Assembly: GCF_026391055.1 (NCBI RefSeq)
Contig: NZ_JAPLET010000015.1
Span: 1-64,000 of the forward strand
Direction of reading: 5' to 3'
DNA: 64,000 bases
Source: Spirosoma sp.
GTDB taxonomy: Bacteria > Bacteroidota > Bacteroidia > Cytophagales > Spirosomataceae
Shown piece after piece: positions 1 to 64,000 of the stretch. How positions within the stretch are numbered: position 1 is the first letter of the stretch; every line of letters starts with the position of its first letter. Made by a program: the position numbers and the translations under genes. A model generated the notes under the pieces. It was not told the origin of the DNA and searched no databases. It saw nothing but the letters and a program-made list of their open reading frames with translations.

Positions 1-891
1 GACGATGAGGGTGGGGTTTTCGCCGGGCTTATCGCCTTTGCCTTTGGCTTCGTTCCAGCGTTTGATCTGGGTTGGGGTCAGCACCTGGGCCGGGTTCTGT
101 AACTCACCGGTGGCACCCACGATGTGATCGTTGGGTACGGTAAGGGCTAGTTTGTAGTTGCCGAAGATGAGGGTAAACTCGCCCTGTCCCAGAAACTGCT
201 TGTTCTGCCAGCCCGTCACATCGTTGTAGGAGCAGAGCCGGGGAAACCATTGGGCTATCTCGTAGATGTAGTTACCATCTTTTGGGAAATATTCGTAACC
301 CGACCGGGCGTGCGTGGCTTTCGCATCAACGATATTGAAGTTCCAGTCGATGGAGAAAGTGACCGATTTGCCGGGGCCAACGGGCTGAGGCAGGTCGATG
401 CGCATCATGGTCTGGTTGATGGTATACTTGAGGGCTTTGCCGGTCTGATCGCGCACTGCCGTGATCTTATGCCCGTAATCTTTACCCTTTAATACTGAGC
501 TGGGGTCGAGCTGCTCTGGGGTCGTACCCCGCTGGGCGTTGATGCTGTTGGTTTCGGTCGTATTACCGTTGGCATCAGGCCGAAACAGGTTTTGATCCAG
601 TTGAAGCCATAGATACGGGAGCACATCGCCCGAATTATTGTGGTAAGTGATGGTTTCGGAGCCCGTTATTTTCTGTTTGGTATCATCGAGCGTGGCTTTT
701 ATATCATAGTCGGCGCGATTCTGGAAGTAGTCCTTTCCCGGTGCGCCGGAGGCCGTTCTGAACGTATTGGGCGTAGGAAGCAAGGGCCCTAACTGCTCAA
801 AGCGTGTGTTAGCATGCTGTGTTGGGGCTTGCGCCTGTACCAGCCCGAACGGGATGGCCAAACTCGCCAACAGCAAAACTATCTTTTGCAT
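1..891 (-). CDS. M1 family metallopeptidase, N-terminal part (cut by window edge)
   Basis: An uninterrupted minus-strand frame of 297 codons runs from an ATG at 891 off the left edge. It opens with a signal peptide (MQKIVLLLASLAIPFGLVQAQA), so the protein is exported. The mature part reads like the N-terminal beta domain of Bacteroidota M1 aminopeptidases: a segment on cleavable bonds (ITGSETITYHNNSGDVLPYL), then GKDYGHKITAV and YEIAQWFPRLCSYNDVTGWQ. The zinc-binding HExxH and GxMEN motifs lie past residue 300 in this family, so they fall outside the window and activity cannot be judged. The family cleaves N-terminal residues from peptides. It lies downstream of the carbonic anhydrase/HupE pair on the same strand, about 137 bases away, and is probably a separate unit. 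The family call rests on the N-terminal domain only. Confidence 0.8.
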   Translation of the reverse strand, partial: MQKIVLLLASLAIPFGLVQAQAPTQHANTRFEQLGPLLPTPNTFRTASGAPGKDYFQNRADYDIKATLDDTKQKITGSETITYHNNSGDVLPYLWLQLDQNLFRPDANGNTTETNSINAQRGTTPEQLDPSSVLKGKDYGHKITAVRDQTGKALKYTINQTMMRIDLPQPVGPGKSVTFSIDWNFNIVDAKATHARSGYEYFPKDGNYIYEIAQWFPRLCSYNDVTGWQNKQFLGQGEFTLIFGNYKLALTVPNDHIVGATGELQNPAQVLTPTQIKRWNEAKGKGDKPGENPTLIV

Positions 892-924
892 AAGTAAGAT
901 TGTAGTTGTTGATAAGAGAGGTAA

Positions 925-957
925 AAGTACGAAAAAAGAGTTTATGCGTTGCGCATA
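925..957 (-). terminator. Weak hairpin plus T-run after the HupE gene
   Basis: The arms TATGCG and CGCATA (943-957, loop of 3) are followed on the minus strand by a run of six T after a short spacer. It sits between the HupE stop and the M1 peptidase start. The stem is only 6 bp, so this is a weak terminator candidate. Confidence 0.3.
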
Positions 958-1028
958 ATGATGAGCGGGTACCCTCTGAAAGGTAAAATGTAAAAGGCAG
1001 GGTAATCGGGCCGACAAGGCCTGGGCAA

Positions 1029-1643
1029 TCACCCCAGTAGTTCCTTTAAATACGCATTATCGAAGATTAGTGCCAGGGCCATGCCGGCAACGATTCCGGA
1101 TATAACGAGTGTCCAGCGCAGCCGGCTGGTTTTGCCAAGTTCAATGACGACGAATGCGACGCCCAGGACAAAGGCCACAATGAATAACTGACCGATCTCC
1201 AGGCCAATATTAAACGCGAGCAGGGGTTTTATAATTTCTGCCTCACGGCCCAGTAAGCTGCGCAGGTAATTGGAGAAGCCCATCCCGTGAATAAGGCCAA
1301 ACAGCAGTGCCAGCCCGTAACGCCAGGAGCGCTTTGGTGGTTTATCGGTCGTCAGCCACGATTTGGGTTCTTGAAAAAAGAAGTTGGTAATAGCGGTGAC
1401 GAGAATAGTAATGGGAATGAGCAACTCAATCAGCGCAGTTTTGTAATGGATAACCTGCAACGTTGCCAGCGCCAGCGTAATGGAATGCCCTATCGTAAAT
1501 GCTGTTACCAGAATCAGCACCTGCCGCCACTGCTGAAGGGTGTATACTGCACAAAGCGCAACAACGAACAAAATATGGTCGTATCCGCGTGGGTCTGTAA
1601 TATGGTCGAAACCTAAACCAAGATAAATAAAGAAATCATCCAT
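1029..1643 (-). CDS. HupE/UreJ family membrane protein
   Basis: A 204-residue polytopic protein with about six or seven hydrophobic segments. Family landmarks: GYDHILFVVAL at residues 20-30, FTIGHSITLALATL at 49-62, GLIHGMGFSNY at 116-126 and FNIGLEIGQL at 144-153. The conserved His and Asp/Glu residues inside membrane segments are typical of HupE/UreJ proteins, proposed nickel or other metal transporters or metalloprotein accessory proteins. No urease or hydrogenase gene is nearby, so the substrate is unknown. The start lies 2 bases after the stop of the upstream gamma carbonic anhydrase gene, so the two are almost certainly co-transcribed. This pairing could point to metal supply for the carbonic anhydrase or to a bicarbonate/CO2 role; both are inferences. 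Confidence 0.85.
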   Translation of the reverse strand: MDDFFIYLGLGFDHITDPRGYDHILFVVALCAVYTLQQWRQVLILVTAFTIGHSITLALATLQVIHYKTALIELLIPITILVTAITNFFFQEPKSWLTTDKPPKRSWRYGLALLFGLIHGMGFSNYLRSLLGREAEIIKPLLAFNIGLEIGQLFIVAFVLGVAFVVIELGKTSRLRWTLVISGIVAGMALALIFDNAYLKELLG

Positions 1644-1645
1644 GC

Positions 1646-2158
1646 TTATTCGTTGAACCAGTCGGCATACATGACATAATTATTGGCCGTACGACTGAAT
1701 ATTTCAGCCTGTTCCGGCGAAACGGCTTTCAGCAGCCGGGCCGGATTACCGGCATAAATTGAACCGGATGGCACCTGGGTATGCTGGGTAACAATGGCTC
1801 CGGCGGCAATAATACTACCTCTACCCACCACCGCCCCATCCATAACAATGGCACCCATACCAATAAGTACGTCGTCTTCGATGGTACAGCCATGAACTAT
1901 GGCGTTGTGGGCAATCGACACACGACTGCCAATGGTCGTTTTAAACTTCTGGTACGTGCAGTGAATAACAGCGCCATCCTGAATGTTGGTCCGGTCGCCG
2001 ATGACGATGGAGTTGACATCGCCCCTAACCACAGCGTTGAACCAGACGGTGCAATCCCGCCCCATAAGTACGTCGCCAACAATGGTTGCATTATCGGCAA
2101 ACCAGCAGTTGTCGCCGAAGGTGGGGTGATTACCCCGAACAGCTTTTATTAGTGCCAT
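1646..2158 (-). CDS. Gamma carbonic anhydrase family protein (hexapeptide-repeat)
   Basis: A 170-residue left-handed beta-helix protein built of hexapeptide repeats such as IVGDVL, VVRGDV, VLIGMG and AIVMDG. The three expected zinc-ligand histidines are present: H66 in AVIHC, and H84 and H89 in SIAHNAIVHGC. The upstream RGD (46-48) and NIQDGA (58-63) motifs of the family are also intact. It ends with the usual C-terminal helix. The length matches the short cytoplasmic gamma-CA/PaaY/YrdA group, many of which have weak or unmeasured CO2 hydration activity, so enzymatic role is likely but not certain. First gene of a two-gene unit with the HupE-like gene (2-base gap). Confidence 0.88.
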   Translation of the reverse strand: MALIKAVRGNHPTFGDNCWFADNATIVGDVLMGRDCTVWFNAVVRGDVNSIVIGDRTNIQDGAVIHCTYQKFKTTIGSRVSIAHNAIVHGCTIEDDVLIGMGAIVMDGAVVGRGSIIAAGAIVTQHTQVPSGSIYAGNPARLLKAVSPEQAEIFSRTANNYVMYADWFNE

Positions 2159-2213
2159 GATACAAATATAATCCGAGTGGGATGGTTTGTACTTTTTTCT
2201 GCCGTTTACGCAT

Positions 2214-2244
2214 AAAAAAAGGCTGATTCAAAGAATCAGCCTTT
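2214..2244 (-). terminator. Rho-independent terminator of the Asp/Arg-rich lipoprotein gene
   Basis: A perfect 10-bp stem (AAGGCTGATT / AATCAGCCTT) with a 5-base loop. On the minus strand it is followed by seven T. It lies 20 bases past the stop of the gene ending at 2264. Confidence 0.85.
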
Positions 2245-2263
2245 ACGTAGCGGAACTACATCG

Positions 2264-3619
2264 TTATTTTTTCTCCAGTTTCTCGGCTGCCTTGTCCAGG
2301 TCCTTGCCGATATCATCAACCATTTTACCGGCTTCTTTCTTCACCTTATCAAAGTCATCCGAACTGGACCGCTGCACTTTGTAAAACGAGTCGGAAAGCT
2401 GACGGCGTTTGTCTTCCAGATCTTTGACCCGATCTTCCCGTTTCCGACGATCGCGCTTGCTTTCATTCTTTACTTCGGTCTTGGCTCCGTCGAGCTGTTT
2501 GTCGATTTTGTCCATCTGTTCCGAAATACGGTCACTCAATTCGCGCTTGTCCCGATCACCTGATTGATCGTTGTTATTGCTGTTCCGGTTGTTGTCACGG
2601 TCATTATTACGGCTGTCGCTGTTATTGCTCATCGAGCGATTGTCGCGGCTGTCGTTGTTGCGGTCGTCGTTCCGGCGGTTGTCCCGATTATTGTTCGAGT
2701 TGTTGTTCGAACGATCGTCGGATCGATTGTCCCGGTCGCGGTCGTTATTGCGGTCATCGTTGTTGCGGTCCCGGTTGTCATACCGGCGATCGTCGTTCAT
2801 GTTCCGATTATCCCGATCGCGGTCGTTGTCTCGATTATCGCGATCATTGTAGGAATTGCGATTATTACCGGAGCGATCATCATTGCGATCCCGACTATCC
2901 CGGTCGTTATACGAATTTCGGTCGTCATTCCGGCGGCTGTCCCGATCCCGGTCATTATAAGAGTCGCGGGAGTCCCTGGAGCTACGGCTGTCATACCGGT
3001 CATCGTACGAGTTACGATTGCTGTTGTTGCGGTCGTCGTACCGGTCGTTATAGGAATTACGGTTGCTGCCAGAGCGGTCATCGTACCGGTCGTTGTACGA
3101 ATCCCGGCGATTAGATGACCGATCGTCGTACGAATAACGATCACTGTTCGATTGGTCGTTGTACGAGTCGCGTCGGTTGTACGAGCGATCATTATAATCG
3201 TCATTGCGGTCGCTGTACGAATCCCGACGGTCGTCCGAACGATTATATCGGTTATTGTAACTATCGCCACCCGACATCCGGCTTGACCGATCCGAGTCAT
3301 CACTTCGGTAGCTCATCCGATCGTTCGACGACTGATAAGGATTACGGTACGAACTGTTGTCGCGCGAGCTATTTTGGCTCATGCGATTATCATCCCGATC
3401 TTTATCTCTGTTCCGGCGGTTGAAAATACCCCCTTCATCGTCGCTGTAGGTTCGGTTGCGTGAATCCCGGCTATTTTGCGAACTACTGCGGTCGGCTCGA
3501 ACGATGTCTTCGCGGCTATTGTCTGAGTTTCCGTAAATCAGGCGTTCTGTGGACGCGCAGGATGATAGCCCAGCCATGGCTACCAACAGCGCACCAACTA
3601 CCCATGTTTTCCTTTTCAT
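2264..3619 (-). CDS. Low-complexity Asp/Arg/Asn/Ser-rich lipoprotein
   Basis: 451 residues. The N-terminus is a lipoprotein signal (MKRKTWVVGALLVAMAGLSSC, lipobox LSSC), so the protein should be anchored in an envelope membrane. Residues about 30-355 are almost entirely D, R, N, S and Y, in loosely repeating units such as DDRSNRNSYNDRYDD and RDRDNRNDDR. This is a charge-balanced, surely disordered polyampholyte. Residues about 355-451 change to a charged helical, coiled-coil-like domain (ELSDRISEQMDKIDKQLDG to KMVDDIGKDLDKAAEKLEKK). No enzyme motif is visible and no family is recognised with confidence. The repeats are imperfect at DNA level, so the length probably varies between strains. A clear terminator follows at 2214-2244. 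A role as a surface spacer, hydration layer or peptidoglycan/DNA-binding brush is a guess. Confidence 0.8.
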   Translation of the reverse strand: MKRKTWVVGALLVAMAGLSSCASTERLIYGNSDNSREDIVRADRSSSQNSRDSRNRTYSDDEGGIFNRRNRDKDRDDNRMSQNSSRDNSSYRNPYQSSNDRMSYRSDDSDRSSRMSGGDSYNNRYNRSDDRRDSYSDRNDDYNDRSYNRRDSYNDQSNSDRYSYDDRSSNRRDSYNDRYDDRSGSNRNSYNDRYDDRNNSNRNSYDDRYDSRSSRDSRDSYNDRDRDSRRNDDRNSYNDRDSRDRNDDRSGNNRNSYNDRDNRDNDRDRDNRNMNDDRRYDNRDRNNDDRNNDRDRDNRSDDRSNNNSNNNRDNRRNDDRNNDSRDNRSMSNNSDSRNNDRDNNRNSNNNDQSGDRDKRELSDRISEQMDKIDKQLDGAKTEVKNESKRDRRKREDRVKDLEDKRRQLSDSFYKVQRSSSDDFDKVKKEAGKMVDDIGKDLDKAAEKLEKK

Positions 3620-3748
3620 AACGTTGTATCTTTTATTGATATACTAAAATCAGCGTGTGTTGAGTATCCGTGCTGTTTTGACCTGTATAACCAATAAGTG
3701 ACTACAAATGTTAGGAATTTAGTGGGATGGCTAAGGGACATACGTCCG

Positions 3749-6700
3749 CTACCGAATGGTTACTACACCCGCTCCGTTGTAACTGCGATACTCCGCATTG
3801 TACATGGCATCAGCAGATACAGGCCCTAGCACAAACCGACCTTTCGACACGGCTCTGGCCAGGTAATAAAACGTTCGTTCGGTACCCGTTGCCGTGGTGT
3901 AAAAGTTGATCCGGTCGTCGCGCAGGTCGAAATGGTCGGGTTGGTCCGTTACGCCCGACTTAGATTTACTGATCCACGGCATATCGCTGGCTTCGCGGCC
4001 GGGTGTTCCGGTCAGGCGCGGGTTCTCTACTTCCAGACCCGCCGGGAGCAAGTCTGTTACCACAACATTCTCGACGGTAAGACCATTCTGGCTCGCCAGG
4101 GTGATTTTGACAACCACCAGGTCATTCTGCCGGATATCGCCGATCGGCTTACCATCGCGGTTGAGGTACTGCCGACGAACCCGCAGGCCATTGTCTTCGG
4201 CGGTTACTTTGCCACTGGCCGGAATGCCTTCACTTTGGGCATAATAATAAACGCTGCCGGTACCGTTGGCACTCAGGGTAAGCGGAGCATTAGTCGGTAC
4301 CCGCTTAATTGTCAGCAGACTACTATTGAGGGTGCCAAGCGGTTTGCCCGTGGCTGTAAGGGTAGCCGTTGCTGTACTGCCTGCCGTTTGTCGAGCCAGT
4401 TTGCCGAGCGACAGGAAGGCAAAAGCCGCTTCCTGCGTGTTCAGATAAACAGACTGCTTCAGAGCCGCCGACAGTTGCCTTGCCAGCGTCGGAATTTGAA
4501 TATTATTTCGGTCGGTTTCGATAAGGGCATCAAGAACGAGGGCCAGATTTCGAAGGGGCGAGGCATAACTACCCCCCGTTTGCCGCCCGGTCGTATTGTC
4601 GCTGAACCGTTTTGGCAGCAGGGCTTCATAGCTCCGGGTATCGCCTACGCGGAAGAACGTCGAAGCTAGGAGGTAGCGACTATCGTTCGTTAGCAAACCG
4701 GCGTTCTGCTTGTAATAATTCATGGCCGAGCGGTTCGGTTTGTCGGCTACAGACAGGGCGTACAAGGCATAGATCGTTGTGCGGCTTGCCACCTGTTTCA
4801 CAGTTCGTCCACCGGCTTCATCGAACGTAACAGAGTTCTCCGTAGCGGGACTATTGGTAAGCGTTGTCAGGTAATCCATTGCCGAACTGAGTATCGATGA
4901 CCGAACTTCATACCCGGCCTCCTGCGCTTCGGCCAGAAAATGAACGGCGTAGGCCGTAGCCCACGCATCTACGTTGGATTTTCCAGCCACGGCCGCCATG
5001 CCGGGCCACATCGTAAAGCCGCCGTTTTGCGCCTGCAACCCTTCTACCTGCTGAACCGCTTGCCGAATATTCGTGGCCGGGTTTAGGTCGCTCTCGCCTG
5101 CTCGGACGAAGTAGGTACTGGTCGATACTTGTTTGGCCAGATCAGCGAAGTACAACTGAGGAAACGCCTTCGATATTGTTTGCTCCAGACACCCGTGTGG
5201 ATACCCCAGCAGGAAGGATAACTCCCGTCCATACTGCGCCACCGGCGAGCGGCTCAGGGTTACGTTGGCCCGCGCTGTTCCGGGCAAAAAGCCACCCGCC
5301 AGTTGAAATACTTGTGCTTTCCCACCGGCAACTGCTCCCGACTGGGTCGTTTTTTGCAGGGATGCCGCCGGACGAACGGTGATTTCGGTTTTCTCGGTGA
5401 AGGTTTCGTTCAGGCCATTAACCGTCACCGAAATCGTTCCCGCGCCAATGGCCTGTTGGGCGGCTACCCGGAAGATGGCCCGGCTTTCGCGACCGGGTTG
5501 AATGGTGAGTTTTTGCGTACTGATACTATCCACTGCCAGTGGCCCCGTTAAATTCAGACGGGCGGTAACAGTGGCTACTTCCTTAGTCGTGTTGCTCAGA
5601 TTGACGGGTAGCTCAACCCGGTCGCCGGGAGTAAGGAAACGGGGTACGCCCGTACTGATCACGATGGGGTCGGCAACTTTTATATTGCTGTTTGCCGACC
5701 CGAATGCCTCGTTTTTGTAGGCAACGGCCATTACGCGCAGATCGCCCGAAAACTGTGGAATGTCAATCGGAAACTCCACGTTGCCATCCGAATCCGCTTT
5801 CTTGATTCCGCTCCAGAGAGCCACCAGCCTTACTCGGCCGTTACTCAGCGGGTTGACACGCCGTTCCAGGTCGTAGCCGTCGCCCCCCACGCTCGACTTC
5901 GATTGAAGCGAAAGTTCGGGATATAGCAGGGCGTATAAATCGTGGCTGGTTACTTCGAGGGCCCGTTTCTGGTAAAAGAATCCATGTGGATCGGGCGTTT
6001 TAAAGTTCTTTAGTTGCAGGATTCCTTCGTCCACAACGGCAATCGTTACCTGAGCATTACCGGCTGTTTTAACCCGAATTGTTTGCTTCGTTTTTGAGCG
6101 CGACTGCGTAACGGCGGTAAGGGTTACGGGCAGCCGGGTGTACCGGTCCTGAACGGCAATAGAGGCAAAGCCATGCGCTACAGTGAGTGGTAAATTCGTT
6201 GCGTCGATTGCCCGAATCAGGGTAGCCGTCACGTAAACGTTTGGCAGGTGATCGACACCAGCCGAAAAGCTCCACTCGGCCGATTTGTTTGTGGTGGTGA
6301 GCCAGTGTTGTTCCAGAACGTGGTTGCGCTCTACCGTAACGAGCAGCCGGCCCTCGAAAGGCGCTTTGAACAGCACTTTAACCTTGTCGCCGGTTTGTAC
6401 GGTAGACTGTCCCGTTTCAATGAGTACCTGCCCTTCCTGACTCACCTCGAACGAGGAAGCCGAGGTGTTGCCGAAACCATAGGCATAGAAACCCGTGGCT
6501 GCGTACTTGTCCGCAGCCGCATCGGGCCGACGAACGCGGACTTCATACTCTCCCGAAACTGTAGGCACGTAGCGGAACGACGCTTTGCCGCCTTTGAACA
6601 GCAGGGTGTTGGTATAAACGGATTTTTCCCGACGTTTCGTGGTGTACTTCACATTGTTGTCGACTTTTTCGATAACCGTCTGATAATCGAACCGGATCAC

Positions 6701-9328
6701 CTCAACGACTGCCGAGGCCGACGCCCGCAGTTGCCCGGCCGGGTCGAGTGACACAAGATCGACAGCGAGCGGGGCATTGGTGGCTACGTATCGGTCGGGT
6801 AAGCGCAGACCGTAGAAGGTATCCTGCGTCAGAATATCCAGCCGACGGAGCCGGTTGACCGGTCGGCCGTTTTCGTCGAAGACCGTCACAAACATCTTTG
6901 CTTCCAGGAGACCTATGTCCTGATACAGTTGAGAAATCGGGAAGCGTTCGGTAGCCTGCCCGTTGGCGTTTGTGCGTCCCTGCCGGAGTTCTTTAGGAAA
7001 CAGATCCGTTTTGGCGGGCTCGCTCCCTGGCGCGGCCCCATTGGTCATGTCGAACGCATACTCGCCGAAACCTTTGGGCGCAAAGGTTTTTCGCTTTAGC
7101 TGGAGTTCCATTTCATAAGCCCTGTCGGAAGCGGGTGGCCCGAACAGGTTCATGGCCGTAGCCGACAGGGTAATTGTCTGGCCTGCCTTGTAACTCGTCC
7201 GGTCGGTGAGTACGTCGACTTTGATGCGGTCGGGGACGAATTCCTCCACGCTGATTGATTCCGATGCCAGCAGCACATTGTTGGCGTTCAGGATTTCGAT
7301 CGTGTAGGAACCCGTTACCGCAGCTGGGTCGAGGGGCACATCTGTCGTAACCGATCCCTGAGTGTCTGTCGTTTTGCGAAATGCCCGGAATTCGCGCCCG
7401 TTGGGCATCAGTACCCGAACTACAACAGGAATCTGACCAACACTTTGCCAGGTTTGGGAGCGAATGACGGTATTAAAATGAAGGGTGTCGCCGGGGCGGT
7501 AGATGTCCCGGTCGCCGTACACGAACGCATCGAAGCCGGAGGGATTATCACGTTTGCCATCTACCTCGAAACGGGATGTTTCGACCTGCGTATCGGGCAA
7601 AAACAGAAAGTTGAAGTCGTCCTGATTCGATTGACTGGCGGTAGCCGGGGTGGTTGTACGGGCGGTTAACAATGCTATTTTGAAGCCCGGCGCTTTCTCG
7701 CTTACCTTATCGAATTTCACAAAGCCCGTACCATCTGTTTTGAGCGTATACACGGATTGATTGTTGCTGCTGATCAGCGTAACCTCCACGCTTTGCAGGG
7801 GCTCGCCGGTGCGGATGGAGTTCGCCCAAACCAGCACCTCATCGTTCGTATGCCGCGCAATAAGGCCAATGTCCGACACGGAAACCAATTGAGAAGCCTG
7901 TAAATAGGCTTCATTTTTTGAGTTAACCGACACCAGATAAACACCCCGGAATGGATGTTCCCGAAAGTCGTTGTTTTGATCCGGCAAGGCCAGGTTCAGT
8001 GCCGATACGCCCCGAACTTTAGGCAGATCGGTCGTTTCAATGGTTTTGTCGACGAGTACATCGCTCAACTCGCCGGTTTCATCGGCGCTGTAGTTGAACG
8101 AGCCCGATGGTCCCCATTCGCCATTGGCCTTTTCGGTATACTCTTCGTAGCGGTTCGACCGCAGGTAGTTCAGGAGGTTATTCTCGTATATTTTTACGAT
8201 TTTGACCTGTACTTTCGGCACATTAACAATGTTGAGGCCAACGTTACGCGCTCCTTTCGAGGATAAGTATAACGCCTTTTTGTTGGCAAACTGAATACTG
8301 GCGGGCATCTTCCCGAAAAACAGATCGCGCGTTACAGGCTCGGCCAGTTTGGTGCCCAACACCCCGCGGATCTGGTCGGTAAGGGTCAATACATAGGTAT
8401 CGGCTTCGTTGAAATTGCCCCGAATAATGAACCCGTTCTCCGTTAGTTCAGCGGTTGTTTCTACCGATGGCTGAATCGTGTAATAGGCGCTTAGATTACC
8501 CGCTGCCCCGCCGGACTGAGGCTGAAGTTCCTGAGTCGTAATAACCTTTATGAGGCCCCGGTTATTCTCGAACGTTGTCTGAACATCAGCTATGTCAACG
8601 GTGTAGCGGGAGGGAAGTGTACTGGTTTCATTAATAGCATCCTTACTAACGAAAGCGGTTTTCGGGACCTTCACTCCCTTGTCTATTTTTAGAGACAGCG
8701 GCTGCTCATTTTTCAGGGCCGGGGCATTGGTGAGCGACAGCGCTACGGAATTAGGCGCATCGCTGGGGGCACTTTGTACTGCAAGCACCTTGTCATCAGC
8801 GGCAACGGCCAGTTTTTCAATCACTTCCGTTGACGATACCGGGTAATTGAAGTTAAGCCGGGTTCGGGCTACAGGCTGTCCGGTTGCCCGATCGCGGGAC
8901 CACCAGTTTTCGACGGTAGTTAGCTGCAAATAGGGCGTGTGGAACGCAATTACCTCGCCCGATATTTTCAGGTCTTTTTTGTCGGCGTAACGAACCAGGT
9001 TATCCGTCAATTCGGCGCGGTAATCGGTGGCCTGATCGAAAGCGCGGGCGGGCGAAAAGACGAGTTCGTTGGGAGCCGCCCATTTGAATTTGCCGCGAAC
9101 GGCCGGAATGAAACGCACGTATTGGGTTGAGTCCCACTCATCGAGGTGGCCAACTGGACCGATGTTTTTATTGAACGTAAACGTAAGGTTCTGCGTCTGC
9201 TGGACTTCATCGCTGAAATTGCGGCCCACCACGGATACTTCATTGAAAGACAGTCGCGAACAATGGGTGAACGCGAACAAGAAAAAGAGGCCAGTCAGCA
9301 GGCTGGCCAAGTACGGACGGGTGTACAT
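3749..9328 (-). CDS. Bacterial alpha-2-macroglobulin (YfhM-like) with thioester motif
   Basis: About 1859 residues from the ATG at 9328. The frame stays open to 9478, but that extension would overlap the upstream gene and lacks a signal peptide; the chosen start gives MYTRPYLASLLTGLFFLFAF followed by THC, a hydrophobic signal with an atypical lipobox Cys. The order of parts fits the family: MG-type beta domains, an MG2 segment (FVYGDRDIYRPGDTLHFNTV), the A2M segment (RLVALWSGIKKADSDGNVEF) and the alpha-helical thioester domain with GYPHGCLEQ, the thioester Cys at about residue 1380 and Gln at 1383. Known role: periplasmic trapping of proteases. It lies downstream of pbpC with a small exported gene between; in Escherichia coli yfhM and pbpC are also paired. 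The intact CLEQ suggests an active covalent trap. Confidence 0.93.
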   Translation of the reverse strand: MYTRPYLASLLTGLFFLFAFTHCSRLSFNEVSVVGRNFSDEVQQTQNLTFTFNKNIGPVGHLDEWDSTQYVRFIPAVRGKFKWAAPNELVFSPARAFDQATDYRAELTDNLVRYADKKDLKISGEVIAFHTPYLQLTTVENWWSRDRATGQPVARTRLNFNYPVSSTEVIEKLAVAADDKVLAVQSAPSDAPNSVALSLTNAPALKNEQPLSLKIDKGVKVPKTAFVSKDAINETSTLPSRYTVDIADVQTTFENNRGLIKVITTQELQPQSGGAAGNLSAYYTIQPSVETTAELTENGFIIRGNFNEADTYVLTLTDQIRGVLGTKLAEPVTRDLFFGKMPASIQFANKKALYLSSKGARNVGLNIVNVPKVQVKIVKIYENNLLNYLRSNRYEEYTEKANGEWGPSGSFNYSADETGELSDVLVDKTIETTDLPKVRGVSALNLALPDQNNDFREHPFRGVYLVSVNSKNEAYLQASQLVSVSDIGLIARHTNDEVLVWANSIRTGEPLQSVEVTLISSNNQSVYTLKTDGTGFVKFDKVSEKAPGFKIALLTARTTTPATASQSNQDDFNFLFLPDTQVETSRFEVDGKRDNPSGFDAFVYGDRDIYRPGDTLHFNTVIRSQTWQSVGQIPVVVRVLMPNGREFRAFRKTTDTQGSVTTDVPLDPAAVTGSYTIEILNANNVLLASESISVEEFVPDRIKVDVLTDRTSYKAGQTITLSATAMNLFGPPASDRAYEMELQLKRKTFAPKGFGEYAFDMTNGAAPGSEPAKTDLFPKELRQGRTNANGQATERFPISQLYQDIGLLEAKMFVTVFDENGRPVNRLRRLDILTQDTFYGLRLPDRYVATNAPLAVDLVSLDPAGQLRASASAVVEVIRFDYQTVIEKVDNNVKYTTKRREKSVYTNTLLFKGGKASFRYVPTVSGEYEVRVRRPDAAADKYAATGFYAYGFGNTSASSFEVSQEGQVLIETGQSTVQTGDKVKVLFKAPFEGRLLVTVERNHVLEQHWLTTTNKSAEWSFSAGVDHLPNVYVTATLIRAIDATNLPLTVAHGFASIAVQDRYTRLPVTLTAVTQSRSKTKQTIRVKTAGNAQVTIAVVDEGILQLKNFKTPDPHGFFYQKRALEVTSHDLYALLYPELSLQSKSSVGGDGYDLERRVNPLSNGRVRLVALWSGIKKADSDGNVEFPIDIPQFSGDLRVMAVAYKNEAFGSANSNIKVADPIVISTGVPRFLTPGDRVELPVNLSNTTKEVATVTARLNLTGPLAVDSISTQKLTIQPGRESRAIFRVAAQQAIGAGTISVTVNGLNETFTEKTEITVRPAASLQKTTQSGAVAGGKAQVFQLAGGFLPGTARANVTLSRSPVAQYGRELSFLLGYPHGCLEQTISKAFPQLYFADLAKQVSTSTYFVRAGESDLNPATNIRQAVQQVEGLQAQNGGFTMWPGMAAVAGKSNVDAWATAYAVHFLAEAQEAGYEVRSSILSSAMDYLTTLTNSPATENSVTFDEAGGRTVKQVASRTTIYALYALSVADKPNRSAMNYYKQNAGLLTNDSRYLLASTFFRVGDTRSYEALLPKRFSDNTTGRQTGGSYASPLRNLALVLDALIETDRNNIQIPTLARQLSAALKQSVYLNTQEAAFAFLSLGKLARQTAGSTATATLTATGKPLGTLNSSLLTIKRVPTNAPLTLSANGTGSVYYYAQSEGIPASGKVTAEDNGLRVRRQYLNRDGKPIGDIRQNDLVVVKITLASQNGLTVENVVVTDLLPAGLEVENPRLTGTPGREASDMPWISKSKSGVTDQPDHFDLRDDRINFYTTATGTERTFYYLARAVSKGRFVLGPVSADAMYNAEYRSYNGAGVVTIR

Positions 9329-9416
9329 AGATGTCGTTGTAAGAGGCCGAATATAGACGAAAAATCTCACTCGATTTAGGCAGCGGACAACACCCCGGTA
9401 GCGACTTAGTAAACGG

Positions 9417-9857
9417 TTACTGGCTGACAGGTGTGAACTGAACAGTAACAATTTTCCAAACTCCTGCCTGTTTGGCACTCACGACCGAGAACGCAACGGT
9501 GCTGTCAAATCCTTGGCCATCTATACTGCCTTTGGCTTGCCAGATGCCCGTCATCACCGCGGCATCGTTGTTATACTGGCGGGTAACGGCGTCTGTGACA
9601 ACGCCGGTTTCGACAGTGAAAATGCCGCCAGCAATGTTCTGGATAAATAAATTACCATCGATCGATTGCCCGTCAAAACTAATTACGTCCAGATCGTCTG
9701 AGATAATAGTACCCAAAACTTTATCGTCTTCATCGAGCAAAGCCTTGAAAAAAGCGTTACCGATGGCCGTTGGGTCCTGAGCGGGAGTCACCTTTTGCTG
9801 TCCAAAGGCGATTGTAGGCAGTAAATAAAGAATAAGGAATAGAACGACGTTTTTCAT
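9417..9857 (-). CDS. Exported NTF2-like (SnoaL/DUF4440-type) protein
   Basis: 146 residues with a signal peptide (MKNVVLFLILYLLPTIAFGQ, cleavage near AFGQQ). The mature part has the cone-shaped NTF2 pattern: an N-terminal helix (AIGNAFFKALLDEDDKVLGT), then ISDDLDVISFDGQSIDG, and C-terminal strands (AAVMTGIWQAKGSIDGQG, GVWKIVTVQFTPV). It matches the general DUF4440/nuclear-transport-factor-2 fold used by small enzymes and binding proteins; no catalytic residues can be assigned. It sits between pbpC and the macroglobulin gene, all on one strand with gaps of about 68 and 88 bases, so it may be co-expressed with the cell-wall defence pair. Function unknown. Confidence 0.75.
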   Translation of the reverse strand: MKNVVLFLILYLLPTIAFGQQKVTPAQDPTAIGNAFFKALLDEDDKVLGTIISDDLDVISFDGQSIDGNLFIQNIAGGIFTVETGVVTDAVTRQYNNDAAVMTGIWQAKGSIDGQGFDSTVAFSVVSAKQAGVWKIVTVQFTPVSQ

Positions 9858-9925
9858 AATGAGTAAAGTTGAGTTTTCTGACCGGAAGCTGTGAATAAAT
9901 TTCGAGAGGGCAAAGTCATTACTTG

Positions 9926-12292
9926 TTATTCCGGTTTGATTAGGATTCGTATGTCATTGCTGCCACCTTTATCGTCGGCGCAGGAAATTTTTAACGCCCC
10001 CGGCCGGGGTTTGAAAAACACGGCTTCGGTTGGTTTAGCCCGCCGATATAGTTTGTCATTCAAATACCAGAATACCGTTTGCACGTCCGCAGAAGTTTGG
10101 CAACTAAGCTCCAGTTCAGCGGCTTGTTTGGGGTTGATGAAATACTCGCTACCGTCGTTCAGGCTTGTAATGCGCGGCCCCAGATGGTTACCGCCGGTGC
10201 GCTCAAATACCCGTTCGCAGGACGGGTTATGGGGGGGCGGGGGCTGAACCGGAATACGATGGCTTTGGTAAAACGCCATTACTTCCGGCGATACATTCGG
10301 GTAAGCACGTCGAACCGCGCCCGTATCCGGCAGGCAGTAGGCGCAGTAAGAAATTGTGCCCGCCGAATTGGTAAAGACGGCCTTTTGATGCTGGCAGCGT
10401 CTGTACCGCGAAACGCCCATGATGCAGTAGTCGGTTACGGGATTGCTACAGAACTCGCCCGGCACATCGCCCGTTTCGGGGCAGATCAGCCGGGTACTTA
10501 ATTTCGAGCGAGCATCCGGGGCCCTGAACCAGCCCAAGGATGAGTTGTAATCCAGTACGTTGAAAAGCTGGAATAGCAGCGGTGTGGCTGTATTGGCTCC
10601 GCTTAGCTCGGCCACGCCCACGCCCGAAAAATTACCCACCCACACGCCAATTGTGTACCGCTGGTTATACCCGATACTCCACGCATCCCGCCGACCATAG
10701 GATGTGCCTGTTTTCCAGGCGATTCGCGGCAGGTGATAACTATTATCGAAGTTGTTCGGCAAATCAGGACGAGTGATTTGCGTGAGCGTGTGAGTAACCA
10801 GGTAAGCAGCCTCGGGCGAGAGCAGGGAAGATGCCGGGGTGGTCCGGCGATCCGGTGGGGTGAATTCCAACTCCCTAACCATCCCGCCATTGGCCAGCCC
10901 GGTGTATAGCTTCGTCATTTCTTCCAGTGTAACACCACAGCCGCCCAGAATCATGGACAACCCTAACTCTTTTGCTTGTTTTTTGACGGTCGAGAAGCCC
11001 GCTTTCCGGAGCGTCGAGACGAGGGCTGGCGTACCGATTTCCTTTAGTAGCGCCACCGCCGGAATGTTGAGCGAATTAGCGAGGGCGAACTCGGCCGTAA
11101 CGGGGCCATTGAAACGCCGGTCGTAGTTATCGGGTTGGTAACCGCTGAAATTGGTTGGTACATCGGCTAGTTTCGTTTTCGGTGTGATTATGCCCGCATC
11201 GAAGGCCAGTCCGTACAAAATCGGCTTTAACGCGCTCCCCGGCGACCGTACCGCCTGAATGCCATCGACCTGCCCGCCATCAAGTGTATTCGTAAAATCG
11301 GCTGAACCAACATACGCCAGCACTTCCCAGGATGAGTTATCCACAATTAACACCGCTGCGTTGTGGATATCATACGCTCGAATGCGATTGGCGTACTGCT
11401 GCATCAGTCGTTCGGTGGTGGTTTGTATGGATGGATTTAGTGACGACTTAACGATGGGAGTGTTCGGGTTCTCTGATTTAAGCCGACGTGCGAGGTGCGG
11501 TGCCAACTGTGGAGCCTCCCGACGATAAGCGCTGAGGGGTTCGTTGAGGGCATCCGCAATGACGGTTTCGTCGAACAGGTGGCTCGTGCGGAAGCGGGTT
11601 AGCCAGCGGTTGCGCGCCTGAACAACCAGCGCATTATGAACCCCCAGCCGCAAACTCGACGGCCGATTCGGAATAATGGTCAGCGTGGTTAGCTCGGCCA
11701 GACTGAGCAAATCCGGTGATTTGCCAAAGTAAAGTAACGAGGCCGATTTCAGCCCTTCGATGTTGCCGCCGTAGGGAATCAGATTCAGATAAAGCTGGAG
11801 AATCTCTTCTTTAGATAAGTGCAGTTCCAGTTGTAGCGCCCGGAATAGCTCGATAAACTTGCTGGTGTAAGTCCGTTCACGAGGTTCGAGCAGGCGAATG
11901 GTTTGCATCGTGATGGTCGATGCTCCCGACGTTCGCCGACCGGTCAGCAAGTTTCGGCCAGCGGCCCGGAGCATGGCTATGGGATTGAAGCCGGGATGAT
12001 ACCAGAAGTATTTGTCTTCCTTGAACAGAATGGCGTCGCGCAGGGTAGGGGTAATCTCATCCAGCTCCGCGTACATTCGCCACTTATCATCGCGGCTCAG
12101 GAAGGCGTGCAGAATGGAGCCGTCGCGGGCAGTGATCAGGGTTGAATAGGGAACGCAGGTGTTGATGGGAAAAGAGAAATCGAGCCCAAAAAAAATCAAT
12201 ACCGCTGCGATAAACGTTTTTACGAGACGGTATCGCCACAACCGTTTGGCAATACCGCCAACGTTTCTGAATATTGACCCAGCCGTTAGCAT
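9926..12292 (-). CDS. pbpC: Penicillin-binding protein 1C (bifunctional glycosyltransferase/transpeptidase)
   Basis: 788 residues. One N-terminal membrane anchor (about 25-42) is followed by a GT51 glycosyltransferase domain with the catalytic Glu in FKEDKYFWYHPG (E92) and GASTITMQ (123-130). The transpeptidase domain has SALK (S353, K356), SLN (407-409) and KTGTS (527-531). The cysteine-rich C-terminus (RLICPETGDVPGEFC onwards) and the final beta domain (about 695-788) match the BiPBP_C extension of PBP1C. The enzyme polymerises and possibly cross-links peptidoglycan in the periplasm. Genomic linkage to an alpha-2-macroglobulin is a known arrangement, read as wall repair combined with protease trapping. 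All active-site motifs are intact. Confidence 0.94.
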   Translation of the reverse strand: MLTAGSIFRNVGGIAKRLWRYRLVKTFIAAVLIFFGLDFSFPINTCVPYSTLITARDGSILHAFLSRDDKWRMYAELDEITPTLRDAILFKEDKYFWYHPGFNPIAMLRAAGRNLLTGRRTSGASTITMQTIRLLEPRERTYTSKFIELFRALQLELHLSKEEILQLYLNLIPYGGNIEGLKSASLLYFGKSPDLLSLAELTTLTIIPNRPSSLRLGVHNALVVQARNRWLTRFRTSHLFDETVIADALNEPLSAYRREAPQLAPHLARRLKSENPNTPIVKSSLNPSIQTTTERLMQQYANRIRAYDIHNAAVLIVDNSSWEVLAYVGSADFTNTLDGGQVDGIQAVRSPGSALKPILYGLAFDAGIITPKTKLADVPTNFSGYQPDNYDRRFNGPVTAEFALANSLNIPAVALLKEIGTPALVSTLRKAGFSTVKKQAKELGLSMILGGCGVTLEEMTKLYTGLANGGMVRELEFTPPDRRTTPASSLLSPEAAYLVTHTLTQITRPDLPNNFDNSYHLPRIAWKTGTSYGRRDAWSIGYNQRYTIGVWVGNFSGVGVAELSGANTATPLLFQLFNVLDYNSSLGWFRAPDARSKLSTRLICPETGDVPGEFCSNPVTDYCIMGVSRYRRCQHQKAVFTNSAGTISYCAYCLPDTGAVRRAYPNVSPEVMAFYQSHRIPVQPPPPHNPSCERVFERTGGNHLGPRITSLNDGSEYFINPKQAAELELSCQTSADVQTVFWYLNDKLYRRAKPTEAVFFKPRPGALKISCADDKGGSNDIRILIKPE

Positions 12293-12381
12293 GTTTTTTC
12301 GTGCTTATGCGGTCCGAAAAGAACCGTTTGTCGGTGTAAAAATGAGCTAAATCCCTTAATCAACGAAATCGCAGGTAGCCA

Positions 12382-13776
12382 ATGACCATCCAATTTTTCG
12401 GTGCCGCCCGGACAGTAACCGGCAGCAAACACCTCATTACCACCATCGGAGGAAAACAGATTCTGCTCGACTGCGGACTCTTTCAGGGAATTAATACAGA
12501 CGAGCTGAACCAGCAGTTTGGGTTCGATCCGGCCCAGGTCGATTACATGGTTCTCTCTCACGCCCATATCGACCATACAGGCTTAATTCCCCGGCTGGTG
12601 CGGCAAGGGTTCAGCGGACCCATTTATACGACATCGGCCACCATTGATCTGTGCGAAGTCATGCTGATGGATAGTGCCCGTATTCAGGATCGAGACCTCG
12701 AACGGGTCAATAAACGACGTACCCGACGGGGTGAGCCCGAACTGGAGGTGCTGTACGACGAAAAAGATGTTGAGCAGGCGCTCGGCCATATGCAGGCTGT
12801 CGAGTACAACAAGCCATTCGTTATCTGCGACGAAGTAACGGGCTTGTTGACGGACGCGGGCCATCTGCTCGGCAGCGCGTCTATTAGCCTGACAATTCGG
12901 GAAGATACCGTCGAAAAACACCTGTTCTTTAGCGGAGACATCGGCCGCCCTGACGACAAAATTCTGCGGTCGCCCCAACCTTTTCCGCAGGCCGACTACA
13001 TCATATGCGAATCGACCTACGGCGACCGGCTTCACGAAGCAGAGCCCGATATGAAGGCGCATTTGCTGCAAATTGTGCAGGAGACCTGCATTGAGGGTCA
13101 GGGCAAACTTATTATCCCGGCTTTTGCCGTTGACCGCACGCAGGAAATTATCTACGCGCTCGACCAGCTTTCGAGCGAAGGACGGTTACCTCGTCTGCCC
13201 GTTTATATCGACAGTCCTATGTCGGTGAAAGCGACCGATGTAATGCGCGATCATGAGGAAGATTTCAACCCGGACATTCTATCGTACATCAAAAAAGACG
13301 GTGATGCGTTTCAGTTTCCCAACCTGCATTACATAACCGATGTCGAAGACTCGAAAGCCATCAACGACAGCAAAGAGCCGTGTATCATTATTGCGCCATC
13401 GGGTATGGCCGAAGCCGGACGTATCAAACACCACATCAAGAACAATATCACCAAACCCAACACGACCATACTGATGGTTGGCTATGCATCGCCATCCAGC
13501 CTGGGCGGGGCACTCAAACGGGGCGACAAAGAAGTAACTATTTTTGGCGAGCGGTTTCCCGTTCTGGCTAAAGTAGCCATTATGGATTCGTTTTCGGCGC
13601 ACGCCGATTATCGGGAAATGCTTCAGGTGTTGAGCTGCCAAGATGCCTCGCGGGTTAAAGCCCTGTTTCTGGTTCATGGTGAGTACGACAAGCAGCTGAT
13701 CTGGAAAGAACACTTAACCAAAGCCGGTTTTCAGCATATAGACATTCCCGACATGCGGCAGAAGGTAACACTCTGA
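12382..13776 (+). CDS. MBL-fold / beta-CASP RNA-processing exonuclease-like protein
   Basis: 464 residues. The metallo-beta-lactamase motif HAHIDH (H60, H62, D64, H65) is followed by DAGHLLGSASI (motif 3), the beta-CASP insert (PAFAVDRTQEIIYAL, PVYIDSPMSVKATDV, IIAPSGMAEAGRIKHH) and a C-terminal RMMBL domain (AIMDSFSAHADYREML, FLVHGEYDK). This is the CPSF73-like family of single-strand RNA nucleases. The chain is cytoplasmic, with no signal. It is divergent from pbpC with 89 bases between, and a strong terminator follows. Whether it matures or degrades RNA in this phylum is not known from sequence. Confidence 0.9.
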   Translation: MTIQFFGAARTVTGSKHLITTIGGKQILLDCGLFQGINTDELNQQFGFDPAQVDYMVLSHAHIDHTGLIPRLVRQGFSGPIYTTSATIDLCEVMLMDSARIQDRDLERVNKRRTRRGEPELEVLYDEKDVEQALGHMQAVEYNKPFVICDEVTGLLTDAGHLLGSASISLTIREDTVEKHLFFSGDIGRPDDKILRSPQPFPQADYIICESTYGDRLHEAEPDMKAHLLQIVQETCIEGQGKLIIPAFAVDRTQEIIYALDQLSSEGRLPRLPVYIDSPMSVKATDVMRDHEEDFNPDILSYIKKDGDAFQFPNLHYITDVEDSKAINDSKEPCIIIAPSGMAEAGRIKHHIKNNITKPNTTILMVGYASPSSLGGALKRGDKEVTIFGERFPVLAKVAIMDSFSAHADYREMLQVLSCQDASRVKALFLVHGEYDKQLIWKEHLTKAGFQHIDIPDMRQKVTL

Positions 13777-13791
13777 TAAGCATGTATAAAA

Positions 13792-13830
13792 CACAAAATC
13801 CCCCGGCCTTGTCAGCCGGGGGATTTTGTG
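13792..13830. terminator. Strong bidirectional terminator
   Basis: A perfect 16-bp stem (CACAAAATCCCCCGGC and its complement) with a 7-base loop lies between the convergent nuclease gene and the small minus-strand gene at 13853. It has A and T tracts on opposite arms, so it can serve both strands. Confidence 0.85.
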
Positions 13831-13852
13831 TCGAAGAAAACGGCTACCCTTG

Positions 13853-14056
13853 TCAGGTAAACCGTACCCGGGCAAAACGACGATTTAAAACAGCACGATA
13901 CATTTTACCAAACTGGACATAACACCAGCGTTTAAGTTGCTTCAATTCTTTGGGGATGAGCATTTTTATGGCTTTCGCCAGCTCTTTCTCAAAAAGACCT
14001 TTATCAAAACTCACCTTCTGAAGGATCGTCTTGATATACTCAAGCATAGAGAGCAT
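13853..14056 (-). CDS. Small conserved-looking hypothetical protein
   Basis: 67 residues, MLSMLEYIKTILQKVSFDKG then a basic helical C-terminus (ELKQLKRWCYVQFGKMYRAV). No signal peptide or membrane span is present. Composition and codon pattern look coding, and it is bounded by a terminator on its 3-prime side and by a non-coding gap on the other. The start may be the first ATG (14056) or the second (14047, MLEYIKT). A cytoplasmic, helical, basic protein of unknown function; similar short proteins seem familiar from other Cytophagales, but I cannot name a family. Confidence 0.6.
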   Translation of the reverse strand: MLSMLEYIKTILQKVSFDKGLFEKELAKAIKMLIPKELKQLKRWCYVQFGKMYRAVLNRRFARVRFT

Positions 14057-14181
14057 AGGTTTAACATTTTTTTCGTTTAAAGAAGCTCAAGGGTATTAGA
14101 AGAGGATAGATGGTTCGTTAGTAACTTTGATCCCTCAACTCGTAACGGCTTACCTCATACATTTGTTGTTCAAAAATAAGA

Positions 14182-15633
14182 ATGTTCTTTGCAATATTCC
14201 GAAATTTTCTTGTATTATTTTATTGTGTAGTCTTCTGTGGATTTGCACAATCTATTGATAATGTTGCCTCTATTGAACTAGGCGAAACTAATTTTCCGAT
14301 TGAACGGACCTTTACTATTTCGCTCATCATCCCAAACAGCGAAACCCGTGCCACAATCGCCTTTCCAGATATACCGGGCTTTATAAAAAGGGGTACCTCC
14401 ACCAGCGTAACACCGCTGGAAATAAACGGTAAATCAGTTACCAGTCAAGTAATTACGCAGAATTATAAGGCACGTGCTCCCGGCCGTTTCCGGCTGGTAC
14501 CCTTCTCGGTCGTCGTAAACGGTGAGACTATTCACTCCGAAGGGGCTATGCTTACCGTATTGCCAACACCGGGCCTTACTGCGCCTGCCACCACCACAGT
14601 AACTACGGTCGACATAGCACCCGCCGGGGCGGCATTCCTGTCCGTTCGTGCGTCGAAACCGTCAATTTATGCAGGCGATGGCGTGGCCCTGACTTTATCA
14701 TTTTTCGTAGCTGACAACTATCCCTACGAACTCAGTTTTCAGGCACTTGACAAGCAGCTTCAGGGCATCACCCGGAAAATTCGCCCGGCCAATTCCTGGG
14801 AGGAAAATCTGCCCATTAATGACCTGAAACCGATTGCTGTTGTCATCAACAAGAAGAAGTTTCGGGAATACCGGCTCTTCCAGTCCGTCTTTTTTCCATT
14901 GTCGAGTCAAACCATGCGGTTACCCGCTGTGTCGCTTCAACTGAGTCGTCGGCCGGTTGTTGGCCCTCCCGCGTTGCAGCCCGAGCAAGCTGTATTTACC
15001 AGTCAGCCGCTTACGGTAGGCGTTCGGCCGTTGCCTGTCCATCCACTGCGGGGCCGTGTAGCTGTGGGTGCCTTTCAACTGGAAGAAGGTCTGGAGAAAA
15101 AACGTGTTTTGGTGGGGAAGAGTGTACGGTATACATTTTCCATCACTGGGCGAGGAAATATCGCGACCCTGCCGGGGCCGTCAATACAAAATGGAGGTAG
15201 GGAAATAGCTATATTCCCACCCGAAGAACGACACACGATCAACCACGCTGGCGATGAAATAAAGGGGCGCAAAACGTTTACCTATTTCATTGTCCCTCAT
15301 CAAAATGGGACCGTTTCGTTGGCAAATCACTTTCAATGGATTTACTTCGACCCGCAAAGAGCCCGCTATGATACCCTCAGGCCCCGATTGGCGCTTGAGG
15401 CTGGTGGTACCGAGGAGGCTGTAACCAGCGCCGTTAACATGCCGAACGGAGAAGCGCTTGCCAATGGCGAGGTTATTCCGGGTGCCCCGGTTGGCAAATC
15501 GCTGTATACGGGTATCGAGTTGATGGACAGTACACAACAGCCGGTTAGTGTGTCTGTCTTGATCCGGTCTGTTGCTAACGTATTAATTATATTGATGTTA
15601 GTGGGGATGGTGTTTGTGTTGATTAAGCGATAG
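14182..15633 (+). CDS. BatD family protein
   Basis: 483 residues: a signal peptide (to about residue 22, FCGFAQS), tandem beta-sandwich domains, and a C-terminal membrane helix (about 460-481, LIRSVANVLIILMLVGMVFV). Features typical of BatD are the start of the mature chain (VASIELGETNFPIERTFTIS), KARAPGRFRLVPFSVVVNGE and VRASKPSIYAGDGVALTLSF. BatD is one of the Bat (Bacteroides aerotolerance) proteins, usually encoded with von Willebrand domain proteins BatA/BatB and a MoxR ATPase. None of these lies in this stretch, so this is a stand-alone copy. Upstream is an AT-rich gap; chorismate synthase follows after 95 bases. Confidence 0.82.
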   Translation: MFFAIFRNFLVLFYCVVFCGFAQSIDNVASIELGETNFPIERTFTISLIIPNSETRATIAFPDIPGFIKRGTSTSVTPLEINGKSVTSQVITQNYKARAPGRFRLVPFSVVVNGETIHSEGAMLTVLPTPGLTAPATTTVTTVDIAPAGAAFLSVRASKPSIYAGDGVALTLSFFVADNYPYELSFQALDKQLQGITRKIRPANSWEENLPINDLKPIAVVINKKKFREYRLFQSVFFPLSSQTMRLPAVSLQLSRRPVVGPPALQPEQAVFTSQPLTVGVRPLPVHPLRGRVAVGAFQLEEGLEKKRVLVGKSVRYTFSITGRGNIATLPGPSIQNGGREIAIFPPEERHTINHAGDEIKGRKTFTYFIVPHQNGTVSLANHFQWIYFDPQRARYDTLRPRLALEAGGTEEAVTSAVNMPNGEALANGEVIPGAPVGKSLYTGIELMDSTQQPVSVSVLIRSVANVLIILMLVGMVFVLIKR

Positions 15634-15728
15634 CAGAAAATAAAGAAGGATAGGTCCAAAGATGGTGTTTCCGGAAGGTCAGCATCTTGAGTTAATTAAA
15701 ATCGGGGGCACATTCCCCAGTCAGCAGC

Positions 15729-16808
15729 ATGAGTAGTACATACGGAGTTCAGTTTAAGATTTCTACATTCGGTGAGTCGCACGGGCCAGCCATTGGCGTT
15801 GTGATTGATGGCTGTCCGGCGGGATTACCGTTCGATACCGATTTTATTCAGCACGAACTAGATCGGCGTAAGCCCGGACAGTCGCGCATTACGACCCAAC
15901 GGCGCGAGGCCGATGAATTTGAGGTGCTGTCTGGTGTGTTTGACGGGCATACGCAGGGAACACCCATTGCGATGGTTATCCGCAACACCGACCAGCGCAG
16001 TAAAGATTACGGCCATATTTCCGAACAGTTTCGTCCGTCGCACGCCGATTACACTTACCAGGCCAAATACGGTACCCGCGATTATCGGGGTGGCGGCCGG
16101 TCGTCGGCGCGGGAAACGGCAGCCCGGGTGGCGGCTGGTGCCGTTGCCAAGCTGCTCCTCGCCCGGCAGGGCGTCCGGATTCAAGCATACGTTTCGCAGG
16201 TCGGTACCCTTAAACTTGAGAAAAGTTATACAGAATTAAATCTAACACTTGCCGAAGAAAACGCCGTTCGCTGCCCCGACCCCGAAACGGCCGAGCAGAT
16301 GTTTCAGTACATTGACGACATCCGGAAGCAGGGTGATTCTGTTGGCGGCATTGTCGACTGTGTCATTACGGGCGCACCGGCTGGCTGGGGCGAACCCGTT
16401 TTCGATAAACTCCATGCTGAACTGGGTAAAGCGATGCTCAGTATCAATGCAGTAAAGGGCTTTGAATACGGCAGCGGATTCGCCGGTGTTGCCCTGCGCG
16501 GTTCCCAGCATAACGATGAGTTCTACACCGATGAGTTGGGGCGGGTGCGTACCAAAACCAACCAGTCGGGCGGTATTCAGGGCGGCATCAGCAACGGCGA
16601 GGACATCTATTTTCGAACCGCTTTCAAGCCCGTTGCCACTATTATGCAGGACCAGGACAGCGTGGATGTGAACGGCCAGCCGGTAACGGTGTCGGGCAAG
16701 GGGCGGCACGATCCCTGCGTGGTTCCCCGCGCCGTTCCCATCGTAGAAGCGATGGCCGCGCTGGTACTAGCCGACATGTATCTGCGTGGTAAAGTGGCCC
16801 AGGTATAA
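15729..16808 (+). CDS. aroC: Chorismate synthase
   Basis: 359 residues, full length for the enzyme. It converts 5-enolpyruvylshikimate 3-phosphate to chorismate, the last step of the shikimate pathway, with reduced FMN. Signature segments: [19 protein letters not shown] (14-32), [20 protein letters not shown]-type region with [18 protein letters not shown], a substrate-loop [11 protein letters not shown], and the end motif [20 protein letters not shown]. The His, Arg and Asp positions that contact FMN and substrate are all present. It has no other aro gene beside it, so it appears to be a solitary housekeeping gene. Confidence 0.97.
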
Positions 16809-16890
16809 GTGAAGACGTTTGTTCGGCGGCACCCATAGTGCCCGACTTTCAGTTTGTTATTCGGGATTTGTTCCAGTCTTAAGGAAACTG

Positions 16891-16922
16891 GCCCGCTGGT
16901 GTGATCAACATCATCAGCGGGC
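16891..16922. terminator. Hairpin between aroC and the GldL-like gene
   Basis: The arms GCCCGCTGGTG and CATCAGCGGGC pair over 11 bp with one mismatch. It overlaps the stop codon of the minus-strand gene and is 82 bases past aroC. It may terminate aroC transcripts. The T-tract is weak. Confidence 0.5.
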
Positions 16923-17125
16923 TACTTCTTCCTGAAAACCGCCTGCATGATGGCGAATCCCAGAAAAGCAAACCCAATGGCCTGCCCCGAAATGCCAATT
17001 GTCAGTAAAGTGCCGGTGGAGGCCCACTGATGACTTTTTCCATAAGCGCCCAGTAACGTCAGAGCCAGGCCCGATAGCCAGAATCCAGCCGCCAGCAGGA
17101 TGTATTTATTTTTTATAGTAACCAC
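16922..17125 (-). CDS. Small two-span membrane protein, resembles the N-terminus of GldL
   Basis: 67 residues with a GTG start (no in-frame ATG near). Two hydrophobic segments (about 8-27 and 37-62) are joined by a short polar loop (AYGKSHQWASTGTLLTIG). The pattern GLALTLLGAYGKSHQWASTG resembles the first two helices of GldL, the inner-membrane motor subunit of type IX secretion and gliding, but the large cytoplasmic part of GldL is missing. In this phylum such short GldL-like proteins occur on their own. Whether it touches the motor is unknown. It is divergent from apbE with 39 bases between starts. Confidence 0.6.
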   Translation of the reverse strand: MVTIKNKYILLAAGFWLSGLALTLLGAYGKSHQWASTGTLLTIGISGQAIGFAFLGFAIMQAVFRKK

Positions 17126-17164
17126 GGGTGAATTGGTTAAATCAGACTGCCCCGCAAAAATACG

Positions 17165-18175
17165 TTGAATACGCGTTTATCTTTCTGCTTTCTACTCGGT
17201 ATAATCCTGGTAGCCTTTCTTCAGCCATCCTGTGCAGTTGCTCAACCGGGTACGGCTCGCTTTGTCTTTCGACGAGGCCTGATGGGCACTCAGTTCAACG
17301 TCATCTTCTACGCCCCCGACAGCCTGACCGCGCAACGGGCCAACGCGGCCGTTTCGGCCCGGATGGATTCGCTGAACCAGATAATGAGTGATTACATGGA
17401 CGGCTCCGAAATAAACCAACTGTCTGCAACGGCGGGGTCTGGACAATGGGTGCCTGCATCGGCAGATCTGTTCAATGTATTAAAGAAGGCGCAGGCAATT
17501 GCCCGGCTTTCTAATGGCCGCTTCGATCCAACCGTTGGGCCATTATCACTACTCTGGCGTCGGGCCGTTCGGCGGAAGGAGTTTCCGACGGATAAAGAAC
17601 GGCGTCGGGCCAGACGGGCCGTCGGTTATAAGCTTATGGAACTGGATAGTACAACGCGCTCTGTACGATTACGCCGTAAAGGAATGCGACTTGATGTGGG
17701 CGGAATAGGCCAGGGGTTTGCCGTTGACGAAGCGCTGGCGGTCTTTCATCGGTTCGGAATTCAGTCGTCGCTGGTCGATATTGGTGGCGATATCCTGGCC
17801 GATGAGTCACCGCCCGATAAGCCTGGGTGGCGCGTTGACATAGGCTCGGGTAAAGCCGGGGATGCCGACACTACCACGATTCTACTCAAAAACGCAGCTA
17901 TTACTACTTCCGGCGACACCTACCGTTATCTGGAACACAACGGCCGACGTTACTCGCACATTATGGACCCCCGCTCGGGCCTGGGCCTACGGCATTTTGT
18001 TCGGGCTACAGTTTGGGCACCGGACGGCTATCAAGCCGACGCATTGACCAAAGTATTCAGTGTAGCGGGTCTTCAAAAAAGCCGCCGACTGCTGAGCCGC
18101 TTTCCGGGCGTGAAACTGCTCATTCTGGAAAATAAGAAGGGAAAGATGCATGCCTGGCAGTCGGCCCCGTTTTAA
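17165..18175 (+). CDS. apbE: FAD:protein FMN transferase (ApbE)
   Basis: 336 residues from a TTG start, chosen because it gives a complete signal peptide (MNTRLSFCFLLGIILVAFLQ, likely cut near AVAQ); the next in-frame ATG (residue 40) would remove it. Motifs: RRGLMGTQFNVIFYAPD, MDSLNQIMSDYMDGSEINQL, GRFDPTVGPL, LDVGGIGQGFAVDEAL, SSLVDIGGDILA, and HIMDPRSG near the C-terminus. The enzyme transfers FMN from FAD to Thr of exported flavoproteins such as NqrC and RnfG, outside the cytoplasmic membrane. The usual GGIAKGYAVD motif is GGIGQGFAVD here, a mild variant. No flavoprotein partner gene is adjacent. Confidence 0.92.
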   Translation: MNTRLSFCFLLGIILVAFLQPSCAVAQPGTARFVFRRGLMGTQFNVIFYAPDSLTAQRANAAVSARMDSLNQIMSDYMDGSEINQLSATAGSGQWVPASADLFNVLKKAQAIARLSNGRFDPTVGPLSLLWRRAVRRKEFPTDKERRRARRAVGYKLMELDSTTRSVRLRRKGMRLDVGGIGQGFAVDEALAVFHRFGIQSSLVDIGGDILADESPPDKPGWRVDIGSGKAGDADTTTILLKNAAITTSGDTYRYLEHNGRRYSHIMDPRSGLGLRHFVRATVWAPDGYQADALTKVFSVAGLQKSRRLLSRFPGVKLLILENKKGKMHAWQSAPF

Positions 18176-18254
18176 TTAAACACAGAGGCACGGAGCACAC
18201 AGAGCGTTAATCATGTTAAAACTTTGTGTGCTCCGTGCTTCTGTGTTTAATTAA
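18172..18254. repeat. Long inverted repeat (CACAGAGGCACGGAG type)
   Basis: Arms of about 33 bases, TTAATTAAACACAGAGGCAC outward-facing at 18172 and its near-perfect complement ending at 18254, differ at only a few positions. The loop is about 15 bases. The arms overlap the apbE stop and end 3 bases before the stop of the convergent acyltransferase gene. It could act as a bidirectional terminator. Its repeat-like sequence also suggests a dispersed intergenic palindromic family. Confidence 0.7.
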
Positions 18255-18257
18255 GTT

Positions 18258-19457
18258 TTATAAAGTTGACGCAACCGAGACCTGGTCCAGGAAAGATTCG
18301 CCTTTGGGTAGTCTGATTTGTTTTGGCTTTATCCCATACAGAATGCGCGTAAGGACAAATGGCCGGATCAGGAAGTGATACAGCCCAAACAGCAGAATGA
18401 AACAGATGCCAATCAGCACCAGCAGCTTCACCCAAATTGGACTGTTCCATTGAACCACGTAATACCCGCTGGCAACGATGATCGTTTGGTGCAGAATGTA
18501 AAAGGGGTAAACAGCGGTGGTCAGATACACCAGCGCTGAGTTTGAAAAATTAAGATACCGTCTGGCGAAACCGATAGTTGTAAGAACAACAGCCCATATA
18601 TGAAGCCCGTCAAAAAAGCCGTATACATACAAGGCTTCGTTTTGTTGGGTGGGTAAGGTAATCGTCCAGTAGTACTTCCAGAACAAGACAATCACACAAA
18701 CGACAGCTACCGTCAGAAAGTGTTTTCGATAGATTTCACACGTATTCCAGAAGGCCGGTAAGTCGGCAAGGAAATAGCCGACGAAATAAAACGTAATGGA
18801 TGAGTTAAAGAGGAACCAGTCGTCGAGCAAACTTCCCTGAATAGGCCACCGGATATAAAAGGCAAAGTAGAACAGGATAAACGGAATGGCAAGTGACAGG
18901 TTAGCCACGGGATGCGTGAATACGGGGTTGAGCCGTTGTTTCCACCGTTGCAGGAGCTTGATCTTAAACAAGGCAAAAAAGGGTGTCAACAGGATTGTAA
19001 AGACGAACAGATAAACGACAAACCACAAGTGACTCCAGGTCAGCGTGCCTTCCGGATAGGGCACCATATCCCATACGGATGGGTAAAAGCTCCAGTAACT
19101 TTCGTCAATTTCCTTTTTTTGCAGGCGCTCCACATACACTTGTACGGGAATGACGAAGAACATGGAAAATAACAGCGGCACAAACAGCCGAACAACCCGT
19201 TCGCCCATAAAAGAAAGTATTGAGCGTTTTCGCAGTGAAAAGCTAACGCCTACACCGGCAATGAAAAAAAGTAAGGGCAGTCGCCATTGATGCAGCCAGA
19301 TAATCAGCCGGTCAAGAAAAATGGAATGTTCCACGTTCTTTACTTCCCAGCCAAACTGCACAAATGGCATAGAACAATGAAAGAGGATGAGAATCATAAA
19401 GGCGATTACTCGAATCCAGTCTATATAATATTGTCGCTGGGGCTGAAGGGGGGCCAT
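18258..19457 (-). CDS. Acyltransferase 3 family membrane protein
   Basis: 399 residues from the ATG at 19457 (MAPLQPQRQYYIDWIRVIAF). An upstream extension of the frame to 19550 runs into a terminator and is rejected. About ten membrane helices and the early motif YYIDWIRVIAFMILILFHCS, with the Asp, Arg and His typical of acyltransferase 3 proteins (IDxxRxxA then FH). Other landmarks: LPLLFFIAGVGVSFSLRKRS (about 82-101) and a late VYLTTAVYPFYILHQTIIV. Such proteins O-acylate or succinylate glycans at the inner membrane. The acceptor cannot be told. It is convergent with apbE and ends in the long inverted repeat. Confidence 0.85.
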   Translation of the reverse strand: MAPLQPQRQYYIDWIRVIAFMILILFHCSMPFVQFGWEVKNVEHSIFLDRLIIWLHQWRLPLLFFIAGVGVSFSLRKRSILSFMGERVVRLFVPLLFSMFFVIPVQVYVERLQKKEIDESYWSFYPSVWDMVPYPEGTLTWSHLWFVVYLFVFTILLTPFFALFKIKLLQRWKQRLNPVFTHPVANLSLAIPFILFYFAFYIRWPIQGSLLDDWFLFNSSITFYFVGYFLADLPAFWNTCEIYRKHFLTVAVVCVIVLFWKYYWTITLPTQQNEALYVYGFFDGLHIWAVVLTTIGFARRYLNFSNSALVYLTTAVYPFYILHQTIIVASGYYVVQWNSPIWVKLLVLIGICFILLFGLYHFLIRPFVLTRILYGIKPKQIRLPKGESFLDQVSVASTL

Positions 19458-19533
19458 CTGAAAGGGAGTACAGGATAAGGTATATACCCATGATGCATTA
19501 CCCGATAGTGAGGTTGCATATGGCGGGTAAAAA

Positions 19534-19572
19534 CAAAAAAGGTCAACCACTCTAAAGTAGTTGACCTTTTTT
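19534..19572 (-). terminator. Terminator of the Gfo/Idh/MocA gene
   Basis: A 14-bp stem (CAAAAAAGGTCAAC / GTTGACCTTTTTTG) with an 11-base loop. On the minus strand it ends in six T. It is 48 bases past the stop of the gene that ends at 19621. Confidence 0.8.
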
Positions 19573-19620
19573 GTAGCGACGCAGCACCTTGCGTCTTTTT
19601 TGCACTCAGGTAGAAGGAAA

Positions 19621-20979
19621 TTACACCGTCACCGTTTTGCCGGGTACGGCTATCTGATATAACCCATTGGCGTCGGGCAGGCTCTTGGGCATCGCGTCCC
19701 AAGCGAGCGTTGTTGGGAACAAGTCGATTTGCGAGTTTAACGCTTCATCCCATTTCACAACTTTGCCGGAGTAGGTTGCCATGCGGCCCATGATGGAAGT
19801 CATTGTACTTTTGGCAACGCGCTCGGCATCGGCGAACTTATACTGTCCTTTGGCAATGGCGTCGAACAGTTCATCGTGTTCGATCTGGTACGGGTTACCA
19901 TCGTCTTTTGCGTTGTGGGTATACATCGCCTGCCCGCTGTAGCTCATCAGGGCGCTGCTTTTCTTCTCCATACCTTCAACTTTGCCTTTGGTACCGAGGA
20001 ACATTTCGTCGACCCGGCTGTAGGTACCTTCGTAGTGACGGCACTGGCTGTTGATGGTTGTACCGTCGGCATAAACGAAATCGACAATGTGGTGATCGAA
20101 GATTTCGCCGTAGTCCTTACCTGTTCGTACCTGACGGCCACCCGTGCCCTGGCAGGAAACCGGATAACTATTTTTTACCCAGTTCGCCACGTCGATGTTG
20201 TGAACGTGCTGCTCCGTTATATGGTCGCCACAGAGCCAGTTGAAGTAATACCAGTTGCGCATCTGGTAGTCCATTTCGGTTTGGCCGGGTTTGCGCGGCT
20301 TTTGCCATACGCCACCACTGACCCAGTACACCGACCCGCCTACAATTTCGCCTAAAGCACCATCGTGAATACGCTTGATCATATCGCGGTAGCTGGGCTG
20401 ATAGCGCCGTTGTAGACCAACGACAACGTTCAGCTTTTTCCGCTTGGCCTCTTCGGCAGCGGCCAGTACCCGCCGAACACCCGGCGCATCAGTGGCTACG
20501 GGTTTCTCCATAAACACCTGTTTGTTCTGACGAACGGCCTCTTCGAAATGGCTTGGTCGGAAACCGGGAGGAGTCGCCAGAATAACTACATCGGCCAGGG
20601 CCATCGCCTGTTTGTATGCGTCGAAACCCACAAACTTATGATCTTCCGGCACATCTACTTTCGGTGTGCCATCGGCTGCTTTCAGACCCCGTTCGGTCAA
20701 TGCTTTATAGGCATCGTCTAACCGATCGCGGTAAGCATCGGCCAGCGCCACGATTTTTACATTTTGCTTAGTATTGAGAGCCTGTTGCGCTGCACCGGTA
20801 CCACGTCCGCCACATCCGATGAGTGCCACTTTGATGGTGTCATTTACCGAAAAGTGATAGCCCGGCCCCTTACTAAAAGCTTGTGCCTGAAATGGTAAGC
20901 TGCCCATCAGAGCGCTACCGGTTAGTAATCCGGAAGTTTTTAAAAAATTCCGTCGATCCTGGTTCGATTCCGTTGTCAT
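19621..20979 (-). CDS. Gfo/Idh/MocA family oxidoreductase with Tat signal
   Basis: 452 residues. The N-terminus has a twin-arginine signal (DRRNFLKTSG, R9-R10, then hydrophobic stretch to about 34), so the folded enzyme is exported to the periplasm. A Rossmann fold follows with VALIGCGGRGTGAAQQAL (51-68), then VILATPPGFRPSHFEEAVRQ and the catalytic-domain motif FMEKPVATDAPGVRRVLAAA. The second half carries HITEQHVHNIDVANWV. The family oxidises or dehydrates sugars and related polyols with NAD(P). Secreted members are abundant in this phylum but their substrates are mostly unknown. A 217-base gap separates it from the divergent TonB receptor gene. Confidence 0.9.
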   Translation of the reverse strand: MTTESNQDRRNFLKTSGLLTGSALMGSLPFQAQAFSKGPGYHFSVNDTIKVALIGCGGRGTGAAQQALNTKQNVKIVALADAYRDRLDDAYKALTERGLKAADGTPKVDVPEDHKFVGFDAYKQAMALADVVILATPPGFRPSHFEEAVRQNKQVFMEKPVATDAPGVRRVLAAAEEAKRKKLNVVVGLQRRYQPSYRDMIKRIHDGALGEIVGGSVYWVSGGVWQKPRKPGQTEMDYQMRNWYYFNWLCGDHITEQHVHNIDVANWVKNSYPVSCQGTGGRQVRTGKDYGEIFDHHIVDFVYADGTTINSQCRHYEGTYSRVDEMFLGTKGKVEGMEKKSSALMSYSGQAMYTHNAKDDGNPYQIEHDELFDAIAKGQYKFADAERVAKSTMTSIMGRMATYSGKVVKWDEALNSQIDLFPTTLAWDAMPKSLPDANGLYQIAVPGKTVTV

Positions 20980-21195
20980 ATAGAAGAAAGATTATGCAGG
21001 GTAAGTGGTCTGATTATAAAGTAACTAAGGCTTATAATTTACTAACGGCATGTTTATCACTTTATATAGTCATGTATATAGGATAAACAGACAATTAATA
21101 ATTAAAAGAAAAATTTGTACTAAAGGAAGGCTTATGCGTAAGTTTAGGGCAAAGTAGCAAGCAAAAAAAGACACGTAATTGACAAAAGGAAACCT

Positions 21196-24100
21196 ATGAA
21201 ACATTTTACTACTTATTTACTTCTGTTTATGGGACTATTTTGCGTGATGAGTTTCAGCGCAGTAGCTCAAACGAAAGTGGCCGGGAAAGTGATTGCCGAT
21301 GATAAGAAAGAGGAGTTAGCTGGCATAAGTATCGCTGTAAAAGGTAAGGTTATTGGCACCATTACGGACCAGAAAGGAAATTTTTCCTTTACAACCAATA
21401 CGCCGACTCCCTTCACGATCGCTATCTCCGGGGTTGGTTTCGAAACGCAGGAATATGTGATCAATGGTAACCGTACGGACCTGAACATAAGTCTGAAAGA
21501 ACAGGTAACGATTGGTCAGGAAGTGGTCGTATCAGCCTCCAGGGTCGAAGAAAGTGTATTGAAATCGCCGGTATCCGTTGAAAAAATGGATATTCGGGCT
21601 ATTCAGTCTACACCCTCCGCTAACTTTTATGATGGCTTAGCCAACGTAAAAGGCGTTGATGTGGCCACTCAGGGAATGCTGTTCAAGTCGATAAACCTGC
21701 GGGGTTTTGGCGCAACGGGTAATCCGAGAACTGTGCAGTTGATTGATGGAATGGACAACTCGGCACCGGGTCTAAACTTCCCGGTCGATAATATCGTGGG
21801 TGTTCCGGAGCAGGATGTTGAAAGCGTGGAGATTTTGCCTGGCGCGGCTTCTGCCCTCTACGGACCCAATGCTATTCAGGGGTTGATTCTGATTAATAGT
21901 AAAAGCCCATTCCTGTATCAGGGGTTGAGTGCTAACGTGAAAACGGGTGTTATGGATGCGTCGAACCGGACAACGTCTACGACAGGTTTTTATGATGCGT
22001 CGATTCGGTACGCCAAAGCATTCAATAACAAGTTTGCTTTTAAAGTGAACCTGTCATACACAAAGGCAAAAGATTGGGAAGCAACGAATTACACGAATCT
22101 GAATGGTGGTGGAAGCTCTGATCCCAACCGGGGAGCGGGTACGGCTGTCAACTACGATGGTGTAAACGTTTACGGCGATGAGAACCAGCAAAATATGCGA
22201 ACCGTAGGTCAGGCATTAATCGGGGCTGGCCTTTTGCCTGCTGCTGCCCTGAATATATTGCCTAACGTAAACATCAGCCGTACGGGTTATTCTGAAGTGA
22301 ATCTGGTTGATTACAATACTAAAAGCTTTAAGTTCAACGGAGCGCTGCATTACCGAATCTCGGATAAAGTTGAAGCCATCGGTCAGCTGAATTACGGCAC
22401 GGGAACAACCGTTTACACCGCTACCGGTCGATATTCGCTACGGGATTTCAGCATAGCACAGGCTAAGCTCGAACTGCGGGGCGATAATTTTATGGTACGC
22501 GCCTACACAACGCAGGAGCGGTCGGGTAAATCATTTACGGCAGGGTTGGCTAGTATTGGCTTTAACGAGGCCTGGAAACCAAGTGCTACCTGGTTTGGGC
22601 AATATGTTGGGGCGTATGCAGCCGCCCGGGGAGCCGGTCAGGGAGATGATGCCGCCCAGCTGTCAGCTCGTGGCATAGCCGATCAGGGTCGCCCGATACC
22701 CGGCACGGAAGCGTACAAGGCTTTGTATGATAAACTAAGCTCGACACCCATCAGCCAGGGGGGCGGGGCCTTCTCCGACAAGTCGAACCTGTATCATGTA
22801 GAAGGGCTGTACAATTTCAAGAATCAGATCAAGTTTGCCGATGTGCTGGTAGGAGCCAACTACCGTCAATACCAGCTGGCTTCGGAAGGAACTCTCTTTG
22901 CCGATCAGGCGGCCGGGCGTAACGGTACCATTGGTATTACGGAGTTTGGCGGGTTTATTCAGGCTAGTAAATCGCTGTTCAACGAACACCTCAAATTGAC
23001 GGCGTCGACCCGTTACGACAAAAACCAGAATTTCGACGGGCAGTTTACGCCCCGCGTATCGGCCGTAACAACTTTTGGAGAACACAACATCCGGTTGTCG
23101 TACCAGACTGGCTTCCGTATTCCAACCACACAGAATCAGTATATCGATCTGAAAACGCCACTAGCCCGGCTGATTGGTGGTTTACCGGAGTTTACGGATC
23201 GTTACAATCTGGCCAACTCCTACTCCCGTACTGATGTAACTGCCCTCGGCGCTGCCATCACCGCCAGTGCTTCTACCTCTGCAGTACAGCAGGCCGCTGT
23301 GCAACTCATTACGCAACAGGTAACGGCTCAGGTAACGGCCGCTGTTACCGCCCAGGTCAATGCCGCCGTTGCCGCTGGCCAGATTCCGGCCAGTGCAGCC
23401 GCAGCCGCTATTCAGAATGGTGTTGCTACTACTTTACCAACGGTATTGCCCGGTCAGATTGCCGCTAACATCAACAATGCAGTAACGGCTGTAGCCATTA
23501 ACAGCAACATTGGTAACCTGAAGCCCTACCAGCGGCAGGCATTCAAGCCGGAGCGTGTGGCGAGTTATGAAATTGGTTACCGAAGCGTACTTGGTAAGCG
23601 CCTGTTTGTCGATGCCTATTATTATTATAGTGTGTACACAAACTTCATTGGCAGCGTTATCCTGCTTCAACCAACGGCTCCCGTAGCTGCAGGTCTGCCG
23701 CTGACATCCGGTGTGCTGAGCGGAGGAACGCGGAATGCGTATTCGATGCCTGCAAACAGCAGCGAAAAAATCAATACGTCGGGTTGGGCGCTGGGTCTGA
23801 ACTACCAGTTGCCAAAAGGCTATGGCATATCAGGTAATCTGGCCAACAACAAGCTTAATAACTTCACGCCAACGGCGGAGCTACAGACATCGGGCTTTAA
23901 CACGCCGGAATATCGCTGGAATTTGGGCTTCACCAAACGGCCTATGGTTAACTCGAATATTGGCTTTGCCGTTGCCTTCAAACATCAGGATGCGTTCACC
24001 TGGGAGGGCTTTGCCGTACCTACCGAACTGGTTCCGAATCTGTACGAGAAAACAATTGTACCGGCTATCAGTAACTTCGATGCGCAGGTCAATTATAAGG

Positions 24101-24234
24101 TATCCAGCCTAAAGTCGATTGTGAAAGTGGGTGCAACCAACTTGTTTGGAAAGCCTTACTTTCAGGCGTATGGTAGTGCGTACGTTGGTTCGACGTACTA
24201 CATCAGCCTGACGTTCGATCAACTGATGAATTAG
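21196..24234 (+). CDS. TonB-dependent receptor with carboxypeptidase-regulatory-like domain
   Basis: 1012 residues: signal peptide (to about residue 24, FSAVAQ), beta-sandwich domain KVAGKVIADDKKEELAGISI to about 105, plug domain with EVVVSASRVEESVLKSPVSV and VESVEILPGAASALYGPNAI, then the 22-strand barrel. It is not a SusC: no SusD gene follows. An unusual Ala/Gln/Val/Thr-rich stretch (about 686-770, for example AVQQAAVQLITQQVTAQVTA) interrupts the barrel region and probably forms a helical extracellular loop. The next gene is a separately terminated amino-acid permease. The ligand cannot be named; siderophore, cobalamin or peptide uptake are all possible. Confidence 0.93.
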   Translation: MKHFTTYLLLFMGLFCVMSFSAVAQTKVAGKVIADDKKEELAGISIAVKGKVIGTITDQKGNFSFTTNTPTPFTIAISGVGFETQEYVINGNRTDLNISLKEQVTIGQEVVVSASRVEESVLKSPVSVEKMDIRAIQSTPSANFYDGLANVKGVDVATQGMLFKSINLRGFGATGNPRTVQLIDGMDNSAPGLNFPVDNIVGVPEQDVESVEILPGAASALYGPNAIQGLILINSKSPFLYQGLSANVKTGVMDASNRTTSTTGFYDASIRYAKAFNNKFAFKVNLSYTKAKDWEATNYTNLNGGGSSDPNRGAGTAVNYDGVNVYGDENQQNMRTVGQALIGAGLLPAAALNILPNVNISRTGYSEVNLVDYNTKSFKFNGALHYRISDKVEAIGQLNYGTGTTVYTATGRYSLRDFSIAQAKLELRGDNFMVRAYTTQERSGKSFTAGLASIGFNEAWKPSATWFGQYVGAYAAARGAGQGDDAAQLSARGIADQGRPIPGTEAYKALYDKLSSTPISQGGGAFSDKSNLYHVEGLYNFKNQIKFADVLVGANYRQYQLASEGTLFADQAAGRNGTIGITEFGGFIQASKSLFNEHLKLTASTRYDKNQNFDGQFTPRVSAVTTFGEHNIRLSYQTGFRIPTTQNQYIDLKTPLARLIGGLPEFTDRYNLANSYSRTDVTALGAAITASASTSAVQQAAVQLITQQVTAQVTAAVTAQVNAAVAAGQIPASAAAAAIQNGVATTLPTVLPGQIAANINNAVTAVAINSNIGNLKPYQRQAFKPERVASYEIGYRSVLGKRLFVDAYYYYSVYTNFIGSVILLQPTAPVAAGLPLTSGVLSGGTRNAYSMPANSSEKINTSGWALGLNYQLPKGYGISGNLANNKLNNFTPTAELQTSGFNTPEYRWNLGFTKRPMVNSNIGFAVAFKHQDAFTWEGFAVPTELVPNLYEKTIVPAISNFDAQVNYKVSSLKSIVKVGATNLFGKPYFQAYGSAYVGSTYYISLTFDQLMN

Positions 24235-24254
24235 GCTGGTACGTTGTATCTGCT

Positions 24255-24316
24255 GATTCCCCGTGAGTCGTATCAAGGCTGACCGCCTGGTACACTCATG
24301 GGGAATCTTTTGTTTT
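24255..24316 (+). terminator. Terminator of the TonB receptor gene
   Basis: A 14-bp stem with one mismatch (GATTCCCCGTGAGT / ACTCATGGGGAATC) followed by a T-rich run. It begins 20 bases after the stop. Confidence 0.75.
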
Positions 24317-24404
24317 GGTAGATAATCCATCTGTCGAACTTTTAAAGAACTTCTAACCTTTCTTAAGCGAATACCCTGTTTTAAGCCCTGTAGCCAGTAC
24401 GCTA

Positions 24405-25778
24405 TTGAGTAACGCAACCTCTACCGATCAACCTTCCGATGCTGCATCGGCTGCTTTACCCCGTCGGCTTACCCTTCTGCAAGGGACGGCACTGAACATG
24501 ATCGACATGGTGGGCATTGGCCCCTTTGTTGTACTTCCTCTGGTCATTAAAACCTTGGGTGGCCCGCTTTTCCTATGGGCCTGGGTGTTGGGTGCGTTTG
24601 TTTCCCTGATCGACGCTTTCGTCTGGGCGGAGCTGGGCGCTTCGTTTCCGCAGGCAGGAGGCAGCTACAATTTCCTGAAAATTTCATACGGTGAACGAAA
24701 ATGGGGCCGGTTGCTTTCCTTTCTCTATGTCTGGCAAACGCTTATTCAGGCCCCTTTGGTGATGGCGTCCGGAGCTATTGGTTTTGCTCAGTATGCGTCG
24801 TACCTGATGCCCCTCGACGAATGGCAGCGAAAAGCTGTCTCTGGCGGGGTCGTTCTGGTAATCATCGTGCTGCTATACCGAAAGATCGACTCAATTGGAA
24901 AAATAGGGTTGATCATGTGGGGTGCTGTTCTGGTAACCCTCGGCTGGATTATTATTGGCGGACTGAGCAACCCCCGTATTCCATTGGCCGAAACGTTTGA
25001 GTCCATTGGTTCCGTCAGTGGAGGCTTACTGGCCGCTGGTCTGGGGCAGGCTTCTGTCAAGACCATTTACTGCTATCTAGGATATTATAATGTTTGTCAT
25101 CTGGGCGGTGAAATTCAGCGGCCTACCCGTAATATTCCGGCCAGTATGTTTATCTCTATAGTTGGGATTGCTGGTTTGTATCTGCTGATGAACCTGAGTG
25201 TCGTGAGTGTCGTGCCTTGGCAGATTGCTCAGAATAGTGAGTTTATTGTGAGTACCTTCGTAGAAACCTTGTATGGCCCCCAGGCTGCCCGGCTGGCAAC
25301 GGGACTTGTTCTGCTGGTTGCTTTTTCATCGTTGTTTGCCGTCTTGCTGGGGTACTCGCGGGTGCCTTACGCTGCCGCTGCCGACGGACAATTTTTTCGA
25401 ATTTTCGCTAAACTACATCCTACCCGGCAGTTTCCGTACATCTCGCTTCTGTTTCTGGGCGGGCTTGGATTTGTATTCAGCCTGTTATTCCGGCTGGGCG
25501 ACGTTATTACGGCTATTCTGGCCATGCGGATTGTGGTACAATTTGTTGGTCAGGCAATCGGGCTGATGCTGCTACATCGCAGGCGGGTAGCCTCGGAGTT
25601 TCCGTTTCGGATGCCGCTTTATCCGTTGCCGGTTATTCTGGTCATTGGTATATGGCTGTTCATCTTCTTTTCAACGGGAACAAAGTTCATGCTTTCCGGG
25701 CTAACAGTTATTGTGCTGGGCATCATCGCCTTCCTCGTGTCGGCCGGTGTCCGGAAACAGTGGCCGTTTGAGAAGTAG
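24405..25778 (+). CDS. APC family amino-acid permease
   Basis: 457 residues with about 12 membrane helices. The start codon is TTG at 24405; the first in-frame ATG (residue 31) falls inside the first helix motif (LTLLQGTALNMIDMVGIGPF), so the TTG is preferred. That first motif, the WAELGASFPQAGGSYNFLKI segment and GEIQRPTRNIPASMFISIVG are typical of the amino-acid/polyamine/organocation superfamily. No substrate can be assigned. It is preceded by the terminator of the TonB receptor, and followed by an imperfect inverted repeat. Confidence 0.88.
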   Translation: MSNATSTDQPSDAASAALPRRLTLLQGTALNMIDMVGIGPFVVLPLVIKTLGGPLFLWAWVLGAFVSLIDAFVWAELGASFPQAGGSYNFLKISYGERKWGRLLSFLYVWQTLIQAPLVMASGAIGFAQYASYLMPLDEWQRKAVSGGVVLVIIVLLYRKIDSIGKIGLIMWGAVLVTLGWIIIGGLSNPRIPLAETFESIGSVSGGLLAAGLGQASVKTIYCYLGYYNVCHLGGEIQRPTRNIPASMFISIVGIAGLYLLMNLSVVSVVPWQIAQNSEFIVSTFVETLYGPQAARLATGLVLLVAFSSLFAVLLGYSRVPYAAAADGQFFRIFAKLHPTRQFPYISLLFLGGLGFVFSLLFRLGDVITAILAMRIVVQFVGQAIGLMLLHRRRVASEFPFRMPLYPLPVILVIGIWLFIFFSTGTKFMLSGLTVIVLGIIAFLVSAGVRKQWPFEK

Positions 25779-25782
25779 AGTT

Positions 25783-25878
25783 TGGTTATTGGTTGGTGGT
25801 TATTGGTTAGGCTCATGAGTAGTAACGTCTTATTTGAAAGCCAGTAACAAATAACTCAATAACCATTAACCAATCATC
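25783..25878. repeat. Imperfect inverted repeat of GGTTATTGGTT type
   Basis: Left side GTTTGGTTATTGGTTGGTGG then TTATTGG; right side AATAACCATTAACCAATCAT is its imperfect complement. A spacer of about 50 bases separates them. The right arm overlaps the end of the decayed FN3-like fragment. It is likely a dispersed intergenic repeat and may help end permease transcripts. Confidence 0.5.
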
Positions 25879-26119
25879 AGCGGACCTTTAAATCGATGTA
25901 CATACAGGAGTAAGCATATGCTGGCCGACAGGAATAGGATCGTAAACTAACGGTTTGGCTAACTCCTGATGTTGTGGCGTTGGATGGCCGAATGCGATAG
26001 TAGCAGACAGTTGAAAGAGTCGTTTTTGGGTCTGTAAATGTACTCGTGTTGGAGCCTACGCCCCCGGTGGGCATAAAAGTCCGATGTAGGCGGCTGGAGC
26101 GTTCAACGAAATATCCCAT
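25877..26119 (-). pseudogene. Remnant of a fibronectin type III-like protein
   Basis: An 80-codon frame. The part MGYFVERSSRLHRTF, GSNTSTFTDPKTTLSTVCYY, RIRPSNATTSGVSQT follows the order of a Bacteroidota FN3 domain (the usual xxVERSxDGxNFTxV, then TTYTDT, then YYRVRAxN). There is no signal peptide, no plausible upstream portion (a hairpin lies just upstream at 26155), and the tail after SLRS is not domain-like. I read it as the leftover C-terminal part of a decayed cell-surface or glycan-binding protein. It could also be a spurious open frame with chance similarity. Confidence 0.45.
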
Positions 26120-26154
26120 TTCATTACTGGCTTCAGTGCGTATACTACATGAAG

Positions 26155-26181
26155 CAGCCTGATAACCACGTTATCAGGCTG
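26155..26181. terminator. Hairpin downstream of the FAD/Fe-S oxidoreductase gene
   Basis: A perfect 12-bp stem (CAGCCTGATAAC / GTTATCAGGCTG) with a 3-base loop, 65 bases past the stop at 26247. There is no long T-tract, but the geometry fits a terminator. Confidence 0.6.
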
Positions 26182-26246
26182 TCGTTTCTCCATCAATAAA
26201 CAGGGTGGGTATGAAGTATGCCTTAGGCTATATCTTTCATAGCCAT

Positions 26247-29200
26247 TTATACGAGCGCGTCGAATAATATTTCGGCAGGGTGTTGGGCTGTACGTTTCGT
26301 GCCATCCTTAATCTGGTGACGGCAGGATGTGCCGGGGGCCGCAATGATCACGCCATCGGGCTGCTGGCGAACCGTGGGGAAAAGAACGAGTTCACCAACT
26401 TTCATCGACACCTCGTAATGTTCGGCTTCGTACCCAAAAGAACCGGCCATGCCGCAACAACCCGACGGAATCAATTGAACCGTGTAGTTCTTGGGCAACG
26501 ACAACGCCTTTTTGCCCGGCACTAGGGATGATACCGCCTTTTGCTGACAGTGACCGTGTAGTTTGATGAGTCGCGTCTCAGTCGTAAACTGCTCCGATTT
26601 GATGCGGCCTGCTTCCATTTCGCGCGCAATAAATTCTTCAAAGGTCAGTGCGTTTTCCGCAATTCGCTTCGCATCGGCAACCAGCGACTCATCGACCAGA
26701 TCAGGATATTCATCGCGGAAAGTCAGAATAGCCGAAGGCTCCAGTCCAACCAACGGCGTTTCGGACGTAACGACGTCTTTGAGCAGACGAATATTCTTCT
26801 CCGCTAGCGTCTTTGCGTAATTCAGCATTCCCTTCGACAAGGCAGCCCGGCCACTTTCGCCATGCTCTGGAATAACGACGTTATAGCCAAGCTTTTGGAA
26901 TAACTGAACTGCTTTCTGCCCAACCTCAACGTCGTTGAAATTGGTAAATTCATCGCAGAAGAGGAAGAGCGAGGAGCCATCCGGTGGCACAACACGCCGG
27001 TCCGCCGGTGCGGTCAGCAACTCCTCACTCCTCGTTCCTCGCTCCTCGCTTCTCAAAGAAAACCATTTCCGTAACGTCGTCTTTCCCATCATGGGCATCG
27101 TCCGGTCGGGGTGGAAGCCGACGAGTCGGTTGGCAATACGCCGGAGCGATGGAGTGCCCAAAACGCCATTCCAGGCCCAGGGAACCAGGGATGCCAGACT
27201 GGAAAGACGGGCGAAGTTGGCGATCAATCTGGAACGTACAGGAATACCGTGCGAGTCGTAATAGTGCTGTAAGAACTCAGCTTTTAACTTCGCTACATCG
27301 ACGTTGGAAGGGCATTCATTTTTACACCCTTTGCACGACAGGCAGAGATCGTAGGTCGCCTTGATTTCTTCGTGATCGAACCGGTTTTCTTTCGTCGAGC
27401 GCGTTAGCATCTCGCGCAGAATATTGGCCCGAGCCCTTGTTGTATCTTTTTCGTCGCGGGTGGCCATGTAGCTTGGGCACATGGTACCGCCCGACGCTTC
27501 CGTTTTGCGGCAATCGCCCGAGCCGTTGCATTGCTCGGCATGTTGCAAAACGTTCTGATCCTTGTAGCGGAAGTAGGTCTTGAAATCTGGGGTCTGCTGC
27601 CCGGCTTCGTAGCGCAGAAACGTATCCATAGGGGGCGTTTCCACAATCTTACCGGGGTTGAAAATACCGTCGGGGTCCCAGGTATGCTTGATTTGCCGCA
27701 TCAGTTCATAGTTGTGCGGACCTACCATTTGCGGAATAAACTCGCCCCGTAGCCGTCCATCGCCATGTTCGCCCGATAGCGAGCCGTCGTATTTTTTGAC
27801 GAGTGTGGCGATTTCTTCGGCAATCATCCGGTACTGCCGGTGGCCTTCTTCTGTTTTCAGATTTATGATTGGCCGCAGGTGCAGTTCCCCCGACCCCGCA
27901 TGCGCGTAATGGACGGAGTGCATATGGTGCTTTGCCAGAATCTCGTTGAAATCGCGGATATAGTCGGGCAGGTCGTGCACGTCTACGGCCGTATCTTCAA
28001 TGACGGCTACCGCTTTTTCATCGCCGGGGAGGTTGCCCAATAAACCCAGGCCAGCTTTGCGGAGAGTCCAGATTTTTTTGGAATCATCGCCGAACAGCAG
28101 CGGATAATGGTATCCCATCCCGGCGGCCTGCATTTCGGCGATCATCTCTGTAGCGAGCTGCTCGATTTCAGCTCGGGTATCACGCGACAGGTCAACGACC
28201 AGAATAATCGGGAAGTGATCTGTCGGCGTTTTCTGAACGAAGAAGCTGTTTTTACGCTGTTCCGGGTTGGTGTCGGCCCGTTCCAGAATAATATCGTCGA
28301 TCAGTTCGACGGCATAGGGTTTGTATTTGAGGGCCACCAGCGTAGCCCGCAGCGACTCATCGATGGAGTGGCAATGCACACATACCAGCCCGTTTTCTTT
28401 GGGTGGTAAGGGTACAATATTCAGCTTGATCTCAGTCAGAAAGCAAAGTGTGCCTTCCGAACCGGCAATGAACTTGGCCATATTAAACGGCTCCCCTTCC
28501 GGTTCAAACGGTTGCATGTCGAGCAGGGCGTCCAGCGCATAGCCTGTATTGCGTCGTTCGATGGATTTCTTTGGGAAATTCCGCCGAATTTCTTCCTGGT
28601 TGGCTGGGTCCGACAGGATAGCGTTTGTTGTCAGCAGAATTTTATCGGCCAGGGTAGCTGAGCCATTTCTGCGGCTTGCTTCGCCCACCTGTTTAGTAAA
28701 GTCCCAACCATTTATCGGGCCAAACTCCGCTTCCGAGCCATCGGCCAGCAGTGCTTTTACTGATAGTGTATGCTCTCTTGTGGCCCTATACACCACCGAG
28801 TTGGACCCACAGGAGTTGTTACCCACCATGCCGCCAATCATAGCCCGGTTGGCGGTGGAGGTTTCTGGGCCAAAATAAAGTCCGTACGGCTTCAGGAACT
28901 GGTTCAACTCATCCCGGATAACGCCCGGCTGAACACGCACCCAACGCTCTTCGGGATTCACTTCCAGTATTTTGGTGAAATGCTTCGATACGTCGACTAC
29001 AATGCCGCTGCCAACCACCTGACCCGCCAAGGATGTTCCGCCCGTACGGGGAATCAGGGATGTTTTATGCTCTTTAGCAAAGGCAATCAGGGTCTTTAGA
29101 TCCTCGACTGTTTTGGGAACGGCCACAGCCATTGGCATTTCCCGGTAGGCCGAAGCGTCCGTTGCGTACAGCGTTCGGTAGGTTGTATCCGTAAAAAGGT

Positions 29201-29255
29201 CACCTGTCAGGCGAACTTTCAATTCATTAAAGGGAGGAGAAACTCGTATAGACAT
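26247..29255 (-). CDS. FAD-linked oxidase with Fe-S and CCG domains (YdiJ/D-2-hydroxyglutarate dehydrogenase-like)
   Basis: 1002 residues from ATG 29255; the frame extends three codons further to a TTG. N-terminal FAD-binding domain with LIPRTGGTSLAGQVVGSGIV, FAD-oxidase C-terminal domain (HYAHAGSGELHLRPIINLKT, LSGEHGDGRLRGEFI), a Cys cluster at about 573-595 (CNGSGDCRKT, then MCPSY), a second at about 635-646 (CLSCKGCKNECP) and a C-terminal CCG domain (LHGHCQQKAV, PSGCCGMAGSFGYE). This order and length match E. coli YdiJ, which oxidises D-2-hydroxyglutarate. Substrate specificity here is inferred. About 30 residues (733-762, SLRSEERGTRSEELL to VVPPDGSS) come from a dispersed repeat element in a linker (see 26961). 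Regulation is unknown. Confidence 0.9.
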   Translation of the reverse strand: MSIRVSPPFNELKVRLTGDLFTDTTYRTLYATDASAYREMPMAVAVPKTVEDLKTLIAFAKEHKTSLIPRTGGTSLAGQVVGSGIVVDVSKHFTKILEVNPEERWVRVQPGVIRDELNQFLKPYGLYFGPETSTANRAMIGGMVGNNSCGSNSVVYRATREHTLSVKALLADGSEAEFGPINGWDFTKQVGEASRRNGSATLADKILLTTNAILSDPANQEEIRRNFPKKSIERRNTGYALDALLDMQPFEPEGEPFNMAKFIAGSEGTLCFLTEIKLNIVPLPPKENGLVCVHCHSIDESLRATLVALKYKPYAVELIDDIILERADTNPEQRKNSFFVQKTPTDHFPIILVVDLSRDTRAEIEQLATEMIAEMQAAGMGYHYPLLFGDDSKKIWTLRKAGLGLLGNLPGDEKAVAVIEDTAVDVHDLPDYIRDFNEILAKHHMHSVHYAHAGSGELHLRPIINLKTEEGHRQYRMIAEEIATLVKKYDGSLSGEHGDGRLRGEFIPQMVGPHNYELMRQIKHTWDPDGIFNPGKIVETPPMDTFLRYEAGQQTPDFKTYFRYKDQNVLQHAEQCNGSGDCRKTEASGGTMCPSYMATRDEKDTTRARANILREMLTRSTKENRFDHEEIKATYDLCLSCKGCKNECPSNVDVAKLKAEFLQHYYDSHGIPVRSRLIANFARLSSLASLVPWAWNGVLGTPSLRRIANRLVGFHPDRTMPMMGKTTLRKWFSLRSEERGTRSEELLTAPADRRVVPPDGSSLFLFCDEFTNFNDVEVGQKAVQLFQKLGYNVVIPEHGESGRAALSKGMLNYAKTLAEKNIRLLKDVVTSETPLVGLEPSAILTFRDEYPDLVDESLVADAKRIAENALTFEEFIAREMEAGRIKSEQFTTETRLIKLHGHCQQKAVSSLVPGKKALSLPKNYTVQLIPSGCCGMAGSFGYEAEHYEVSMKVGELVLFPTVRQQPDGVIIAAPGTSCRHQIKDGTKRTAQHPAEILFDALV
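26961..27054 (+). repeat. Dispersed palindromic element inserted in frame in the FAD/Fe-S gene
   Basis: The 22-base core starting GAGCGAGGAGCCATCCGGTG at 26967 is identical to one at 44785 inside another gene. A run of CTCCTCACTCC-type units (27020-27054) is the inverted counterpart of the left GAGGAAGAGCGAGGAG. The host gene is read on the other strand, so the element contributes SLRSEERGTRSEELLTAPAD and then RRVVPPDGSS. Its length is a multiple of three overall and adds no stop. The boundaries are approximate. Confidence 0.75.
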
Positions 29256-29948
29256 GATTGGCAAACGGGCAAGAATCGGACAGTAAAGATAGCGAAAGTC
29301 GCCGATACAAGTTCACGTAATACATGCGTGCCGAGTGCAACGTCATTGGAAAAAAAGGGCTGCCAGCGTTCTGGTTAGATGTGTTTTATGAAATTATAAA
29401 CAGTTATTCATGATGTAGCATGTTCTAGACTTGCCTGTTTGTTGGTAGCTAAAGAGAAGGATATATACTCGAAATAATAGGGCTATACAATCAGAAAATT
29501 GAGTTCTTTTTCAAAAATAAGTTGATCTGCTCCGGCTTAAGTATAACTACTTAGTAAACAGATATTGCATTTAAGTATAATGATGATTTAGTAATTTTTG
29601 CTTTTTTAAGTTGACCTCTTGAATACTTTTTATAATTGATAATAAGACTTCCAAAACAGTATAAAAATGCTAACAATATCGCCCGTTACCCTATTTTTTT
29701 TTGAAATTGATTAAACTTATAGACTTAGTTATAAATACAGACTGTTCATCCTCTACTACTTACAAATGAATAGTGTTTCATGAAAATTGAAAAAGTTATA
29801 AACAACATAATTCTAAAGATCTGATAAATAATAGTTTATGTTAAATATTTGATTGTTTTTATTTTAATAGTATAATATTGGTTTTATTTTTTAAGAAATT
29901 TTATGATACAATTTTGATCTTTATTATTCTGATTTTAACCTAAAGTCA
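29256..29948. other. AT-rich non-coding gap
   Basis: About 690 bases with stop codons in all frames and strongly AT-rich from 29390. I see no convincing gene, RNA or long repeat. It is the distal part of the upstream region of the first susC gene. Confidence 0.7.
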
Positions 29949-30012
29949 TTTGTATTTTTATTCCAAGCTGATGTAATTCGCCAACTGGTTTGATTTTAGT
30001 ACTATAATTTCT
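29949..30012 (+). promoter_or_regulatory. Conserved three-block signature upstream of susC 1
   Basis: Blocks TTTGTATTT (29949), GATGTAATTCGC (29970) and CTATAATTTCT (30002) recur at 38932, 38953 and 38985 upstream of the second susC gene with identical spacings of 21 and 32 bases. The distance from the last block to the start codon is also nearly the same (132 versus 133). The surrounding sequence has diverged, so the blocks look constrained. They may hold a promoter and an operator. TAATTTCT resembles the Bacteroidota -7 element. Confidence 0.65.
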
Positions 30013-30143
30013 CATCAGATTAATACAGTTGGAGGTGGATATGACTCGTTCAATTCAGCTCCAAATGGGTACAACCTTGAGGGAAAAATAGACCCTAAAC
30101 AGCGGCCAGGGATCTATAAAAAATTCATTTTTATAAAAAACCT

Positions 30144-33100
30144 ATGATGAATAAATCCTACAAAATTAACCGATCCGGTAACAACGTAGGTCAGGTTGGA
30201 GCTTGCCAACCCCAGTCAGTTAAACAGAAAGCTTTTTCGAGCTTCCTGTCGATGCTGGTCGTGTTGTTGCTGTTGAGCAATTCAGCAGCATGGGCACAGG
30301 AGCGCACGGTGACAGGTAAAGTAACAGACCCTACAGGGTCCGTTTTACCGGGTGTGAGTATTCAGGTGAAAGGTACCCAACGCGGTACCAACACAAACGG
30401 AGAGGGGGTCTACACGCTGACGAATGTACCCGACAACGCAACGCTGGTTCTTAGCTTCATTGGCTACACTACGCAGGAAGTGGCTGTGGGTAACCGCACA
30501 ACTGTTGATGTACAGCTGGCCGACGACACCAAAGCTCTTCAGGAGGTGGTTGTTGTTGGGTATGGTACGCAACGGGCAAAAGACGTTACCGGCTCGGTGG
30601 CAACACTTGGTCCGAAGGATTTCAACAAGGGGGTGATTGCTTCGCCGGAGCAACTCCTGCAGGGACGCGTAGCCGGTGTGCAGATTACACCAGCCAGCGG
30701 TGAGCCGGGTGCAGCCAATAACATTCAAATTCGGGGTGCCGTTTCGCTGCGCGGGGGTAACACGCCGTTGTACGTAATTGACGGAGTACCACTCGATGGG
30801 GGCGATTTCAGCAGTGGTACACCGGATTTCGGTACGGGTACAACCACTGCCCGGAACCCGCTGTCATTCCTGAACCCAAGCGATATTGAGAACATTTCGG
30901 TGCTTAAAGATGCGTCGGCAGCAGCTATTTATGGCGCACGGGGTGCCAATGGTGTGGTGCTGATTACGACCCGGAAAGGTCGTGCCGGTGCTCCGCAGTT
31001 CAATTTCTCGGCGTCGGGAGCTGTTTCATCGTCGTTAAAACGGTACGATCTGCTATCGGCTTCCGATTTTCTGGCAGGTGTGAAAGCCGCCGGTGGTGAC
31101 CCAACCCTCACTACGGTGAATGCCGGAGCCAATACCAACTGGCAGAATGAGATTTTGCGCACCAGCGTTTCGCAGATTTACAACGCCAGCTTTGGCGGTG
31201 GTACAAACGATACGCGGTACCTGTTTTCGCTGGGTTACCAGGATCAACAGGGTTTGGTAAAAGGTACAGGACAGCAGCGGGTCACGGGGCGTATCAATGC
31301 ATCGCAGGATCTGTTCAACAAAAAAGTAACGCTGGCTGTCAATGCCACAACCTCGTCGGTAACCGACCAGTATGCTATGACGGGTAACCAGGCTGGTGCT
31401 TTGGGTAACCTGTTTGGCGCAATGATCGGGGCTAACCCAACCTATCCTGTATTTACGAACACGAGCGATACGGCATCGTACTATCAGTTGGCGGGTGGTT
31501 CGTACCGGAATCCACGGGCCATGCTCGATTACTACCACGACAAGGGCGTAACCAACCGGACACTGGCAAACGTCAGTGCTACCTGGAACATCCTGACGGG
31601 CCTGTCACTCAAAGCAAACTTTGGTGTCGACAACTCGACGTCTACCCGCTCAACGTCCATTGACTCACGGCTGAATGGTCAGTTCACCGTACCGCTGGGT
31701 TCGGTAACCAACCAGGTCTACGCCGATGCGACCACGGGACTGGGTGGCGCTGCCTATATCAATTCGTTGAACCGACTGTCTAAACTGGTTGAGTATACGG
31801 CCAACTACAACCGGGATCTTGGTCCCGGTAAGCTGGAGGCTGTAGCCGGTTTTGCATACCAGACATTTGGTACCCGAACCAGTTATGTAGCCGCAAGCCG
31901 CTTCCCATTTAATGAATCGGCAATTTCGTACACGGATAACATCGGAGCGGCCAATACGTTAACCGGCACGGCCATTGGGGGCGGTTCGTCGCGCGGGCAA
32001 AATGATTTACAATCCTATTTTGCCCGGGCCAACTATAACTTCAAGGAGAAATACCTGTTAACGGCAACCGTTCGGGTAGATGGCTCATCGCGTTTTGGGG
32101 TAAACAATAAATACGGTACATTCCCATCGGTGGCGGGTGCTTGGCGGATATCGCAGGAAAGCTTTATTCCGAAGAATATTTTCGATGACCTCAAAATTCG
32201 GGCAAACTACGGTATTGTAGGTAACCAGGATTTTACGGGGGGCGCATCCAAAATTATTTATACCTACAACAGCTCCGGCTCACAGATTCAGCAGAACAAC
32301 CCAAACCCGGACTTGAAGTGGGAGCAAAACACCACAACTGGTGCGGGGATTGACTTTAGCATCCTGAAAGGCCATCTATCCGGTTCGATCGACTACTATC
32401 ACCGGTCTGGTACGAACACTCTGCTACAGGTGTTCTATGCCCAGCCTGCTCCGGTAAACTACAAATGGATCAACCTGCCGGGTCAGATTGTAAGTCAGGG
32501 AATTGAACTGAACCTGATCTATCAGGTTTTCCAGAAGCCGCAGTTTGGCTGGGAGGCTGTATTCAACCTAACTACGCTTGATATTAAGGCACAGAACATT
32601 GGTACAGATCAGGCCGTGGGTGCCATTAGCGGTCAGGGTCTTTCGGGTGCTTATGCCGAACGGATCACCAGCGGTTATCCACCGTTTGCGTTCTTCGTTC
32701 CCAAGTTCACGGGCTACGATGCCAATGGCTACTCGACTTATGCGGATGATAGCCGGTCGAGCTATCAGGGCAGCCCGTTTGCCAAATTACGTTTAGGGCT
32801 GACCAACAACTTTACGTTTGGTGCCTGGACGGCGAGTCTGTTCGTAAACGGTCAGTTTGGCGGCAAAATCTACAACAACACGGCCAACGCCCTGTTTGCG
32901 AAAGGTGCCCTCAAAAATGCCCGCAACGTGACCTACGACGTAGCGAACAGCACGGAAAATGGTCTGAATCCGGCATCAGTATCGACCCGCTTCCTGGAGA
33001 AAAGTGATTACGTACGGATTACAAACCTGACCATCTCGCGCCGGTTCAACCTGCCGGAGGGCGGATTTGCCAAGTCGTTATCGCTGTCGCTCACGGGTCA

Positions 33101-33257
33101 GAACCTGTTCATTTTTACGGGCTATACCGGCCTGAACCCGGATGTAAATACGGTGACTTATAACGGAAACGGAAACGGAATTCCATCGCTGGGTATCGAC
33201 TACACGCCGTATCCAACGCCCCGCACAGTGACTTTAGGCTTAAATGTTGGGTTCTAA
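30144..33257 (+). CDS. SusC/RagA family TonB-linked outer membrane protein (module 1)
   Basis: 1037 residues. A long N-terminus with a signal peptide (SFLSMLVVLLLLSNSAAWAQ), a carboxypeptidase-regulatory-like domain (TVTGKVTDPTGSVLPGVSIQ, TNTNGEGVYTLTNVP), the SusC signature ALQEVVVVGYGTQRAKDVTG, and the plug motif NISVLKDASAAAIYGARGAN followed by GVVLITTRKG. The C-terminal barrel strand ends TVTLGLNVGF. Together with SusD it forms an outer membrane bin that imports a bound ligand using TonB energy. The start MMNKSYKI is matched by MMNNSYKM in the second susC, and CCTATGATGA precedes both. Ligand unknown. Confidence 0.95.
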   Translation: MMNKSYKINRSGNNVGQVGACQPQSVKQKAFSSFLSMLVVLLLLSNSAAWAQERTVTGKVTDPTGSVLPGVSIQVKGTQRGTNTNGEGVYTLTNVPDNATLVLSFIGYTTQEVAVGNRTTVDVQLADDTKALQEVVVVGYGTQRAKDVTGSVATLGPKDFNKGVIASPEQLLQGRVAGVQITPASGEPGAANNIQIRGAVSLRGGNTPLYVIDGVPLDGGDFSSGTPDFGTGTTTARNPLSFLNPSDIENISVLKDASAAAIYGARGANGVVLITTRKGRAGAPQFNFSASGAVSSSLKRYDLLSASDFLAGVKAAGGDPTLTTVNAGANTNWQNEILRTSVSQIYNASFGGGTNDTRYLFSLGYQDQQGLVKGTGQQRVTGRINASQDLFNKKVTLAVNATTSSVTDQYAMTGNQAGALGNLFGAMIGANPTYPVFTNTSDTASYYQLAGGSYRNPRAMLDYYHDKGVTNRTLANVSATWNILTGLSLKANFGVDNSTSTRSTSIDSRLNGQFTVPLGSVTNQVYADATTGLGGAAYINSLNRLSKLVEYTANYNRDLGPGKLEAVAGFAYQTFGTRTSYVAASRFPFNESAISYTDNIGAANTLTGTAIGGGSSRGQNDLQSYFARANYNFKEKYLLTATVRVDGSSRFGVNNKYGTFPSVAGAWRISQESFIPKNIFDDLKIRANYGIVGNQDFTGGASKIIYTYNSSGSQIQQNNPNPDLKWEQNTTTGAGIDFSILKGHLSGSIDYYHRSGTNTLLQVFYAQPAPVNYKWINLPGQIVSQGIELNLIYQVFQKPQFGWEAVFNLTTLDIKAQNIGTDQAVGAISGQGLSGAYAERITSGYPPFAFFVPKFTGYDANGYSTYADDSRSSYQGSPFAKLRLGLTNNFTFGAWTASLFVNGQFGGKIYNNTANALFAKGALKNARNVTYDVANSTENGLNPASVSTRFLEKSDYVRITNLTISRRFNLPEGGFAKSLSLSLTGQNLFIFTGYTGLNPDVNTVTYNGNGNGIPSLGIDYTPYPTPRTVTLGLNVGF

Positions 33258-33276
33258 TCAACCATCAGGCGTCTTG

Positions 33277-33310
33277 CCCGTGTTTACACCATTTCGAGCG
33301 TAAACACGGG
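33277..33310 (+). other. Intercistronic hairpin between susC 1 and susD 1
   Basis: A perfect 11-bp stem (CCCGTGTTTAC / GTAAACACGGG) with a 12-base loop lies 20 bases after the susC stop and 36 before the susD start. It has no T-run, so it is more likely an RNA processing, stability or attenuation element than a full terminator. The second module has a hairpin at the same place (42274). Confidence 0.6.
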
Positions 33311-33345
33311 CCGAAGACAACAGACTACTTACAATTTTCAACGAC

Positions 33346-34935
33346 ATGAATTCATTTAATTATAAGACTATTGGCCTATTGACCGCTACGCTGCTGGTGG
33401 GTAGTGTGGGCATCAATGGTTGTACCAACCTGGACGACAAGGTGTTCGGGTCGCTCTCATCAACTGATGCTACACAGGGTTCTATTCGGCTCGACCCGGT
33501 GGCTACCCTTCAGGGTGCTTATCAGGCACTTAACCCCATTGCTACCAACCAGGGCCATGCGTACGCCTTGCAGGAACACCCATCCGACGAGATGATGGGG
33601 CCAACCCGTGGTACCGACTGGGACGATTTTGGCGTATGGCGTAAGCTGCACCAACATACCTGGGACTCTCAGCACGTGGAGATCCTGAATGCATGGAATG
33701 ACCTGAATACGGGTGCTTTCCGGTCCTCGCAGGCTATTTTCGCAGCGGGTTCCAATGCGCAGTTAGTCGCTCAGGCACAGTTCTTACGCGGTTTTTTTAC
33801 TTCGCAGATTGTTGACCTTTGGGGGCGCGTGCCCGTTCGTCAGGTGACGGATGCGGCCGATGCCAATCCGGCAGTGTTGAGTCGGCAGGCAGCTACCAAC
33901 TTCGTCATCAGCGATTTACGGGCTGCTTTCAATGTATTGCCATCCGTTACGCCAACAACGGCAAACGTAGCCAGCAAGGAAGCAGCTGCGGCCATGCTGG
34001 CGAAAGTGTATCTGAACCGGGCGGTATATAACCAAACGCCAACGACTCCGGCAGGGCCATTCACGTTTGTGAAAACTGATATGGACTCAGCCGTATACTT
34101 TGCCAATCAGGTGATTGCTTCCGGCAAGTTTGCGCTGACGCCAAGAGGCAGCTACTACGACAACTTTCACTGGGATAACGACCAGCGGTCGAAAGAGCTG
34201 ATCTTCACCATTCAGAACACGTCAACGGCGCAGCCGGGCAGTGTGCAGAACCGTTATTTCATGACGGAGCACTACAACCAGTACATTGGTGCCTGGAACG
34301 GCTTCACGACATTGGCTGATTTCTACAATAGCTTCGAAGCAACGGATGAACGTCGGGGTGCTCAACCTTCCGATTTAACGCCCAAAACGGGTATTACAGC
34401 TGGTTTTCAGGTTGGTCAGCAATATGGTCCTACTGGTCCTGCCGGTCCTGTCGCCCTGAAAGACCGCAGTGGTAATCCGCTGGTGTTCACACCACAAGTT
34501 AACCTTGGGCTGGCGAACGAGGTGCAGGGTATCCGGGTCGTTAAGTACCTGCCTAACCCGCTGACGTACAATAACCCTACCAACGACTATGTATTCCTGC
34601 GTTATGCGGACGTGCTGCTGATGAAAGCGGAGGCTATTCTGCGCGGAGGAACCGATCCACAAAGTCAAACAGCGGCTACGATCATCAATGACCTCCGGAC
34701 AACGCGTGGAGCTTCGACTGCTGCAACAGTTGATCTGCCCACGGTGCTGGCTGAGCGCGGTCGTGAGTTATACTGGGAAGGCTGGCGCCGGAGCGACGAG
34801 ATTCGCTTTGGTACGTTCCTGAACCCGGTCGATCAGCGTCCAACGACGTCACCCGCCACGGCTGTACTGTTCCCATTCCCGCAACAGGCTATCGACAGCA
34901 ACCCAAACCTGCAACCACAGAATCCGGGCTATTGA
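33346..34935 (+). CDS. RagB/SusD family nutrient-uptake lipoprotein (module 1)
   Basis: 529 residues, with lipoprotein signal ending GINGC (Cys about 26). It follows susC by 88 bases. SusD-like hallmarks: GAYQALNPIATNQGHAYALQ, TPR-like helices (ATNFVISDLRAAFNVLPSV; AAAMLAKVYLNRAVYNQTP), the C-terminal ELYWEGWRRSDEIRFGTFLN and the final NPNLQPQNPGY. Surface SusD lipoproteins cap the SusC barrel and help capture the ligand. No carbohydrate-specific residue can be named. Paired with the preceding SusC. Confidence 0.93.
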   Translation: MNSFNYKTIGLLTATLLVGSVGINGCTNLDDKVFGSLSSTDATQGSIRLDPVATLQGAYQALNPIATNQGHAYALQEHPSDEMMGPTRGTDWDDFGVWRKLHQHTWDSQHVEILNAWNDLNTGAFRSSQAIFAAGSNAQLVAQAQFLRGFFTSQIVDLWGRVPVRQVTDAADANPAVLSRQAATNFVISDLRAAFNVLPSVTPTTANVASKEAAAAMLAKVYLNRAVYNQTPTTPAGPFTFVKTDMDSAVYFANQVIASGKFALTPRGSYYDNFHWDNDQRSKELIFTIQNTSTAQPGSVQNRYFMTEHYNQYIGAWNGFTTLADFYNSFEATDERRGAQPSDLTPKTGITAGFQVGQQYGPTGPAGPVALKDRSGNPLVFTPQVNLGLANEVQGIRVVKYLPNPLTYNNPTNDYVFLRYADVLLMKAEAILRGGTDPQSQTAATIINDLRTTRGASTAATVDLPTVLAERGRELYWEGWRRSDEIRFGTFLNPVDQRPTTSPATAVLFPFPQQAIDSNPNLQPQNPGY

Positions 34936-34961
34936 TCGGGTTAGTTGTTACATACATTGTT

Positions 34962-34999
34962 AAACAGCAGCCTGATTGTGGGCTGCTGTTTGCTTTTCG
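34962..34999 (+). terminator. Terminator after susD 1
   Basis: A perfect 11-bp stem (AAACAGCAGCC / GGCTGCTGTTT) with an 8-base loop, followed by GCTTTTCG. It may only partly block read-through to the FG-GAP lipoprotein gene 46 bases further on. Confidence 0.75.
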
Positions 35000-35045
35000 T
35001 AGCGGGGTAATCTATTCACCCCAAAATTTCGTTATTACAGTACCC

Positions 35046-38000
35046 ATGATCAACAAACTCATTCTACTCACCATCACCCTTTTTACCCTGATCGCCTGCC
35101 ACAAACAACCGGACCCACTGTTTGTGAAGTTGACCGCCGAAGAAACGGGTGTCGATTTTGTGAACCGGAGTCTGGATAAGAAGAACTTCAATATCTTCAA
35201 CTACCGCAACTTCTACAACGGTGGGGGGGTGGCTATTGGCGATGTGAACAACGACGGCTTGCCCGACCTGTTTCTGACCTCCAATTTTGAGGAGAACAAA
35301 CTTTATCTAAACAAAGGAGGAATGAAGTTCACCGATGTGACGAAGCAGGCGGGTATTATCGGCAAGAAATTCTGGTCAACGGGCGTCACCTTTGCCGATG
35401 TGAACGGCGACGGGCTACTCGATATCTATGTCTGCAACTCCGGCAGTCGCGATGAGCGGGGCAATCAGTTGTACATCAATGAGGGCGTGAAGAATGGGCT
35501 TCCCGTCTTTGTCGAAAAAGCAAAGGAATACGGTTTGTGGGATGGGGGTTTTTCGACTCACGCGGCTTTTTTCGATTATGACCGCGACGGTGATCTGGAT
35601 ATGTATCTGCTCAACAACAGCTTCACACCAATGGATCGGCTGGGGTACGCCAATACGCGCGAAACACGGGATCGACTGGGAGGGCATAAGTTGTTTCTTA
35701 ACAGGAGTGAGGAGTTAGGAGTTAGCGGCCGGCGTTCCGGGAGTGAGGAGCCATCCGGCGGTAAAAAGAATGAGGGTGAGAAGAAAAGTGCCAAGATAGG
35801 CTCTGGTCCGTTGTTTGTGGATGTGTCGGAGAAGGCTGGGATTTACGGGAGTTTGATTGGCTTTGGGCTGGGCATTACCATCGGTGATGTGAACAACGAT
35901 AACTGGCTGGATATTTACATTTCCAACGATTTCTACGAACGCGATTACCTCTACATCAATAACCACGACGGCACATTCAAGGAAGATATCGAGAACGAAA
36001 TGGGCCACATTAGTCTGGCCTCTATGGGCGCCGATATTGCCGATGTGAACAACGACGGCAACCTCGATATTTTTGTAACGGACATGCTGCCCGATGACGA
36101 TTACCGGCTCAAAACGACTACCGCTTTTGAGAGCTATGAGTTGGGTAAACTCAAGGAGTCACGCGATTTCTTTTATCAGGATTCGCGCAATATGCTGCAC
36201 CTGAATAACGGCGACGGTACATTCTCGGAAATCGGACGAATGGCGGGCACATCGGCTACCGACTGGAGCTGGGGGGCTTTACTGTTCGATATGGATATGG
36301 ACGGCCGGAAGGATATTTTCGTGGCTAATGGTATCCTGAAAGACCTGACCGATCAGGATTACATGGCGTTTCTGGCTAGTAACCCCGATTTGCAGCCCAT
36401 GATCGAAGGCACAAAAAAATTCGACTATAAAGAATATGTCGATAAAATGGGGTCGCGTCCGTTGCCAAACTACGCCTTCCGGAATGAGGGTAACGGCATG
36501 AAATACGAAAACAAAGCTGCCGACTGGGGACTAGGTGAACCTTCATTTTCGAACGGGTCAGCCTATGGCGATCTGGATAACGACGGCGATCTGGACCTGG
36601 TTGTCAATAATAACGATTCGCCCGTGTCCATCTTCGCCAATACGTCGGTTGAGAAGAATCATAAAAACTTTCTGCGCGTACAACTTGATGGCTATGGCTA
36701 CAACCGGAATGCCATTGGTGCCAAAGTTTACGTGTATCAGAAAGGGGCTGACGGAAAGCCACAAACGCAGTTTTTGCAGCAAATGCCCAACCGGGGCTTC
36801 GAATCGTCGGTCGATTTGACGATGGTTTTTGGACTGGATAATAACCCGGCTATTGACTCGCTGGTCGTTATCTGGCCGGACGATATGAAACAACTCATCC
36901 GGCAGCCTAAAGTCAACACGACCCTGTCGCTGGCGTATAAAAATGCCGATCAACGAGCGTTATTCAACGCACCAGCCATACCGGGAGAACGGCTGTTTCA
37001 GGACATAACAGAGTCATCGAAGCTGAATTACGTGCATAAAGAAAACGAGTTTGTCGATTATGACCGCGACGGTTTATTAAAGCAGATGCTATCGCGCGAA
37101 GGCCCTGCGCTGGCCGTTGGCGACATCAATGGCGACGGGCTCGATGACGTATTCTTGGGCGGAGCCGTCGATATGCCCCGTTCCTTGTATGTTCAGCGGG
37201 CTGATGGAACATTCTATCTTCAGAAACAGCCCTTTTTACTGGACGCCATTTATACCGAAGATGTAGCCGCCACTTTCTTCGATGCTGATGGCGACAAAGA
37301 CCTGGATTTGTATGTAGCCACTGGGGGTAATGAATTTGCCGACTCGACGTATACGGCCGACCGTTTATACCTCAACGATGGAAAAGGGAATCTTACCTGG
37401 AACAGGGCCCTGCCCCGAACCCTGGCTAATAACTCCTGCGTGGTTGCGGCAGATTTTGACCTCGATGGCGATCAGGACCTGTTTGTGGGAGCGCGTATGA
37501 ATTCGGGTCGATACGGCCAAAGTCCAGACCAGTTGCTGTTGGTAAACGATGGCAAGGGCAACTTTCGAAAAGCAACCAGGGAGCTGATGCCCTTTTCGGC
37601 GAACATCGGTATGGTTACGGATGCTGTCTGGACCGATATTGATCATGATCGCTACCCAGATCTAGTACTGGTGGGTGACTGGATGCCCATCACCGTTCTG
37701 AGGAACAAGCGAGGAAAAGGGTTCGAACAGGTTGATAGCGAAACGTTGGCCAATTCGGGTGGTTGGTGGAATACCATACATGCGGCCGATCTGGACAATG
37801 ACGGCGATACAGATTTCATAGTTGGAAATCTGGGCCTTAATAGCCGTATGGTGGCCTCGGTCGCTGAACCGGCTCACTTGTACAGCAATGATTTTGATCA
37901 GAATGGGTCGTACGATCAAATCATCACCTGCTTTAGACCTACTACCGATGGCCGCGATGGAACAGTAGAAACCCGCGAATGCGTAATGGTTCAAAAGCCA

Positions 38001-38507
38001 GATTTACAGAAGCGTATTCCATCCATTAAAACCAAATACCTCAAGCATGTTGATTACGCCAAAGCAAGTTTTGACGATATTTTCTCTGCTCAGCAACGGC
38101 AGGGAATGACTGTAAGAACGGTACAAACGGCCGAAACATCGGTGCTGATCAATGATGGTAAGGGAAACTTTACACGGAAGGCGTTACCCGTGCAGGCGCA
38201 AACCTCGCCGATTCATGCCATTCTCACCGGCGACTATAATGGCGATGGCAAACAGGACATTCTGCTGGCCGGTAATTTCTTCGATGTACTGACCGAAGTA
38301 GGGCGCTATGATGCCAATTATGGCTTGCTCTTAACCGGTGATGGTAAAGGTGCTTTTGTGGCGACAAAACCCGCTCAGACCGGCTTTTTTGTACGAGGGC
38401 AAGTTCGCCGGATGACCGCCGGGCGCGGTGCGAATGGAAAATCCTTTGTTGTACTGGCGAAGAATAACGATAAAGCGCAAATTTTTGTACCCTTAAAAGG
38501 AAACTAG
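35046..38507 (+). CDS. FG-GAP/VCBS-repeat ASPIC-UnbV lipoprotein (module 1)
   Basis: 1153 residues from ATG 35046; an earlier open start at 34932 would overlap susD and lacks a signal. Lipoprotein signal MINKLILLTITLFTLIAC. Two beta-propeller-like sets of FG-GAP/VCBS repeats carry Ca-binding loops (VNNDGLPDLF, VNGDGLLDIY, YDRDGDLDMYL, LDNDGDLDLV; then INGDGLDDVF, ADGDKDLDLY, LDGDQDLFVG). Between them lies an ASPIC/UnbV domain (NRNAIGAKVYVYQ, NRGFESSVDL, PAIDSLVVIWPDD). This is the CRTAC1-like family, presumably exposed on the cell surface. Residues about 220-256 are a low-complexity insert from a dispersed element. It shares domain order with the genes at 44081 and 47621. Function unknown. 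Confidence 0.9.
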   Translation: MINKLILLTITLFTLIACHKQPDPLFVKLTAEETGVDFVNRSLDKKNFNIFNYRNFYNGGGVAIGDVNNDGLPDLFLTSNFEENKLYLNKGGMKFTDVTKQAGIIGKKFWSTGVTFADVNGDGLLDIYVCNSGSRDERGNQLYINEGVKNGLPVFVEKAKEYGLWDGGFSTHAAFFDYDRDGDLDMYLLNNSFTPMDRLGYANTRETRDRLGGHKLFLNRSEELGVSGRRSGSEEPSGGKKNEGEKKSAKIGSGPLFVDVSEKAGIYGSLIGFGLGITIGDVNNDNWLDIYISNDFYERDYLYINNHDGTFKEDIENEMGHISLASMGADIADVNNDGNLDIFVTDMLPDDDYRLKTTTAFESYELGKLKESRDFFYQDSRNMLHLNNGDGTFSEIGRMAGTSATDWSWGALLFDMDMDGRKDIFVANGILKDLTDQDYMAFLASNPDLQPMIEGTKKFDYKEYVDKMGSRPLPNYAFRNEGNGMKYENKAADWGLGEPSFSNGSAYGDLDNDGDLDLVVNNNDSPVSIFANTSVEKNHKNFLRVQLDGYGYNRNAIGAKVYVYQKGADGKPQTQFLQQMPNRGFESSVDLTMVFGLDNNPAIDSLVVIWPDDMKQLIRQPKVNTTLSLAYKNADQRALFNAPAIPGERLFQDITESSKLNYVHKENEFVDYDRDGLLKQMLSREGPALAVGDINGDGLDDVFLGGAVDMPRSLYVQRADGTFYLQKQPFLLDAIYTEDVAATFFDADGDKDLDLYVATGGNEFADSTYTADRLYLNDGKGNLTWNRALPRTLANNSCVVAADFDLDGDQDLFVGARMNSGRYGQSPDQLLLVNDGKGNFRKATRELMPFSANIGMVTDAVWTDIDHDRYPDLVLVGDWMPITVLRNKRGKGFEQVDSETLANSGGWWNTIHAADLDNDGDTDFIVGNLGLNSRMVASVAEPAHLYSNDFDQNGSYDQIITCFRPTTDGRDGTVETRECVMVQKPDLQKRIPSIKTKYLKHVDYAKASFDDIFSAQQRQGMTVRTVQTAETSVLINDGKGNFTRKALPVQAQTSPIHAILTGDYNGDGKQDILLAGNFFDVLTEVGRYDANYGLLLTGDGKGAFVATKPAQTGFFVRGQVRRMTAGRGANGKSFVVLAKNNDKAQIFVPLKGN
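35703..35764 (+). repeat. Dispersed element in frame in FG-GAP lipoprotein 1
   Basis: Contains AGGAGTGAGGAGTTAGGAGT, a GCGGCCGGCGTTCCGG spacer and the core GAGTGAGGAGCCATCCGGCG (35741). The reading frame stays open, giving RSEELGVSGRRSGSEEPSGG. It uses AGG for Arg, unlike the CGN-rich surroundings. The third paralogue (47621) lacks this segment. Confidence 0.7.
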
Positions 38508-38931
38508 AATCGATGGTATGTGGGTGATGTTCTGGAGCCTGTCATGAGCAGGTGTAACCATTGTTTGTATCCAGTGATATGTTATGCTTACCAATTCACT
38601 ATCAGCGTAGAATTGACCGAAACTACGCTCCACTGAAAAATAGCGGATGGTATACATTTATTGTGATTTAGACTCATAATAAACGTATACGTATACAGTG
38701 AGCTGATTTTAGGGTAAACCCTAAAAAAAGTTTACAGGAAATACTTAAAATATAAGGCTCTGATATTTATATAAAAAACACAAAATAAAATTTATTAAAA
38801 TCTATAGTTATTCTTGTTAATCAAGCATATAAAAGATATTTAATATAAGCATAATCCTGTTTATGTTATAATTTTTAACATTATTTATGACTCAATATTA
38901 ACGTCGTCTGAGCTAATATTGACTACTTAGA
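38508..38931. other. AT-rich non-coding gap upstream of module 2
   Basis: About 420 bases, AT-rich from 38640 onward, with stops in all frames. TAGATTTG at 38928-38935 matches the Bacteroidota -7 consensus TAnnTTTG and overlaps the first block of the shared signature. Nothing else is evident. Confidence 0.65.
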
Positions 38932-38995
38932 TTTGTATTTCCGTATTAACATGATGTAATTCGCAGATTGATTAAGGATTAGTTCTATAATTTCT
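38932..38995 (+). promoter_or_regulatory. Conserved three-block signature upstream of susC 2
   Basis: Blocks TTTGTATTT (38932), GATGTAATTCGC (38953) and CTATAATTTCT (38985), the same order and spacing as upstream of susC 1. The region from the last block to the start codon is 133 bases, against 132 in module 1. TAGATTTG at 38928 overlaps the first block and fits a -7 promoter element. Confidence 0.65.
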
Positions 38996-39127
38996 AGCCA
39001 AGTTGATAGAAATAGGATGGCAAATTCATCAAATGCCTCGGAGTTTATACTACTAACTAAACAGTGTTTATAGAATATGCTTCTCCTGAATCAGGAATCA
39101 CAATCCATTCATTTTTACAAAAAACCT

Positions 39128-42100
39128 ATGATGAACAACTCCTACAAAATGAACCACTTTTGTGGCTACGTAGGTCAGGTTGGTGAACGCCAACCCCAGT
39201 CAGTCAAACGGAAAGCGTTGGTTAGCTTTCTGTCGATGCTGGTAATGGTGCTACTGCTGAGCAATTCGGCAGCATGGGCACAAGGCCGTACTGTTACGGG
39301 TAAAGTGACCGATCCGGCGGGTACAGCGTTGCCCGGTGTGAGTGTGCAGTTGAAAGGTACGCAGCGTGGCACCAACACCGACGCTGATGGCAAGTATTCG
39401 CTGGCCAACGTGCCAGACAATGCAACGCTTGTTCTGAGCTTTATTGGTTATACCTCGCAGGAGGTTGTTGTAGGAAACCGGTCAACGGTTGACGTAAAAT
39501 TATCGGACGACACCAAAGCACTCGACGAAGTTGTCGTGGTGGGTTATGGTACGGCTAAACGGAAAGACCTGACCGGCTCTGTGGTGCAGGTATCAGCAAA
39601 AGATTTTAACGCAGGCGTTAACCCTAACCCACTGCAAGCCATTCAGGGTAAAGTGGCCGGCCTGGTTATTACGTCACCTTCGGGCGACCCCAACCAGCAG
39701 CCAACTGTTCGTTTGCGCGGTTATACCTCGCTGGCGGGTGGTTCGGACCCCTTGTATGTAGTGGATGGTATGATTGGTGTACCTATTAACACCATCTCTC
39801 CTTCCGACATCGAGTCGATGGACGTACTGAAAGACGCTTCTGCAGCCGCTATTTATGGCTCACGGGCGGCTAACGGCGTTATCCTCATCACCACCAAGCG
39901 TGGTAAGTCGGGTAAAACAACGGTTTCGTTCAATAACTACGTAGGTGTATCGACTATTTCCCGCCGGTATGAAATGCTGGACGCCCAGGGATATCGGGAT
40001 GCTGTTTCGCAAATCAAAGGCGCGGCTTCGTTAAACGATAAGCAGCGTTTTCCGGACGGTAACTACAATACCGACTGGACGAAGGAAGTTACGCAGAACG
40101 GAACCGTTAACAACCACGATCTGTCGATTGCGGGTGGTTCACCAACGTTCAGCTACCGGGGATCGCTCAACTACATCAACCAGAACGGTATCATCAAAAA
40201 AACGGGTCTGGATCGTTTAACGGGGCGTATCAACCTCGACCAGAAGGCATTCGACAACCGATTGAACGTTCAGTATAACCTGTCGTACTCAGAAACCAAC
40301 AAGAAGTATGACAGCGGTATCATTGGCCGTGCCGTTACGTTCCTGCCAACCTTGCCTGTACGCAATGCCAATGGCTCATATTATGAAGTAGGCGGCAGCT
40401 TTGACCTCTTCAATCCGGTGGCTATGCTGGAAAATGTCATCAACAACGGCGTACAACGGTATCTGCAGGGTGGTATGAACCTGCGCTACGAGATTCTGGA
40501 CGGATTGACGGTGGGCGTAAACGGTCAGATACAGCGGGACAATACCGTTGATAACTTCTACACCAATCCAGCAATCAAAGCCTATGCCGCCAACAATGGT
40601 CGTGCAAGCCGGACTTTTAAAGAAAGCAATACAAAATTGTTGGAGTTAACGGCTAACTACGCCAAAGGATTTGGTAATCAAAACAGCAACTACTCATTAC
40701 TGGGTGGCTACTCGTTCCAAAACTTTGATAACGATGGCTTTACGGCGGCTAACTCAGGCTTTGTAACCAGCGATATCAACTATAGCAACCTGGGCTTAGG
40801 TTCGGGTACGCTGGTGAACCCTGGTAACAACTACGCTACGTCTTACCGCAACAACTCGAAGCTGATTTCCTTCTTTGGACGGGCTGCGTTAAATCTGAAC
40901 GATAAATACAACGTAACCGCTACGATTCGTCGGGATGGCAGTTCTAAATTCGGTGCCAACAACAAGTGGGGCGTATTCCCATCGGTTGGTGCTGGTTGGA
41001 CCATCACCAACGAGTCGTTCTTCCCAAAAGGCAACACACTTAACTTCCTGAAACTGCGTGCCGGTTGGGGACAAACGGGTAACTCGGAAGGTATCGCGGC
41101 CTATAACTCCATTCAGTTGTATGGTCAGAAAGGTACCTATTACGATGGTACGCTGGGCGACTTTCTGCCAGGCTATGGTATTACCCAGAATGCTAACCCC
41201 AACCTGAAGTGGGAAGTACTGACCACCTCGAACATTGGTCTAGACTTCCAATTGCTGGGTGGCCGGTTCTCGGGTACGGTTGAGTACTACAACAAGCTGA
41301 CCAAAGACATGCTATACCCTTACTCGGTACCCGCAGATGGTGTTACCTATTTCACCAACACGATCCTGGCCAACGTAGGGTCGATGCGTAACAGCGGATT
41401 TGAGTTGTCTTTCGGCGGTGATGTAATCCAGAAGGGTAATTTCTCCTGGAACTCACGGGTTGTAGGTGCTTACAACAAAAACACAATCGTTTCGCTCTCG
41501 AATGATCAGTTTAACAATGGACAGGTTCGTTTTAACGCGTTCAACGGTCGTGGTCTGTCCGATGTGTTTGCATCTTACCTGACACCGGGTCAGTCGCTGG
41601 GCGAGTTCAACAACGTGCCTACCTTTACGGGCGCTTACTCGGCTGATGGCCAGCCCCTGCTGAAAGCTGCCTCGGGCGATACACCGGTAACGGACGTGTC
41701 GAAAGCCGATGCCGCTGCCGCTGTAACGGCCGGAAACCCATTGAAGCAGGGTAACCCACAGCCGTTCCTGAACGCTTCGTTTATCAACACCTTCCGTTAC
41801 AAAGGATTTGACGTATACTTCCAGGTGCGTGGTACGTTTGGGAATACGATCCTGAATGCCATCCGGTCTAACCTGCTCATTCCGGGTTCGATTCTGGAAA
41901 CCAACATGCTGAAAGGTGTAACGGATTATCCTAAAAACTACGGCGTAAACGTGCTGTCGACCAACTGGCTGGAAAACGGTTCATTTGTTCGCTTCGATAA
42001 CTGGCAGATTGGCTACAACATTCCTCTGCCAGCCAGCAAGTACATCACGAACGCCCGGATTTATGCCGGTGGTAACAACCTGTTCATCATTACCAAATAC

Positions 42101-42265
42101 AAAGGCATTGATCCTGAACTACAGGTGAAGGCCGATTTGCAAACGAATAATGCCGGTGTCATTCAGCAGGCCCCTAACTCAGTTGGTATGGATGGGGGTG
42201 GATATGGAAACATCGTTTATCCAAAAACACGCACATTCCAGTTAGGCGTTAACCTGACGTTCTAA
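39128..42265 (+). CDS. SusC/RagA family TonB-linked outer membrane protein (module 2)
   Basis: 1045 residues from ATG 39128. The frame opens 17 codons earlier at 39077, but the chosen start (MMNNSYKMNHFCGYVG) aligns with susC 1 and both are preceded by AAAAAACCT. Signal peptide MLVMVLLLSNSAAWAQ, regulatory-like domain TVTGKVTDPAGTALPGVSVQ, SusC signature ALDEVVVVGYGTAKRKDLTG, and SMDVLKDASAAAIYGSRAAN followed by GVILITTKRG. The barrel ends QLGVNLTF. It is a clear paralogue of susC 1 in the N-terminal third, with a more divergent barrel, which suggests a different or modified ligand. Confidence 0.95.
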   Translation: MMNNSYKMNHFCGYVGQVGERQPQSVKRKALVSFLSMLVMVLLLSNSAAWAQGRTVTGKVTDPAGTALPGVSVQLKGTQRGTNTDADGKYSLANVPDNATLVLSFIGYTSQEVVVGNRSTVDVKLSDDTKALDEVVVVGYGTAKRKDLTGSVVQVSAKDFNAGVNPNPLQAIQGKVAGLVITSPSGDPNQQPTVRLRGYTSLAGGSDPLYVVDGMIGVPINTISPSDIESMDVLKDASAAAIYGSRAANGVILITTKRGKSGKTTVSFNNYVGVSTISRRYEMLDAQGYRDAVSQIKGAASLNDKQRFPDGNYNTDWTKEVTQNGTVNNHDLSIAGGSPTFSYRGSLNYINQNGIIKKTGLDRLTGRINLDQKAFDNRLNVQYNLSYSETNKKYDSGIIGRAVTFLPTLPVRNANGSYYEVGGSFDLFNPVAMLENVINNGVQRYLQGGMNLRYEILDGLTVGVNGQIQRDNTVDNFYTNPAIKAYAANNGRASRTFKESNTKLLELTANYAKGFGNQNSNYSLLGGYSFQNFDNDGFTAANSGFVTSDINYSNLGLGSGTLVNPGNNYATSYRNNSKLISFFGRAALNLNDKYNVTATIRRDGSSKFGANNKWGVFPSVGAGWTITNESFFPKGNTLNFLKLRAGWGQTGNSEGIAAYNSIQLYGQKGTYYDGTLGDFLPGYGITQNANPNLKWEVLTTSNIGLDFQLLGGRFSGTVEYYNKLTKDMLYPYSVPADGVTYFTNTILANVGSMRNSGFELSFGGDVIQKGNFSWNSRVVGAYNKNTIVSLSNDQFNNGQVRFNAFNGRGLSDVFASYLTPGQSLGEFNNVPTFTGAYSADGQPLLKAASGDTPVTDVSKADAAAAVTAGNPLKQGNPQPFLNASFINTFRYKGFDVYFQVRGTFGNTILNAIRSNLLIPGSILETNMLKGVTDYPKNYGVNVLSTNWLENGSFVRFDNWQIGYNIPLPASKYITNARIYAGGNNLFIITKYKGIDPELQVKADLQTNNAGVIQQAPNSVGMDGGGYGNIVYPKTRTFQLGVNLTF

Positions 42266-42273
42266 GTTAATCC

Positions 42274-42319
42274 GTTAATAGGCTGGCTGTTATGTGAAAG
42301 AAATGGCCAGTCTATTAAC
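42274..42319 (+). other. Intercistronic hairpin between susC 2 and susD 2
   Basis: Arms GTTAATAGGCTGGC and GCCAGTCTATTAAC (one mismatch) with a loop of about 18 bases. It lies just after the susC stop, as in module 1. T-tract is poor, so attenuation or mRNA stabilising is as likely as termination. Confidence 0.55.
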
Positions 42320-42393
42320 TCTGTTTGCGTAGACTCATCGTTAGTACCTATTTATATACTGACGCTGTAACTAGTTAACCATCAAAAACTTCT

Positions 42394-43875
42394 ATGAAAC
42401 AAATAAATATAAAATTGCTTCTGGGCTGCTCGGCGCTGATGCTCGCAGGCCAGTCCTGTACGGATTTGACCGAGACAACCTACGACGTTATTCCAACCAG
42501 CAGCACCTTCGGTAGCACACCCGCACAGGCGGCTGCACTGATTGGTCCTCTCTACAACGGACTGGGTGATTATTACGGAAACATGTCCAACCTGAATACA
42601 ACCACGGATGAGCAGATCGTGCCAACCCGGGGTGGTGACTGGAAAGACGGTGATAACTGGAAACGTTTGTATCAGCACACCTGGGACCCCATTACCGACA
42701 ACGGTCAGTTCAACGGCCCCTGGAACTGGTGCTACAACAACATCACCAGTATCAACCAGCAGTTAGGTACTGTTACGGATGTCAATACCAAAGCTGAGTT
42801 GCGGGCTCTGCGGGCATTTTTCCATTATCAGGCCATGGACCTGTTTGGTAATGTCATTATTTCTGACGCCGTTGGCGCTGCTACACCGAAGCAAAGCACA
42901 CGGGCCGATGTATTCGCCTGGGTCGAAAAAGAGCTGCTGGCGGTCTATCCAAGCCTGAGTGATGTATCAGGTGGTTCGTATTATGGACGGATGAACAAGT
43001 ACGTAGCCGATATGATTCTGGCTAAAATGTATTTGAACGCACAGGTATATACGGGTACCCCTCGTTGGGCCGATGCCATCACGCGCTGCACGAGCATAAT
43101 TTCGTCGGGTAAATTCCAGATTTCCGGAGACTACCTCAGTAACTTCTCTACCCAGAACCAGAATTCTCAGGAAACGATTCTGGCAACTCCTTTTGATAAA
43201 TCAAAACGGGGCGGGATGAACGTACAAATGAAAACGCTTCACTACCTGAACCAGTTGACCTATAACATTGGTACAGCTCCCTGGAACGGCTGGGCAACGG
43301 TAACGGAGTTCTATAACTCGTTTGATGATAAGGATGTCCGGAAGAAGCAGTGGATCGTTGGTCAGCAATTTGATGCTGCCGGTAAACCCTTGAAGGATGA
43401 CGCCCTGGACATGGTATTCCGTCCCGAAATCGAATCGTTTACATTCGATGCCGGTGCCAATGGTCGTTTGGCCGGTGCTCGTAGCCAGAAATACGAAATC
43501 CAGAAGAACAACTCATTTACCGATCAGGACAACGATTTCGTAGTCTACCGCTTAGCCGACGTGTACATGATGCGTGGGGAAGCTAACTTCCGTTTAGGCA
43601 ATGTGGGCGCTGCTTTGCCCGATTTCAACATTGTTCGCAAGCGGGCGGGTATGCCGGATTATACCAGCGCTACCCTGACACTGGACGAAATTCTCGCTGA
43701 GCGTGGTCGTGAACTGGCGTGGGAGCAACACCGCCGTCAGGATCTGATCCGTTTCGGACAGTTCACCAAGGCATGGCGCTTCAAACCTGCTTCGCAGGCG
43801 TTCCGTCAACTGTTCCCAATACCAAAGGATCAGCTGTCGCTGAACCCGAACCTGAAACAGAATCCTGGTTACTAA
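42394..43875 (+). CDS. RagB/SusD family nutrient-uptake lipoprotein (module 2)
   Basis: 493 residues. Lipoprotein signal MKQINIKLLLGCSALMLAGQ ending at SC (lipobox GQSC). SusD hallmarks: AAALIGPLYNGLGDYYGNMS, KRLYQHTWDPITDNGQ, helical repeats (LRALRAFFHYQAMDLFGNVI), and the C-terminal ILAERGRELAWEQHRRQDLI and NPNLKQNPGY. It follows susC 2 by 128 bases and is its lid/ligand-binding partner. Related to susD 1 but clearly divergent. Confidence 0.93.
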   Translation: MKQINIKLLLGCSALMLAGQSCTDLTETTYDVIPTSSTFGSTPAQAAALIGPLYNGLGDYYGNMSNLNTTTDEQIVPTRGGDWKDGDNWKRLYQHTWDPITDNGQFNGPWNWCYNNITSINQQLGTVTDVNTKAELRALRAFFHYQAMDLFGNVIISDAVGAATPKQSTRADVFAWVEKELLAVYPSLSDVSGGSYYGRMNKYVADMILAKMYLNAQVYTGTPRWADAITRCTSIISSGKFQISGDYLSNFSTQNQNSQETILATPFDKSKRGGMNVQMKTLHYLNQLTYNIGTAPWNGWATVTEFYNSFDDKDVRKKQWIVGQQFDAAGKPLKDDALDMVFRPEIESFTFDAGANGRLAGARSQKYEIQKNNSFTDQDNDFVVYRLADVYMMRGEANFRLGNVGAALPDFNIVRKRAGMPDYTSATLTLDEILAERGRELAWEQHRRQDLIRFGQFTKAWRFKPASQAFRQLFPIPKDQLSLNPNLKQNPGY

Positions 43876-43990
43876 TTTTCCTGATATGGAATGAAAACGA
43901 GCAGGCTCATTCGGGTCTGCTCGTTTCATTTCTGACTGATTAAAAGCCTATTAATCATATTTGTGCCGTGTAAGAACTTATCCAATTAGT

Positions 43991-43998
43991 TATCTTTG
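43991..43998 (+). promoter_or_regulatory. Candidate -7 promoter element TATCTTTG
   Basis: Matches TAnnTTTG exactly, 82 bases before the ATG of the FG-GAP lipoprotein gene. A -33 TTG at the usual distance is not clear. It suggests that this gene has its own promoter. Confidence 0.4.
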
Positions 43999-44080
43999 TA
44001 GTCCCGATTTCCTAAAATAACCCTCCTGAAAAATAACTTGTCTTAACGATAACTTTCTTATAATTCACGTACCTGTGCTA

Positions 44081-47000
44081 ATGCGCATCAGTTTACTAGT
44101 ACTGGCAACAGGCCTGCTTGTCGGTTGCCGCTCTGAACAGCAACAACCAGCAGACCCCCTGTTCCGAAAATTAACCGCCGAAGAAACCCACGTTAATTTT
44201 AGTAATACCATTACCGACGACAAAGACTTTAACGTCTTCAATTATCGTAATTTTTACAATGGCGGAGGGGTCGCTATCGGCGATGTGAACAATGACGGCC
44301 TGTCGGACGTGCTCCTGATCGCCAATATGGGCGATAATAAACTATATCTGAACCGAACAGCGACGAACAAAGCGGGTGCCGAACAGGGAGGAGTCCAGTT
44401 CGAGGATATTACCGCTAAAGCCGGTGTGGCCGGTAAACGGGCGTGGAGTACGGGTGCCACCTTTGCCGATGTAAACGGCGACGGTCGGCTGGATATTTAT
44501 ATCTGTAATGCCGGTAACCGCGATGGCGACGACCGGGCTAATGAACTCTTCATCAACAACGGTAACGATGCCAGTGGTATTCCCACCTTTACCGAACGGG
44601 CCGCCGAATATGGTCTCGACGATCGGGGCTATTCCACCCATGCCGCCTTCTTCGACTACGACCGCGATGGCGATCTGGACATGTATTTGCTGAATAACAG
44701 CTTCATGCCCGTCGGGAAACTGCAATATGCCAACTTACGGTCGCAGCGCGATTCGCTGGGGGGACATAAGTTGTTTGAAAATAGGAGCGAGGAGCCATCC
44801 GGTGGCGGTAAAAAGAATGAGGGAGAGAAAAAGAGTGCTAAGATAGGCTCTGGTCCGGTGTTTGTCGATGTGTCGGAGAAGGCCGGGATTTATGGGAGTT
44901 TGATTGGCTTTGGGCTGGGCATCACCATTGGCGACGTAAACGACGATAACTGGCTGGATATTTATATCTCCAACGATTTCTACGAACGCGATTACCTCTA
45001 CATCAATAATCACGATGGTACGTTCCGGGAGTCGATTAAGGAGTCGATGCCGCACACGAGTCTGTCGTCCATGGGCGCCGATGTGGCTGATGTGAATAAC
45101 GACGGTCGACTGGATATTTTCATTACCGATATGCTGCCCGGCAACGACCGGCGGCTGAAGCGTACTTCCAGCTACGAAAGTCACGATCTGGAGCAGATTA
45201 AAGTGGGCCGGGATTTTCATTACCAGTTCATGCAGAACATGCTGCACCTGAATCAGGGTAACCAGCCGGGAAATGGGGGACTGCCGGTTTTCAGCGACAT
45301 CGCCCGCTTTGCCGGCGTGCAGGCTACCGACTGGAGTTGGGGCGCGTTGCTGTTCGACATGGACAACGACGGCCAGAAAGATATTTTCGTAGCCAACGGC
45401 ATTGCCAAAGACGTAACTGATCAGGACTTTGTTAACTTCCTGGCCGACCGCGAGAACATGGCGCAGATTGCCCGGCAGCGGGCCTTTAACTTCAAAGAGT
45501 TTCTGGACAAAGCCCCGTCGGAAGGGGTACCGAACTACGCATTCCGCAACGAAGGGAACTTGCAGTTTACCAACAAAGCATTCGACTGGGGACTGTCGGA
45601 GCCCGATTTTTCCAACGGAGCCGCGTACGGCGATCTGGATAATGATGGCGATCTGGATTTGATTGTCAATAACATGAATGCGCCGGTGGCCATTTACCAG
45701 AATCAATCCGTCGAGAAAAACAACACCAACTTCCTGAAAATAAAGCTCGAAGGCACCGGCATGAACCGCAACGCCATTGGAGCCCGTGTGTTTTTATACC
45801 AGCCCGGCCAGACGCAGTTGCTTCAGCAAATGCCGAACCGGGGCTTTGAGTCGTCGGTTGACCTTAATCTGCTCTTTGGTTTAGGGGCCGGCCCTCAAAT
45901 TGATTCGCTCGTTGTTATCTGGCCAGACGATAAAATGCAGACGGTACGTAAGCCGAAGGCCAACCAGATGCTGACACTTCGGCAACAGGATGCCAATCTG
46001 CTCTGGAAACCTGCCGTCAACAGTCAGACACCCTCTTTTCAGGACAATACTGCCGCTTCGGGACTAAGCTATCTGCATCAGGAAAGCCCCTTTGTCGACT
46101 ACAACCGGGATGCTTTACTGAAGCAACAACTGTCGACCCAGGGCCCGGCACTGGCAACCGGCGATGTAAACGGCGACGGGCTTGACGATGTGTTCTTTGG
46201 CGGGGCCAGCGGGCACTCGGGCCACTTATTCGTGCAGCAGACCGCCGGGCGATTTGTGGATAAAACGCCCGTGGCCATGCGTCAGGATACCACCTTTGAA
46301 GCGGTCGACGCCGTCCTGTTCGATGCTGATGGCGATGAAGACCTGGACCTGTATGTGGTATCGGGCAGCAACGAGTTTGGCGAAGAAACTGACGAGCTGC
46401 TGGACCGTTTTTACCTCAACGATGGCAAGGGGAATTTCACCCGTTCGGAAACTGCGCTGCCCAATTTGAAAGCCAACGGCTCCTGCGTAGCGGCCGGTGA
46501 TTTCGACCGGGATGGCGACATCGACCTGTTTGTCGGCTCCCGAATGATTCCCGGCCAGTACGGGCGAGACCCGGCCAGTTACCTATTGTCGAATGACGGC
46601 ACTGGCAACTTTAAAAACTATACAAAACGCTCGCTGGCCGACGTGGAGCAACTGGGTATGGTAACCGATGCCACCTGGGCCGATCTCAACAGCGATTCGT
46701 ACCCCGAACTGGTGGTGGTAAGCGATTGGGGACCCGTGCGGGTATTCGAAAATAAGCGGGGAAAACTAAGTCAAAATGCCGAATTTACCATCAAAAACGC
46801 GCAGGGTGATGTCCTGAAAACGAATGGCTGGTGGAACTGCGTAACCGCCGGTGACGCCGATGGCGATGGCGATCTGGATCTGGTGATCGGCAATCTGGGC
46901 ACAAATTCCCGCATAAAAGCCAGTCAGACAATCCCCGCCGAACTTTACACCGGCGATTTCGACCACAATGGCACCGTTGAGCAAATCATTAACTGCGCCG

Positions 47001-47539
47001 ACGAAACGGGCGCTTTATACCCGATGGTGCTGAAGCAGGAGTTACAGAAAGCCATGCCGACGATCAAAAAGAAATATGTGAAATACGTCGACTACGCGGG
47101 CAAGAAAATCACTGATGTGCTGGATGAGGATCAGCGGAAGCAGGCGGTTATCAAACAGGCATTCATGGGTGAAACTGTCATTCTGCTGAACGATGGAAAG
47201 GGAAACCTAACGTTGCAGCCTTTACCGGCCGAGGCTCAGTTTTCGCCCGTATGTGGTGCCCTCTTCACCGATTATGATCACGACGGACGCACGGACCTGC
47301 TGCTGACCGGCAACTTTCTGGATGTACTCCCCGAAATCGGGCGCTACGACGCGAGTTATGGCGTCACCCTGCACAACAAGGGAAAAGCGGCCAACGGCAC
47401 TATCCGGTACGAATCTGTCAATCCGGCGGTATCCGGCTTTTTCGTCCGTGGGCAGGTTCGGCACATCGCCCAACTAAAACAGGGGCAAATTATTCTCGCC
47501 AAAAATAACGACAAGGCACAAGTGTTCTTTTTAAAGTAG
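44081..47539 (+). CDS. FG-GAP/VCBS-repeat ASPIC-UnbV lipoprotein (module 2)
   Basis: 1152 residues from ATG 44081 (a GTG lies two codons earlier). Lipoprotein signal MRISLLVLATGLLVGC. Domain order is the same as the module 1 paralogue: FG-GAP loops (VNNDGLSDVL, VNGDGRLDIY, YDRDGDLDMYL, VNDDNWLDIY), an ASPIC/UnbV domain (NRNAIGARVFLYQ, NRGFESSVDLNLLFGL, IDSLVVIWPDD), then a second repeat set (VNGDGLDDVFFGGA, ADGDEDLDLYVVSG, RDGDIDLFVG). Residues about 235-258 (SEEPSGGGKKNEGEKKSAKI) are repeat-derived. The DNA just after that (44810-45040) is far more similar to module 1 than the rest, suggesting recent gene conversion. Function unknown. Confidence 0.9.
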   Translation: MRISLLVLATGLLVGCRSEQQQPADPLFRKLTAEETHVNFSNTITDDKDFNVFNYRNFYNGGGVAIGDVNNDGLSDVLLIANMGDNKLYLNRTATNKAGAEQGGVQFEDITAKAGVAGKRAWSTGATFADVNGDGRLDIYICNAGNRDGDDRANELFINNGNDASGIPTFTERAAEYGLDDRGYSTHAAFFDYDRDGDLDMYLLNNSFMPVGKLQYANLRSQRDSLGGHKLFENRSEEPSGGGKKNEGEKKSAKIGSGPVFVDVSEKAGIYGSLIGFGLGITIGDVNDDNWLDIYISNDFYERDYLYINNHDGTFRESIKESMPHTSLSSMGADVADVNNDGRLDIFITDMLPGNDRRLKRTSSYESHDLEQIKVGRDFHYQFMQNMLHLNQGNQPGNGGLPVFSDIARFAGVQATDWSWGALLFDMDNDGQKDIFVANGIAKDVTDQDFVNFLADRENMAQIARQRAFNFKEFLDKAPSEGVPNYAFRNEGNLQFTNKAFDWGLSEPDFSNGAAYGDLDNDGDLDLIVNNMNAPVAIYQNQSVEKNNTNFLKIKLEGTGMNRNAIGARVFLYQPGQTQLLQQMPNRGFESSVDLNLLFGLGAGPQIDSLVVIWPDDKMQTVRKPKANQMLTLRQQDANLLWKPAVNSQTPSFQDNTAASGLSYLHQESPFVDYNRDALLKQQLSTQGPALATGDVNGDGLDDVFFGGASGHSGHLFVQQTAGRFVDKTPVAMRQDTTFEAVDAVLFDADGDEDLDLYVVSGSNEFGEETDELLDRFYLNDGKGNFTRSETALPNLKANGSCVAAGDFDRDGDIDLFVGSRMIPGQYGRDPASYLLSNDGTGNFKNYTKRSLADVEQLGMVTDATWADLNSDSYPELVVVSDWGPVRVFENKRGKLSQNAEFTIKNAQGDVLKTNGWWNCVTAGDADGDGDLDLVIGNLGTNSRIKASQTIPAELYTGDFDHNGTVEQIINCADETGALYPMVLKQELQKAMPTIKKKYVKYVDYAGKKITDVLDEDQRKQAVIKQAFMGETVILLNDGKGNLTLQPLPAEAQFSPVCGALFTDYDHDGRTDLLLTGNFLDVLPEIGRYDASYGVTLHNKGKAANGTIRYESVNPAVSGFFVRGQVRHIAQLKQGQIILAKNNDKAQVFFLK
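44783..44812 (+). repeat. Dispersed element in frame in FG-GAP lipoprotein 2
   Basis: The core GAGCGAGGAGCCATCCGGTG begins at 44785 and matches 26967 over 22 bases. It gives RSEEPSGGG in the protein. It stands at the same codon position as the element in the module 1 paralogue but is shorter. Confidence 0.75.
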
Positions 47540-47540
47540 T

Positions 47541-47613
47541 TAGGTGCGAGGTGTGAGGAGTCAGGACCCATCCGGTGGTCTTCTCCTCATTCCTGGTTCC
47601 TCACTCCTCACTA
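47541..47613. repeat. Intergenic copy of the dispersed element (inverted repeat)
   Basis: Left part TAGGTGCGAGGTGTGAGGAG, centre CCATCCGGTGG (47568-47578), right part CCTCACTCCTCACTA (47599-47613), so the GAGGAG-type units flank the core in opposite orientation. It fills nearly all of the 81 bases between two FG-GAP genes. This copy shows the element outside coding sequence. Confidence 0.7.
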
Positions 47614-47620
47614 TTACCAC

Positions 47621-50600
47621 ATGAAACAAATTGCTCTCTTTCTTTTTGTCGGCGCGGTGGCGTTGACGGGCTGTAACTCCTTCAAATCGGAAAAAACCCT
47701 TTTCGAGTCGCTTGATTCGACCCAGACGGGCGTAGGGTTTGTGAATAAACTGGTGCCGACCGAAAAGCTCAATATTTTAGATTACCTGTATTTCTACAAT
47801 GGCGGGGGCGTTTCGGCGGGCGATATCAATAACGATGGCCTCACCGATCTGTACTTTGTATCCAATCAGGGGAAGAATAAGCTGTACCTCAACAAAGGCA
47901 ATTTCAAGTTCGAAGACATAACCGCCAAATCGGGGGTTGAAGGGTTCGCGGACTGGCAAACAGGCTCTACAATGGCCGATGTCAACGGCGACGGACTGCT
48001 TGATATTTACGTCTGCGCGGTGGGCAATTTTCGGGGTCAGGAAGGGTCTAATGAACTGTACATTAACAACGGCGACAATACGTTTACCGAGAAAGCCGCT
48101 GATTACGGACTGGACTTTACGGGTTTTTCGACCCAGGCCGCCTTCTTCGATTACGACCACGACGGCGATCTGGATTGTTACCTGCTCAATCACGCCATTC
48201 ATACCTCCCGCAGTTACGACCGCGTCTCGGCCCGTAATTTAAGGAACAACGAATCAGGCGATTACCTGTACGAGAACCAAAGCATAACCAAATCCGGGAA
48301 AGCCCCTGCGGGGAAAATAGCCCGGTTTCAGAACGTAAGTGAACGAGCGGGTATCTTTGGCGCGGCAATGGGTTATGGATTAGGAATTTCGGTCGCTGAC
48401 CTGAATAACGATGGTTGGGAAGATATTTACGTCTCTAACGATTTCCACGAAGACGATTATTACTACGTCAATAACCACGATGGGACCTTTACCGAAAGCG
48501 TAAAAAAAGCGTTTCAGCACACCAGCCGCTTCTCGATGGGGAACGATATTGGGGATGTGAACAACGACGGTTTTGCTGATGTAGTCACGCTCGATATGTA
48601 TCCCGAAGATGAAACAGTCGAGAAATCATCGCTGGGCGAAGACCCGCTGGATATTTATACTTACAAGCTGGCGTACGGCTACATGAACCAGTACAGCCGG
48701 AATTGTTTGCAACTGAGTCTTTCGGGTAAAAAATTTATGGACATCGGCGCCATGTCGGGGGTAGCGGCCACCGACTGGAGCTGGTCGCCGTTACTGGCCG
48801 ACTACGACAACGATGGGATTAAAGACCTGTTCATCACGAACGGCATTGTCCGGCGACCTAACAACCTGGAGTACGTGAAATTTGCGGCTGACGATTCCCT
48901 GCGCTATGCCATGGAGACTTCGAAATCGCTCGATGAGCGGGCTACTAAACTCATGCCCGAAGGCAAAGTGCATAACTACCTGTACCGGGGAACACCCTCG
49001 TTGCGCTTCGAAGATAAATCGGTGGCCTGGGGTTTCGAACTGCCCAATTACTCGAACGGCTCCGCCTACGCCGACCTCGACAATGACGGCGATCTGGATC
49101 TTATTACCAACAACATCAACGACCCGGCCAGTTTGTACCGCAATGAAGCCACGACGTTGTTTCCCGATAATACCCACCTGACCATAAAGCTGAAAGGCGA
49201 TTCGCCCAACACCTTTGGGGTAGGAGCAAAGGTCATCCTGAAATACGGCAAAGACAGCCTGATGATGCAGCAGCTGATGCCAACGCGGGGCTTCGAGTCG
49301 TCGGTGGCACCGGAGCTGTTGTTTGGATTAGGCAAGCGGGCCAGCATTGATTCGCTGGTCGTTATCTGGCCGAATCAGCAAATGGAGGTGCGCACTAACG
49401 TAAAAACGAATCAGTCGATAACGCTGAAACAGGCCGATGCCAAACTCGATGGTGCCGGATTCGTTTATACAAATCCGCCCATAAAGCCCTTGTTTGCGGA
49501 TGTATCAACCGCCGATACAATTCCGTACCAGCATAAGGAGAATAAGGAGTATTTCGATTTCGTGCGGGAGTCGCTGATGCCGTTCAAAGTGTCGACCGAG
49601 GGGCCGCATCTGGCCGTTGGGGATGTAAACGGCGATGGTCTGGACGATCTGTACGCCGGTGGTGCCAAGTGGCAGGCCGGTAGCTTACTCGTGCAGCAAG
49701 CGAACGGAACGTTCAAGCCATCGGTACAGGCCGACTTCAAGAAAGACTCTGTTTATGAAGACGTCGACGCGGTTTTCTTCGATGCCGATGGCGACAAAGA
49801 CCTGGACTTGTATGTTGTGTCGGGGGGCAACGAGTTTTACAACAAAATGCCGGAGCAGTTCGACCGAATTTACCTGAATGACGGGAAAGGAGGTTTTACC
49901 CGTTCGATGAATGCGCTGCCTGCCATGTACGATAACAAAAGCTGTGTTCGTCCTTTCGACGTCGACAACGACGGCGATCTGGATTTGTTTGTGGGTGGGC
50001 GTGTAGTGGGTTTTGGCTACGGCAAATCACCTAATTCGTACCTGCTGATCAACAACGGCAAGGGCACGTTTACCGATCAGATCGATAAGCTGGCACCGGG
50101 CCTCCGAACGGTTGGTATGGTTACCGACGCCGTTTGGGCCGATTATGACGGGGATAAAGACCAGGACCTGATCGTGTCGGGCGACTGGATGCCGATTCGC
50201 ATTTTCGCCAACGACAAAGGGAAATTCCAAGAAGTGAAATCCATTACCGATACCCCGCTCAACGGCTTTTTTCAACGCCTTATTGCCGCCGACTTCGACC
50301 GGGATGGTGATATTGATCTTGTAGCAGGGAACATCGGCACCAACACCAAATTCCGTAAAACGCCTGATTCGCAGTTGCGGATGCTGGTGAAGGATGTGGA
50401 CAACAACCAGAGTATTGAGCAGATCATTTCGTACAATCGCGGAGATGACTGGTACCCACTCGCCTTTAAAGACGAGCTGGGCAAGCAAATGCCTAGTATT
50501 ATCAACAAACGCTTTACCGACTATGTCTCCTTCGCCGGGAAGCCGCTTGATGATGTTTTGACTGATGAAGAGCTGAAAGGAGCCGATGAATTTACTATTA

Positions 50601-50968
50601 ACGAGTTCGCTTCGATCTATTTAGAGAATAAAAACGGCAAGTTTGTTGTGCATGAACTGCCCATGATGGCGCAGGTGTCGAAGTTATTTGCCCTACAGGC
50701 CATCGACTTCGACCGGGATGGTGATCTGGATATACTGGGAGGAGGCAATTTTTACGGGGTCAGCACCTATCAGGGCCGATACGATGCCAGTTATGGGCTG
50801 GTGCTACTGAACGGTGGCAAAGGAAACTTTAGTGCGTTGTCGCCCGTAGATTCCGGTTTCCTGCTCAACGGAGAGATACGGGATATTCGCCCCGTACGTT
50901 CGGCTCAGGGTGTTCGCATCGTTGTAACGCGGAACGACGCCGGTATGCAGGTATTCAAATCGCTGTAG
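47621..50968 (+). CDS. FG-GAP/VCBS-repeat ASPIC-UnbV lipoprotein 3
   Basis: 1115 residues; signal MKQIALFLFVGAVALTGC (lipobox LTGC). The domain plan is that of the two neighbours: Ca-binding FG-GAP loops (INNDGLTDLY, VNGDGLLDIY, YDHDGDLDCYL, LNNDGWEDIY), the ASPIC/UnbV domain (NTFGVGAKVILKYGK, TRGFESSVAPELLFGLG, ASIDSLVVIWPNQQ), then VNGDGLDDLYAGGA, ADGDKDLDLYVVSG, DRDGDLDILGGGNF. It is more distant from the other two and lacks the low-complexity insert, having a short linker (SITKSGKAPAGKIARFQNVS) there. It follows directly after an intergenic repeat copy. Probably surface-exposed; role unknown. Confidence 0.9.
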   Translation: MKQIALFLFVGAVALTGCNSFKSEKTLFESLDSTQTGVGFVNKLVPTEKLNILDYLYFYNGGGVSAGDINNDGLTDLYFVSNQGKNKLYLNKGNFKFEDITAKSGVEGFADWQTGSTMADVNGDGLLDIYVCAVGNFRGQEGSNELYINNGDNTFTEKAADYGLDFTGFSTQAAFFDYDHDGDLDCYLLNHAIHTSRSYDRVSARNLRNNESGDYLYENQSITKSGKAPAGKIARFQNVSERAGIFGAAMGYGLGISVADLNNDGWEDIYVSNDFHEDDYYYVNNHDGTFTESVKKAFQHTSRFSMGNDIGDVNNDGFADVVTLDMYPEDETVEKSSLGEDPLDIYTYKLAYGYMNQYSRNCLQLSLSGKKFMDIGAMSGVAATDWSWSPLLADYDNDGIKDLFITNGIVRRPNNLEYVKFAADDSLRYAMETSKSLDERATKLMPEGKVHNYLYRGTPSLRFEDKSVAWGFELPNYSNGSAYADLDNDGDLDLITNNINDPASLYRNEATTLFPDNTHLTIKLKGDSPNTFGVGAKVILKYGKDSLMMQQLMPTRGFESSVAPELLFGLGKRASIDSLVVIWPNQQMEVRTNVKTNQSITLKQADAKLDGAGFVYTNPPIKPLFADVSTADTIPYQHKENKEYFDFVRESLMPFKVSTEGPHLAVGDVNGDGLDDLYAGGAKWQAGSLLVQQANGTFKPSVQADFKKDSVYEDVDAVFFDADGDKDLDLYVVSGGNEFYNKMPEQFDRIYLNDGKGGFTRSMNALPAMYDNKSCVRPFDVDNDGDLDLFVGGRVVGFGYGKSPNSYLLINNGKGTFTDQIDKLAPGLRTVGMVTDAVWADYDGDKDQDLIVSGDWMPIRIFANDKGKFQEVKSITDTPLNGFFQRLIAADFDRDGDIDLVAGNIGTNTKFRKTPDSQLRMLVKDVDNNQSIEQIISYNRGDDWYPLAFKDELGKQMPSIINKRFTDYVSFAGKPLDDVLTDEELKGADEFTINEFASIYLENKNGKFVVHELPMMAQVSKLFALQAIDFDRDGDLDILGGGNFYGVSTYQGRYDASYGLVLLNGGKGNFSALSPVDSGFLLNGEIRDIRPVRSAQGVRIVVTRNDAGMQVFKSL

Positions 50969-51027
50969 TTGATACTAATCTCCTTTTTGTCTGATATTTT
51001 CCGTTAATTTTGTAAATTCTAGGCAAT

Positions 51028-51035
51028 TAGCTTTG
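51028..51035 (+). promoter_or_regulatory. Candidate -7 promoter element TAGCTTTG
   Basis: An exact TAnnTTTG match 36 bases before the ATG of the haloperoxidase-type gene. A TTTTG at 51008 lies 15 bases upstream, somewhat closer than usual for a -33 element. Confidence 0.4.
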
Positions 51036-51070
51036 CGGTTGCTTATTACTCTAACTTGCTATTTAATCGT

Positions 51071-52426
51071 ATGAACGTTTCGCTTCGCTTTGGCTATCTG
51101 CTGGCAGTAGTGCTGGTTGGGTTGACCGCTTGCCAGAAGCCTGCATCCCCGGCTGAGTATAACGCAAAGGCGGCCAATCCCGAATATTACAATTCGGCGC
51201 TGAACAAACTGACGGAAGTTGTCATTCACGACATTTTCTCACCCCCCGTTGCCAGTCGAATTTATTCCTACGCCAATCTGGCTGGCTACGAGGCATTAGT
51301 ACCGTTCGATGCGCAATATGAGTCGCTGGGCGGTAAGCTGAAGCGGTTCCAGAGCGGGCCGAAGCCAGAGCCGGGTAAAGAGTATTGTTTCCCGCTAGCC
51401 AGCACCCGCGCTTTTCTGACTGTAGCCCGTGCGCTGACCTTCTCGGTTGACTTTTACGATACTTTCGAAAAACCATTTTACGAGCAGTACAAGAAAGACG
51501 GAGTTCCAGATGAGGTGTATGATCGCTCAATAGCCTATGGCGAAGCGGTTGCCAAGCATATTCTGGACTATGCGGCTAAGGATAGCTACAAGCAAACCCG
51601 TGGGTTTAAGCATACCGTGACCAACGAAGAAGGATCGTGGGTGCCTACTCCGCCCGCTTACATGGACGCTGCCGAACCGCAGTGGAACAAACTACGCTGC
51701 TGGGCCATGGACACCTGCAACCAGTTTATGCCGCCCCGCCCCCATCCATATAGCCTCGTTAAGGGGAGCCCTTATGAAAAGGAGCTCGATGAGGTTTACC
51801 AGACAGGAAAGAACGTCGATAAACAGAAACAGGATATTGCCTATTTCTGGGACGATAACGCCTTTGTTATGAACGTGGCCGGGCATGTGATGTACGCCAG
51901 TAAGAAAATGACACCCGGCGGACATTGGCTGGCCATTGCACAGACCATCTCCCGCAAGAAAAAACTGAATATGATGCAAACGGTTGAAGCCTACGCACTC
52001 ACGTCGTTTGCCTTGAGCGACGGCTTCATCTCGTGCTGGGATGAAAAATACCGCAGTAAAACCGTCCGGCCCGAAACGGTTATCAACAAGTTGATTGATC
52101 CCAAGTGGACCCCTTTTCTGCAAACGCCCCCGTTTCCGGAGTATCCAAGCGGGCACAGTGTGATTTCTACCGCAGCCGCTACTGTATTGACAAGCCTTAT
52201 GGGGGATAACATCGCCTTTACAGATTCTACGGAGTTCCCGTATGGACACGGTGTGCGGTCGTTCCCATCTATCCGGGCCGCTGCTGACGAAGCATCGATC
52301 AGCCGGTTATACGGTGGTATTCACTATCGGTCAGCACTGGATAATGGTCAGGTTGAGGGTGAAAAGGTCGGCAAGTGGGTGCTCGAAAAAATACATACCC
52401 GTAAGTCAGCCGTGGCACAACGCTAA
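51071..52426 (+). CDS. Vanadium-dependent haloperoxidase / PAP2 superfamily lipoprotein
   Basis: 451 residues from ATG 51071 (a TTG five codons earlier is less likely). Lipoprotein signal MNVSLRFGYLLAVVLVGLTAC. The three vanadate/phosphate-binding motifs are complete: K326 with R333 (KYRSKTVRP), PSGH at 359-362, and SRLYGGIHYRSALD with S411, R412 and H418. This set is shared by vanadium haloperoxidases and type 2 phosphatidic acid phosphatases; length and helical content favour the haloperoxidase-like branch. Halogenation was not tested by sequence, and phosphatase activity remains possible. It closes the SusCD/FG-GAP block and is followed by a 24-bp palindrome. Confidence 0.88.
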   Translation: MNVSLRFGYLLAVVLVGLTACQKPASPAEYNAKAANPEYYNSALNKLTEVVIHDIFSPPVASRIYSYANLAGYEALVPFDAQYESLGGKLKRFQSGPKPEPGKEYCFPLASTRAFLTVARALTFSVDFYDTFEKPFYEQYKKDGVPDEVYDRSIAYGEAVAKHILDYAAKDSYKQTRGFKHTVTNEEGSWVPTPPAYMDAAEPQWNKLRCWAMDTCNQFMPPRPHPYSLVKGSPYEKELDEVYQTGKNVDKQKQDIAYFWDDNAFVMNVAGHVMYASKKMTPGGHWLAIAQTISRKKKLNMMQTVEAYALTSFALSDGFISCWDEKYRSKTVRPETVINKLIDPKWTPFLQTPPFPEYPSGHSVISTAAATVLTSLMGDNIAFTDSTEFPYGHGVRSFPSIRAAADEASISRLYGGIHYRSALDNGQVEGEKVGKWVLEKIHTRKSAVAQR

Positions 52427-52434
52427 GTTTATTA

Positions 52435-52493
52435 GTTCTAACATGGAAAGACCTCTGCCGACACTGTTAGCAGAGGTCTTTCCATGTTAGAAC
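52435..52493. terminator. Perfect 24-bp palindrome, likely bidirectional terminator
   Basis: GTTCTAACATGGAAAGACCT continues to CTGC and is matched exactly by the complementary arm at 52470-52493, with an 11-base loop. There is no T-run after it. It marks the end of the accessory block, 8 bases after the haloperoxidase-type gene stop. Confidence 0.65.
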
Positions 52494-52578
52494 CAATAAG
52501 TTCGTGTGGTAGCGGATACAGCCGATAGGTTATGCCTAAATGGAATTATTTTTAGTCTTTGTTTAACCAGAACTACCT

Positions 52579-53541
52579 ATGATAAAAAGAATAGTACATC
52601 TCAGCCTGTGCATCGCATCGGGCTGGCTACCTGTGCTAGCGCAGAATCAGCCCGACAATGCCGCCTGGCAGATCGTTGGTCAGAATATAAATGCGGCTAA
52701 TTATTAGGGTATTACCGTTGCCAACGGTATGATTGGGCTGGTGTCTTCGCCGGAGCCCATGAAAGTGAAGGATGTGGTGCTCAATGGCGCGTTCGATACC
52801 TACGGTCGCGGACGAGTGTCGAACATTCTGAAAGTATTCAACTTTGCCAACATGAATCTCAATGTCGATGGGCAACTGCTTGGTCCGAAAGACATTGCCA
52901 ACTATCGGCAGACGCTCGATATGCAGAAGGCTGCTCTCACACAACCTTCGACTACAAAGACAAAGTAAGTGTTCAGTAAACGATGATAGCCCTGCGGCAT
53001 CTGCCCTTTTCGCAACTGACAATGGTAGAAATTACAGCCAGGAAAGACTGCGAGATCATTCCGATGAGCGTAATTGAAACGCCGGAAAACCTGAAAGAAG
53101 TCAAGAATTTCTATTCGGAAATAGATCGGTCGCACGTAACTATCCGCCTGCTGACATCCGTGGCCAAGAGTCCATCCGGCCGGCATACGGTGGCGGCTTC
53201 CAATAGTTTTATCTTCGAAGAACCACATGGGCAGGAACCCGATGTAATTCATGAAGACTGGGATTACAACATGCACCTCGCCAAGTTCAAGAAGCGGCTT
53301 AAGGCGGAGGAAGCCTACCGGTTTAGCGTGGTAGGCTCGGTATCGTCTTTACTCGTTTGTGCGGGAAGGTACCGGCTACAGCCTGTTGCCAAAGGGGTTG
53401 TCGGGCCTGGGTTACAATGGTCACGGATTCTGGGATACCGAGCTTTGGATGTACCCGCCAATTCTGATGCTCAAGCCTGAAATTGCGAAGTCAATGCTCG
53501 AATATCGCTTTGAACGAATGAAGCCCATTCAACTGAAATAA
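52579..53541 (+). pseudogene. Decayed GH65 family glycoside hydrolase/phosphorylase
   Basis: A signal peptide start (MIKRIVHLSLCIASGWLPVL) leads into a GH65 N-terminal domain: QNINAANY, in-frame TAG at 52705, then GITVANGMIGLVSSPEPMKV and LNGAFDTYGRGRVSNILKVF. A frameshift near 52940 and a further in-frame TAA near 52978 break it again. It resumes with LRHLPFSQLTMVEITARKDC, LLTSVAKSPSGRHTVAASNS and HEDWDYNMHLAKF. Then a large deletion near 53360 joins to GLSGLGYNGHGFWDTELWMY from the catalytic domain, in another frame, ending MKPIQLK. An intact family member would be about 700 residues or more. Several independent lesions make sequencing error alone unlikely. It may once have belonged to the neighbouring uptake locus. 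Confidence 0.88.
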
Positions 53542-53546
53542 AAAAT

Positions 53547-53607
53547 AAGCCGTTTACAGGTGGGCCGGGCGTTCGTGATAACGGCGCAGCCTCTCCGTAA
53601 ACGGCTT
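53547..53607. terminator. Hairpin between the GH65 pseudogene and the TetR gene
   Basis: Arms AAGCCGTTTAC and GTAAACGGCTT pair perfectly over 11 bp with a loop of 39 bases that can form smaller pairs. It lies between convergent genes. Confidence 0.6.
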
Positions 53608-53616
53608 TATAGGTTA

Positions 53617-54309
53617 CTACCATTGGGCTACCGGGAAATGAGAAGACTGGAGTTCAAGTTCAACGTCTTTGGTATGGATCGCCATCTTATTGAGTGAAAT
53701 ATAGATAGCTTTCACCGCGTTCTCAATGCGGTTCCAGCCTTCTTCACTCCGGAGGTCGATACTCACCATAGTCCGGTCATTTTGCGCCATAATGGTTAGG
53801 TACGTCATCGCACCGAGAATAATAGCTGAGATTGCCTGCGTGTCAGCTCCCTTTACAAAAGAAAGCTGGCTAACGAGTCGCGTCATTTCCTCATCCTGAG
53901 CGCGGGCCGTTGTTTCGGCGATAGGGTCGTTCTCGATAACACTTGCCTTGAGGATCTCACGAGCGGCTTTGAACGTACGGAAATACCGATATGTTTGGAT
54001 GACCTGCCGATACCAGATTCGGGCAATATCCGATTCGTGTAGTGGACGTATCTGATCCAAAACAGAAGGTGTGAATATTGGAAACAGTTTCCCCATCTTT
54101 ACATAATATTCGAACAAGCCTTCCATGCCGCCGAAATACCTATATATCAGTACCTTGCTGACATTTGCTTTTTCTGCAACGCGGTTTACGCCTACGCCCT
54201 CTATACCGCGTTCGGCTATGACTTCTTCTAGAGCTTCGACAATGCGCTGTGTGGTCTTTGCGCGATTTCGTCTAATTTTTTCATCCTTATCCATGATGGG
54301 GGTCTGCAT
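53617..54309 (-). CDS. TetR/AcrR family transcriptional regulator
   Basis: 230 residues; start at ATG 54309 (MQTPIMDKDE) or the ATG at 54294. The N-terminal helix-turn-helix (TTQRIVEALEEVIAERGIEG, then VGVNRVAEKANVSKVLIYRY FGG) is complete. The C-terminal ligand domain carries no recognised specificity. It is convergent with the GH65 pseudogene and divergent from the GH9 gene across a 627-base AT-rich gap, so it may control its own gene or GH9; no operator is evident. Confidence 0.85.
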   Translation of the reverse strand: MQTPIMDKDEKIRRNRAKTTQRIVEALEEVIAERGIEGVGVNRVAEKANVSKVLIYRYFGGMEGLFEYYVKMGKLFPIFTPSVLDQIRPLHESDIARIWYRQVIQTYRYFRTFKAAREILKASVIENDPIAETTARAQDEEMTRLVSQLSFVKGADTQAISAIILGAMTYLTIMAQNDRTMVSIDLRSEEGWNRIENAVKAIYISLNKMAIHTKDVELELQSSHFPVAQW

Positions 54310-54936
54310 AATAGTTCAGTAATTCAAGTACATGTCACCTCTTTGACTAATGATGGTAAGAAAAGTCACTTTAGGTCACTGTTTGGGTCGAGTGTGGAAT
54401 CCTGTAAGTAAAAAAATAACTATAAACTATTTATTTAAACAAGTAAGGTGGCTAGGCTCTATGGCAAATGCGTGTGTAGCGTGTTTGCTCTTATGTACTG
54501 TTTTGTACTATTTACTTATCGATAGTCAAATAACTGACTATTTATATTTTAAGAATATAGGTATCTGTATATGGAAAGCGGCATGATTTCGACTTAAGAC
54601 ACAGTGCTTTATAAGTGTAAATTTTTATTAAATATATTTTAGATTTGGTATATATAATTCTACTATTTCTACGCAATAATAAGCTCTGATAAATGATAAG
54701 TAAATCAGCATTTTTCTAACTCCTTCTTTAGCAAGAGGACAAACGGAGTTCTAACTGGCTTATAACTAGTACTTTTGACGGAGACCGAATGTGTCTCAGT
54801 CTAAAAAGTAAATATGGCTCCAATATAAAGGGCAGACAAACAAGTAAAATAGAACCATATGTTGCTCCCTATTTAGAAATGCCTGTGCATTGTTAAGGAT
54901 TTATTTATTGGTGTAACATTCTTTTTTGCAAAGCGA
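54310..54936. other. AT-rich non-coding gap
   Basis: 627 bases between divergent genes. A 78-codon plus-strand frame at 54350-54586 has poor coding character. GTCACT occurs twice near 54367-54380 (a direct repeat), a weak operator candidate. TAGATTTG at 54640-54647 matches the -7 element but is far from GH9. No clear RNA gene. Confidence 0.55.
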
Positions 54937-56700
54937 ATGCGAGTTTCTCTAATCATACTTCTCTTATTAGCCACCAAACTGGTCAATGGACAATCTCTGT
55001 CCACAAATATTAGGCTTAATCAGGTTGGGTTTTACCCTAATGCCGTAAAAGTGGCGGTGATCGTACATGATGCAGGGGCATCTACCGCGCCCGGCAAGTT
55101 TCAGCTTATGACTCCCGACCATAAAAAGGTTGTCTTTACGGGTACGTTGAGTGGCCCTAAACAGAACCAGATTTCGGGTAAAGTAAGCCAGTTCGCTGAT
55201 TTTTCGGCTTTTAAACAGAAGGGGACCTACATTTTAGCCGTACCCGGTTTGGGTCATTCGTATCCGGTCGAGATTCGGCCGGACGTACACCGGGCCGTGG
55301 CAATTGGTGCCCTGAAAGGATTTTATTACCAGCGTGTGTCTACCGAACTACCTGCCAGGTATGCCGGTAAATGGGCCCGTCCGGCCGGGCATCCAGACAC
55401 GAGGGTGTTGATTCATCCGTCAGCTGTTTCGCCGGGGCGCCCGGTGGGTACGGTTATTTCGTCGCCCAGGGGGTGGTACGATGCGGGTGATTACAATAAG
55501 TATATTGTCAATTCGGGTATTACGGTGGGGACGCTGCTTTCCCTGTACGAAGATTTTCCGGCCTATGCCAAATCGTTCGACACCAATATTCCGGAAACAG
55601 GCAATGCCGTTCCCGATCTGCTGGACGAAGTGCTCTGGAACCTCCGCTGGATGCTAACCATGCAGGACCCGGCCGATGGGGGCGTTTACCATAAGTTGAC
55701 GAATCCAAGCTTCGATGGGATGGTTATGCCCGACAAAGCCACAAAAGACCGGTATGTGATCCAGAAAAGCATTACCGCAACCCTTGATTTTGCTGCTGTA
55801 CTAGCCCAGGCTAGCCGGGTATTCAAACAGTACAACAAAGCATTGCCCGGCCTGTCGGACTCTTGCCGGACGGCGGCTGTCAAAGCCTGGAAATGGGCTG
55901 AGCAAAACCCCAACGCCGTTTATCGGCAGAACGAGATGAATACGCAGTTCGACCCCGATGTGGTAACGGGGAGTTACGAAGACCGCGATGCGAGCGACGA
56001 GTGGGTTTGGGCCGCGCTTGAACTGTATGTGACAACAAAAGATGATGCTTATTATACGGCTGCGAAGCTAAAATTTGATGAGAAGCTGAGCTTACCCTCC
56101 TGGAATCAGGTTCGCCTGTTGGGGTATTACACGCTCGCCCGCTTTGCCAATGAGGTTACACCCCTTGGTAAACAGGGAAGCGAGTCGGTGAAGAAGCAAT
56201 TGCTTGCCTTTGCCGATGACCTTATTCAGGGAACAGACCAGCAGGCCTATGGCACGGTAATGGGCAAATCGGCGCGGGATTATATTTGGGGAAGTAGTGC
56301 CGTAGCCGCTAACCAGGGTATTGCGTTGGTTCAGGCGTATAACCTCACCAAAGATGGCCGCTACCTGCGCTTTGCCTTAACCAACCTCGACTATCTATTA
56401 GGCCGTAATGCAACGGGCTATTCATTGCTAACAGGGTTTGGTGATAAGCCGGTTATGAATCCGCACCACCGGCCGTCCGTAGCCGACGGAATCACCGAAC
56501 CGGTACCGGGCCTATTATCGGGCGGACCGAACGGCAATGCACCGAAGCAGGACAAATGCCCCGGATACACCGCCACTTCGGCCGACGAAATGCTTCTGGA
56601 TGATTCATGTTCGTATGCCTCCAACGAGATTGCCATTAACTGGAATGCCCCGCTGGTTTACCTTGCGGCAGCTATTGAAGCGTTACAAACAAAGTTGTAG
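54937..56700 (+). CDS. Glycoside hydrolase family 9 (endoglucanase-type)
   Basis: 587 residues. Signal peptide (MRVSLIILLLLATKLVNG, cut near NGQS). An N-terminal Ig-like domain (TNIRLNQVGFYPNAVKVAVI) precedes the (alpha/alpha)6 catalytic domain. Active-site pieces: GWYDAGDYNKY with the catalytic Asp pair at D181/D184, HHRPSVAD near 508-516, and SYASNEIAINWNAPLVYLAA with the catalytic Glu at 564. GH9 enzymes cut beta-1,4 glucan or related chains. Secreted; no dockerin or binding module seen. It ends 3 bases before the convergent DoxX gene. Confidence 0.92.
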   Translation: MRVSLIILLLLATKLVNGQSLSTNIRLNQVGFYPNAVKVAVIVHDAGASTAPGKFQLMTPDHKKVVFTGTLSGPKQNQISGKVSQFADFSAFKQKGTYILAVPGLGHSYPVEIRPDVHRAVAIGALKGFYYQRVSTELPARYAGKWARPAGHPDTRVLIHPSAVSPGRPVGTVISSPRGWYDAGDYNKYIVNSGITVGTLLSLYEDFPAYAKSFDTNIPETGNAVPDLLDEVLWNLRWMLTMQDPADGGVYHKLTNPSFDGMVMPDKATKDRYVIQKSITATLDFAAVLAQASRVFKQYNKALPGLSDSCRTAAVKAWKWAEQNPNAVYRQNEMNTQFDPDVVTGSYEDRDASDEWVWAALELYVTTKDDAYYTAAKLKFDEKLSLPSWNQVRLLGYYTLARFANEVTPLGKQGSESVKKQLLAFADDLIQGTDQQAYGTVMGKSARDYIWGSSAVAANQGIALVQAYNLTKDGRYLRFALTNLDYLLGRNATGYSLLTGFGDKPVMNPHHRPSVADGITEPVPGLLSGGPNGNAPKQDKCPGYTATSADEMLLDDSCSYASNEIAINWNAPLVYLAAAIEALQTKL

Positions 56701-56703
56701 TCC

Positions 56704-57051
56704 TTACGTATATTGATAGGCCCACCAGATCAGCAGACCCTGAAGCGGTAACCGCCCCCAGCGAATCCAGGCGGGTAGTTTAAGGAATCGGCTGGACGTG
56801 GCCATGTACACATTCGCCGGAAATATCGCAATCAGCAGCAGAATAAGCCCCCAGGCGGATAGCGAACGGGTAGCTGGGAAAAGTAAGCCAACGCCCAGCA
56901 GGACTTCGGCAATGCCGCTTACAATAACCATCAGGTTGTGTGCCGGAATGTAAGGCGGCATAATGGCCAAATACGTTTTGGGACTAATAAAGTGATTCAG
57001 CCCGGCAGCGATATACACAACGGCCTGAATGTAAAGGCTTAGGTTAGACAT
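56704..57051 (-). CDS. DoxX-like membrane protein
   Basis: 115 residues with four hydrophobic segments (IQAVVYIAAGLNHFI; MVIVSGIAEVLLGVGLLF; LSAWGLILLLIAIFPANVYM; LPLQGLLIWWAYQY). The AGLNHF and AEVLLGVGLL motifs are typical of the DoxX/DUF4870 type. Membrane oxidoreductase-associated or transport role has been proposed for the family, but the function is unproven. Convergent with GH9 by 3 bases. Confidence 0.78.
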   Translation of the reverse strand: MSNLSLYIQAVVYIAAGLNHFISPKTYLAIMPPYIPAHNLMVIVSGIAEVLLGVGLLFPATRSLSAWGLILLLIAIFPANVYMATSSRFLKLPAWIRWGRLPLQGLLIWWAYQYT

Positions 57052-57064
57052 GCGTGTTTAAATA

Positions 57065-57092
57065 ACGGCTCTGGCAAACTTGCCAGAGCCGT
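57065..57092 (-). terminator. Terminator of the glutathionylspermidine synthase-like gene
   Basis: A perfect 12-bp stem (ACGGCTCTGGCA / TGCCAGAGCCGT) with a 4-base loop, 34 bases past the stop at 57126. A short T-tract follows on the minus strand. Confidence 0.75.
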
Positions 57093-57125
57093 ACTAAGCT
57101 AGTCGATAAACTTGACTTTGACGCG

Positions 57126-58298
57126 TTACTCAACAATATGCCCCACAAAACCGGCCGTGTTGTCCAGAATGAGCCCCCCACGCCGGAAACCTAGTCCGCA
57201 TCCTTCTCCAGCATAAAAAACACCAGCCTGGTATGAATTGCCGGCCGAATCTTTCGGGAAATCGACGTATTCCTGATAAATCTTGGGATAATCGCCATAG
57301 TCACCTTCAGTGGTCTGCCGCTCGCTACCGTCCGGGTTTAGAATACGGGTGTTGGCACCTTCCCGCCCAAACAATACTTTTTCAACGCAAGGCTTTCCGG
57401 TTAATGGCCTCGTATCGGTTTCGAGCAACAGGGGGTGATTTGGGTATAGCTCCCACAGGACTTTCAGAATGTATTTCGACTGAAACAGCAATGTATACGC
57501 CGGATTCAGCACAACGGCCAGTCGCTTGCGCACAATCTCGGTCAGGATCTGAATCAGTTCCGGCTCATCTTCGGCTATAGATTCCCAGGGCACCAGCTTA
57601 AACCAGAAGTCCAGCTTTTCAAACTGACCGTTCTTAGGATTTTGCCAGAAAATGCCCTCTTCTGCCGAAAAATCCACATTATCGATAAAATCGAATTCAA
57701 TATCATAACCGGCTTCTCGGGCTGCTTCGCCCAGTAAGGCTACGTTGGCGTCATCTTCGGAAAAGCCCCGCATGGCTGAGAGCAGCAGCGTTGGCTGTAA
57801 GTCGGGGTTTACGGCCAGGAGTTCCTCAAACTGGCCCGTTAAGGTTTCAAACACTGCGTTGAACTGCTGGCTGTCGTCGAGGCCGTTGGCGCGCAGGTGT
57901 GCATACTGAACAACGGCTGTTTCGGGCAGACAGGTGGCGGTATCGGCGTTGAACTCGATTAATTTGATGGGTTGCTCATCGATGCCCCCGGCCAGATCGA
58001 AGCGCCCATAGAGGTGGATATGACGGTCGTCGTTCCAGGACAGTTTTATCAGCTCAACCAGATTGGCTGGAATGCCTGCTTCGGCAAATCGGTTTTCGTC
58101 GATGATCTGCTGCCCGGCGGCTATAAACATCTCGAATAACTCATTGGCCGCTTCATAGTAGGCATCCGCTTCTGTAGGCTTTATTGTTACAACCTCATCG
58201 GCAAGGTAAGGTAGTGTATCCTGGCCGAGCATCCAGTCCCAGCCAAGATTTCGTAGCTGGGTGGTGGGGGGTGTATGTAATGGTGTAAGGGAGATCAT
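57126..58298 (-). CDS. Glutathionylspermidine synthase family protein
   Basis: 390 residues, about the length of the synthetase half of the E. coli enzyme. ATP-grasp hallmarks: IHLYGRFDLAGGIDEQPIKL (about 94-113), IEFNADTATCLPETAVVQYA (about 114-133), and LVPWESIAEDEPELI. No amidase domain is fused. The family ligates amines to peptides, but many Bacteroidota members are of unknown acceptor. Nothing in the neighbourhood indicates glutathione or trypanothione metabolism. Start ATG 58298. Confidence 0.85.
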   Translation of the reverse strand: MISLTPLHTPPTTQLRNLGWDWMLGQDTLPYLADEVVTIKPTEADAYYEAANELFEMFIAAGQQIIDENRFAEAGIPANLVELIKLSWNDDRHIHLYGRFDLAGGIDEQPIKLIEFNADTATCLPETAVVQYAHLRANGLDDSQQFNAVFETLTGQFEELLAVNPDLQPTLLLSAMRGFSEDDANVALLGEAAREAGYDIEFDFIDNVDFSAEEGIFWQNPKNGQFEKLDFWFKLVPWESIAEDEPELIQILTEIVRKRLAVVLNPAYTLLFQSKYILKVLWELYPNHPLLLETDTRPLTGKPCVEKVLFGREGANTRILNPDGSERQTTEGDYGDYPKIYQEYVDFPKDSAGNSYQAGVFYAGEGCGLGFRRGGLILDNTAGFVGHIVE

Positions 58299-58350
58299 AG
58301 CAGTTGGTTCTTTTCCTGATGAATTACGAAGCGTATCAATTTATAACTCC

Positions 58351-58382
58351 GCAGGCCGGTAATTGGTCATGAGCCGGCCTGC
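58351..58382. promoter_or_regulatory. Hairpin/palindrome just upstream of the nucleoside hydrolase
   Basis: Arms GCAGGCCGG and CCGGCCTGC (9 bp) with a 14-base loop, ending 17 bases before the ATG at 58400. It is between divergent genes, so it may be an operator or a leader hairpin that masks the ribosome site. Confidence 0.35.
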
Positions 58383-58399
58383 AAATCTCGTTTAACCTG

Positions 58400-59401
58400 A
58401 TGATTCGACCCTATTTATTTTTTGCCAGTGTGTTACTGGCTCTGACAGCCGGTTCATCGTATGGACAATCGGCCCCGAATAGCCAGCCGGTTCCGATTAT
58501 CTTCGATACCGACATGGGGCCGGACTACGACGATGTAGGTGCCATTACCATGCTTCACGCCTTTGCCGATGCCGGACAGGCGCGTATCCTGGCCACCATA
58601 GCCAGTACTAATTACCCGAATGTGACCTCGGTGCTGAGTGTGCTGAACACTTATTTTAACCGCCCGAACATACCCATTGGCGTCCCCAAAGGAGAAGCCG
58701 TGGGCGACAAAGACACGCAGCACTGGTCCGATACACTGGTGGCACGTTATCCGCACAGGATTAAGTCGAACAGCGAGGTGCCGGATGCCGTGGCGCTGTA
58801 CCGTCAAATTCTGGCCAAACAACCCGACCAGAGCGTTACCATTATTACGGTCGGCTTCCTGACCAATCTGGCTAACCTGCTCAACTCCCCACCCGATCAG
58901 TATTCCAGGTTATCGGGCAAGGAACTGGTAACGAAAAAAGTAAAAAAGCTTGTCAGCATGGCGGGCAAATTTCCGAGTGGTCGGGAGTACAATGTCCACC
59001 GGGATGTAGCTTCGTCGAAAGTCGTTTTCGACAACTGGCCCACATCTATTTTAATGAGTGGATTTGAAATAGGTGAACAGATTCATTCGGGTCTGCCGCT
59101 TACGCAAAATAACCGTATCCGGAATAGTCCGGTAAAAGACGTTTTTCGGATTTCGCTGCCTAAAGCGGCCGAGGATAAAAACGGCCGGATGAGCTGGGAC
59201 CAGACAGCCGTACTGGTGGGGGTGAAAGGCTACGAACCGTATTATACCGTTAAATCGGGGCGGCTGACGATGAATGCCGACGGCTCCAACGGCTGGAACG
59301 ATTCCGGTAGAGGGCATGAATACCTGGTCGTGAGCCAGCCAGTCTCTGAAGTCGAAACGCTGATCAATGAGTTAATGCAGCATCAGCCGGTTAAGCACTG
59401 A
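58400..59401 (+). CDS. Secreted nucleoside hydrolase (IUNH family)
   Basis: 333 residues. Signal peptide (MIRPYLFFASVLLALTAGSS, cut near SYGQS). The Ca-binding motif IIFDTDMGPDYDDVGAIT (33-50), the NTYFNRPNIPIGVPKG segment and ITVGFLTNLANLLNSP fit inosine/uridine-preferring nucleoside hydrolases, which split the N-glycosidic bond. Family C-terminal Asp/His region is less clear. Exported members may salvage nucleosides from outside. The downstream recX gene is 67 bases away. Confidence 0.88.
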   Translation: MIRPYLFFASVLLALTAGSSYGQSAPNSQPVPIIFDTDMGPDYDDVGAITMLHAFADAGQARILATIASTNYPNVTSVLSVLNTYFNRPNIPIGVPKGEAVGDKDTQHWSDTLVARYPHRIKSNSEVPDAVALYRQILAKQPDQSVTIITVGFLTNLANLLNSPPDQYSRLSGKELVTKKVKKLVSMAGKFPSGREYNVHRDVASSKVVFDNWPTSILMSGFEIGEQIHSGLPLTQNNRIRNSPVKDVFRISLPKAAEDKNGRMSWDQTAVLVGVKGYEPYYTVKSGRLTMNADGSNGWNDSGRGHEYLVVSQPVSEVETLINELMQHQPVKH

Positions 59402-59468
59402 CGTAAAAAACGCCCATTTCCGACCCATGCAGTGAGCAATTTCGGCCTGTGTGGTGTTATCTTCTTAT

Positions 59469-59924
59469 ATGACAGAATCAGTGAAAGATGCGCTTCGTAA
59501 GGCAGCTATGTTTTGTGCGTATCAGGAACGTACGCAGCAGGAAGTCCGCGACCGGCTGAAGGAGTGGGGCATCTGGGGCGACGATGCCGAAGAGGTAATT
59601 GCCGAGTTGATTCAGCAGAATTATCTGAACGAAGAACGATTTGCGAAGTCATTTGCGGGCGGAAAATTCAGGGTGAAAGGTTGGGGAAAGCGGAAAATAA
59701 AGCAGCATCTGCAACAGCGGGGTATCACTGGCTACAACCTCGATCAGGCCATGAAAGAAATTGCTCCCGACGATTACCGGGGGACGCTCTCGGATTTATT
59801 AGCGAAAAAACGGCAGAGCCTTCGGGGCGATAGCCCGCTTGTTGTCAAACAAAAGCTTGTGCGTTATGCGCTCAGCAAGGGCTACGAGCCCGATCTGATC
59901 TTTTCTGTATTAGGTGAGGAATAG
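59469..59924 (+). CDS. recX: RecX family regulatory protein
   Basis: 151 residues from ATG 59469; a GTG at 59451 is possible but gives no extra domain. All-helical RecX repeats: ALRKAAMFCAYQERTQQEVR, DRLKEWGIWGDDAEEVIAEL, IQQNYLNEERFAKSFAGGKF and RVKGWGKRKIKQHLQQRGI. RecX modulates RecA filament growth during recombination and SOS. No recA lies nearby. Confidence 0.92.
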   Translation: MTESVKDALRKAAMFCAYQERTQQEVRDRLKEWGIWGDDAEEVIAELIQQNYLNEERFAKSFAGGKFRVKGWGKRKIKQHLQQRGITGYNLDQAMKEIAPDDYRGTLSDLLAKKRQSLRGDSPLVVKQKLVRYALSKGYEPDLIFSVLGEE

Positions 59925-59990
59925 CGCAGAGAAACATGAGGTGTTAATGGCGGGTTGCTTTCCCCCGACAATTGCCGGTTCTTTGCGGGT

Positions 59991-60938
59991 ATGAAGTCGC
60001 GAAAAGTCTCTATTATCCTTATCAACTACAACTCGCATCAGTTTACGTACGACTGTGTCGATTCGATACTTGACAAGACCGCATCCGTAGCTAATGGTGG
60101 CGTTGAGTACGAGATTATTGTTGTCGATAATAACTCGGTCATAACGGATTATGAAGCACTTAAGCCCATCGTTGGCCACGGCCCGGCAGATGGACCGCGC
60201 ATTCAGCTGATTCGGAGTCGTATTAACCTGGGTTTTTCGGGTGGGAACATGCTGGGTGTTCAACTAGCCGACCCAACGACTGACTACTACTACTTCCTGA
60301 ACAACGACTGTGTGTTACGAACCGACGTGTGCACGCAACTGGCCACTTTCATGGACAGCACTCCCGATGCGGGTCTGTGTGGTGCGCAAATGTTTGCGGG
60401 CGATGGATCCAGGCAGGTTACGTTTGGTTATTTGCCCACCCTGGCCAGCAAAATTCTGGGCCATGGTTTTGTCCGGTCACTTAATCCAGCGCTTTACCCA
60501 TCCGTCCGGCAAGTGTACACTGAGCCTTTACAGGTCCCTTTTGTAATGGGCAGCACGCTCTTTGTGCGGGCATCGGCATTCGACCTGATTGGCGGCTTCG
60601 ATGTGGCTCATTTTCTATACGTCGAGGAGGAAGATCTGGCCAAGCGGCTGCTGCTGAAAGGGTATAAATCATATCTGGTGCCGCAGGCCGAGTATGTTCA
60701 TTTTACCGGGCAAAGTACAACCCGAAATTATGACATCGAGAAAGAATACTACATCTCCCTGTTTCATTACTTCCGAAAGTACCATACCTGGCCCGAACGA
60801 GCTTTGTTCAGAGCGTACTACTTCATTAAAAATGGCCGGAAGTTTCGCCGGGACCCTATTTACGGGCGTTTGGCCTGGTTTATCGGGCGGGGCAGCCCCA
60901 TACGGGAAAGCCTGCGATACAGACAGCCCATTCGGTAG
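59991..60938 (+). CDS. Glycosyltransferase family 2
   Basis: 315 residues from ATG 59991; an upstream TTG extension is not preferred. GT-A motifs: VSIILINYNSHQFTYDCVDS (6-25), YEIIVVDNNS (about 40-49), LGFSGGNMLGVQLADP, YYFLNNDCVL (about 97-106, the NND in place of DxD), and the acceptor-side FVEEEDL-like FLYVEEEDLAKRLLLKGYKS. Resembles rhamnosyl-type transferases acting on surface glycans. Convergent with the methyltransferase gene, so no glycan operon is visible. Confidence 0.9.
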   Translation: MKSRKVSIILINYNSHQFTYDCVDSILDKTASVANGGVEYEIIVVDNNSVITDYEALKPIVGHGPADGPRIQLIRSRINLGFSGGNMLGVQLADPTTDYYYFLNNDCVLRTDVCTQLATFMDSTPDAGLCGAQMFAGDGSRQVTFGYLPTLASKILGHGFVRSLNPALYPSVRQVYTEPLQVPFVMGSTLFVRASAFDLIGGFDVAHFLYVEEEDLAKRLLLKGYKSYLVPQAEYVHFTGQSTTRNYDIEKEYYISLFHYFRKYHTWPERALFRAYYFIKNGRKFRRDPIYGRLAWFIGRGSPIRESLRYRQPIR

Positions 60939-60957
60939 CCGAAGGTGGCATCGACGC

Positions 60958-61668
60958 TTACTTACTCAAGCCAAAATGATCGTAAAAATAAGCTTCGGGC
61001 TTTAGGTTGAGCCACTTTTTACGGTTCAGCACCAGCTCGTCGTATGTAAGTGCGTCAATTTGAGACGGGGTGAAATCAAGGACCGATTCGGGTTTTTGCC
61101 GGGTAACAATGCCAAGTCCCTGGTCGCAGTCGAGTACGAACACATTCAGGTCGGGTCGTTGGCTGCGTAGGTGAATGATCGTTCGCCAGACGTCGCCGTT
61201 CCATTCGCCCGTTTCCCAGTCTTCAAAGCGCCCGGCAGCACCCACCGTCTGTGGATTGCAGTCATGCATAATAATAACGCCGTCGTCCTCCATATAACGG
61301 AGGGTATTCTCCACGTCGCGGAGGGCAAACCGGTACTCGTGCATGCCATCGATGAGCGCCAGTTGTATCTTTCTGGCAGAAAAAGCCTGTTGGGCATCCC
61401 GCTCGAAAAACTCATCACTGGTTTTCTCGAAGTATTGGTTATTGATGTTATACGGATTGATGATCACCTTACCAAATCGGCGGGTGATATCGAAGATGAA
61501 CTTAGGGTCAACCGCAATCTTGAAGGCACTTTTGATCCGGAAGAAAATGTGTCCGTTTTCAACGCCAATTTCGAGGTAATTTCTAAGCTTTTTCTGACGC
61601 ATGAGCGCCTTAATAACGTCGAGTCGATTCACTAATAACAGTTGAGTAAACGCCGTTTGAGATGGCAA
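60958..61668 (-). CDS. Class I SAM-dependent methyltransferase (Methyltransf_24 type)
   Basis: 236 residues from a TTG start at 61668; alternatives are a GTG at 61632 and an ATG at 61602. Motif I YLEIGVENGHIFF, then IQLALIDGMHEYRFALRDVE and GVIIMHDCNPQTVGAAGRFE, fit the family of small methyltransferases that modify glycans or related substrates. It is convergent with a glycosyltransferase (19-base gap), which hints at surface-sugar chemistry, but nothing else supports it. The true start is uncertain. Confidence 0.8.
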   Translation of the reverse strand: MPSQTAFTQLLLVNRLDVIKALMRQKKLRNYLEIGVENGHIFFRIKSAFKIAVDPKFIFDITRRFGKVIINPYNINNQYFEKTSDEFFERDAQQAFSARKIQLALIDGMHEYRFALRDVENTLRYMEDDGVIIMHDCNPQTVGAAGRFEDWETGEWNGDVWRTIIHLRSQRPDLNVFVLDCDQGLGIVTRQKPESVLDFTPSQIDALTYDELVLNRKKWLNLKPEAYFYDHFGLSK

Positions 61669-61680
61669 TTGGCTAAAAAT

Positions 61681-61722
61681 AGAAAAGTCCCCCTAAGCTA
61701 CAAGCTGTAAGGAGACTTTTCT
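61681..61722 (-). terminator. Terminator of the ribonucleotide reductase beta gene
   Basis: Arms AGAAAAGTCCCCCT and AAGGAGACTTTTCT, nearly complementary over 14 bases, loop of 14. On the minus strand it is followed by CTATTTTTA. It lies 22 bases past the stop at 61744. Confidence 0.7.
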
Positions 61723-61743
61723 GTGTTAACGGTCTAGGCTTTT

Positions 61744-62793
61744 TTAGAAATCGGCGTCGAACGTAATGCCTTTGGGCTCTTCCGCAACAACAACGGGTGC
61801 CGGATTCTCGGCATCCTGAGGCTGTTGGGCAGCGGCTTTCATGGCCTTGAATTTAGACATTACCTCGCCACGCTGGTATTCGCCCACGCGCTTCTCGAAG
61901 AAGTTGGTTTTGCCCTGCAACGAGATCATATCCATGAAATCGAAGGGGTTGGTTACGTTGTATATTTTCCGGAGACCAAGCGTTACCAGCAGGTGATCGG
62001 CTACGAAGGCGATATACTGCTTCATTAACTCGGCGTTCATACCAATGAGCGATACGGGCAGCGCATCGGCCACGAACTCCTGTTCAATTTCAACCGCATT
62101 CCGAATAATGTCGTAAATCTCCGACTCCGGCAGTTTATTGACAATGTGATCGGTGTAGAGCATGCAGGCAAAATCGCGGTGCAAACCTTCGTCGCGGGAG
62201 ATCAGCTCGTTGGAGAACGTCAGGCCGGGCATCATACCCCGTTTCTTGAGCCAGTAAATGGAGCAGAAGGAGCCTGAGAAGAAAATGCCTTCAACCACGG
62301 CAAAGGCAATGAGCCGCTCGGCAAACGAACCGTTATCAATCCACCGAAGGGCCCAATCGGCTTTTTTCTGCACACATGGAATGGTGTCGATAGCGTTCAG
62401 CAGTCGGTCTTTCTCTGCGGGATCTTTAATATAAGTGTCAATGAGCAGGGAGTAGGTCTCGGAGTGGATATTCTCCATCATCACCTGAAACCCGTAGAAG
62501 CATTTAGCTTCGGCGTACTGCACCTCCGAGAGGAAGTTGACCGCCAGGTTTTCATTCACAATCCCATCCGACGCGGCAAAGAAGGCCAGCACGTGCGAAA
62601 TGAAGTGGCGTTCGCCGTCGTTGAGGCTGTTCCAGTCTTTCATGTCCTGGCCGAGGTCGATTTCTTCGGCGGTCCAGAACGATGCTTCGTGGGTTTTATA
62701 GTACTCCCAAATATCCCAGTGTTTGATAGGAAACAGGACAAAGCGGCCTTTGTCTTCTTCTAAAATCGGTTCAATTACGTCAGTCTGTACCAT
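61744..62793 (-). CDS. nrdB: Ribonucleotide reductase class Ia beta subunit
   Basis: 349 residues, the usual size. It makes the tyrosyl radical for reduction of ribonucleotides. The radical Tyr is in CFYGFQ (Y100), with iron-ligand segments [35 protein letters not shown] and [15 protein letters not shown]. The C-terminal tail ([12 protein letters not shown]) fits the family pattern of docking to the alpha subunit. nrdA is not in the window. Start ATG 62793. Confidence 0.95.
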
Positions 62794-62880
62794 GTATCCG
62801 GAATGCGTTTTTTATGTAAATACCCAACCGGTCGAATGAGCTGGGCGGCTAGCTATGCGATGAAAATAAGATTAACAAAA

Positions 62881-63111
62881 TTAAGGTTTCTGGTCGCTTC
62901 TGCAAGCCCAACAGGTAAGATAACTGGCAGGATATAAATGATGAAACGTCGTAACGTGCTGATAATTAGCAAGTGGTGTTTTCGGGACGTACGGAAGTTC
63001 TTGGAATAGTTCAGTGATAAAGACAACATCATCTTTTCGGTACACTGTTCCTATATGAGTCGACTCCATACGAAACGGACGTCGTTGATTAACTCCTTTA
63101 CCTTCAGGCAC
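62881..63111 (-). CDS. Small hypothetical protein after the HNH gene
   Basis: 76 codons starting 4 bases after the HNH endonuclease stop. Codon choice resembles the HNH gene (AT-richer than the surroundings). Sequence such as GTVYRKDDVVFITELFQELP shows no domain, signal or membrane span. Four Cys/Trp residues cluster at the end (LTCWACRSDQ). It could be an immunity-like or accessory partner of the HNH gene, a gene remnant, or a chance frame. No family recognised. Confidence 0.35.
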   Translation of the reverse strand: MPEGKGVNQRRPFRMESTHIGTVYRKDDVVFITELFQELPYVPKTPLANYQHVTTFHHLYPASYLTCWACRSDQKP

Positions 63112-63114
63112 TGC

Positions 63115-63888
63115 TTACATCTGAAACCGTTCTAAGCGGTATTCTAAAAATTCTTTTTTCGGCTGGTATGATTTTGGGATTCGGATTGACTGATGCTCGA
63201 AGCGTCCGAAAAATTGCTGATAGAATTCCTTCGTTATATGTCCTTTCAATTGCTTTGATAGCAGTAGCTTGTAGCCGGTATCAATACAAATCAGACCTTT
63301 CTCATAAGCTCGGTCGTACAAGTGCGACAGACAAATTCCATTTTCAGGATTGAGCCGTTCATGCTCATTTTCAGACCAAGGGACTATATGGCCGGCAACC
63401 AGTAACTCAGGTAGATCAATACTCGAAATAGCACACCGACTTTCGTATGTTTTCAAAATCATTTGCCTGAAAACGCTTTGGTTAACGCGGGTTTTTACCA
63501 AACGGGTTTTCGTCTCACCTTTCAAATCTTTAAGGTCGAACTCGATTTCCGGGTAGGCTTCCTCTATGGTTTCGTGTTTGTATCCAGCCAGAATTCGTTC
63601 GCTTTCAAAAACTAATTCTTCCTGGTTGTTGATGAACTCATCCCAGATCGGTTTTACCTGACTGTAGCCCCCACTCATTCCTTTTACACCACGATTTTGA
63701 TGATAAGGATCAACACTGGCAAAATTTGTGAGTCGCATCGCCACTGAATCGGGTGTACGACGTCCCAAAATGGCCGCTAACTCTTTTACCTTGGCATTAC
63801 CCTTATGCATTTGCCCAAAAGGCAATTTCAGATAAAGGTTAAACGCTACTATGAGTTCTTCCCGAGTCCAGTTCGGAGATTTTGCCAT
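63115..63888 (-). CDS. HNH endonuclease
   Basis: 257 residues. An N-terminal helical region (WTREELIVAFNLYLKLPFGQ; LAAILGRRTPDSVAMRLTNF) precedes the C-terminal HNH nuclease core: YESRCAISS (148-156), ELLVAGHIVPWSENEHERLN with H167, and PENGICLSHLYDRAYEKGLI with N183, H189 and D192. This arrangement is found in restriction-type and mobile-element HNH proteins. No methyltransferase lies nearby within the window, so its DNA target and biological role (defence, mobile element or other) are open. It is AT-richer than the housekeeping genes beside it, which suggests transfer. Confidence 0.85.
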   Translation of the reverse strand: MAKSPNWTREELIVAFNLYLKLPFGQMHKGNAKVKELAAILGRRTPDSVAMRLTNFASVDPYHQNRGVKGMSGGYSQVKPIWDEFINNQEELVFESERILAGYKHETIEEAYPEIEFDLKDLKGETKTRLVKTRVNQSVFRQMILKTYESRCAISSIDLPELLVAGHIVPWSENEHERLNPENGICLSHLYDRAYEKGLICIDTGYKLLLSKQLKGHITKEFYQQFFGRFEHQSIRIPKSYQPKKEFLEYRLERFQM

Positions 63889-63921
63889 GTGCGAAAATAA
63901 CCGTTTTGTGCTTGTCTAGTA

Positions 63922-63999
63922 TTATAAATCACTCCTTTGTCTCAAATCCAGCGTTTTACCCCGCCATGACGCGAGCAGGTACCGCGCCTTGACTGGCTG
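63922..63999 (-). CDS. C-terminal tail of an unidentified protein (cut by window edge)
   Basis: The minus-strand frame entering from the right edge reads QPVKARYLLASWRGKTLDLR then QRSDL and a TAA stop at 63922. It is 25 residues. The composition looks like a normal protein end, but no family can be assigned. The stop is 34 bases upstream of the HNH start, so the two could share an operon. Confidence 0.4.
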   Translation of the reverse strand, partial: QPVKARYLLASWRGKTLDLRQRSDL

Positions 64000-64000
64000 A

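Follow-up and report, generated by a model that had tools for sequence, protein, structure and literature searches.

A non-autonomous family of composite palindromes, resembling REP and RPE elements, is likely to be dispersing through Spirosoma genomes, where resident hairpins would then be overwritten. The window analysed is the whole 64,000-nt stretch from contig NZ_JAPLET010000015.1 of Spirosoma sp. The unit is a mosaic hairpin, in which arms of mirrored 7-nt repeats (RAGYNAG) surround a short palindromic core, and not the 20-nt core proposed by a first-pass annotation of this DNA. In the mechanism that we favour, a small core (GGCTGACGC, TTGCTGACGC or CCATCCGG, with their complements) would be carried between mirrored short-repeat arms, here RAGYNAG. 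Most copies would land between genes, close behind coding regions, and a few would land in frame in linker loops, where the presumably translated Ser/Glu/Arg-rich disordered peptide would be tolerated. Resident hairpins would later be overwritten, either when other palindromes insert or through slippage and the copying of one arm onto the other.

A shared DNA core in unrelated genes

The core GAGCGAGGAGCCATCCGGTG occurs in the window at 26967 and 44785 without mismatch, at 35741 with 2 mismatches and at 47558 with 3, against a maximum count of 0 in 100 dinucleotide shuffles. The four copies annotated earlier were thus recovered, except that the last had been placed at 47568. Three of them lie, as had been reported, inside intact reading frames of two unrelated families. 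These are a FAD-linked oxidase with a 4Fe-4S domain (P0001, 1005 aa; 26247..29264, minus strand), which matches FAD_binding_4, FAD-oxidase_C, Fer4_17 and Fer4_8 above the Pfam cut-offs, and two paralogous FG-GAP/UnbV-ASPIC proteins identified by frame and Pfam, P0002 (34932..38507, plus strand) and P0003 (44075..47539, plus strand). The asymmetric core is read oppositely, as PPDGSS in the FAD gene and SEEPSGG in the FG-GAP genes, so that the similarity is indeed at the DNA level. Protein homology of the four sites is ruled out, since the families are unrelated and the core lies on opposite strands.

Genome-wide, a 14-nt core (GAGGAGCCATCCGG, at most 1 mismatch) was found at 20 places, 9 of them exact, and its reversed pattern at 2; the core is present outside the window sites, in agreement with the dispersal first proposed. 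By eye, 15 of the 20 places are flanked by heptamers or GAGGAG/CTCCTC, L006 and L007 being both ends of one single structure, and five (L012, L013, L015, L019 and L020) are apparent chance matches.

Architecture of the hairpin

The two copies at 26961 and 47541 were confirmed to have the inverted GAGGAG/CTCCTC-type arms already noted in the annotation. Across 29 elements of G000, the two arms of an element agree with each other at 0.774 of the variable positions, compared with 0.712 when permuted (p 0.007), and a stricter set (n=11) gave p 0.0004 for the same agreement. Fully mirrored arms are found in 9 of the 29, where 3.9 are expected. When seven exact GGCTGACGC cores were inspected by eye, two lay between GAG-type arms, four between AAGTCGGT-like arms and one between other arms. 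Using gene calls from a simple codon model, on which the heptamer-pattern, arm-period and intergenic inverted-repeat counts below also depend, RAGYNAG-type composite hairpins sit mostly between genes.

The heptamer taken alone is not strongly special: a single 17-nt pattern gave 45 matches, compared with 2-32 for 20 permuted units, and the reversed and complement patterns are unusable as controls because they match heptamers themselves. A core-octamer search allowing mismatches gave 38 same-motif pairs, and since five permuted controls reach 11-36, we take its in-gene matches to be chance. Short-period arms were seen in 8 of 107 arms of at least 24 nt in strong G000 hairpins (6 at 8 nt and 2 at 7 nt), and in none of the shuffled arms was there a clear short period. 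Most strong hairpins in this genome are without clear short-period arms.

In-frame copies in linker loops

The composite insert of the FAD/Fe-S oxidase gene (26961..27054, minus strand) accounts for the greater part of linker residues ~735-768 and consists, in order, of a GAG-heptamer arm, the core TTGCTGAC..CCACCGGATGGC with a nested CGCACCGGCGGACCGG, and a CTC arm. In the AlphaFold model it is the longest internal low-confidence stretch (pLDDT <50 at residues 745-762), which places it in a predicted disordered loop. Outside the insert the gene is 85.8% identical to that of S. fluviale (dS 0.87), and a dN/dS of 0.029 between the two indicates strong purifying selection. Where the in-gene copies sit, most orthologues from Spirosoma carry a plain linker that is shorter; the inserted residues are not conserved protein sequence among the orthologues examined, many of which are without the insert, and this comparison, too, came out as the annotation had anticipated. 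GAG inserts were counted in 6 of 29 Spirosoma FAD linkers, leaving uncounted those of G015 and S. arboris, which have a 10-position heptamer match and no inverted arms. The shorter orthologue linkers, the purifying selection on the FAD gene and the disordered loop make the copies within genes look like genuine insertions.

P0002 carries an in-frame insert (35704..35762, plus strand; peptide RSEELGVSGRRSGSEEPSGG) that contains the 11-nt sequence GGAGTGAGGAG as a direct repeat, at 35704 and 35740, and the equivalent loop of P0003 a shorter in-frame copy (44784..44806, plus strand; peptide RSEEPSGG). Both fall in a conversion-like tract (35700..35970, plus strand) shared with about 44780-45040, in which identity reaches 86-93% in 90-column windows starting at 35703-35883, compared with 0.46-0.80 elsewhere. 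Since the copies at 35741 and 44785 occupy the same paralogue loop inside this tract, they are probably one event, and we reject two separate insertions. More widely, 13 of 39 FG-GAP paralogue loops carry inverted repeats reached by 0 of 200 shuffles, in a scan whose pattern skipped loops starting HKLF, the window's included, and with 13 loops of <14 aa outside the reported results. The FG-GAP and FAD loops of other Spirosoma species often hold palindromes of other sequence.

The two families are further linked by 57 nt of the FG-GAP insert (35703-35759), which are 93% identical to the FAD-gene insert of S. fluviale. Because this piece recurs in an unrelated gene, the repeat sequence disperses. 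The annotated picture of a dispersed palindrome inserted into unrelated genes stands on this match and on the orthologues without insert, although the three in-gene copies are probably two events. Movement would presumably be by transposition; no target duplication could be defined in these loops and spacers, since their variation hides the exact ends of the inserts.

Hairpins at gene junctions

The intergenic copy (47541..47613, no strand assigned), a hairpin with imperfect heptamer arms, lies between two codirectional genes and fills most of the 81-nt gap from the stop at 47539 to the ATG at 47621. As RNA, 47540-47620 folds with -31.7 kcal/mol (z -2.9), whereas the in-gene copies alone fold weakly (z -1.6, -1.4 and +0.3). 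A scan of this copy found no intrinsic terminator (a stem-loop and then a T run), and a search of 26000-48000 against Rfam at gathering thresholds found nothing. A 1.264 Mb scan recovered 79 intergenic inverted repeats; 32 of them fill their gap with both margins at most 40 nt, where random placing gives 1.6, and 6 lie in divergent gaps. The intergenic hairpins may have a function.

We compared three junctions between species, each picked for a GAG copy in this genome. At one (17 loci), every one of the 16 readable genomes has a strong hairpin (z -4.7 to -19.1), and the mean spacer identity is 0.55, compared with 0.48 for shuffled spacers. Its own arms pair at -56.2 kcal/mol and swapped arms at -26.2 (p<0.00005). 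The spacers are not all unrelated, since 27 of 120 pairs exceed 0.6 identity. At the second, convergent junction, none of 100 shuffles folds as well as the real spacer in any of the 8 cases tested, and own arms again pair better than swapped ones (-41.2 versus -22.4; 0 of 20,000 permutations as good). Palindromy is thus kept at two junctions. At the FG-GAP junction, filled and empty sites occur side by side: spacers measured up to the conserved downstream start codon are 83, 91 and 61 nt in G001, G014 and G016, whereas in G017 the genes overlap by ATGA, and in G012 and G015 the gap is 28-38 nt long and has no hairpin.

Since related species often hold palindromes of other sequence at the same places, the palindromic form at junctions and loops apparently survives while its sequence changes. 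We propose that palindromy would persist in this way because resident hairpins are overwritten or recopied arm to arm. A stronger version, namely hairpin-for-hairpin replacement at fixed sites, such that form is inherited and sequence is not and loops repeatedly receive new in-frame peptide, is possible but somewhat doubtful.

Alternative explanations

The junctions might instead hold ancestral hairpins that never moved, serving as mRNA 3' ends, terminators or spacers and selected for pairing only; slippage would make their short repeats, and template switching would recopy arm onto arm, giving fast drift. The hairpin kept in all 16 readable genomes, its arms pairing far better with each other than when swapped, and the agreement of all eight spacers at the convergent junction are what such residents would show. 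However, the 57-nt match between unrelated genes, the cores common to several loci and the in-frame palindromes in protein loops are unexplained by it, the FG-GAP junction lacks a hairpin in G017, G012 and G015, and 47541-47613 contains no terminator-like site. We therefore regard immobile residents as rather unlikely. Drift of low-complexity linkers, with DNA likeness due to chance or composition, would account for loops that differ among species and for the many linkers without a repeat, but is scarcely credible given the core count (4 versus 0 in shuffles), the 13 of 39 paralogue loops unmatched in 200 shuffles and the 57-nt match across genes.

Another candidate is a REPIN-type element mobilised by a Y1 (RAYT) transposase: the hairpin form, the position behind coding regions and the in-gene copies agree with REPs as portrayed in PMC3733652. 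The GAG-richest genomes (G000, G004, G017 and G021) have 3, 5, 3 and 2 Y1_Tnp matches, and the five Spirosoma genomes without a match have only 0-10 GAG matches. Yet GAG matches are few in many of the genomes that do have Y1 matches, and G001, G015 and G019 are without a Y1_Tnp match but have 44, 22 and 47 GATGAAT-type matches. The sole clearly intact Y1 gene of G000 (C15:607306-607647) lies >80 kb from any C15 GAG cluster found; a different hairpin is situated nearby (C15:607765-607877). A search for the mover, which covered Y1_Tnp, found no Y1 gene flanking the GAG element in G000, and we reject this transposase as a demonstrated mover. As a rival for the GAG type it is decidedly improbable, and a dispersing composite family, moved by a putative enzyme, remains our preferred reading.

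Comparison with known repeat families

In-frame palindromic repeats are already known from Rickettsia and among some REPs, according to passages of PMC2229807 and PMC3733652. Those families are each recognised by their own sequence, whereas orthologous sites in Spirosoma carry differing palindromes; by comparing close strains, the origin, spread and upkeep of DNA palindromes thus become testable. These sites also point to a way in which a mobile repeat could furnish proteins with disordered linkers and leave the host gene unbroken.

Among the titles and abstract openings listed in literature searches, none describes such elements in Spirosoma. REPs, in the portions of PMC3733652 and PMC3116915 consulted, are hairpins mostly in codirectional or convergent gaps behind coding regions, with some inside ORFs. 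The Spirosoma hairpins are placed likewise, but their arms are tandem repeats and no flanking RAYT was seen in G000. No unpaired GTAG/CGTC end tag was clearly recognised; CGTC lies inside the paired core GCGTCAGC, and GTAG-like feet occur by eye near some copies but not all. MITEs are marked by terminal inverted repeats of a known transposon and by a target duplication; the Spirosoma repeat has inverted arms, and no target duplication is definable. In the small dispersed repeats (SDR) of Nostoc (Elhai et al., 2008), tandem repeats of 7 nt reportedly enclose a small hairpin core, with nested insertions. A hairpin core within heptameric repeats is also what we see in Spirosoma, but in-frame protein loops and replacement across species are not known to be features of SDR.

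RPE, as presented in PMC2229807 and PMC3733652, are small palindromes that lie both in intergenic DNA and, in frame, within functional genes unrelated to one another, to which they add peptide; PMC2229807 gives a length of 105-146 bp. The Spirosoma repeat is likewise palindromic, dispersed between and inside genes, and in frame in unrelated functional genes, function being judged from the dN/dS of the FAD gene. It differs in that its arms consist of mirrored 7-nt repeats and its cores are exchangeable, and in that the corresponding sites of other Spirosoma species are occupied by other palindromes. The resemblance to RPE drawn in the first-pass annotation holds for dispersal and for in-frame copies in unrelated genes, as a likeness by description. 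Without claiming membership of that family, we conclude from this comparison that the Spirosoma repeat appears to work like RPE.

A dispersed hairpin within unrelated genes

The four core sites described in the window by the first-pass annotation (26967, 35741, 44785 and 47558, the last given there as 47568) are real, none of 100 shuffles yielding a single match. Its suggestion that the core is dispersed was also borne out: in the 7.98 Mb host genome (G000), which belongs to a Spirosoma, the 14-nt core with at most one mismatch occurs in 20 places (9 exact), compared with 2 for the reversed control, and 15 of the 20 appeared by eye to be flanked by the heptamer or by GAGGAG/CTCCTC.

In the FAD/Fe-S oxidase gene (26247-29264, minus strand), the insert (26961-27054) lies in the linker preceding the FCDEFTN motif. 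Consistent with the proposal that it was inserted, 6 of 29 Spirosoma orthologues carry a GAG insert (a hairpin with RAGYNAG heptamer arms) in this linker, most of the others having plain linkers of 16-24 amino acids. The six (the window species, S. fluviale, G004, G016, G021 and sp. 48-14) have both heptamers and an inverted repeat matched in no more than 3 of 100 shuffles; G015 and S. arboris, with a heptamer match alone, were left out of the count. The linkers of G002 and G009 were longer and of a different kind. On a quick gene tree the insert requires 3 changes. The protein's best named relative is from S. fluviale (93%); compared with that species' gene, the gene outside the insert has a dN/dS of 0.029 (dS 0.87). 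An AlphaFold model of the protein (42-row alignment) has a mean pLDDT of 86.4, and its longest internal stretch below 50 is insert residues 745-762. The in-gene copies alone show weak RNA folding.

The FG-GAP paralogues (34932-38507 and 44075-47539, both plus strand) gave a similar picture in that, as expected of an insertion, the corresponding loop lacks the insert in some relatives (EGPDKP-like in, for example, G008, G013, G019 and G024). Both window copies fall in a shared tract where identity is 86-93%, compared with 0.46-0.80 in the rest of the genes, and so look like one insertion spread via gene conversion. Another FG-GAP gene (L037) has an insert at the same loop. Inverted repeats equalled by 0/200 shuffles were present in 3 of 18 FG-GAP loops of at least 14 amino acids; 13 shorter loops were listed without a result.

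The FG-GAP insert at 35703-35759 matches the S. fluviale FAD gene insert over 57 nt at 93% identity. Given unrelated host genes, and a 14% difference between the FAD genes of the window species and S. fluviale, descent of one site fails to explain the match, which can be explained by copying.

Architecture and distribution of the elements

The core stood as a repeat, but not as the whole unit, being only one part of a larger hairpin. In 50 loci read, many of which overlap one another, the arms are tandem RAGYNAG 7-mers, purine arm leading, around an inner core whose halves are GGCTGACGC or TTGCTGACGC and their complements, or CCATCCGG/CCGGATGG; some cores contain additional nested palindromes. 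Among the 29 G000 elements having arrays on both sides, agreement between an element's own arms at variable positions was 0.774 (permuted 0.712, p 0.007; stricter set, n=11, p 0.0004), and 9 had fully mirrored arms, compared with 3.9 expected. The exact core GGCTGACGC-N-GCGTCAGCC occurs at 7 places in G000 (control 0), with arms that by eye were GAG-type in 2, a AAGTCGGT-like 8-mer in 4 and other in 1. As one core is found in several arm types, the element is a mosaic. Separately, at C20:135031-138134 of G000 (L006, L007), a pair of inverted CCATCCGG cores some 90 nt from each other lies within additional GC-rich palindromic arms, forming a large nested hairpin.

GAGTGAG-type matches number 0 to 134 per Spirosoma genome and 0-2 in 14 genomes of other genera, those listed for G017 being of GAGTGAT type. 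GATGAAT matches peak in G013 (216) but extend to two genera beyond Spirosoma (G026, 55; G038, 78); GGGCATG matches are most numerous in G005 and G009 (40 each). These differing counts indicate that repeat type is partly a property of the genome.

The strict heptamer pattern formed 15 clusters in 2.064 Mb of G000 (C15:1-704000, C27:1-560000 and C22:1-800000): seven paired and three single clusters intergenic or at gene edges, and five single intragenic, one of which (C15:519484) looks like chance. Permuted 7-mers gave 2-32 matches against its 45, so by itself the pattern discriminates weakly. By gene calls from our own simple codon model, which also placed these clusters, 129 of 135 strong inverted repeats of any family were intergenic; of 79 intergenic repeats in the first 1.264 Mb, 32 filled their gap with both margins at most 40 nt (random placing predicts 1.6), and 6 lay in divergent gaps. 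PMC13155455 describes enrichment of inverted repeats downstream of stop codons in bacteria generally, so that part of the placement is ordinary. C15 and C27 also hold many more palindromes, long and near-perfect, that bear no relation to the GAG family; in several of these, the arms end in GCCATATCT.

Possible replacement at fixed sites

Three junctions were examined, picked because G000 has a GAG copy at each. At 47540 (copy at 47541-47613), G021 and G004 have a GAG hairpin (G004 with both arms), G014 a GTGAAGA-like hairpin, G018 a GATGAAT hairpin and G017 an ATGA gene overlap; the spacers of G012 and G015 (28 and 38 nt) had no clear hairpin. At C15:253758-253872, 16 of 17 fetched loci were readable, and all 16 folded more stably than any of their 100 shuffles (z -4.7 to -19.1) with a mean spacer identity of 0.55 (shuffled 0.48). 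Spacers of close relatives are still alike, as 27 of 120 pairs exceed 0.6 identity (e.g. G007/G010). Own arms folded at -56.2 kcal/mol compared with -26.2 when swapped (p<0.00005), and the own partner was best for 15/16 left and 11/16 right arms. At the convergent junction (12 of 26 loci readable, 9 genomes), 8/8 were likewise more stable than all 100 of their shuffles (z -2.6 to -12.5; G001, spacer ~490 nt, left out), own arms giving -41.2 compared with -22.4 (0/20,000 permutations). Strong folding and own-arm pairing despite low spacer identity thus show that the palindrome is kept although the sequence largely changes. At the G001 junction orthologous to C3:295406 (L367), the ~490-nt spacer seems, by eye, to contain a small HNH-like reading frame with a different hairpin after it.

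A FAD paralogue has two variable loops, with inverted repeats (equalled by 0/200 shuffles) in 7/20 species at loop 1 and 6/19 at loop 2. The palindromes differ in sequence (GGGCATG-like, GGAAGAG-like or CCCCTCCCC-like), and their presence at each loop requires at least 6 changes on a quickly built tree in which few branches are well supported. One G017 paralogue (L266) has near-perfect CCCCTCCCC-type palindromes in frame at both loops (scores 36 and 34; 0/200 shuffles).

Origin of the elements

The data show the structure, dispersal, gain or loss and retained palindromy of the elements, and selection on one host gene. We favour a reading in which non-autonomous, REP/RPE-like palindromes would disperse in Spirosoma, resident hairpins then being overwritten; movement itself, and its enzyme, we infer. 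A purely functional hairpin under selection would explain the junctions, but leaves the protein loops and the cross-gene match unexplained. Our search for a mover covered Y1_Tnp. Y1 matches occur in all four GAG-rich genomes, and the five genomes lacking one are GAG-poor, which raises the likelihood that a Y1 transposase moves GAG elements; however, Y1_Tnp does not lie beside them in G000, and we consider such a link unlikely. The single intact Y1 gene of G000 (C15:607306-607647) adjoins a different long hairpin (607765-607877), which may represent a separate REP/TIR family.

The preferred reading, of dispersing palindromes, has counterparts elsewhere. Small dispersed repeats within Nostoc heptamers are reportedly one known relative. 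Others are the Rickettsia palindromic elements and intragenic REPs (PMC2229807, PMC3733652) and the REPINs (PMC3116915).
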